Positions 1 to 33,712 of a stretch of DNA of 33,712 nt are shown here, one piece after another (position 1 is the first letter of the stretch; every line of letters starts with the position of its first letter). The translations under genes were made by a program, and so were the position numbers. Under the pieces are notes generated by a model. That model did no database searches and was not told the DNA's origin. It worked only from the letters and a program-made list of their open reading frames with translations. Origin of the DNA: Plicaturopsis crispa FD-325 SS-3 (Eukaryota; Basidiomycota; Agaricomycetes; Amylocorticiales; Amylocorticiaceae); assembly GCA_000827205.1 (NCBI GenBank), contig KN832560.1, forward strand, positions 61,430 through 95,141, given 5' to 3'.

Positions 1-1094
1 TCGTGGTAGCGCGGCTTGGAGAGTTCGCTGGTACGGTCGGTGACACGCTCGTGCGAAACACGGTCCCGCCGGAGCCACCAACGCGTCGCCGCGGGAAACC
101 AACATGGCCGCTCCGGCACCAGCGCGACCATAATACCCGCATCAACCCTGAGGATTCGATTCGCAAACCTCCCGCATGCCTCCAGCCCACGCACCGCCTT
201 GCCGAACCACAGCCCCACCTACGCGAGCAACGAACAAGCCACGTGTATCACAACATCAACACGTGGGCAATACCTGACCGGAGCCAGCCCATCCGGGACA
301 CAGCCACCACATGCTCGCCGCGGCTAGCTACGACGACCAGGCGTACTATTCCTTTTCTTTACTATTTATCCCCACCAACGCTGAACACGCTTACCCATGA
401 ATTGATCCGCACAGACGCGCCGCGCCCCAGGACTCAGTCCCGGTACACGACCCGCATAGTATTTAAAGCCTCACACCATGTACATACTACCTTAGATTTG
501 AAATTGCGTTCTTACATCTGAACTGCGCGACAGCGACCTCGTCTCCTCGCTCCCCCTCTCCCCTCGTCGTCTTACCCTTTCCTAAGTCCCCGTCGCCATC
601 GCGCGGCCCTCTCGTAACTTCCTCCTCCTCCGCGGCCTGCTGCGCTGCCACCTTGTCCGTTCTTCTCTTGCTCTAACTGACTCCTGCTTCACTCTACCCT
701 CTCCCGTCGCTCGGCTTCTCTCTTCCTAACCCGCTGCTTGGGCTTGACTCTCTTCTTCTCCCGTTGCTGGGCTTACTCTTACCGCGCCGAGTACTAACTT
801 GATTGCAACTCTTACAGGAACCCCCTTATACATTTCGTTAAAACCCTTTCCGCGGCGCCGCTCGACCCACGGAGCCTCCACCTATTTCGCCCGGAGTCTC
901 GCGCCGCCTCGTATCACCTTCCGCGGCCTTTCGCAACCTCTAACAATCACTTACCGCGATCGTCCTAGCGAGTCCGCAGAATTCGCTCCGCCGCCGTCGC
1001 CTATTGGTTCAGACCCCCTCCGGTTCTGCTCCTTACAACCGAAGCCGGTGCCGCTCGTCTTACTCGCGCGAGTCTCTTAGAGGCCGTTTCACAG
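1..1094 (+). other. 5' LTR-like and leader DNA of the gypsy element
   Basis: No credible gene is seen. A TATA-like stretch (tatttaaag, about 461-469) is followed by a long pyrimidine-rich run (about 540-780). At about 797-819 there is a CTAAC branch site and an acceptor-like TTACAG. This is the usual look of a fungal LTR U3-R promoter or a spliced leader. It ends a few bases before a primer-binding-site candidate, so I infer the 5' LTR of the element whose gag starts at 1263. The start of the LTR is not visible, and I could not match this stretch to the DNA after the integrase stop at 13330, so LTR boundaries are unproven. Confidence 0.45.
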
Positions 1095-1112
1095 TGGTGC
1101 CAGAACCGTGGA
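1095..1112 (+). promoter_or_regulatory. Candidate primer-binding site
   Basis: The sequence TGGTGCCAGAACCGTGG begins with TGG, the complement of a tRNA CCA end, and follows a CA dinucleotide that would end the LTR. It lies about 170 bp before the gag start. The tRNA cannot be named without comparison to the host tRNA set. Confidence 0.5.
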
Positions 1113-1147
1113 CTCGCCCACAAGTTTGACCAGCGGCGCATAAGAAA

Positions 1148-1240
1148 GGTCAGGACTTTGCGAAAAGCCCTGATCCTCTGTAGAACCAGACTTGTTAAAT
1201 CGATTCCTTGCGAAAGGACGCCGAGTCGTTGCGAAACGAC
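1148..1240 (+). other. Three stem-loops with GCGA tetraloops in the gypsy leader
   Basis: Three hairpins follow one another between the primer site and gag, each closed by GCGA, a GNRA-type tetraloop. The first spans 1148-1175 with one internal mismatch. The second is TCCTT/AAGGA at 1205-1218. The third is GTCGTT/AACGAC, a perfect 6-bp stem, at 1225-1240. Retroelement leaders often carry dimerisation or packaging structures here, so that role is an inference from position. Similar hairpins recur elsewhere in this element. Confidence 0.5.
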
Positions 1241-1262
1241 AACGAGCTTATCGTGAACCGCG

Positions 1263-2703
1263 ATGGACACGACTCCACAGGATGGCTCCATACCGCAAAG
1301 CAACTCTCCCCAGACCCCCTGCCTACCTCGGATCTCTACCGATCTCGCTGGTCGCCCTCAGGTCAATCTTAACTCGCCCTTAACCCGACCAACAGTTCCG
1401 GATTCCTTGGACGACTTGCGTATTCAACCCTTGGGGCCCGCCAAAGGCTCGCCAAGATCTTTGTCATTCGTGGACGCTGCTGTATCCGTAAATCCCTTTG
1501 TAAACAACGGACCACGCAACTCGCGCCAAACTTCTCCGGCTATACGGACTCCCTCTCAAGGATCCTCGGAGGAACAGCGTAGTCAACACTCCGTCGAGGT
1601 GGTAGACACGCAGTTAAGACCAGAGACCCTTCCACCGTTATCTTCCTTTGACGACTTAGAGACTTACGAGCCCTTGTTCCGAGGACGGGGATTGCTGATC
1701 GATATCTTCGATGAACCACTACAAGCCACCATCTACCGATGCTTCAGCGACGAAATCAGCCCGGAGGTGATACCGACGAAATTGCTCGTAGATGTTTCTG
1801 GTTGGCTTATAGAAAGGGAGGAGAAATTAGAGGAACTATACTATGACGCCCTCCTCCGGCTACACATATGCCACCCGGACGTACAATACCCTACCTTGTG
1901 GGAAGCCGCAACCCACGTTGCGGAACAGCGTTTGGACTTAAAGGACGTAGAAAAACTTCCGGGAGGTTCCTTAGACCTCAAGTGGGGATTACGCCTATCC
2001 CAACTACAATTATTGGCACACATCGTACTGGCTCTGAATCAGTCGAGTCAAGCGCTGGGCATAATCCTCAACTTGGATTCCCCGTATATGGCCGACCCTC
2101 AGTATAAGTTCTTAAGCATATTAGAAGAATCCCCCTCCATCCCAGACCTGGAGATGGCGCACCAGCTTCTGTGTACGCACATCCGTTTTGCCGTCAGACA
2201 CTTAACGAGATACGTGGGAAGGCTTAGACGCATGGATGACATGCCGGACTCTCCGGTATCCTCCACGATGTCCTTGCGAAAGGACTTCGAAAGGGCTTCA
2301 TCTAAGACCTCTATGGCCATGATGGCGGACGATGAACAGTACCAAGACTCGCTCACGCCTCAACAGAGATCGGCCCTTAAGGATTATATGGGTAAAAGGG
2401 CGCCGAGCTCATCCGCGGGCCCAGAGGTCTCTAGTAATGCTTCGGTCAGGCCGAGAGACAGCCCTCCACATCTCGCAGGGAGCGCTGCCCCGACGGAAGG
2501 GGAAAAACCGAAGGCCACTCCCGCGCCTAACAGGATCACCAAGATCACCGAAGCTCAACCCCCGAGAACGACTCAGCGCAGGGTAACCCGATTCTCAATG
2601 CACCCTGGATGGGACCATCCCCCTCCCGACTTGAAAACGAACGTACAAGGCAATGCCACGCTGAACAACGTAACAGGATTCTTAGGCTGGGAACCCAACT
2701 ACT
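1263..2703 (+). pseudogene. Ty3/gypsy gag, N-terminal part
   Basis: The frame opens at ATG 1263, soon after the primer site and leader, and is open to 2864. Only the part up to about 2703 should be original gag. Beyond that the plus frame is antisense to the protease active site on the minus strand, which marks an inversion junction. The protein has a Ser/Pro/Thr-rich N-terminus, then an alpha-helical leucine-rich middle (about residues 130-330), and then a Pro/Ser/Lys-rich linker. No zinc knuckle is present here; it lies on the minus strand near 7.74 kb. The gag assignment rests on position and on the reconstructed element, not on a recognised domain. Confidence 0.55.
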
Positions 2704-2705
2704 CG

Positions 2706-2861
2706 TACTGGTCTAGCGAGATTAGGGTGATATCCACTCCTGAATCTAAGCGATGTTTAACTGGCTCAGCGGTTGGCGATCCTAGGCGGGCCATGATGTG
2801 CAAGGAGGCTACTCCTACGGAGGCTAACCCGTCGGGCACCGAGCACGCCCAGGCGTCCCTG
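2706..2861 (-). pseudogene. Gypsy protease fragment with the active-site motif
   Basis: Read on the minus strand from the edge of element 1, this frame contains HRLDSGVDITLIS, the DSG active-site motif of a retroviral-type aspartic protease. It is preceded by a segment (VPDGLASVGVASLH) that resembles the linker before protease in Agaricomycete gypsy polyproteins. It stops at about 2706 after DQYE. The missing C-terminal half (LPEKPPLRQGLRM, then LYHLTG) is on the plus strand at about 9047 onward. The two halves are in opposite orientation, so the protease gene is split by an inversion. It is also cut upstream by element 1. Confidence 0.75.
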
Positions 2862-2869
2862 TAGAGGTA
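2862..2869. repeat. Left target-site duplication of element 1
   Basis: TAGAGGTA here and TATAGGTA at 7188-7195 match at 7 of 8 positions and directly flank the inverted ends TTGTAATG and CATTACAA. Eight-bp duplications are typical of hAT and KDZ-type DNA transposons. Confidence 0.6.
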
Positions 2870-2960
2870 TTGTAATGTTGGCTTTAGTAGAGCCACAGCG
2901 CATTACAAAGTCAGGCTCTACAGACCTGCCAGCCATTTTCACATTGTAATGTCTCCCAAA
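2870..2960 (+). repeat. Left terminal inverted repeat of element 1
   Basis: It shares with the reverse complement of about 7100-7187 the pattern TTGTAATGT, then TAGTAGAG, then CACA and CGCATTACA. It is itself hairpin-like: TAGAGCC/GGCTCTA arms lie inside TTGTAATG/CATTACAA-type motifs, with a further CATTGTAATG near 2943-2952. The match to the right end is imperfect, so the copy is not fresh. Confidence 0.6.
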
Positions 2961-3259
2961 AGATTTTTTCGGTCTAATCATGTGACTCCCTAGGATTTCG
3001 GGCAGCTGTGCATACTAATAATAGCCTACAATATCTATCTTCAAATTCTAAATCGGGCTGGACCTCGTTTGAGTATTGTTGTGCCAAAAATAATTTATGC
3101 TATTTTTACTGTACAATGGTGCCTACTGGGGCCGCACTAGCAAAAGTGCAGGTCAGGTGTACATGTAGGCCCACGGTCGCGATCTCGGAGACTGGGTATA
3201 CCCAGTTGGATCGCTGTTGGGGCCCAAGCCTGTGTTACTCTAGTACTCTACAGATACGG
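2961..3259. other. AT-rich subterminal region of element 1
   Basis: No gene is seen. It contains the perfect 16-bp palindrome ACTGGGTATACCCAGT at 3191-3206. Composition changes sharply at about 3255, where the GC-rich exon DNA begins. Confidence 0.45.
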
Positions 3260-3953
3260 GCAGCGGGGACGTGCACCGGAGGCGCAGACACGGACGGGAA
3301 CGGCATGGACGGAGGCTGCGCGGATGCGCACAGCGACATCGTCGCATGGATGGGGTGGATGGTAGGGCCAGGGACAGTGGGGGTGTGCACGACGCAGACA
3401 GGATTGCGCCGCCGCGCACGTCAACAACGTGCGGACAGCGCAACCAGGACAGAGCGAGTGGGGACAGCAGGGGCGTGCGCGGTGCGGATAAGGCTGCACC
3501 ACTGTGCACGTCCACATCAGTGTGGGCGCGGACAGAGCGCACGGGAGGGCACGGATGGCGCAAACGGGCATAGCGGGAACGGGACGGGGCAAACGGGGAC
3601 GGCGCGAGCGCGGAGGGGGAGGGGGGGGCATGGGGTGCGGACAGCGCAAACGGGACAGCGCGGGCAGCGCAAACGGGGGCGGTGGGGGCGTGGAGGGGCT
3701 TTGCTGGCGCGCACCGTACAGGCGTGCACGGTGCGGATGGCGTGGGCAGTGTGGAGGGAGCTCCGCTGATGCCAGCGAGGTCGCTGACCGCGCGAGCATG
3801 CGCGGCGCGAGCGGGAGATGGGCGGTCGGGGCTGCGCTGAGGCGCACGGCGAGGTCGCGGACCGCAAGGACGGGGGCTGCGCGGGGGTGTGTGGTGCAGT
3901 TGTGGCTTTGGGCGTGGAGAATGCACTCGTGGCGACACCTACCGCCTGCTCTG

Positions 3954-4010
3954 CCGCATCGTTCGCGCCCGTAGTGCCTGTGTCTGGCACAGCCGGCGCG
4001 TCGGATGCGG
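3954..4010. repeat. 57-nt nested inverted repeat, copy 1
   Basis: CCGCATC pairs with GATGCGG, CGCGCC with GGCGCG, and GTGCC with GGCAC, nested around a 7-nt loop with symmetric internal loops of 3 and 4 nt. Copies of equal length occur at 30865-30921 and 33486-33542. On the minus strand it encodes SASDAPAVPDTGTTGANDAA in exon 3 of the outward unit, so it could be a coding constraint, an RNA structure, or both. Confidence 0.7.
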
Positions 4011-4139
4011 AGTAATGAGCTGGCGGGCGGGTGTGCTCGTCGCGTGCCCTGGCCCTCCCTCGCTTTCCATCACCCTCCCTCTCTCGCACCGGCCCTCTAT
4101 GCTTCGAACGCGAACCCGATTTGCGGGACTTGGACGTAC

Positions 4140-4200
4140 CTGACAAAAACTTGGGGTAAGCATCATAAATCAACGGTGGAAAAATGAAAAAAATGCTTAC
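4140..4200 (-). other. Intron 2 of the leftward unit, element 1
   Basis: Donor GTAAGC and acceptor TTTTTGTCAG on the minus strand; 61 bp, AT- and T-rich between two GC-rich exons. It matches in position the intron at 33311-33370 of element 3. Confidence 0.6.
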
Positions 4201-4449
4201 AACGCGAAGGAGAACGCCAGCGGAGGCCCCGAGAGAGTGCAGGGGGCCTAACGTGCACCGCCGAGGTATGGGCGACGTGGGCGGCGGCGGCGACGGCGGT
4301 GCATGAGCATGATGCGGAGGCGGTGAGGGTGCGGGGAGCGAGGGCGCGATGAGGGTCGCGTTTTAGTTGGAGGGGGTGGGAAGTGCCGTGTGTGGGGTGG
4401 TTGCGCAAGGCGGCGACGTCGTGGGGGTACGAGAGAGGGTGTGACGTGG

Positions 4450-4507
4450 CTGGCAAAACAGTGTTAGCACTGGTTTTCAATGATAATAGAAAGAAAAAAT
4501 AACTTAC
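4450..4507 (-). other. Intron 1 of the leftward unit, element 1
   Basis: Donor GTAAGT, branch-like GCTAAC and acceptor GCCAG on the minus strand; 58 bp. It is followed by exon 2 starting CCACGTCAC, as in the matching intron at 32996-33052. Confidence 0.65.
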
Positions 4508-4532
4508 TTGGGATAAAGGATGAATGATAGAC

Positions 4533-5546
4533 ACCCCTCGCATTTCTGCGAGGGGTAGTGGGCCGGCGTCGTGGTGCGCAACGACAATTTGACGACAAAG
4601 GGGAGGTGGACGACGAGCAGGAAAAGAAAAAACGAACATTGCTGACGCGTTCGTGAAATTAAAACTCCGCCGGAGACGCCCGAACGCTGCGCGCGTTGCC
4701 TCCGACGACGCCGAATCACTGTCCTCAGCAGCAGTGAGGGCATCGTAAAATCCACAAATAATACAGGACAGTCGTATATACATGTACATCAAGTGTACCA
4801 AGTTTTAGATTTTTCTAACCGACCTAAAGTAGTCAGTGAGCGAAATACCAGCCAGAAAGTTTGCAACAGTTTGCAACACTGAGGCATGCTCACTCCAGTT
4901 GTGCTGGCAGTCCTTTTACTTCAAAAAAAATAGATTTGGGATTGGGAGGTCCTATTTGACATATAACCAGCTTGCAGAAATTATCCAGGCAATGTGCCCA
5001 GTGCTAGAGCCAGTGCTGATACACCGAAAGCCTAGTGGCTGAGCGTCGCGGCACGTCCGAAATGTCCGCAATGCTAGTTTGGCGCGATCTCGAGCATTTC
5101 AAGCTCCTGCAGCGGGCACACGATATGTACTCCCTCATAAAATCACACCTGGGGGTTTTCTAGTATGGAGAACACGAATATGATTTTTTCGGAATAAAAT
5201 ATCCAGGGGGTGTAAGTGTAGAGACAGAGTAAAGCTTGATTGTCCTGAAATTTGAAGTCTTTGACATATCGGGTCATACATAGCTGTCAAAAATATCGGC
5301 CACTCTGTATACATGTTCTAACTGCTTCAAAATATATATCCTGATTTTACTGCATTTAAATAGCATTGTTTGAAGCATGCAGACGTCGTCGAAAGCCCGT
5401 GTGGCCACTGTGCGCACGGGCCATCGGAACTCGGAACCAACCAACGCGTCGTCGATGGTTGGTTTTGCTCTTGCTCGTCGTCGCCCTCCTCCTCTGCGTC
5501 CACGCACGCCTCGACGACATCCCCACCCCCGCGTCTTCGCGCGGGG
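4533..5546. repeat. Hairpin-bounded palindromic core of element 1
   Basis: The left edge is a perfect hairpin, ACCCCTCGCA/TGCGAGGGGT with a TTTC loop (4533-4556). The right edge is CCCCGCG/CGCGGGG (5527-5546). From each hairpin inward come a GC-rich first exon with similar layout, then AT-rich DNA, so the core is symmetrical but diverged. The left arm matches the arm at 32.79-32.97 kb and the right arm matches that at 32.14-32.33 kb, both in reverse orientation. The centre includes GTGCCCAGTG (about 4995-5004), a motif also found at the centre of element 2. I infer a bidirectional promoter; no TATA box can be assigned with certainty. Confidence 0.7.
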
Positions 5547-5573
5547 ATGTCTTTGTGATGTACTTCACAACTC

Positions 5574-5629
5574 GTGAGTCCATATTTCAATTTTCAGCCG
5601 CTCGTTCGAAACTAATCCCCTCTTTGCAG
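5574..5629 (+). other. Intron of the rightward unit, element 1
   Basis: GTGAGT donor, CTCGTTCGAAACTAAT branch region and TTTGCAG acceptor; 56 bp. The branch context resembles those of the introns at 32060-32113 and 25687-25747. The next exon starts CCACGCC. Confidence 0.65.
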
Positions 5630-5639
5630 CCACGCCCGC

Positions 5640-6715
5640 ATAACAACCCGAACAACGCCGTCGACCACCTCCCCAACGACCTCCACGCCCACCGTCCTAC
5701 GCGCCCACGCAGACGCAAACGCCCACGTCCACCGCGGCAGTCCATGCCCGCGCCAACACCCACCGCGACGGTTTGCGGCTGCGCCCAACGTCGCAGTTCA
5801 CACCCCCGCCCGTACACGCCCCACCCGCCGTCCCACTTACGCCGTCGCCCACCATCTCGCTCACGCCGACGCCGGCCTCCTACGCCCCGCCGCCGCACGC
5901 TCGCGCTCTGCCAGGCAGCAGCGCGCAGCTGTGCGCCCGGCGCCTTCGTCACCCACCACCGCCACGGATGCCCGTCGACAGACGGCAGCGGGCAAGCAAG
6001 AGCAGGAACGCGAAGAGGGTCGGGAGTGCGAGGGCGAGGGCGTCGGAGTCGCCAGGCTCGGGCGCAGACGGCAACGAACGACGGGGCACTATGCCCTGTC
6101 GTTCGGCGTCGTCTTTGCCTTCGCGGTGACGACGCGAAGACACACAGCACGGCGGCGCGACCTCACAGGCAGGGCAGCGGCGAACGGCGGGCACTATGCC
6201 CCGTCGTTCGACGCTGTTCACGCCCTCTCCGCTCGTGCCCACGCCCCACGCCCTCCCTTTCCGTGGGCGTGCTCGCACCACGCACACCCCCACCCTGCGT
6301 GCGCGCGCGCGCGCACACACACCCCGCGCACACACACACCTGCGTTGCGCGCACCCCCAAGCCTTGCGCAAACGCCCACGCCCACGCGCACACCCCCCGC
6401 ACACACCCATGCCTTCCGCACGAGCACCCGCCCTCCGCGTCCGCCTCACGCCCGTGCACGCCCACGCCCCCCATGCACACGCACGTTCTACGCGCACGCC
6501 CACACCCTCCGCGCTTGCGCTCGCCCTCTGCGCACACAGCCACACCTTCCACGCACGCGCCCGCCCTGCACGTCCACCCCACACCCGTGCATGCCCATGC
6601 CCCATGCACGCGCATGCCCTACGCGCGCGCCCACAACCTCCGCGCTCGCGCGCGCCCACCGTGCCCGTCGCACGCAGCCCTTCACCCGCCGCGCTCGCAC
6701 CTACGCCGCCCGCGC
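5640..6715 (+). repeat. C-rich minisatellite-like exon of element 1
   Basis: Short irregular units rich in CACGCCC, GCGCACA and CGCACGCCC repeat for over 1 kb, densest at 6230-6715. Strand asymmetry is strong, with C on the plus strand and G on the minus. Two palindromes around GGGCACTATGCCC (6075-6105 and 6181-6210) sit inside. Long frames on both strands here follow from low-complexity GC-rich DNA and are not evidence of genes by themselves. Confidence 0.7.
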
Positions 6716-6720
6716 GGTGT

Positions 6721-7100
6721 TTTTTTTTTTTGAAAATTCCTCGCATGTATTTAATAGAGAATAAATTTTATTTCCATTCCAAACTGCAAGCAGAAACGCC
6801 AAAGAGAAAAATAAGTGAGAAAAAGCAAAATAACGATGTGAGGCATGTACGGAGCGACACGAAGGTTTGAGGAAGCACGGAAAATAGCCGACTCCTCCTA
6901 CGAGATTCCCAAATGCGGATGCGACAATGTCGCGAGGCACGATTGAGTAGCCGGAACAGCAAAGAAGCAGCCAAGAACGGAACGATATGTGGATGCTACT
7001 GATTCCGAAGTTTTTCGAGGATCCGAGGCTGCAAAGGGATGTGCCAGGTGGGGGATTCACTAGGATTGCCCAAGTGGCTGAAGTGGCTGAAGCGACGCTG
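6721..7100 (-). repeat. Conserved AT-rich tail of element 1 (repeat R1)
   Basis: About 350 bp, from GCATGTAT at about 6744 through GGATTGCCCAAGTGGCTGAA near 7072, matches the reverse complement of 30430-30770 in element 3 with scattered substitutions. It joins the rightward unit to the right terminal repeat. No coding role is evident, although a short frame (GDSLGLPKWLK) is shared by both copies. Confidence 0.7.
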
Positions 7101-7187
7101 CAATTTCCGCATTGCAATGTGTAGAGCTACTGTTACAGGGCTAGATACTGTAATGCGGTGTGCCTCTACTACTCTAGTACATTACAA
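7100..7187 (-). repeat. Right terminal inverted repeat of element 1
   Basis: Ends CATTACAA at 7180-7187 and matches the left end in reverse complement, with CATTGCAATG, GTAGAGC and TGTAATGCGGTGTG motifs in the same order. The same motif order is seen at 30322-30400. Confidence 0.6.
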
Positions 7188-7195
7188 TATAGGTA
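7188..7195. repeat. Right target-site duplication of element 1
   Basis: TATAGGTA, matching TAGAGGTA at 2862-2869 at 7 of 8 positions. Gypsy gag sequence resumes immediately beyond it on the minus strand. Confidence 0.6.
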
Positions 7196-9048
7196 CAAAG
7201 ACTGGTGGCACGCCTTTGCAGGGTACACGGTGGGCAATTCAGCTGTTAGTCCTCCCACTCTGGATTCCTTTTGCAAGGATCCGCGCCGTCTTGCGACGTC
7301 GCGTCAATTACATCCTTTCGCAAGGAAATGTCCATCGCTCCCGGCGATGGTAGATCCAGTAGAGAAGCGCCCTCGGCGCAAGGAATCGCTCGCGCTTTTC
7401 CTTTATCTAAGGTAGAGGCTGCCCTTCGCTCGTTCCGGTTGTTCGGTGAATGCGCTGTTCAATGCGCTAAGAACGCGTGAACAGCCTGATTTTCACGGAC
7501 ACGAGCTGAACCTTCCCCCGTGTCATACGGCTGGTAGCTGTAGTCCCCCTTCTTAGACTCAGATATGGTCGTCACTACTGGATACTGGGCAACGGAACGT
7601 TCAGATTGTTCCATCATCTGTACATACAGCACATCCCTTCGAGCTTCCTCTTCTGGGTCCAAGTCCACTTCGATTAAGTTGGCGGATCGTAGAGCCGTGT
7701 AGTGACCATAATGCGGGCAATCTCTATCCCAGTGCTTGGGGCTAGCGCATACCCGGCAAGGTCCTGGCGGGGGAGATTTGCTAACGACCGAGTCGTCCCT
7801 GCTAAAGCGTGGCTTCCCAGATTTGTCCACCAGGGGGGCTTCCTGAGCGGAGCGGCCCTTGCCCCTCGAGCCGGTTTTGCCACGCATCGGTTTCTGCACA
7901 GACATAGCCTCTGCTTCCGTGCCTGACTCGCTGGAGGACGACTCAAAGTCGGGAACGAGAGGGTTCTCCGATTCGGTGGCATGAGCTGTGCGCGTTCGAA
8001 AGGATTGGAACCCGGTTCTCCTCGGACCCCATATTGCTACCAGACTCTTGTCTTGTTCCCGGGCCCTTGACAGAAGCTCTTGGATTAAGTGTTCAGGATG
8101 GGGGCCCACTCCACGGGCGTGTTTCGTAGGATTGCGTGTAGCTCGTTAGATCCGCCGCCCCGGGGGGTTGTAGAGTAAACGATACAGACGGATTTTCCAA
8201 ACGATACAGACGGATTTTCCTTTGCAGGAAATCCACAGGCGACTCAGAGGCATGCCCCGAGTCCCAGAAACGCATTTCAGCAAATTCCGAACCCTTGTCC
8301 TGTAGCCACTTGTCGCCCAGGAATTGTTTGATGATGGCCGCGAGCAGCAAGGACCAATCTTGCTCCAAGTAGTTTTTTGCGTCATGGGTCATCGCGTTCC
8401 ACCAAGTTTTTGCGCTGCCTGTCCATCTCGTCCAACCAAAACGAGCTACGTCGTGGGATAGGGCGGGACTCTGCCGCGCTAAGTCGGTAGCCGAGGCTAT
8501 GTAGTCCAAGGTGGAATCATCAGTCCCGTCCCATTTTGGCAGTACCTTCATATGGAACCTCGGATTGATGCAGACCTCCGTATTGTAATTAGAGCCATGA
8601 AATGATAGATTTTCCGGGTTATCGTATACGTCCCCGGGCTGCCCCCCAGGCAGATCTCCGGCGGGGCCTGGGGGTCCAGTGGGCAATCCCGCAGGTCGAA
8701 GATTGGTCGGAGGAGAGTAGTGGCTGCCTCCGGTGGAGGAAGAACGGCTCGGTGGTCTACCTCCTCCTGGTCCACCGCCCGGCCTCCTCCTCCTGGGCCC
8801 CCTCCTCCGGGGTCTCCTCCTCCGTAACCTTGTGGGCGACCTCGGTGCAAATCGCTTCCACCGTCCTGGTCGTCGTTCGGGTCAGGCCCATCCCCTGGTG
8901 ATTTGTTAGCAGTAGGTCCTCGACGGGGAGCTTGGGATATAGATCCTCCTTCAAAGGTAGCGAACGTGCGGGACGGGAACACTGTATGGGTAGTTGGTGG
9001 AGGTGTAGGAACAGGCCGTTGAATCTGTGGTCCCTTCTGGGAGGCCCT
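7196..9048 (-). pseudogene. Gypsy gag, C-terminal part with zinc knuckle, inverted
   Basis: Read leftward from about 9048. A Pro/Gly-rich region comes first, then a capsid-like domain (WTRWTGSAKTWWNAM, then EMRFWDSGH). It is followed by the CCHC zinc knuckle CRVCASPKHWDRDCPHYG near 7715-7765, which binds nucleic acid in retroelement Gag. The frame is broken at least three times: a shift near 8600, a 22-bp tandem duplication at 8177-8220, and a TGA at 7459-7461. After that stop the same frame continues open to about 7230. Gag is on the minus strand while RT is on the plus strand, which is impossible in an intact element. Element 1 cuts it at 7196. It is a non-functional remnant. Confidence 0.8.
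8177..8220. repeat. 22-bp exact tandem duplication in gag
   Basis: A 22-bp unit starting AAACGATACAGACGG occurs twice in a row (8177-8198, 8199-8220). Because 22 is not a multiple of 3, it shifts the gag reading frame. Confidence 0.85.
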
Positions 9049-11835
9049 GCCTGAGAAACCGCCTTTACGCCAAGGGCTGCGCATGAAGTTGTATCACTTA
9101 ACAGGCGATGCCACCATCCTGGGTTATATCAAAACTACCATGTATGTGGCATCTGACTGTGGACGAACCTTGGGGTTCGAAGTTGAGGCCTATGTCGTGA
9201 AAAACATGCACGTACCAATACTATTAGGAGAGGACTTCCGAGTCACCTATGAGCTGGGGATTCTCCGGGACGCGGAGGCAGGCACTCGAGTCACGGTTGG
9301 CAAAACAGGGTACACTGTCTTGGCTTCATCTTCCACATCGGACGACCTAGGGTTCGAATGCCGCTACGCGCATATGGCTCAGTCTTTCGTTCGCAGGAAG
9401 GCTCCGCAGCGCGTCAAGGCTAAGACGAGGGCTCGCCTCAAACGAGCCGGACCACCCCCTGTGCGAGCGGAAGAGGATACAATTATCCCGGCCGGTACAG
9501 CTTGGATGGTCAAAATTGGGGGCCGTTCTCTGGTAGATCAGATTGGCTAGTGGAAGGGTTAGTGCTCAGCCAGGAGGACGGTTCCATCATGGCGGCCCCG
9601 ACTACGTGGATTAAGACGACAGATCCACGAATTCCTATTGCTAACCCATCCGGCAGCCCTTGGATAATTAAAGCGGGAGACATAGTGGGCTACCTGCATT
9701 CTCCAGACGACTGGATGGACAAACCACAGTCCGAGGAAGCCAAGCTGGAAATGCTGCGCGCCACACATCTAGTCAAGACAGTGATCGACACGTACCAGGA
9801 CATTCAAATCCACGACACGGTACCCGTATCAGATAACTTGGAAGGAGACCCCCAATGGGGGCCTAAAACTGCGGAAGTCCCTGATCCTGATATCATACCG
9901 GACGACGACGTGGTACAGCATCTGCAACTGGGACCGGACATCCCCAAGCACATACGCCCGGAACTGGAGGACATGCTCAGGCGGAATACTAAGGCCTTCG
10001 GCGTGGGGGGCCGGTTAGGACACTTGAATATGCAAGTACCCATTAATGTTAAGCCGGGCGCGCTACCAGTCGCGGTACCCATGTACACGGCTTCCCCTGC
10101 AAAGTGGGAAGTCATAGACAAGCAAATGGATGCATGGATTGCCCAGGAGGTTATAGAAGAATCCGTTAGCCCGTGGTCAGCGCCGGTCGTGATAGTCTTC
10201 CGGAATGGGAAGGCGTGGTTCGCGGTAGACTACCGCAAATTGAACACGCTCACTATTAAGGACGAATTTCCCTTACCACGTCAGGATGACATTATCCAGG
10301 CCCTATCCGGCGCGCAAGTACTGTCCTCCCTCGGTGCACTAGCCGGGTTCACGCAACTGGAGATGGCAGATGACGCGAAGGAGAAGACAGCCTTCCGTAC
10401 GCACAGAGGACTCTGGCAATTCCGCAGGATGCCTTTTGGATTAACTAACGGTCCCTCGGTATTCCAACGGCTGATGCAGGGAGTGCTGGCACCCTTCTTA
10501 TGGCTCTTCGCGCTAGTCTACATAGATGACATCGTCATATACTCTTTAACCTGGGAAGATCACGTCAAACATTTGGACAAAGTGCTTGGGGCCATAGCTA
10601 AGGCGGGTATTACACTATCCCCCCCTAAATGCTTTATAGGATTCTCCTCCATACTCCTACTGGGACAGAAGGTATTGCGCTTAGGTTTATCGACACACGA
10701 GGAGAAGGTACGGGCAATCACAGAACTCAGCCCCCCTCGAAAGATGGTGGAACTCCAACAATTCCTAGGGATGGTGGTCTATTTCTCCGCGTACATTCCG
10801 TACTACGCTTACATCGCGGCTCCGCTGTTCGCCCTACTTCGTAAGGGGGCGGTATGGAATTGGAAGGCGGAGCACCAGACGGCCTTCGAGCAAGCGAAAG
10901 CGGCGCTCGTAGCGGCCCCCGTCTTAGGACATCCACAGCGAGGGTCGCCCTATAGGCTGTATATAGGCGCGCTCGACCTAGCGATAGGCTCGGCGCTGCA
11001 GCAAGTCCAGAAGATAGTAATCAAGGACTTGAAGGGCACCCCGGCGTTCGCGAGGCTCCAAAAAGCGCATGACGCAGGGTTACCCATTCCGCAATTGGTG
11101 TCGAAGCTCACCAACGAGATCAAGGATGACCCGCCGAACGGTGACTGGGCCAGTTCCTGGGAGGACACAGTCGTCCACGTCGAGAGAGTTATAGCATACT
11201 GGAGCCGTTCGCTGAAGGCTTCAGAATGCAATTACTCGGCAACAGAACGCGAAGCGCTGGGAGCGAAGGAGGCGCTAGTCAGGTTCCAGCCATTCATAGA
11301 AGGAGAACAGGTCATACTGATCACGGACCACGCCGCGCTGCAATGGGCTCGGGCGTACGAGAATACTAACCGTCGTCTTGCAGCATGGGGGGCGGTATTC
11401 GCAGCCTACCCCGGACTGAAGGTCGTACACAGACTGGGCAGGATTCATTCGAACGTGGACCCACTCTCTAGGCTGCCCAGAACGCCGCAACACTCCTCTC
11501 CTGCGAAGGACAAGTCGTTAGCGATCACGCCGGCCCCGGAAAAGGTATCGGCGGCAGAGGAAGCGGAAAGAACGGCGGAATTCAAACCAGCCGATAAAGC
11601 CGCGTTCGCAGTCTGCTGGGAGGACATACTAGATCGCGAAGTGAACATCGCAGTAACTCGTGCTAAGGCGGCGGAACGAAGTACGCCCGAGCAACAGGAA
11701 GAGCCCGCAAGGGAAAACTCCCCGGCGACGGAGGAGAGGGACTTGGCCATAGACCTCCCAGATCATTGGACATATCCCAAAGACATAGAGCGCTCGAAGA
11801 AGGATCCCTCGGAGGATTGGGTCTCGCGCTCCTAA
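9047..11835 (+). pseudogene. Ty3/gypsy pol: protease C-terminus, RT, RNase H
   Basis: The protease half (LPEKPPLRQGLRM, then VPILLGEDF, about 9180-9240) continues left of the ATG at 9083, so that ATG is not a real start. A shift at the G-run near 9518 moves the frame into the 9502-11835 reading. RT motifs there include WSAPVVIVFRNGK, FAVDYRKLN, FRRMPFGLTNGPS and YIDD (residues 340-343 counted from 9502). The first catalytic Asp of RT is missing: motif A reads SSLGALAGFTQLEM, with Gly at residue 278 (GGT, 10333-10335). The RNase H entry motif is also damaged (LYIGALD, Gly at residue 489). The conserved RNase H/tether part (VERVIAYWSR, ITDHAALQWAR, HSNVDPLSRLPR) follows. The enzyme should be dead. 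Confidence 0.9.
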
Positions 11836-13330
11836 CTGCTAGTCTCGTTGGGAAAGAGCGTCACCAGGAAATTCGCATCAGGCTATCCGGACGACCACTT
11901 TTTCAAGGAACGATACTTAGAAGTGGTTCCGAACGCAAATTCAGTACTAACGCCCGGGCATTATCAGAAGGGCAAGGATGGACTGCTGTACTTCCTGGAT
12001 GCGGACTGGATTCCCCGATTATGCGTGCCGAAATCCATGATCTCTTTTATTCTGAAATCCATACATGAGAATGCGTACGAGATGGCGCACTCTATTGGCC
12101 TACCTTGATAAAGGACGCGGAGGAGTTCGCAGGGACGTGTGACGTCTGCCAGAAAATCAAGGCGGACCACCGCAAGCACATGAGAGCGCTAAGACCTGCG
12201 CACATTCCCCCTGACCCTTCGACACCGTCTCACTTGATCTCATCACGGGTCTGCCTGAGTCTGGGGAAGCCAAGTTCGATGCGGTGCTGGTCATTGTAGA
12301 CAAGCTGACGAAATACGCGACCTTCACGCCCACTCATGGTACCCTGAATCAGGAAGGGTTCGCGCGCGCCTTCTTGGACAAGGTAGTCTTTGTCTACGGC
12401 CTGCCCACACGCATCATCTCCGACAGAGACAAGCGCTGGACTTCGGGATTCTGGAAGTCGATCACTAAGGAGGTGGGCACACACATGGCCGTATCCTTGG
12501 CTCACCATCCACAGACGGACGGACAAATCGAGATAGTCAACACTTACATCGAACAAATGTTGCGCGCATACTGCGCGGAGGACCGGACGAGCTGGGCCAA
12601 ATACTTGCAGCCGCTCGCCTTCGCTTACAACTCCTCGACTCATTCGTCCACGAATACACCCCCGAATTTATTATTAATGGGGTACTACCCGCACATTTTT
12701 CCTACGGGTGCGGACAGCAACACAGATCCAGTAGCGCAACCGTGGGCAGTGAACCAAAGTGCTACCACCTTCTTAGAAGAACTGGATTTATACCGTGCAG
12801 CGGCCCGCGACGCGTTAGCACATGCGCAAGACCGCCAGGCTTGGGCGCACAACAAATCTCGGAGGCCGGCTGAACCAATAGAGCCAGGGGATTTTGTACT
12901 CGTGAACCCACACACCTTGCATTTGGTGGAGGCCACAGGCACGGGGCGGAAATTGGTCCAACGCACCATAGGACCATTTGAGGTGTTAGAAAAGGTCAAT
13001 GACCAAGTCTATCGGATTCGACTTCCCGACAACTATCCTATGCATCCCGTCGTAAACCTCAGCCACTTGCAGAAATACCGTTTTTCCCCAGCACGGTTTG
13101 GGAATTGCACACACTTGCCTCCGACCCGGGACCTCGTTAATGCCTCGTTGAAATACAAAGTCGAAGCTATACTAGGTCATCGACTTACGGGCACGAAAGG
13201 TGGTAGAAAACGTTTATATTTGGCCAGGTGGAAGGGCTACGGACCGGAGGATGACTCCTGGATTTCCGAGGCGGACTTACGGAACGCACCCACTCTGCTG
13301 CGTACATATAAGGCAGCTCATCGTCTATAG
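11836..13330 (+). pseudogene. Gypsy integrase and chromodomain
   Basis: Continues pol after the stop at 11835, in three frames. An N-terminal HHCC zinc domain is split between 11848-12108 (HENAYEMAH) and the frame from 12105 (CDVCQKIKADHRKH). After a shift near 12215 the catalytic core starts at FDTVSLDLITGLP. The frame from 12284 to 13330 carries IISDRDKRWTSGFW (second Asp) and HHPQTDGQIEIVNTYIEQ (Glu). The C-terminus has YKVEAILGHR, then YLARWKGYGPEDDSW, a chromodomain, so this is a chromovirus whose integrase would normally be guided to heterochromatin marks. At least three frame breaks make it non-functional. Confidence 0.9.
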
Positions 13331-13993
13331 GAGTCACACTAAACTTGGAGCCGGACTCCACGGACTCGAGTTTGAAACTCCGCTTGAAATTTGGTATATA
13401 TACTGTAGTCGCGTCGATTGCGCAGGATCACATCTTGACCACCGATTGTTCACTTGACGTTTCTTTCCTCTATCTTTTGTCTCTCTTCTACCGACTCTTC
13501 TTCGTCTTTCGTCTCTCGTCTCTCTTCTATCGTCTCTACCCTCGTCTCTACTACTCTTCCGTACTCGCTTGTGCTCGTTCTCGTTCAAGTTCAACAACCC
13601 GTGTATTGCCCCTTGGCTTCATCGCATATCGTACCTGGTGTTAGGTGCTCTCTGTAAGAACCGGGCCACTCGCAATGAACCCAGAACCACTGAGCCAAAA
13701 GGCCACAATATCAGGTTACTGATATTAGTTTGCGAGCGCTATATATGTTGATCGCACAGTTCAATCCCCTTTAACCAGTAGAATGGTCGGTTCATGACAC
13801 TCTCGAACTTCGAGGAGGAGGACCCGGAAGGAACAGTGAGCGACGCGTTTGACTAAGTTCGACTCCTGAGCAGCGGGTGATTACAAGAAGAGTCTAAATG
13901 CTAGGCATCACACGTCCCACCTCTGCAAAAGACGCTGCGTCGGACAGCTCCTGCGAAGGAGAGGCCCAGCCTAGGTAAGAGAAGAAGTAGACC
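13331..13993 (+). other. LTR-like spacer after the gypsy integrase
   Basis: No gene is seen. A TATA-like GGTATATATACTG (about 13393) is followed by a TCTTC/TCTCT-rich tract (13455-13560), as in a fungal LTR promoter. TCATGACA at 13792-13799 could be an LTR end. A perfect inverted repeat AATATCAG/CTGATATT with a GTTA loop lies at 13707-13726, and a CTCCT-GCGA-AGGAG hairpin at 13948-13961. I found no match to the 5' LTR-like region at 1-1094, so this may be the LTR and leader of another element. Confidence 0.4.
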
Positions 13994-14506
13994 ATGTCGC
14001 AGCATGACACGCGTGTTTGGTCGGCCAAGAGAGCTATACATACCCTAGGCTATGACGGTCCGCGATCGGTGGTGTCCTTACATAGTTGGGCAATAAATGC
14101 GGAGTTCGAGTATTGCGGATGGGACATTGTGGAACAACAAGAACGCTACGAATGTTGGTCCCCCAACTGCCGCTTGATGGTGACCTACCCAGGATCGCAC
14201 CCCCCTGGGTTCAAGAACGGTCCAGTAACAGACGTTCCAAGGTTCAACGGATCGTTAGGAAGGTTCGACCCTCTATTCGAACCTCAACTCTACTCACGAG
14301 AGACCCTGCACTACACCTTCGTCCCTACCCGCGCTTATAGGCTGAACCAGATTGCACTCAATAAAGCCCCCCCGGAATGGTGGCCTCTACATCATTTTTG
14401 GCAAAGCGCTCCTCGCCCGTCAACTATGGAAGGGTGCGCAGCGGCCAAATTGGTGACAGCCCTGAAGAACAGGGCCGAGCTTCTGGAAAGGGACAGACTA
14501 AACTAG
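13994..14506 (+). CDS. Unrecognised ORF, possibly gag-like, next to an assembly gap
   Basis: ATG 13994 opens a 170-residue frame with a Trp/Tyr/Pro-rich, non-repetitive composition (YCGWDIVEQQERYECW, then FDPLFEPQLYSRETLHY). It ends in a Lys/Arg/Glu-rich helix. I recognise no domain. Its place after LTR-like DNA suggests the first gene of a second retroelement, but that is inference. Most of it (from 14108) is repeated exactly after the N gap. The true gene is probably single-copy, and in the correct assembly the frame may continue differently. Confidence 0.4.
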   Translation: MSQHDTRVWSAKRAIHTLGYDGPRSVVSLHSWAINAEFEYCGWDIVEQQERYECWSPNCRLMVTYPGSHPPGFKNGPVTDVPRFNGSLGRFDPLFEPQLYSRETLHYTFVPTRAYRLNQIALNKAPPEWWPLHHFWQSAPRPSTMEGCAAAKLVTALKNRAELLERDRLN

Positions 14507-14573
14507 CGCAGGAAACTCCGGCTCACTTAGCAACTATGTTGACGTCCGTGAATCAGTACCCTTCCCCAGAGGA
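14108..14573 (+). repeat. Left copy of a 466-bp exact duplication at an assembly gap
   Basis: Identical over its full length to 14594-15059, with only the N run between them. This is the signature of two contig ends that overlap but were scaffolded with a gap instead of being merged. Confidence 0.9.
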
Positions 14574-14593
14574 NNNNNNNNNNNNNNNNNNNN
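14574..14593. other. Assembly gap of 20 N
   Basis: Twenty N bases. The identical flanks show that the real distance is negative, that is, an unmerged overlap. Confidence 0.98.
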
Positions 14594-15059
14594 GAGTATT
14601 GCGGATGGGACATTGTGGAACAACAAGAACGCTACGAATGTTGGTCCCCCAACTGCCGCTTGATGGTGACCTACCCAGGATCGCACCCCCCTGGGTTCAA
14701 GAACGGTCCAGTAACAGACGTTCCAAGGTTCAACGGATCGTTAGGAAGGTTCGACCCTCTATTCGAACCTCAACTCTACTCACGAGAGACCCTGCACTAC
14801 ACCTTCGTCCCTACCCGCGCTTATAGGCTGAACCAGATTGCACTCAATAAAGCCCCCCCGGAATGGTGGCCTCTACATCATTTTTGGCAAAGCGCTCCTC
14901 GCCCGTCAACTATGGAAGGGTGCGCAGCGGCCAAATTGGTGACAGCCCTGAAGAACAGGGCCGAGCTTCTGGAAAGGGACAGACTAAACTAGCGCAGGAA
15001 ACTCCGGCTCACTTAGCAACTATGTTGACGTCCGTGAATCAGTACCCTTCCCCAGAGGA
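14594..15059 (+). repeat. Right copy of the 466-bp duplication
   Basis: Exact copy of 14108-14573. Translation across the gap gives a frame repeating the ORF at 13994-14506; it should not be counted as a second gene. Confidence 0.9.
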
Positions 15060-15530
15060 TATCAACGTACTAGCGATAGGACGTCGATGGGAGGAACAAG
15101 TAGACTCCTACACTTACATCTAACGGAGCCTGGGCCTTAAGGAAGCCTGGATACGCATGATGAATCGCCTTAAGAACACGGAATGGTCATGGGAAGTACC
15201 ACCACTGCCAAACAACAGAGTGTAGCAAGTACAGGCCCCCGCCATGGGATTATAGATTAATTCGGCACCGGAAAATATCGGTCGGTGGCTCCTTCATCAA
15301 GCGGTGCCGATCTTTTTCATCAATCAATATGTACCTAACTTTGACTACGGCAACCCCGAAAGACGGCAAAAGCGCGTATACCCCAACTGGCTGATTCCTC
15401 AAACAGGCCTGCCAGGTCCGAAGGTACCGCCGTTGAAGATTGAGAGGGCTCGAGTGACAAATGGTCATTTTGGCAGTAGCATGTACTTTGAAGCTAGAAG
15501 CCAGATTAGCACTTGTATTTAGTTAGTGAA
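15060..15530 (+). pseudogene. Decayed continuation of the unrecognised ORF
   Basis: Short frames continue with similar composition: SPEDINVLAIGRRWEEQVDSY, a stop at about 15121, then EAWIRMMNRLKNTEWSW. After another stop comes APENIGRWLLHQAVPIFFINQ and PERRQKRVYPNWLIPQTG. Interrupting stops show decay. No family can be named. Confidence 0.4.
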
Positions 15531-15808
15531 ATACATTGATTTTGGATGTCTTTTCATTTGTGCTTTAAGAGTCTATAAGAGCTCCTATAGCTATCATAGC
15601 CCAAGATATTATGCTAAAAACCATGCTTTCCATTGTAGCTATATGAGCTATGATAGTAAAGACAGTCAACAATGGTGATTTATAGTGTCTATATAGACAG
15701 GACCACTCTAGTGTAGCTATTGGAACTATAAGAACTATATGGTGCTCTATAGCATCTTATAGCTCTGTATAGCAATCTTGGAACATTTTTGATTTTCCTG
15801 ATGTAGGA
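15530..15808 (-). repeat. TAG-rich dispersed repeat, copy 1
   Basis: On the minus strand it begins CATCAGGAAAATCA at 15808, directly after RT codons of the copia fragment, and is full of TATAGCTCTTATAG-type words. The same start and composition recur at 19475 leftward, and a diverged copy at 18455 leftward. It truncates the copia RT after VRLL, so it is probably a small non-autonomous element or a solo end. No inverted ends were recognised. Confidence 0.55.
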
Positions 15809-17145
15809 GGCGTACCGTTTCGATCTTTGCGACTGGGGCCAACATCTCAAAGAAGTCGACGCCTGGTTTCTGGGTGTAGCCTTGCGCGACAAGACAAGCC
15901 TTGTAGACGAGGACATGGCCCGACACGTCGCGTTTTATGCGATAGACCCACTTTGAACCAATGGGCTTCCGACCGCGGGGCAGGGGGACGAGCTTGTAAG
16001 TCCCGAGAGCAGCAATTGCTTGAAGCTCCCGTTCCTCGGCGGCTATCCACTGCTCGCGATCGGGCGAGTCCATGGCCTGGCAGCGGCTATTGGGTTCCTC
16101 TCCTGAAGCGATAGCATGTGCGGCCTCCGGGTGATCGGAAAGTTCAGAAAGCGGAGATGGTGGTGCGTCACCTGCACCGTGGTTTTCCTCTTTGTCGGGT
16201 ACCTCCTCAATGGTTGCCTTCGGCAAACCAGAGTTTGAGGTGTCCTGCTTCTTCTTCTCCTCTTTCTGCCTGAGGCTATCAGATCGTGGTCGAGGAGGAG
16301 GAGGAGGCTTCCGAGTCCAAGGTTTGCGCACTTTGGGCGCAGGCGGTGGCGCGTCTGGAGGCGGTGCGGGTGCTGCATCCTGCACCGAAGGAGGCGGCGG
16401 TGGTGGAGCAGCTTGGGGTGCTGGAGCGGCTGGAGCAGGAAGAGGAGGCAGTGGATCAGGTTTTGGGTTGTCGTGGTCGAGGTCTGGATCAAGAGGCGAA
16501 GACTTTAGTGAATGATAACAATACTCCCCCTCAGCCTGAAACCTGTCCATCTGAGTAGCGCTATCGACGAAGCGCGCATGGACAGACGTCAGAAACGTCC
16601 TCTTCTCCAGCACGTAGAAGATCCAGGCTTTCTGTGTAGGGGTGTACCCCACAAATACGGCTTGAATAGCCTTGGGATCGAGCTTCTTTTGACCTGGTTT
16701 AGAATCGTAAATGAAGGCTCAACATCCGAAGCAATGCATACAAGATATATCCAGCTTCTCATGGAAGCGGAATTCGTAGGGTGAGACGGATTTGAGGGCA
16801 GCAGTGGGGTTGTGGTTCTTGGTGAAGATGATGTAGTTGGCGGCGGCGGACCAGAGGGATAGCGGTAGACCAGCGTCGATAAGGACAGTGCGGATGCGGT
16901 CGAAAATGGTGCGATTGAGGCGCTCCGAGACTCCATTCTGCTCTGGCGTATAAGCGGAGGTGGTTTCCCAACGGATCCCCCGGGTTTTCATCCAGGAAGT
17001 CCATTTGTTGGAGAGATACTCTCCGCCGTTATCCGAGCGAAAAGTCCGGAGCTGCTTGCCGGTCGCGCGCTCCTGCTCGGTCAACCACTCCTTGAACCGT
17101 GGAAATGTGTCGCTCTTCCGTTTAAGGAACCCACCCCATACCCAA
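15809..17145 (-). pseudogene. Ty1/copia integrase-RT fragment, truncated at both ends
   Basis: Read leftward. The integrase core C-terminal half comes first (FLKRKSDTFPRFKEWL, FRSDNGGEY with a catalytic Asp, QNGVSERLNRT with the catalytic Glu). Next is the FGC-ALHL linker, where a TGA interrupts the frame after MHCFGC at about 16717. Then follows GVFVGYTPTQKAW-type sequence, a Pro-rich hinge, and the RT N-terminus (REQWIAAEERELQAI, GSKWVYRIKRD, LVAQGYTQKPGVDF). RT stops at the TAG-rich repeat, so the YVDD site and RNase H are absent. Upstream, gag, protease and the integrase zinc domain are missing. Dead remnant. Confidence 0.85.
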
Positions 17146-17663
17146 CGTGTTATTTGGTTATTACAACGTTCACATGCCATGTTTGCACATCTGTGCGGAA
17201 TGCGCAGCGCAGCGCAAAAGCGAGCTTGACACGACGGGAACAAGCTTGAGGGAGTTGTTGCTGCGACTAGCGGCTATTGTTTTGAAGGTTGAACAGGGAA
17301 AGAACAGCAGAGTGAGGATGCAAAGCAGGGGGAACACGAGCGTGAGGGACGAAAGCAAGAGACTCGTCGTGTCACGGTCAAGTTGAAAAGTGCGGAGTTG
17401 AAATCGATTCTCACGCCACAACAGCGACTCGGTCTTTCGCAAATCCTTCAAGTCGAGGATCTCAGAACTCACCTTCGTCGCTGACCCGCTCTTGCTCGTC
17501 CCCGCCGCTCACGCTACCATACCACCGTGCTGCTTCTATCACTACGCACTCCGACCTACGCCAGCAAGAACCACGGACATAGCGCAGCAAAGCCACAAGC
17601 GCTGGGCTACACGGAACGGCTCGTAGGGTTTTAGGATGCTACGACACCAGAGGCTGGCGCAGC
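17146..17663. other. No recognisable gene
   Basis: Unique-looking DNA after the copia fragment. Short frames on both strands show no domain. A small Ser/Leu/Phe-rich minus frame (17170-17472) is not supported by anything else. Confidence 0.4.
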
Positions 17664-18158
17664 TCATGCATAAGGGACAGGACGGCGGGGAGCGGACGGT
17701 TCGGTGTGGTGGTACCGCAGGAGCAGCAACTCCCGGAAGGCACGGGCAAAGCAGGCGCGATCGGTGCGCAGCACTGTCATCTCTTTCCATGTGTTGTCTT
17801 CTTCACGCGGCGCGGACAAAGCAGGTGGAGCAGAGTAGTCTGCGGTGCTGTCGTTGACGACAATTGCAGGTGCGCACTCAAACAGTATTCGAGACCTGTT
17901 ACCCATTTCATTCTCGCGTTCGCAGGCACTCCTCGATGGGGCCAAATGCGGCCGCTGCGGCGGCCTGCGGACACCAATAATGGCTGCACCACCTTGCCCG
18001 CCACTGTTGCAGCCCTGCGCGTGCTGTCCGATAGGAATAGAGCTCCCAACGACTGTCACATGCATAGCACACCGGTAGTTCAGGCAGTCGCAGTCGGCTC
18101 GATGTCGTCGCCGTTCAAAGACAGCAATGTACATATGTTTCGTGTTTCTGAATTTCAT
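17664..18158 (-). CDS. Hypothetical ORF of 164 residues
   Basis: An uninterrupted frame with an early Cys cluster (CDCLNYRCAMHV, then GQHAQGC) and an Arg-rich C-terminus. I recognise no family, no signal peptide and no convincing zinc-binding spacing. Overlapping frames of similar length on the plus strand lower the odds. It could be chance. Confidence 0.2.
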   Translation of the reverse strand: MKFRNTKHMYIAVFERRRHRADCDCLNYRCAMHVTVVGSSIPIGQHAQGCNSGGQGGAAIIGVRRPPQRPHLAPSRSACERENEMGNRSRILFECAPAIVVNDSTADYSAPPALSAPREEDNTWKEMTVLRTDRACFARAFRELLLLRYHHTEPSAPRRPVPYA

Positions 18159-18254
18159 TCGAGGTTTAAACTGCTGTCTGCGGCGAGTCTACGGCGATCG
18201 AAATGCAAGCCACGGGCCCGAATCTCGACAGCTGATTACATATCCGAATGTGAT

Positions 18255-18455
18255 TTGCCTTTCAGGTTTGCATAGCAGTCTCAAGTACTGTCAAGGACAC
18301 TGTCTCAACTAGACAGAGGAAAGATGTAGCTGCCCAGTACTAGCTTGTGCTATGTTGCTATGAGATTACTATGAGAACTATGAGAAAGGTGTTTTTATTA
18401 TCAGCTACTATGCGCTACTATGATACTATGACAAAATGGCTGTTTTGCTGATGAT
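18255..18455 (-). repeat. TAG-rich dispersed repeat, copy 2 (diverged)
   Basis: On the minus strand it starts CATCAGCAAAACAGCC and continues with TCATAGTAGCGCATAGTAG-type words, ending near TACTTGAGACTGCTATGC. The same end words (TATTTGAGCAATGCTATAC) occur in the copy at 19.2 kb. Confidence 0.45.
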
Positions 18456-19207
18456 AACGCCCGCGCCCTTGCGCGTTGTCGACGCCCCCGCGCGTTTTTG
18501 ACAACGCGCACGGGCGCATTTTCGATAGCGCCCACGCCCTCCACACCCTCGCGTTTCCGACAGCGCGCACGCCTTGCGCGTTCTCGACAACGCCGACGCT
18601 CCCGCGCACTGTCAACCGTGCCCCCGCCCCCACGCGTTTTCGATAATGCGGCGCCCTCGCGCGTTCTCGACCACGCTAACACCCCCGCGCACTGTCGACA
18701 ACGCCGATGCCCTCACGCGTTCTCGACACCGCCAACGCCCCTGCGCGTTTCCGACAGCGCGCACGCCTCGCGCGTTTTCGACAACGCCGACGCCCCTGCG
18801 CACTGTCGACAGTGCCCCCGCCCCCACGCGTTTTCAACAACGCGACGCTCTCGCGCGTTCTCAACCACACTGACGCCCCCACGCACTGTCGACAACGCCG
18901 ACGCCCCCGCGCACTGTCAACAGCGCCCCCGCCCTCACGCGTTCTCGACAGCGCCCCCGCCCCCACGCGTTTTCGACAATGCACATGCCCCCGTGCATTT
19001 TCGACACTGCCCACGCCTCGCGTGTTTTCCCCAACACCGACACCGTGCGCGTTTTCAATACCGCCCACACCCCATGCGTTTTCGACAACACCGACGCCCG
19101 TGCGCATTTGCGCATGCACAAAACGGTGACTGCACCCCAACACCAAACCACCGACGTCCACACGCAATCGCGCCAGGGGCGCATATGCGTGGAGGGTGGT
19201 TATCATT
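18456..19207. repeat. GC-rich minisatellite, unit about 27-30 bp
   Basis: Irregular tandem units built from CGCGCGTTTTCGACAACGCC and CCGCGCACTGTCGACAACG. Each frame gives a periodic peptide (RVFDNADAPAHCRQ-like), so long frames on both strands are artefacts of the repeat. The array lies exactly between two TAG-rich repeats, and TGATAAC/GTTATCA mark its two edges (about 18451 and 19199). Such arrays often expand inside mobile elements. Confidence 0.75.
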
Positions 19208-19475
19208 TCAGTAGAACTATGTCATGTATAGCATTGCTCAAATACACTTATTTTGGACTGAACTTCAATTTTACACCTAGTATGACTATGCAATATATGG
19301 GAGCTATGGAAGCTATAATAGCAACTTAGCCTTTTTATTAGTTTTGATGTGATTTTGCTTACAGTAGCTATAGTAGCTCTTATAGCTCTTATAGCAACAA
19401 AATTGCTTAAAGTGGCTCTTATAGATGATCTTATCTCGACTTTGTCTATATAGACAAAGTGATTTTCCTGATGTG
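19208..19475 (-). repeat. TAG-rich dispersed repeat, copy 3
   Basis: The minus strand starts CATCAGGAAAATCAC and shares 14 bases with copy 1, then GTCTATATAGACAAAG and TATAAGAGCTATAAGAGC words, to the end word TGTATTTGAGC. Confidence 0.55.
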
Positions 19476-20351
19476 CGAGGCACAAGGTAGGTCCAGCGCT
19501 GACTGCATCGTCGCTCACGGGGGTACCAGCTGTCCTAGCCTTCTTTTTCCTCGGTCGGACGGAAACAGTGATGGAGGGGGCAACACTCGCGAACCAAGGG
19601 AACAATTTTTCCGAGTACGGGGGGATTTGATTCCAGAGGCATCTGATTTTGTGCGTGAGCGGGGGGGTGAAGCCATGATGATGAGGACGAGATACGAAAG
19701 GGCGCTGTGTTATATGCTCACTAGACAAAGGCCCTTTCATGACGGCCTCGAGGCTCATCATCGGGGTTTGCAACACGGATATTGCAATCTCATCCCAATC
19801 GCTCCATCCATCCACCTGGCATGCATGGATTATTTATGTGAGCGAGTAAAGATACCTCAGATCAAGTAGTTGTGGGGTGTATGGGCTAGCAAAGTCAGAA
19901 ACTACGTGTAGACAGAAAGCGGCGGTACAGGTACATACGGAGACCCCACAGGACCCCGCCTATTGGTTCGTACTCATGTTTGATCCTAATCCGGCTAATT
20001 CGGATGTTTTTTGGGCCTGGCGTTCACAGCTAAGTTTGGGCTTTCTGGCGGTAAGCTCACGAGTCCTAAGCGCCGTACGTGCTGGCAAGAGTTTATATAA
20101 TTATGGATAATGAGCTCGCAATGCGGCGCGCGGATATTTGATCCTGAAGGCACCGGTTTTCGGCAGCTCTTTGAGCGCTTAAGCAGCTGGTCCCGGTCAA
20201 TTGAACGAGTCACAGATGGAAATCTTCTCGTGCACGCCTCACACTCATGGTCATTCTCCCTTCCTCCGAAATTTTAAGTACTACGTTGACTATACCAAAT
20301 CTCATTCATCTACATTCTACTTGCAAAGAATTCTACTCGTAATCTACGGTA
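19476..20351. other. Decayed DNA and presumed upstream region of the RING gene
   Basis: Frames of 130-200 residues occur on both strands (19459-19869 plus, 19222-19815 minus), but neither shows a domain and the minus one crosses the TAG-rich repeat. TATATAATTATGG at about 20093 is a TATA-like word 260 bp before the RING gene start. No other element is seen. Confidence 0.35.
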
Positions 20352-21242
20352 ATGTCAGAAGTGAGTGTCGAAAGTCATCCGCTCTCATCAAAGCGGCGCC
20401 GGTTCGCAATCCCCCACGGGCGTGACGACAACGGGAGAGATGAAGAGCATGCTATCGTCGTGTCGTCCGACGAAGAGTCGAAGAGACTCGCAAAAAAAAG
20501 ACCGTCTCAGTCATACCGAAAGCGCGGAGAGGCGCAAGTTCCCGCTTCCGTGGAACCTCCCTCCGTCGACGTAGAGAATGACCGTAAGGTCGAGGTACAC
20601 ATTGCTTTACCTTTTCACCATCACTTTACATCTGAACCTGCCTACGTAACAGGGAATGAGATCTCTCCAAAAGGTATTGGTCTGTCGTGTCAATAGACTC
20701 CTTTGACCCCGCACGCAGCGCAACGCCACGTTGAGGAAGACAATCCACGACCTGAGGCAGGAAGTTTCCGAGTTGAAGAAATCTGTTGTGCGCCTGATCA
20801 TAACACCTGCTGAAGTGAAAGTCTCTAACTTCTCTATCCGCTGTTCATAGGCAAAACAACGCGAAAACATTGAGGACCTAATTTCTTGCGAAGTATGTAT
20901 GCATACTATGAAAATTCCCCGTGTGTATGTTTCTCCCTTGCATATCATACGAATGATCAGCCCTGATCAACCGCATAGCCTCCCCTGTGGCCACGTATAT
21001 TGCAAAGCGTGCCTTGACGAATGGTTCTCTGTGATCAACTACAAATCTACAGTGGAACACCAAGACCTTGATTTCACTTGCCCCTCCTGCAGGCACCATG
21101 TGAGCGCGGTCCCACCGATCAACTAGAAGTTGAAGAAATTTGTGATGCAGAATGATGGACAAAATGAAGGGGACAATGCAGAGGACGATACTGGCGCTTC
21201 AACCAACCCGCTGGCAGAATATTTCGAAGAGCTGGAATGGTG
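20352..21242 (+). CDS. RING-finger protein, probable E3 ubiquitin ligase
   Basis: A consistent gene model: exons 20352-20594, 20653-20673, 20719-20787, 20851-20924, 20979 onward. Introns are GTACAC-ACAG, GTATTG-GCAG, GTGCGC-ATAG (CTAAC branch) and GTATGT-ATAG (45-63 bp), and all phases agree. The protein starts MSEVSVESHPLSS with a basic patch (SKRRRF) and an acidic Ser-rich stretch, and has a coiled coil (LRKTIHDLRQEVSELKKSV). Then comes a C3HC4 RING: CEVCMHTMKIPRV joined to LPCGHVYCKACLDEWF, ending FTCPSCR. Splicing out the last intron restores the normal RING spacing, which supports the model. The frame stops at 21124-21126 after AVPPIN (184 residues). The same frame continues beyond the stop as KLKKFVMQND to 21242, so a missed intron or a new stop is possible. 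RING proteins bind E2 enzymes through two zinc ions; the substrate is unknown. Confidence 0.75.
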
Positions 21243-21844
21243 AATGGAGAGGCATATCAAATGCTCGGTTCGGTCTTGATTTTGTTGTTTCCTGATTACA
21301 ACGCAGCACCTCTGGTCAATGTTTGCCCTGTCATTTCACACTCTGACGATGCGGGAGTACGCTCTGAATAAGATCCAGGTTCTCCATGCTGATTATGATT
21401 GTCTTTCTGTGCTAGGAGATACTCGTTCTGCGGTGTCTCGCATTCTATATACATGATGCTGTAGCGTATGTTCCACAGCGGGACAGAAAAATACGTAGAG
21501 CGGGAGCGGGCTTTACGATCGCGATGAAGCGAGTCCCGCAGGCACAAGCGTGGTTATTGCCACTCATTTTGACCTGAACGCCTGTTTTTAAGTACGAGGG
21601 CATCTAGCAACTTGTCAAGGGGTGCATATATTATGGGGCCTTGTCTTGACGTTGCCGAGCATGGCATAATATGCATGCATTGCGTTCCGTCAGCCGCCTG
21701 TGACTACAATGACGGTCCTACTATCCTATAGATGCAGAGCTGTAGCCGGTTGGCCATAAGTGCAACAATGTCATTAGAAAAGTTATGGGCATAGCTATCA
21801 TGGATGATTAGAATAGGTACCCCCGACCCTCTTCTAGTCGCGGA
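21243..21844. other. Intergenic, nothing recognised
   Basis: Between two convergent genes. No frame with a domain, no repeat seen elsewhere in the window. Confidence 0.4.
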
Positions 21845-22672
21845 TCAAAACATTCTAGACCGTCTCGGGTGAAAGGGTGGTCTCTCATGCCTGATAAGTG
21901 CTGGAGGATAACAGGCTTCAAGTCCTCCCAATCTGAAGACTACATAAGCATCTCTAAAGCTGACGTAGGAGAAATTATATGCACCGTCATCAGTCAACTG
22001 TCTGTGTGTGTGGGGCCAAAAGAGTCGCAAAGAGGACAAGAACATGCTCTTGAAGGGATTATAACATGACCTATTCCATTCCGTAGTTGTGCAAGAGCAG
22101 GTTTGCAGAAAGTCCACTTCAATCGGCCATTCTTCGTGGAAGTCCTTCGCGAGCCTCTCCAATATTCTAAATCGATGTCAGACAGCGGAAGATAGCTAGC
22201 AAAGAGAATTGGACATGCGCGCGGCGTCGGTCTATGAAACACTCGTATTTCAGAAGGTCCTTGCTCCTCCAACGTTCTTCACATTCCCATAATGCTGCGA
22301 CGCGAGCAAACTACAGCCGTGTTGATTAGTTGCATGTCAGGGTTGTAGAACCAATGAACGCACATTTCTGCTTGCACCTATAATTTTGGCACGCGACTCC
22401 AGAAAATCATTAAGCCCATCATGATGTAAAGCAATGTGTTTGAGCTCCTGAGGAACCAAGTCTACCTCTGCGCGCTTGTAATACTCCCAGCCAGAACATT
22501 TGTACATCCCCATAGGCCGTAGCATATGATGCCAAAGGTAGTAGGCGCGACAGCTCTCGTGGATTCCTTGTTCTCTGAATTTGTTGTCTAGACAGTCAGC
22601 TCGGACGAGCGGACGAGACTGAGCAGGAATGAAAAGACGAATGGGGTATGTAGAAGACATAGAGAGACGCAC
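21845..22672 (-). CDS. Unrecognised multi-exon gene, 5' end uncertain
   Basis: A coherent minus-strand model has exons 22364-22672, 22243-22310 and 21845-22166. The introns are GTGCGT-CTAAT-TAG (53 bp) and GTGTTT-CTGAC-TTTAG (76 bp), and the phases agree; the second donor has an alternative. It gives about 230 residues of well-mixed sequence, with YYLWHHMLRPMGMYKC, EYYKRAEVDLVPQELKHIALH and LLKYE joined to ILERLAKDFHEEW. The C-terminal part is aromatic-rich (NFSYVSFRDAYVVFRLGG, then CYPPALIRHERPPF). I know no function. The first in-frame codon is GTG, and element 2 begins about 60 bp upstream, so the true 5' exons may have been cut off. Confidence 0.55.
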
Positions 22673-22729
22673 TATGTCAGCTCACATCTCTCGCAGCAAC
22701 GGAGCTTGAGCATCCATGAGCAGGCGTCC

Positions 22730-23440
22730 TTGTAATCGTTTTGTAATGTCCTCTTATTCTTACTGCCTCGAGCCATTACAATTTCTCCTGTTCCTTACCG
22801 CACAGTAAGTCTCTGGCCCACATTACAATGCACTTCCGCAATCCTATCCCTTCAGGATTTCCCTTTGGCTGCTTCCGGGCTGCCCGCAAATCCTGCTGCT
22901 GACAAATCGTTCTCCCAGGCCATTCTTCGGGCAGAAAACTGGCGTTCAGTACTGCCCGCGTTGGTTCCCCTCGGTACCTATCCCTCCCTTCCTCCCCCAC
23001 TAATTCGGAACTCGGAGAATGTCCTCCGGCGTTGAGTAGCACATTCCTCGCGCGCATTCTGCTTCCCCATTTTATTCCTTTTTCACCTCATGATGTACCG
23101 TTAATACATTAAGTACTGAAACATTTCCCCCGACCTTATGTATTAATCCTCGAATGGTGCCAGTTCAGGATTTAATACATTAGGACTGTTTCTATTGCAT
23201 TAATGGCCCTGTCCCCGGCTTCTCGGCCACTTGCCTCTGCCAGTCGGACCTTAAAATGCCCCCCCCCTCGGCTCTCGGCCGCCGTCCTCGTATCCGAAAA
23301 CCTCGGAAATGCGGAATTGGGCCAGCAATGCACCCGGGCGATATTCTGCGGGCTGCTCGAATGCTCGCAAAAATCACAAAAAAAAGAAAAAAAATCAAAT
23401 CTTATTAAATGTACTCTATAGAATACATGAGCATGGATGG
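22730..23440. other. Left end and tail of element 2
   Basis: No gene. CATTACAAT/TTGTAATG words sit in the first 100 bp. Around 23110-23210, TTAATACATTA-type words recur (TTAATACATTAAG, TTTAATACATTAGG, ATTGCATTAATGG). An A-rich run at 23380-23400 precedes the GC-rich array. Confidence 0.4.
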
Positions 23441-24560
23441 GATGTTGCGCGGGGACGCGCAGCGCCGTTTACCCATCGGGACGCGCACTTCGATGGCAGG
23501 CGTCGGGTGTGGCAGGCACACGCGACGGGGGCTCGCGCAGGATGCCCTGGCAGGCACGCGTACGGGCACCCAATGCCGCGCGATGGGCGCGCGTAGGGTA
23601 CGTGCACCGTGCACGTTCTTCGACGGCCGGGTGCTTGGCGTACGTTGGCTCGCGCTGGGGTCGCGTGTGCGTGCTGGCGTGGGCACGCGATCGCACGTAC
23701 CACGGCGTGATGTGGGAGCCGTGCTAGCGTACGGGTGAGGTGGGCTGATATGGGGGGTTTGCGGCTGTCGCGGGACGCGCATGGGCGCATTCCTGTCGTC
23801 GTGGGCGTGGGCGTTCGTTGGCGTGGGCGTTCGTTGGCGTGGTCATCGTGCAAGTGGGGCGGGCGCTCGTGTGAAGCGCGCGCGCTGTGACCACTCGTGT
23901 GAATGACCAGGCGCGGAGGTGGCCGCTGGAACAAGTCGGCGTGGGGGAGTTTGTGGGCGTCCTGGCGACGTGGGACATGCACGGGCTACCGGTTGGCACA
24001 CGCGCGTGGAGCCGTGTCCGTGCTCTTCAACGTCAGGGCGTGGGGCGCCAGCCGGCGCGAGCAGGCGTACGCCAGCGTACGCGATCGTGAGGCGGCGGGC
24101 TGGCAGGGAGAAGGACCAGCGTACGCTGGCGTGGTGGTGGTGCGCGTTGGTGTGGTGTCTACGTGCGCTGGTGTGCTCGCTCGCGTGGGGTCGGCGTGCG
24201 CTAGCGCGGAAGGGGCTGGGGTGCGGTGGACGGATGCATGTGCGCGACGGGGCGTGGGGTGCGATGGGATGCGGACTGGGGTGTGCTGGCAGTGGGCTGC
24301 GCGCTGGGGTACGTTGGGGGTGATGGGCGTTGGTGTGACGTCTATGTGCGCTGGTGTGCTCGCTCGCGTGGGGTCGGCGTGCGCTAGCGCGGAAAGGGCG
24401 GGGTGCGGTGGACGGATGCAGGTGCGCGACGGGGCGTGGGGTGCGATGGGATGCGGATTGGGGTGTGCTGGGAGTAGGCTGCGCCCTTGGGTACGTTGGC
24501 GCGTCCGGGTGCGGCTGGCGTGCGCTGGCGTGCGGGTGTGCTCAGTTGGTTGACGCGGTC
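23440..24560 (-). repeat. G-rich (sense C-rich) minisatellite of element 2
   Basis: A block at 24230-24290 recurs at 24410-24470 (GCGCGACGGGGCGTGGGG, then GCGATGGGATGCGG), giving an approximate 180-bp higher-order repeat at 24160-24480. The rest is irregular GCGTGGGCGT-type units. The sense strand of the outward unit is C-rich. Confidence 0.7.
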
Positions 24561-24809
24561 TTATGCTGGCGTGACGTGTCTGAAAGCAAACCTATTAGCG
24601 CTCGAAATAACGGATGAAAAAGAATGTTAATGCTCACAATGGAAATCGAAAGGGAATGGGACACCCCCTGCAAAGTTGCAGGGGGTGGGGCGTCGTGGTT
24701 GCGTGGAACATCGCTGAGGACGAGGACGACGACGAGGAGAGGGAAAACGAACAGCGACGACGCGTCGTTTTCGTTTTCAAACTCCGCCGGCTTTCGCCGC
24801 GGAGGCACT
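23986..24809 (-). CDS. Leftward spliced unit of element 2, open over two exons
   Basis: This is the best evidence that the outward units can be translated. Exon 1 (24638 to about 24808, same frame open upstream) carries PPRRKPAEFENENDASS, a hydrophobic stretch LFVFPLLVVVLVLS (a possible membrane anchor or signal), then NHDAPPPATLQGVS, the last part encoded by the hairpin. The intron is 24580-24637 (GTGAGC, GCTAAT, TTTCAG; 58 bp). Exon 2 enters in phase 0 and stays open for 197 codons to a TAG at 23986, although it is made of repeated Pro/His/Thr/Ala/Arg units (SALAHADPTRASTPAH appears twice). The total is at least 254 residues. No ATG lies in frame near 24808, so the start is unknown. No known family. 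Confidence 0.5.
24580..24637 (-). other. Intron of the leftward unit, element 2
   Basis: GTGAGC donor, TTCATCCGTTATTTCGAGCGCTAAT branch region shared in part with 25687-25747, TTTCAG acceptor; 58 bp. Exon 2 starts ACACGTCACGCC, close to the CCACGTCAC start in elements 1 and 3. Confidence 0.65.
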
Positions 24810-25661
24810 CCTCGACGTCGGTTTCGACGTCCAGGGCCTCAAACAAATCCATTTAAATCAGGGAAAAAAACAGCAGCGTCGTATATGCGTGAATACCATT
24901 GCACATACGTCTCAAATATTTTTGTGAAGAAATGGCCAGTCAGTCCATCAGAAACCACGAAACTTTGCGACTTTCAGTGTATTTGTGGCGTTGTTCCGTG
25001 TATAGGGCCTTCCCCTCTTCGTTTTAAAATCTGAAAAAATCGGAATCGTGTTCAGGGGGTAGGAAAATCCCCAGAATGAATTTTCTGTGAAGATCCCACC
25101 GATGTGCCCACTGCAGGACCTGAAAACGACCATTAACGCCAGGTTAGCGCTGGTCGATTGAACATCGAGATGTTCAGTTCTGACGCTCTGAAGGTCGCTT
25201 TCATGTCCTGAGGTGGGCACATCGGTACGATCTTCACAGAAAATTCATTCTGGGGGTTTTTCTACCCCCTGAACACGATTCCGATTTTTTCCGATTTTAA
25301 AACGAAGGGGGGAAGGCCCTATTCACCAAACGACGCCACAAAACATTGGAAAGTCGTAAATTTTCGTGCTTTCTGACGCACTGACTGACCCCATCTCTAC
25401 AGAAATATTTGAGAGTTGCCTCGCGTTTTCCTAAGGCATATACGACTCCACTGTTTTTTTCTCTGATTTAAACGGAATTTTTTGAAGCGCTGGACGCCGA
25501 TATCGACGTCGAGGAGAGCCTCCGCGGCGAAAGCCGGCGGAGTTTGAAAACGAAATCGACGCGTCATCGCTGTTCGTTTTCCCTCTCCTCGTCGTCGTCC
25601 TCGTCCTCAGCGACGCTCCACGCAACCACGACGCCCCACCCCCTGCAACTTTGCAGGGGGT
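24663..25661. repeat. Palindromic core of element 2 with terminal hairpins
   Basis: A 999-bp imperfect palindrome with its centre near 25160. Both edges are the same perfect hairpin, ACCCCCTGCAA/TTGCAGGGGGT (24663-24686 and 25638-25661). The arms, about 490 bp each, match along their length: first-exon DNA, CGTTTTAAAATC, AATCGGAATCGTGTTCAGG, GAATGAATTTTCTGTGAAG and GATGTGCCCAC at the centre. The similarity is high but not perfect. It would act as a two-sided promoter, or fold into a large hairpin when single-stranded. Confidence 0.85.
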
Positions 25662-26570
25662 GTCTTTGGGTCATCGTTTCTATATTGTGAGTCTTTCTAA
25701 TCTTTTTCATCCGTTGTTTCGCGTGCTAATGGCATGCCACCTCACAGGGACAACAGCAAAAACACCCCCCGACGTCGATTCCACCACCGTCTCCGACCGA
25801 CCCGCCAGCCATATGCGTCGTCTCCGTGCCCGACCCAGCCGCGGCACGTACGCCGCTCCCGCGCAGCGCACCGGAGAGCCAAGCACCCGCGACGGATGAG
25901 TAAGGGCCCCCCTGGTGAGTTTTTCTTTCCTTTTCATCGCATTTTCACACCGGGGGCGCAGCAGCAAGTACGCTGTTTCGCCCCTGGAACTACGGATCGC
26001 ACACGCCGTGCCCCCGGTGTGGATGTGTCATTTAATTGATTACTGACATTTTCTCTTTTTCTTTTTCCAGCATTTCGAGCACCCCGCCTGCGGTCGCGCC
26101 CCCTTACCAGAGTCGCTACACCGCCCTCCCCGCGCCTCTACTCCAACCTCAAGCATGCCCCACCGCGCTGCGCACGCGAGAGGCAGCGTAGACACCCCCT
26201 GCCTCGAGGTGACGTCAGGCGCTCTGCGCCTGCGCCCTTTCGATTTGCGCCCCGGCTGATGGCCGTGGCTCAAGCGACGCGTACGCGTACGCGAGCACCG
26301 CAGGACGAGAGCGCCCAGCCGCACGGCTAGCCGCGAGCATGGACGGCTGACGACACGACGGGCCTCGCCACGGCACGAAGGACGGAGGGCATGATGCCCT
26401 CCGTTCCTCGCTGTGAGTAGGCCGTCCACCGTTGTCGTGGGCACGGGTGCGCACACAGACCCACGCCATCCGCCGCGCTGGCGTGCGCGAGCGGCTGCCG
26501 GTGCATTCCCCGCGCCGCGCTGATTGCGCATTAGCCGGCGCCCCCCTCTAGCCTTTCGCGAGCGCGCGCA
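25450..26570 (+). CDS. Rightward spliced unit of element 2
   Basis: Exon 1 mirrors the left arm (PPRRKPAEFENEIDASS, LFVFPLLVVVLVLS, NHDAPPPATLQGVS, then LGHRFYI to 25686). The intron is 25687-25747 (GTGAGT, GCTAAT, TCACAG; 61 bp). Exon 2 enters in phase 0 (GQQQKHPPTSIPPPSPTDPP and on) and ends at GATGA followed by GTAAGG, at about 25900, so either a TGA/TAA stop or a second donor is used there. A second intron to GCGCAG near 25962 and a third ending TTTTTCCAG at 26071 are plausible. Downstream to 26570 is Pro/Arg-rich GC DNA. The start codon is not clear. Confidence 0.45.
25687..25747 (+). other. Intron of the rightward unit, element 2
   Basis: GTGAGT donor, TTTTTCATCCGTTGTTTCG then GCTAAT branch region, TCACAG acceptor; 61 bp. 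It mirrors 24580-24637 on the other arm. Confidence 0.65.
26376..26410. repeat. Palindrome around GGGCATGATGCCC
   Basis: Arms GGACGGAGGGCAT and ATGCCCTCCGTTC pair almost completely. Related palindromes lie at 6075-6105 and 6181-6210 in the C-rich exon of element 1. Confidence 0.6.
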
Positions 26571-26882
26571 CGACGTCTGCATTGTGCGGACGCAAGTTTT
26601 TTTTTCATTTCTTTTGTAGTAGATGTAAACAATGAAATATAACCTCGGACGCGTACCCATGACAAAAAAAGCAAAAAAAGCGAGATAAAAAAAAGAAGGT
26701 GAGTCTAGGCTAGGTACATGAAGTGCGCACCATACGAGAACGACAAGAAAATGAGAAAATCGCCTGAGAAGAGGGCAAAAGGTCCGCATACATCACAAGG
26801 ACGAGATTCCGAGCGTATCGGACATTTTCGCACCCAGGAAATCGGTTCGGAGGCCCGATCCAAGCAGATAATTAGAAATATC
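26570..26882. other. AT-rich spacer right of element 2
   Basis: No gene. T-rich and A-rich runs (26586-26595, 26665-26700) may be the 3' end of the rightward unit. No CATTACAA terminus was found. Confidence 0.35.
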
Positions 26883-26929
26883 GGGGATATTTCCGAAAGT
26901 TTCCGAAAGTTTCGGAAACTCATGAACAG

Positions 26930-27680
26930 CCCTTAAGGGATATTTCGGCGTTTAAGCGTTAAGGCATCGTTTGGCAAATATCCCTTAAGGTGTATCAAGC
27001 CGAATATCCCTTAAGTGACGTCCGTTAAGGCATACACTCTCAAATATCTCTTAAGGGATATTCACCACACCGACCCTTAAGAGATACATTGCATAAAATT
27101 CCTTAAAGGATATTTCGAGAATATCCCTTAAGGGATAAACAACAAGGAATCCCTTAAGAGGTATAAAGCAAACTAAGTCTTAAGGGATAAATCCTCGGAT
27201 ATCGCTTAAGGTGTGTTTCTCGAAACATCCCTTAACGGATGCCCGGACGCGCCAAACGGGATATAGTTAAACAAAATCGAGACAATACATTCAGACGTTT
27301 GGCGCAGTGGTTGGGAACGGCGACGTTATTATTCCCAGTCGCGTGTAAGGTTAAGAGTCCAAGTTCGACTCTCGCGAAGTAGTTTTTTTTTTTTTTTTCT
27401 CGAGCCTGGCCCTCAAGCTTTATTCGGGGTGCTAGGCCTTAAGTGATATTCGAGCGTACAGCCCGTAAGTGATATTCGAACGTATATCCCTTAAGGGATA
27501 TTTGGTCTTGTATGCCTTAAGGACTATTTAACGTTGTAAGCCTTAAGAGATTGATAGTTTTCAACCATATGGGTATTCTTGACGACGAGGTGCCCTACAG
27601 GGTTTCAATACTACACGCCTTAAGGGCTAAAACACGAGTAATGTCTTAAGGGATATTTACCAGGATAACCCTTAAGGGAT
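26930..27680. repeat. Array of CCCTTAAGGGATAT palindromes
   Basis: More than twenty copies of TTAAGGGATAT or its palindromic form CCCTTAAGGG, spaced about 20-50 bp with degenerate spacers. The unit is self-complementary, so orientation cannot be read. TTAAGGG differs from the usual fungal telomere repeat TTAGGG by an extra A. Confidence 0.8.
27296..27400 (+). ncRNA. tRNA-like Pol III transcription unit (SINE-head-like)
   Basis: TGGCGCAGTGG at 27300-27310 is a full match to the tRNA A-box consensus. AGTTCGACTCT at 27362-27372 is a close B box, 51 bp downstream. A long T run (27383-27398) is a strong Pol III terminator. GCGAC/GTCGC could form an anticodon-like stem with a 13-nt loop, but the acceptor and T arms do not close properly. 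It is therefore not a convincing functional tRNA, and a tRNA-derived SINE head or decayed tRNA gene is more likely. Confidence 0.55.
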
Positions 27681-27725
27681 GTTCACGAGTTTCCGAAACT
27701 TTCGGAAAGTTTCCGAAATATCCCC

Positions 27726-27908
27726 AGTATTCCCATCGCTCTCCATTACTTGGGATCCGACATCCACTAACCACTCTATATTTTAGCTCAGTTGCATTTC
27801 TGTGATTTCTATCAAAAACGAATTTTATTGCTCTAACTCATAACTACTACTACTAAGATCTAACTAAGCAAAGCATGAGACAACGAAACATAATGTAGAA
27901 ATAAACCA
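27726..27908. other. 3' flank of the six-exon gene
   Basis: AT-rich, no coding frame; the presumed 3' untranslated and downstream region of the minus-strand gene. Confidence 0.4.
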
Positions 27909-30311
27909 TTAAGATGCGAGACGTTTCGACCTGCGAGATGTCAGTGAAAGAAGTGAGCTCCGAAAAACGGTTGAAAACATACCGCCGTTCACCCTGCGAG
28001 CTTTCCGGAGCCTTCCTCTTTGTGCCCCCAGACGTCGATGTCCGCGACGACGATGCCGGGGCAGCCGACGACGACGACGACAACGCAGGGGCAGCCGATG
28101 ACGACGACGACGCAGGGGTGGAGGCCGAGGGTGTGCGGGGCGTTTGCGCAAGGCGGTCCAGGACGAGGGCGACGTCGGCAACGGCTTCGTGCCAGTGCGA
28201 AACGCCGTGGATGGGCTTCATCCGTGTCGTATTGAAGAGCGCGTGTCCCCACCACGACAGGCAGGTCATGACGAGGACAAGGCCACAGCTCCCCGCCTGC
28301 CGTAGGCGGTTCCAGTCCAGCTCGGGGCTGGAGTCGGCAGGGCGGACTCCACCTCGTCGTACGCGCCCAGGCGGTTGGAGGTTCGTCCACCACATCCACC
28401 AGGCCTTGTCGAAAAGGTCGAGGCTGCCGATTGGGTAGTCCTTGCTCGTGTCGCGGTGGGTCTTGATCCAAGCACTGACCTCCGACGGCCAGTTGGCAGT
28501 GGTGAAGACGGTCTTTTTCTCGTGGAGCTAAAAACCATGTTAGTACGACTCAGACCTGTAGAAACATCTTTTACTCACCGGAAAACCCTCGCTACGTTCA
28601 AACTCGACAAACTTGCCCACACACGTCTCCCATTCCCTACCCCACGATTTGCCATTGGTGAAGAGATTGAAGAAGCTCGTCATGAGCTCGGGCCAGTCGG
28701 TCTTGTCGATTGTGGAGAGCAGCGACGCCTCCGTAGTGTTTGGTGGCCCGGGGTCGACAGTAGCACTAGTAGCGCCCTCTTTTGGTATGCCACGCGGACG
28801 GGGGCGAGGGCGAGAACGATTGAGCCCAACCAACTTGTCCACGCGAGCCTGACGTGCAGCCTTCAGCTCTGCCAACTTGTCAAAGTCACCGCGGACGTCG
28901 CTGCTGCCAAGCGAGTTAACGGGTGCGTGGGCGCTGCCCGTTCCGGGGTCGGAGTTGTGTTGGGCTGCCGGTACGTTCGATGTCGTGGAAACAACAGCAG
29001 GAGCCGCAGGCACGGCAGCGGAAGAGCCCCCAGGAGTCGTGGTAGGCGCCGTGTCCGGGGTAAGCGCACTGTCACTGGAACCGCCTGCGGCGACAGAGGA
29101 GGCAGGAGCCGCGGCTGGCGCGGCAGCGGCAGCAGGCGTTGCAGCAGGGCAAATGGCGGCACTAGGGGCCGTGGTTGGCACGGCAGCGGCAGCGGCGGAG
29201 GCAGGAGTCGGAGTAGCGGGGCCAGCGACGGGGCCAACGACAGGGGCAGCATCGAGGGCAACGGCGGGGGCAGCAGGGGGAACGGCGTGGGCAGCGTCGG
29301 GGGCAGCGTCGGGGGCAGCGTCGGGGGCAACGGCGGGGGCAGCAGGGGCAATGGCGGGGGCAGCAGGGGCAATGGCGGGGGCAGCAGGGGCAACGGCGGG
29401 GGCAGCGTCGGGGACAGCGGGACGAGAATTGTTGGATGTTGAGGAGCCGGTGACGGAGGAAGCGGACCCTGCACCTTCCAACCCCAACCCAAAAGCCTCC
29501 GCATCTTCTTTATCTCGCCTTTCCCCCTCTTCGAGCCATTCCTCCCGATCCCCGTTCACACCGAAAAACTCTGGCGAGGGCGACCTCGATGCTGCCGGGG
29601 TGACAATTGGAGTGACCCCTGCAAAGGACGTGCGTGGCGGGACACCTGTCGCCGTCCCGTCGTGCATGTTGATATCCTTGCCCCCCGGCATCTGGTACAG
29701 GCGGTCGTGGGAGCCCGATGCTTCGGATGCGGAGCGGCTTGATGGTAGTGCGCGAGCCGCGCGTTCCTCAGGTGCTATGAATGAAAGAACGTTAGTTACT
29801 GATAAAACCATTGACAATCAGTCGCCGAGGGCCTACTCACTGAAAACCTTTTGAGCAAACTCGTTCAACGAGTCGCGTATAATCTGCATAGCACGTTTGT
29901 CGTAATCGCACCATTTCTCCGGAACTAGACCTCGCGTAGCTCCTGCATGAACACTAAGAGACACTGGTCAGCGGGCACCTAATCATAAATAGCGAAAAGC
30001 CCACCTGAAAATTTCGATTTCCCCGCCTTTCTCAGGGACCGGGCCCGTCATGATGATAGCGGTCACCAAGCCTGTCTTCTCCTTGAGCATTTTCGCCATA
30101 GGGTCCAGATAGTACCGGGCGTCGGACAGCGCTCTGAGAGGTAGAGGTTATGCGTTAGCAGCTGCTTAGTTGAGACGCAATGGGGAGGAACTCACTGTTG
30201 GAATTGCTCGGGCGTGCGCGGAGCCCCGCCTGTCTGACGTGTTTCAAAACTCTCCAACTGCTCCGCCCTTTCCACCTCGGCCAAGGCCGCTAGGTCCGCC
30301 TCACCAGTCAT
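27909..30311 (-). CDS. Six-exon gene of an Agaricomycete family of unknown function
   Basis: The model on the minus strand has exons 30196-30311, 30005-30133, 29841-29953, 28579-29774, 27983-28527 and 27909-27930. All introns are GT-AG (48-66 bp), most with clear CTAAC or CTGAC sites, and all phases agree, giving 706 residues. The N-terminal domain has LSDARYYLDPMAKMLKEKTG, then IMTGPVPEKGGEIEIFSVHAG and a KRAMQIIRDSLNEF helix. A long Ser/Pro/Ala-rich linker with APAAPAIAPAAPA repeats follows. The C-terminal domain is Trp-rich (WPELMTSFFNLFTNG, FDKAWWMWWTNLQPPGR, SCGLVLVMTCLSWWGHALF, HWHEAVADVALVLDRL). It ends in a basic, nuclear-localisation-like tail (GGTKRKAPESS, RRSKRLAS). I know similar proteins from mushroom genomes, where they are uncharacterised. 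The start ATG lies 11 bp from the end of element 3, and the frame is open further upstream into it, so the original start may be altered. Confidence 0.75.
29225..29425 (-). repeat. In-frame Pro/Ala minisatellite in the six-exon gene
   Basis: GGCGGGGGCAGCAGGGGCAA-type units of 24-30 bp repeat several times and encode PAAPAIA and DAAPDA blocks in the linker. Units are multiples of 3, so the frame is kept. Confidence 0.7.
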
Positions 30312-30429
30312 TGTAAGTACATTGTAATGTACTATGATTGTAGCCCCCCATCGAGTTACAATGTATGGCTCTATAATCATAGCCTTAGACATTACAATGC
30401 AGATATTCATACGTCGCCTCGGCCCCTTC

Positions 30430-30770
30430 AGCCACTTGGGCAATCCTAGTGAATCCCCCACCCGGCATATTCCCTTTGCAGCCTCGGATGCTCGAAAACT
30501 TCGGAATCAGTAGCATCCCCATATCTTTCCATTCTCGGCTGCATCTCTGGTGTTTCGGCTACTCAACAGTGCCTCGCAACATTGTTGCGTCCATATTTGG
30601 AAATCTCGTAGGATGAGCCGGCTATTTGTGTGCTTCTTCAAACCTTCGTGTCATACCCCATTGCCTGCTCCTATATATTCACTTTTTGTCACCTATTTAC
30701 CCGTTGTAACACTTACTACTGATTGGGAATCACAACATAATTTATTTTCGACTATATACATGCAAAAGTA
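30430..30770 (+). repeat. Conserved tail R1 of element 3
   Basis: Reverse-complement match of 6744-7090, from CAGCCACTTGGGCAATCCTA through GCCTCGGATGCTCGAAAAC and AAACCTTCGTGTCAT to AATTTATTTTCGACTATATAC. The A/T-rich end faces the GC array. Confidence 0.7.
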
Positions 30771-30864
30771 TATAAAAAAGCGGAGCGGGGAGGGACAAAG
30801 CGGCGACATGCATGGCCGCGACGCGGACACTGGTGGATAACGGCGGCACCTGCCACCCGCTCAG

Positions 30865-30921
30865 CCGCATCACTCGCGCCCGTAGTGCCCGGGTCTGGCA
30901 CAGCCGGCGCGTCCGATGCGG
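30865..30921. repeat. 57-nt nested inverted repeat, copy 2
   Basis: All three stems (CCGCATC/GATGCGG, CGCGCC/GGCGCG, GTGCC/GGCAC) are intact, while the internal loop (ACT against GTT) and the apical loop differ from copy 1. The minus strand encodes SASDAPAVPDPGTTGASDAA. Confidence 0.7.
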
Positions 30922-31059
30922 AGTAGTGAGCTGGTGGCGGGTGGTGTGCACTCCGGCAACCAGCCTCGGAGCCACGCGTGTACCGCTGGCGACAGCGGGC
31001 ACCCCTTCTACCCTACCTTCGCCTGTCTCCGCTTCCCGTCGTGCGTCGTGGCATTCGCT

Positions 31060-31900
31060 AGCACGCGAAGGAGGCGTAGACGTGGAGGGCGAGGGCGTGG
31101 GCGAAAACGCGGAGGGCGTGGGCGAGAACGCGGAGAGCGAGGGCGCGCAGGGCGTGGGCGAAAATGCGGAGGGCGTGGGCGTGAACGCGGAGGGTGCGGG
31201 TGAGGGCGTGGGGGCGCAGGGCGTGGGCGAGAACGCGAACGCGGAGAGCGAGGGCGCGAGCGTGAGCGCGCAGGGCGCAGGCGTGAGCGCGCAGGGTGAT
31301 AGCGTGAGCGCGCAGGGCGCCGGCATGAGGGCGCAGGGCGTGGGCGAGAACGCGGAGAGCGAGAGCGCGCAGGGCGTGGGCGTGAACACGGAGGGTGCGG
31401 GTGAGGGTGTGGGGGCGCAAGGCGTGGGTGAGAGCGTGAGGGCGCAGGGCGTGTGCGAGAACGCGAACACGGAGAGCGAGGGCGCGAGCGTGAGCGCGAG
31501 CGCGCACGGCGCAGGCGTGAGCGCGCAGGGTGATGGCGTGAGCGCGCAGGGCGCCGGCGTGAGGGCGTGAGCGCGCAGGGCGTGGGCGTGAACGCGGAGG
31601 GCGCGGGTGAGGGCGTGAGGGCGCAGGGAGTGGGTGAGAGCGTGAGGGCGCAGGGCGCGGGCGTCAGCACGGAGGGGGAGAGCAGACGCGCGGAGGGCGT
31701 GCGGGTGTGATCGCGCAGGGTGTGAGCGCGGAAGGCGCGGGCGCGGGCGGGTGCGCATGAGCGTAGAGGGCGAGGGCGCGGAGAGTGTAGGTATAGACGG
31801 GGAGGGTGCGGTGGACGTGAGCGCGGTGGGCGTGAGTGCGGAGGGCGTGAGTGCGGAGGGCGTGGACGTGGGGATAGCCGTCGTGCAGGGTGAGAACGCG
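31060..31900 (-). repeat. GC minisatellite exon of element 3
   Basis: Units such as GAGGGCGTGGGCGAGAACGC and GCGCAGGGCGCAGGCGTGAG repeat over 800 bp. Two long blocks at about 31200-31330 and 31400-31560 are near-copies in the same order, a higher-order repeat of about 200-240 bp. The sense (minus) strand is C-rich. Confidence 0.75.
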
Positions 31901-32059
31901 CAGAGCGCGCCCTGCCGACCCTAACATGTTGGCAGCGGCGGTGGTGCGTGTAAGACGAGGGGCGGCGGCGGCGAGCGTGAGCATGGAGGAGGTGGTGGTG
32001 TAGCGCGTGAACGCGGAGGTGGTCGTCGTCGTCGCGGGGCCGCTGTCTTTGCGACGTTG

Positions 32060-32113
32060 CTGTTAGCCGCTGTTAGCTTCGAATGAGCGGATAAAAACAC
32101 AAATAAGACTTAC
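32060..32113 (-). other. Intron of the leftward unit, element 3
   Basis: GTAAGT donor, CATTCGAAGCTAAC branch region and CTAACAG acceptor on the minus strand; 54 bp, or 44 bp with the alternative acceptor. Confidence 0.6.
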
Positions 32114-32140
32114 CATATAATAAAAAGAGCATAAAGATAC

Positions 32141-32970
32141 CCCCCGCGAGGACGCGGAGGGTGGACTGTCCGTCGTAGCGTGCAGAGACGCTGGGGAGGT
32201 GAGCGACGACGAGCAAAAGAAAATCCAACGTTGACGACGCGTCGGTTAGTTCCGAGTTCCGATGGCCCGTGCGCACAGCGACCACACGGGCTTTCGACGA
32301 CGTCTACGCGCCTCAAATAAATCGTTTCAAATGTAGTAAAATCAGGTTGGTCGGCGGTGTACTGTTAGAGTGTACATACAAAGTCTTAATTTTTTTGAAT
32401 GGCTGGGTGCAAGGGGATAAATCAAAACTACGCATATCCGACCATTCCGGACTTTTTGACAGTTCCGCGTTGCTCGAGTACTGTACTTTCTGCGCACTTG
32501 CGCAGGCTCTGACAGTGGGCACATCAACCAGATACTCCCCGGATTCTCGGAATACGCTAGGGTACATGTATTCATAGTGAATATATTTTCTTCAGAGTAA
32601 AATAGCTCCCGATGCGACATGGGTTAGTATGCCCAAAGTGTTGCAATCTGTCGCAAACTCTTTGGCCGGTGTTTCTTCCACTCACTCATTTCTGTCCGTT
32701 AAAAAATTACGAAACTTGGTACAATTAATATTGATGCATTAAACAGTCCGCTACATTTTTTGAGAGCAAAACAATGCATCCAAACGCGCAGGAATGGCAT
32801 TCGGTGTCGTCGGAGTCGTGGCGCGCAACGTTCGGGCGTCTCCGGCGGAGTTTGAATTTCACGAACGCGTCGACAATGTTCGTTTTTCTTTTCCTCGTCG
32901 TCGTCCACCTCCCTCCCCACATTGCTGCGCACCACGACGCCCGCGCACCCCTCGCATTTCTGCGAGGGGT
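32141..32970. repeat. Hairpin-bounded core of element 3
   Basis: Bounded by the imperfect hairpin at 32141-32161 and the perfect hairpin ACCCCTCGCA/TGCGAGGGGT at 32947-32970. The latter is identical to that at 4533-4556. The centre is AT-rich and includes CAGTGGGCACATC near 32514, the reverse complement of the central GTGCCCAC motif. At 830 bp it is shorter than the other two cores. Confidence 0.7.
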
Positions 32971-33712
32971 GTCTATCATTCGCTTCTTATGAAAAGTAAG
33001 TTTTCTTTCCCTTACTTGACCATAGAAACAAGTGCTGACAGTGTTTTGGCAGCCACGTCACCACCTCGTACCCCTCCCCATACCCCATCTCCTCAAGACA
33101 TCGGAGCCTCGTGCTCGACACACAACCAACACACACACACACACACGGCACGCCCTACACCGGCCGCCTTCATCCTCACCCCACCCACTCTATATCAGCA
33201 ACGCACCCGACGCCGTCTCCACGCGCCGTCGCCGCCCACCTTCTATCACCCCCGCACAACGAGCCCTTCGTGTCCGCAGCCTGGCCTCTGCTATTGACCC
33301 TGGCCACTTCGTAAGTCGTTTTTTAATTTTTTCTACCGTTGCATTGCAAAGCTAACCGCAAGATTTTCAGTCGGGCACTTTTCTCGAGGATCGCGCTTGC
33401 GTTCCGAGCACGGGGAGCGAGCTAGGGCGTTGGCACCCAGGGGAGGGCATGGGCAAGCGGCGAGCACACCTGCTCACTCACCACTCCGCATTCGACGCGC
33501 CGGCTGTGCCAGACCCAGGCACTACGGGCGCGAACGATGCGGCAGACCAGGTGGCAGGTGCCGCTATCACTGCATGCCGCATGGCAGAATGCCGTGCAGC
33601 CCCTCGCCCCCGACGTGCACCTCCGCATCCCTGCAGCCCGCGTGCATGCCGTGCAAGTGCACGCAGCTCCCGCCATGTTCGTTTGCCCAGCCCCCGCCGC
33701 GTACGTTCGCCC
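32794..33712 (+). pseudogene. Rightward spliced unit of element 3, partial
   Basis: Exon 1 carries FGRLRRSLNFTNASTMFVF, LVVVHLPP, HHDARAPLAFLRGVSII; the left unit of element 1 has the same frame (FGRLRRSFNFTNASAMFVF). Intron 1 is 32996-33052 (GTAAGT to GGCAG; 57 bp), exon 2 is 33053-33310, intron 2 is 33311-33370 (GTAAGT, CTAAC, TTTCAG; 60 bp). Exon 3 runs past the window end and encodes SAFDAPAVPDPGTTGANDAA. A TGA precedes the first donor in the conserved frame, so this copy is probably broken in exon 1. A (CA)n run lies at 33130-33147. Confidence 0.55.
33486..33542. repeat. 57-nt nested inverted repeat, copy 3
   Basis: Opposite orientation to copies 1 and 2. One stem change (CCGCATT for CCGCATC) leaves a G-T pair; the other stems are intact. 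Confidence 0.7.

Follow-up and report, generated by a model that had tools for sequence, protein, structure and literature searches.

According to the accessible part of the literature on the KDZ transposons of mushroom-forming fungi (PMC12730594), the Kyakuja elements of Agaricomycotina, a KDZ group, make 7-bp target duplications and have CA..TG termini. The Kyakuja families printed there are TET-positive, and two of them, Kyakuja-1_LB and Kyakuja-2_LB, are printed without terminal inverted repeats. Only members that carry a transposase and TET/JBP are described there. Zisupton and one Dileera element make 8-bp target duplications (PMC12730594). Outside the KDZ group, the accessible part of the literature gives 7-bp target duplications for the hAT7 elements of rust fungi.

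How do the repeats of Plicaturopsis crispa compare? The window analyzed here is the whole stretch of 33,712 nt from strain FD-325 SS-3 (GCA_000827205.1, contig KN832560.1, positions 61,430-95,141, forward strand). An earlier note had described three mobile elements in this window as a candidate new family of an organization not known from any named one. In summary, elements 1, 3, and very probably 2 are probably non-autonomous KDZ-group DNA transposons of the cut-and-paste type, with Kyakuja as their nearest relative, and they carry a divergent hairpin-intron cassette with predicted outward, non-coding transcripts.

Termini and Target Duplications

The window comparison showed that the three elements are mutually similar at the sequence level, as had been claimed, and many further copies exist in the genome. 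When the cores were used as genome queries, as the earlier note had proposed, the element 1 core gave 43 match rows and the element 2 core gave 110 (both strands counted), while the whole of element 1 gave 83; the window's own copies are counted in each number. With window positions 4500-5500 as the query, five near-full-length matches were found, self included. ARAGORN found no tRNA in the window, and no known structured RNA family matched the window at the Rfam gathering threshold.

The elements had been thought to end at TTGTAATG-type sites (2870, 7187, and 30322). I considered whether the elements truly end at TTGTAATG, with TA as the duplication, and rejected this because the flank comparison shifted the ends 20 bp outward. 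These sites are a subterminal motif; the family termini are CAGGCGTCC on the left and GACTGGTG on the right, forming imperfect inverted repeats of about 28 bp with the TTGTAATG motifs just inside the ends, and a 7-bp target duplication flanks the elements.

Element 1 (2850-7207, plus strand) is a complete non-autonomous element of 4358 bp, and the flank comparison revealed the duplication GCACGCC at 2843-2849 and 7208-7214 (both plus). Its left terminus (2850-2877, plus) ends in TTGTAATG, and its right terminus (7180-7207, minus) reads CACCAGTC..TTGTAATG on the minus strand. Its empty site restores an open frame. Element 3, in minus orientation and 4956 bp in all, runs from 30302 through the window edge at 33712 to C7:96686 (window coordinate 35257); it is flanked by the duplication AGGCGGA, and its empty site restores an exon frame. 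Thus, elements 1 and 3 stood with corrected limits, while element 2 has only a left terminus with CAGGCGTCC (22721-22748, plus). No right end for it was found within the window, where its flank CCATGAG is present only once; therefore, the range of about 22730-26720 given earlier is not established as a complete element.

In the genome, exact left ends were found 24 times, against none for a reversed control pattern, and right ends with three or fewer mismatches 16 times (12 with none), again against none for the control. The proposed search for full-length copies with target duplications was fruitful: among 13 end pairs examined, each with both ends on one strand, 11 have identical flanking 7-mers, a further pair agrees at 6/7 positions, and in the last, at 4/7, an inner left end had been wrongly paired. 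In the end listing, 13 of 25 left ends and 7 of 19 right ends were unpaired, of which the C9 left end and the C26 right end were matched later. All eight short complete copies extracted have CAGGCGTCC..GACTGGTG termini, and no transposase was seen in the short copies. In this respect, the earlier description of a mobile family without a visible transposase in these copies was correct.

Larger Elements with KDZ Transposase Matches

I found that three larger elements of 12-15 kb (C5, C9, and C26), which share these ends and whose duplications match, enclose matches to the KDZ transposase (PF18758), as judged by coordinates with the sequence read in part. All three matches are above the Pfam cut-off. 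PF18758 gave 43 match rows in this genome and none in 14 control genomes. For C5:1146067-1161058, both ends were read, with the duplication GCCGAGG on each side. The KDZ match inside it scores 129.6 bits, a 151-aa piece of the transposase was read, and sequences named KDZ transposase are present among the best 120 of 474 related database proteins. The C5 termini are 92% and 88% identical over 60 bp to those of a short element (C43), and the C26 right end is 88% identical to that of another short element (C6a).

The flank of one end was used to predict the partner end at four loci. The right end CTGGTGAAGATAG, predicted from the flank AAGATAG of the C9 left end, is indeed present at C9:1226016 and lies on the strand of the left end; the resulting element (C9:1213771-1226021) encloses two KDZ exon matches. 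The left end predicted from the flank CCCCACC of the C26 right end is present at C26:34551, again in the orientation expected, and this element (C26:21280-34556) encloses a KDZ match. Both pairs add to the cases of 7-bp duplication. The other two of the four predictions failed; no partner end was present near the C25 end, and for C27 the exact 13-mer occurred on the wrong strand only.

Is the KDZ transposase a genuine part of this family? The 746-aa CxC4-KDZ protein of C24:169407-179840 was rejected as the family's transposase, since it sits in a nested element of about 5.8 kb that is flanked by a separate 8-9-bp duplication. Nesting of this kind may also apply to the KDZ genes of C5, C9, and C26, whose sequence was read in part. 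The family would then be mobilized by another superfamily making 7-bp duplications, such as hAT7, which has a hAT transposase. However, KDZ matches above the Pfam cut-off lie between matching duplications in three separate elements. The KDZ segments of C5 and C26 are 73% identical and lie 10.4 and 10.6 kb from the right end, respectively, and this likeness at a similar distance argues against independent nesting. The KDZ spacing is also similar between C9 and C27, while the orientation relative to the ends differs, being sense in C9 and C27 and antisense in C5 and C26. I consider later nesting with mobilization by hAT7 or the like to be unlikely.

Since KDZ matches lie between the same ends and the duplications and termini are of the Kyakuja type, the elements are most likely a non-autonomous KDZ family resembling Kyakuja rather than an unknown superfamily. 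The idea of a new family without known relatives is thus not supported in that form. The 7-bp duplications and the 5′-CA..TG-3′ termini are common to both, and the larger members here have KDZ matches. In contrast to Kyakuja as printed in the accessible text, the present elements have imperfect inverted repeats of about 28 bp, and their KDZ-bearing members have no TET/JBP match; PF12851 gave six rows in the genome, none of them inside the C5, C9, or C26 elements. Short members that lack a transposase and carry a divergent hairpin-intron core are likewise not described in that text. Zisupton and Dileera share the KDZ transposase group (PF18758); the 8-bp duplications printed for Zisupton and for one Dileera element differ from the 7-bp ones here. 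Because of the imperfect inverted termini, the elements are placed as KDZ and Kyakuja-like, not as proven Kyakuja. A literature text search for CAGGCGTCC gave unrelated matches among those listed, and no described non-autonomous or MITE-type KDZ family was found in the titles and abstract starts of the matches listed.

A Divergent Hairpin-Intron Cassette

In Ac/Ds-type pairs, short elements share mainly their termini with transposase-bearing ones. The present family similarly has short and KDZ-bearing elements with common termini, but the short elements hold a conserved, structured, and divergent cassette of their own. An AT-richer core is followed outward on each side by a stem-loop (H1), about 50 nt later by a GT-AG intron of about 57 nt, and then by G+C-rich arms with further stem-loops. 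The G+C content of the three cores is 0.477, 0.491, and 0.488, and that of the arms is 0.636-0.727; thus, the cores reported earlier as AT-rich are AT-richer than their arms. A GC stem-loop lies at each edge of all three cores, in agreement with the earlier note.

In element 1, the core (4575-5515; G+C 0.477) lies between two divergent units, with H1 at 4532-4557 (minus) and 5518-5549 (plus). Intron 1 of the left unit (4450-4507, minus; GTAAGT, CTAAC, CAG) is 58 nt in length, and that of the right unit (5574-5629, plus; GTGAGT, CTAAT, CAG) is 56 nt. The outer arm has another stem-loop, H2 (3948-4014, minus), and the left arm has a second, weaker hairpin-intron module (4136-4254, minus; covariance model R1, 41.9 bits). 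In element 2, the core (24700-25625), with inverted repeats I1 and I2, is a near-perfect palindrome, having 229-nt arms with 93% identity and 222-nt arms with 86% identity; it has genome matches on both strands, and its palindromic nature had been rightly recognized. Exact palindromes with 12-nt arms were not found in the window scan. H1 is present at 24662-24687 (minus) and 25637-25662 (plus), and intron 1, assigned by splice signals as in elements 1 and 3, at 24580-24637 (minus) and 25687-25747 (plus). Element 3 has H1 at 32138-32163 (minus) and 32946-32971 (plus), intron 1 at 32060-32113 (minus) and 32996-33052 (plus), H2 at 30859-30925 (left arm, minus) and 33482-33548 (right arm, plus), and the weaker module in the right arm (33276-33374, plus; R1, 29.8 bits).

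The cassette set comprises 42 distinct units from 27 loci, and a divergent pair of units, 764-954 bp apart, was found in 15 loci. An intron of 53-61 nt with a branch site and an acceptor is present in 40 of the 42 units. Units were retained if a splice donor was near the expected place (six rows, or five distinct places, had none), so the conservation of the donor is partly by construction. Thus, the two outward paralogous units described earlier are real as divergent pairs with conserved splice signals, while "spliced" was guessed from the sequence alone.

Are these units protein-coding genes with low-complexity products? The G+C-rich arms do have long open frames, and an ATG lies near −118 in many units of the element 1 and 3 type. 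However, this ATG is absent from most units of the element 2 type, and its distance to the donor is not preserved modulo 3. Substitutions in the arms were flat by codon phase in six tests (p 0.27-0.77), against 67/27/5 for a pol control; a seventh query, C36_right, yielded no HSP, and in three of the six the substitutions numbered only 22-30. The most conserved block showed no codon periodicity either (0.19/0.20/0.19). Only 8 of 90 arm indels are multiples of three, while 82 are not. Protein-coding arms were rejected on these grounds, and coding genes of this kind are very improbable. By these sequence patterns, the outward units behave as non-coding, so the "C-rich exons" of the earlier note are not to be taken for protein-coding exons.

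The H1 stem is paired in 88.0% of cells, against 35.6-51.3% in slid controls. Double-change cells number 51, against 19.8 ± 5.0 in shuffled data, a level reached in none of 500 shuffles. It may be that the cassette began as the captured start of a host gene, or as an older satellite, and persists only through the amplification of a few masters, so that conservation reflects shared ancestry and not function. Among these related copies, the two commonest stem types divide mostly along subfamily lines, so the double changes may be few events. Moreover, the shuffle tests leave relatedness in, and further pair types (15 against 14.0; 172 of 500 shuffles) showed no excess. In contrast, the stem, donor, branch site, and acceptor are kept while their surroundings diverge (mean column identity 60%), C-G, U-A, G-C, and A-U pairs occur at varying H1 positions, and H2 also covaries. 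I regard shared ancestry as a serious possibility whose chance falls somewhat short of even.

The stem-loops might also act as DNA, either as cruciforms or as protein-binding palindromes for transposition or replication. The element 2 core is palindromic at the DNA level, and U-G and C-A cells are similar in number in the inner stem (9 vs 5), so the RNA strand is not favored. On the other hand, a conserved 5′ splice site follows the stem by about 50 nt, and this position ties the stem to a transcript. In addition, no core match to the KDZ-bearing elements was present among the best matches listed, so the core seems to be unneeded for their movement. A role as DNA is rather doubtful.

Implications for the Family

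The elements insert as units with 28-bp imperfect inverted termini and a 7-bp duplication. In a non-autonomous KDZ family, a KDZ transposase from the larger elements would recognize the shared termini, cut with a 7-bp stagger, and move the short elements in trans. The short elements hold an inverted duplication of one cassette around the AT-richer core. This core is a predicted bidirectional promoter, from which two divergent, spliced, structured, and non-coding transcripts may arise. The transcripts would most likely help the element to remain transcribed and within reach of the transposase.

The new part looks to be this cargo, namely, the AT-richer core with its two divergent stem-loop/intron units. 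A selected RNA function of the transcripts is possible. I tentatively suggest, at odds well below even, that a non-autonomous DNA transposon family has retained, across two dozen or more diverged loci, a palindromic cassette with two promoters for paired spliced, structured ncRNAs, whose 5′ stem-loop and intron are selected for the spread of the element. Such selection might, for example, ensure that the element continues to be transcribed and escapes silencing, whether triggered by splicing or otherwise. With defined ends and 7-bp duplications, short members can be counted, and the transposase that moves them can be assayed directly through the shared termini. Why would an element that lacks a protein retain splice sites, together with an RNA-like stem, at either edge of its core? 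If the suggestion is true, the cargo under selection in this transposon would be RNA, not protein.

Ends of the elements and their insertion sites

The genome searched comprises 33.2 Mb in 49 contigs, with the window at G000:C7:61430-95141. The earlier note had taken the TTGTAATG-type motif for the element end, but alignment of the flanks of five copies placed the true termini 20 bp outward of it. The left terminus reads CAGGCGTCC(Y)TGTA and the right one ..GACTGGTG. Short complete elements are element 1 (window 2850-7207; 4358 bp), element 3 (from 30302 past the window end; 4956 bp), and copies on contigs C1 (4378 bp), C2 (4139 bp), C6 (4267 bp, with A in place of Y in the left terminus), C36 (3955 bp) and C43 (4312 bp) and at C7:1427 (4013 bp). 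The left end of element 2, at 22721, represents another subfamily, and no right end was found for it within the window. When left and right ends on the same strand were paired at 0.5-40 kb, 11 of the 13 pairs had identical 7-bp flanks; the flanks agree at 6/7 positions for C6:1796626-1824055 and at 4/7 where the inner left end on C10 was paired with the outer right end. Among the ends listed in this analysis, 13 of 25 left and 7 of 19 right ends found no partner at this pairing step. Joining the flanks with a single duplication copy restores an open frame at element 1 and, at element 3, an open frame through an exon.

Element 3 breaks a multi-exon-looking gene on the minus strand (window 28540-30301 and 7288-8200 of locus L014), which has an Ala/Pro-rich repeat region; its 425-aa frame had no Pfam match at E 0.1. 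Adjoining element 2 is a palindromic element of ~855 bp (window 26877-27731) with ~90-nt inverted ends (inverted repeat I10, 80%); repeats of the CCCTTAAGGGATAT type occur in it a dozen times, often at a spacing of 26 nt (direct repeat D10). By eye, its middle (~27290-27390) has a tRNA-derived-looking stretch followed by a T run, but ARAGORN (bacterial code) found no tRNA in the window.

Larger elements with KDZ matches

No transposase was seen in the short copies. Better candidates for its source are larger elements with the same ends, which enclose matches to the KDZ transposase (PF18758). C5:1146067-1161058 (15.0 kb) has the duplication GCCGAGG and a KDZ match of 129.6 bits; among the matches listed, it shares with element 1 a 105-bp terminal match alone. 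For C9:1213771-1226021 (12.3 kb) and C26:21280-34556 (13.3 kb), the partner end was predicted from the flank of the known end, and both were found on the expected strand. Since the degenerate end patterns were no commoner than reversed controls over the whole searches (50 vs 54 in the one that covered C9, 23 vs 21 in the one that covered C26), these pairings draw their weight from exact agreement in position, strand and 7-mer; the full 13-mers occur without mismatch two (C9) and three (C26) times in the genome. Predictions of this kind failed for two other elements, C25 and C27. The C27 right-end flank plus CAGGCG has an exact copy 4.8 kb off on the opposite strand (C27:126579-126591, C27:131396), an arrangement that fits no simple element.

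The KDZ orientation relative to the ends is flipped between two groups: in C9 and C27 it is in sense, with the right end ~2.0 kb away, and in C5 and C26 it is in antisense, at 10.4 and 10.6 kb from that end, respectively. No core match was found inside C5, C9 or C26 with the element 1 core, among the best 40 of 58 candidates for the element 2 core, or among the best 40 of 49 candidates for the whole element 1. Grouped by subfamily, the ends of C5 resemble those of the short C43 copy (92% and 88% over 60 bp), the right end of C26 that of the short C6a copy (88%) and, more weakly, the left end of C9 that of element 2 (75%).

A 746-aa CxC4-KDZ protein in C24:169407-179840 (PF18717, E 1e-40; PF18758, 21.6 bits, under the cut-off) was ruled out as the family transposase, as its open frame sits in a nested element of ~5.8 kb (G000:C24:171940-177750, in loci L017/L042). 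The nested element has long inverted ends, identified by eye and offset by one base, and an 8-9 bp duplication, CGCCGCTGC. An open 744-aa relative (69%) lies at C17:306017-308239. The named homologues of one KDZ protein from this genome (77 proteins) belong to Agaricomycetes, plus one Tilletia, which makes a mushroom-type basidiomycete the likely host. TET/JBP matches (C1:3185061, C28:22529, C31:73867) lie 2-8 kb from KDZ matches (C1:3193199, C28:24963, C31:69198), so the genome probably contains TET-positive KDZ elements outside the described family.

A divergent hairpin-intron cassette

Outward from each core edge, a unit consists of stem-loop H1, ~50 nt, a GT[AG]AG[TC] donor, a CT[AG]A branch motif and YAG. 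To be counted, a unit had to show similarity at E up to 1e-6 and have a donor, which in the 42 distinct units (27 loci) is GTAAGT (34), GTGAGT (6) or GTGAGC (2). With the acceptor called as the first one 3′ of a branch motif, it lies 53-61 nt from the donor in 40 units and 47 nt in another; in one, no acceptor was found. The donor was absent from six similarity rows, or five distinct places. Of these, L020 was recovered at 73.3 bits by R1, a covariance model of the module, and so was the right unit of C24 (L042:3771), cut off by the nested element. R1 gave 67 matches in 30 sources, although some loci overlap and most went into building it. In several arms it found second modules ~305-370 nt further outward, including window 4136-4254 and 33276-33374. 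A divergent pair of units, 764-954 bp apart, is present in 15 loci.

The statistics on the stem-loops use shuffles that ignore relatedness and structures derived from the very sequences tested. In H1, 88.0% of cells are paired (35.6-51.3% in slid controls), both sides change in 7/11 pairs (4.5±1.1 shuffled), and the covariation score of 0.289 (0.173±0.013) was reached in 0/500 shuffles; its 15 further pair types are unexceptional (14.0±1.2). RNAalifold unaided retains seven H1 pairs, four with double changes. H2, a ~58-nt stem-loop of the arms (18 instances), is 87.1% paired (24.7-47.7% slid), with double changes in five pairs (1.4±0.8) and 13 further pair types (11.1±0.8; matched by 23/500 shuffles). 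At window 6068-6110, a GC hairpin centred on GGGGCA-CTA-TGCCC (fold z -6.78) seems, by eye, to have counterparts in right arms.

No codon-phase bias was found in pairwise alignments of four element pairs, which have many frame-breaking indels, in six tests of the arms (p 0.27-0.77; 8 indels in multiples of 3 vs 82 not), or in the most conserved block (18 instances; variation 0.19/0.20/0.19). A pol control, a single 325-bp match, gave 67/27/5.

Classification and proposed movement

Kyakuja elements are printed without inverted repeats (Kyakuja-1_LB and -2_LB; PMC12730594), and the elements here differ in this trait. Because of this difference, and because the KDZ-bearing members were read in part, the best-supported filing, as non-autonomous KDZ/Kyakuja-like transposons, is short of proof. 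The part that looks new is the divergent hairpin-intron cassette, as known from sequence. Given the duplications, insertion would be by cut-and-paste through 7-bp staggered cuts, and the short elements would be moved in trans.
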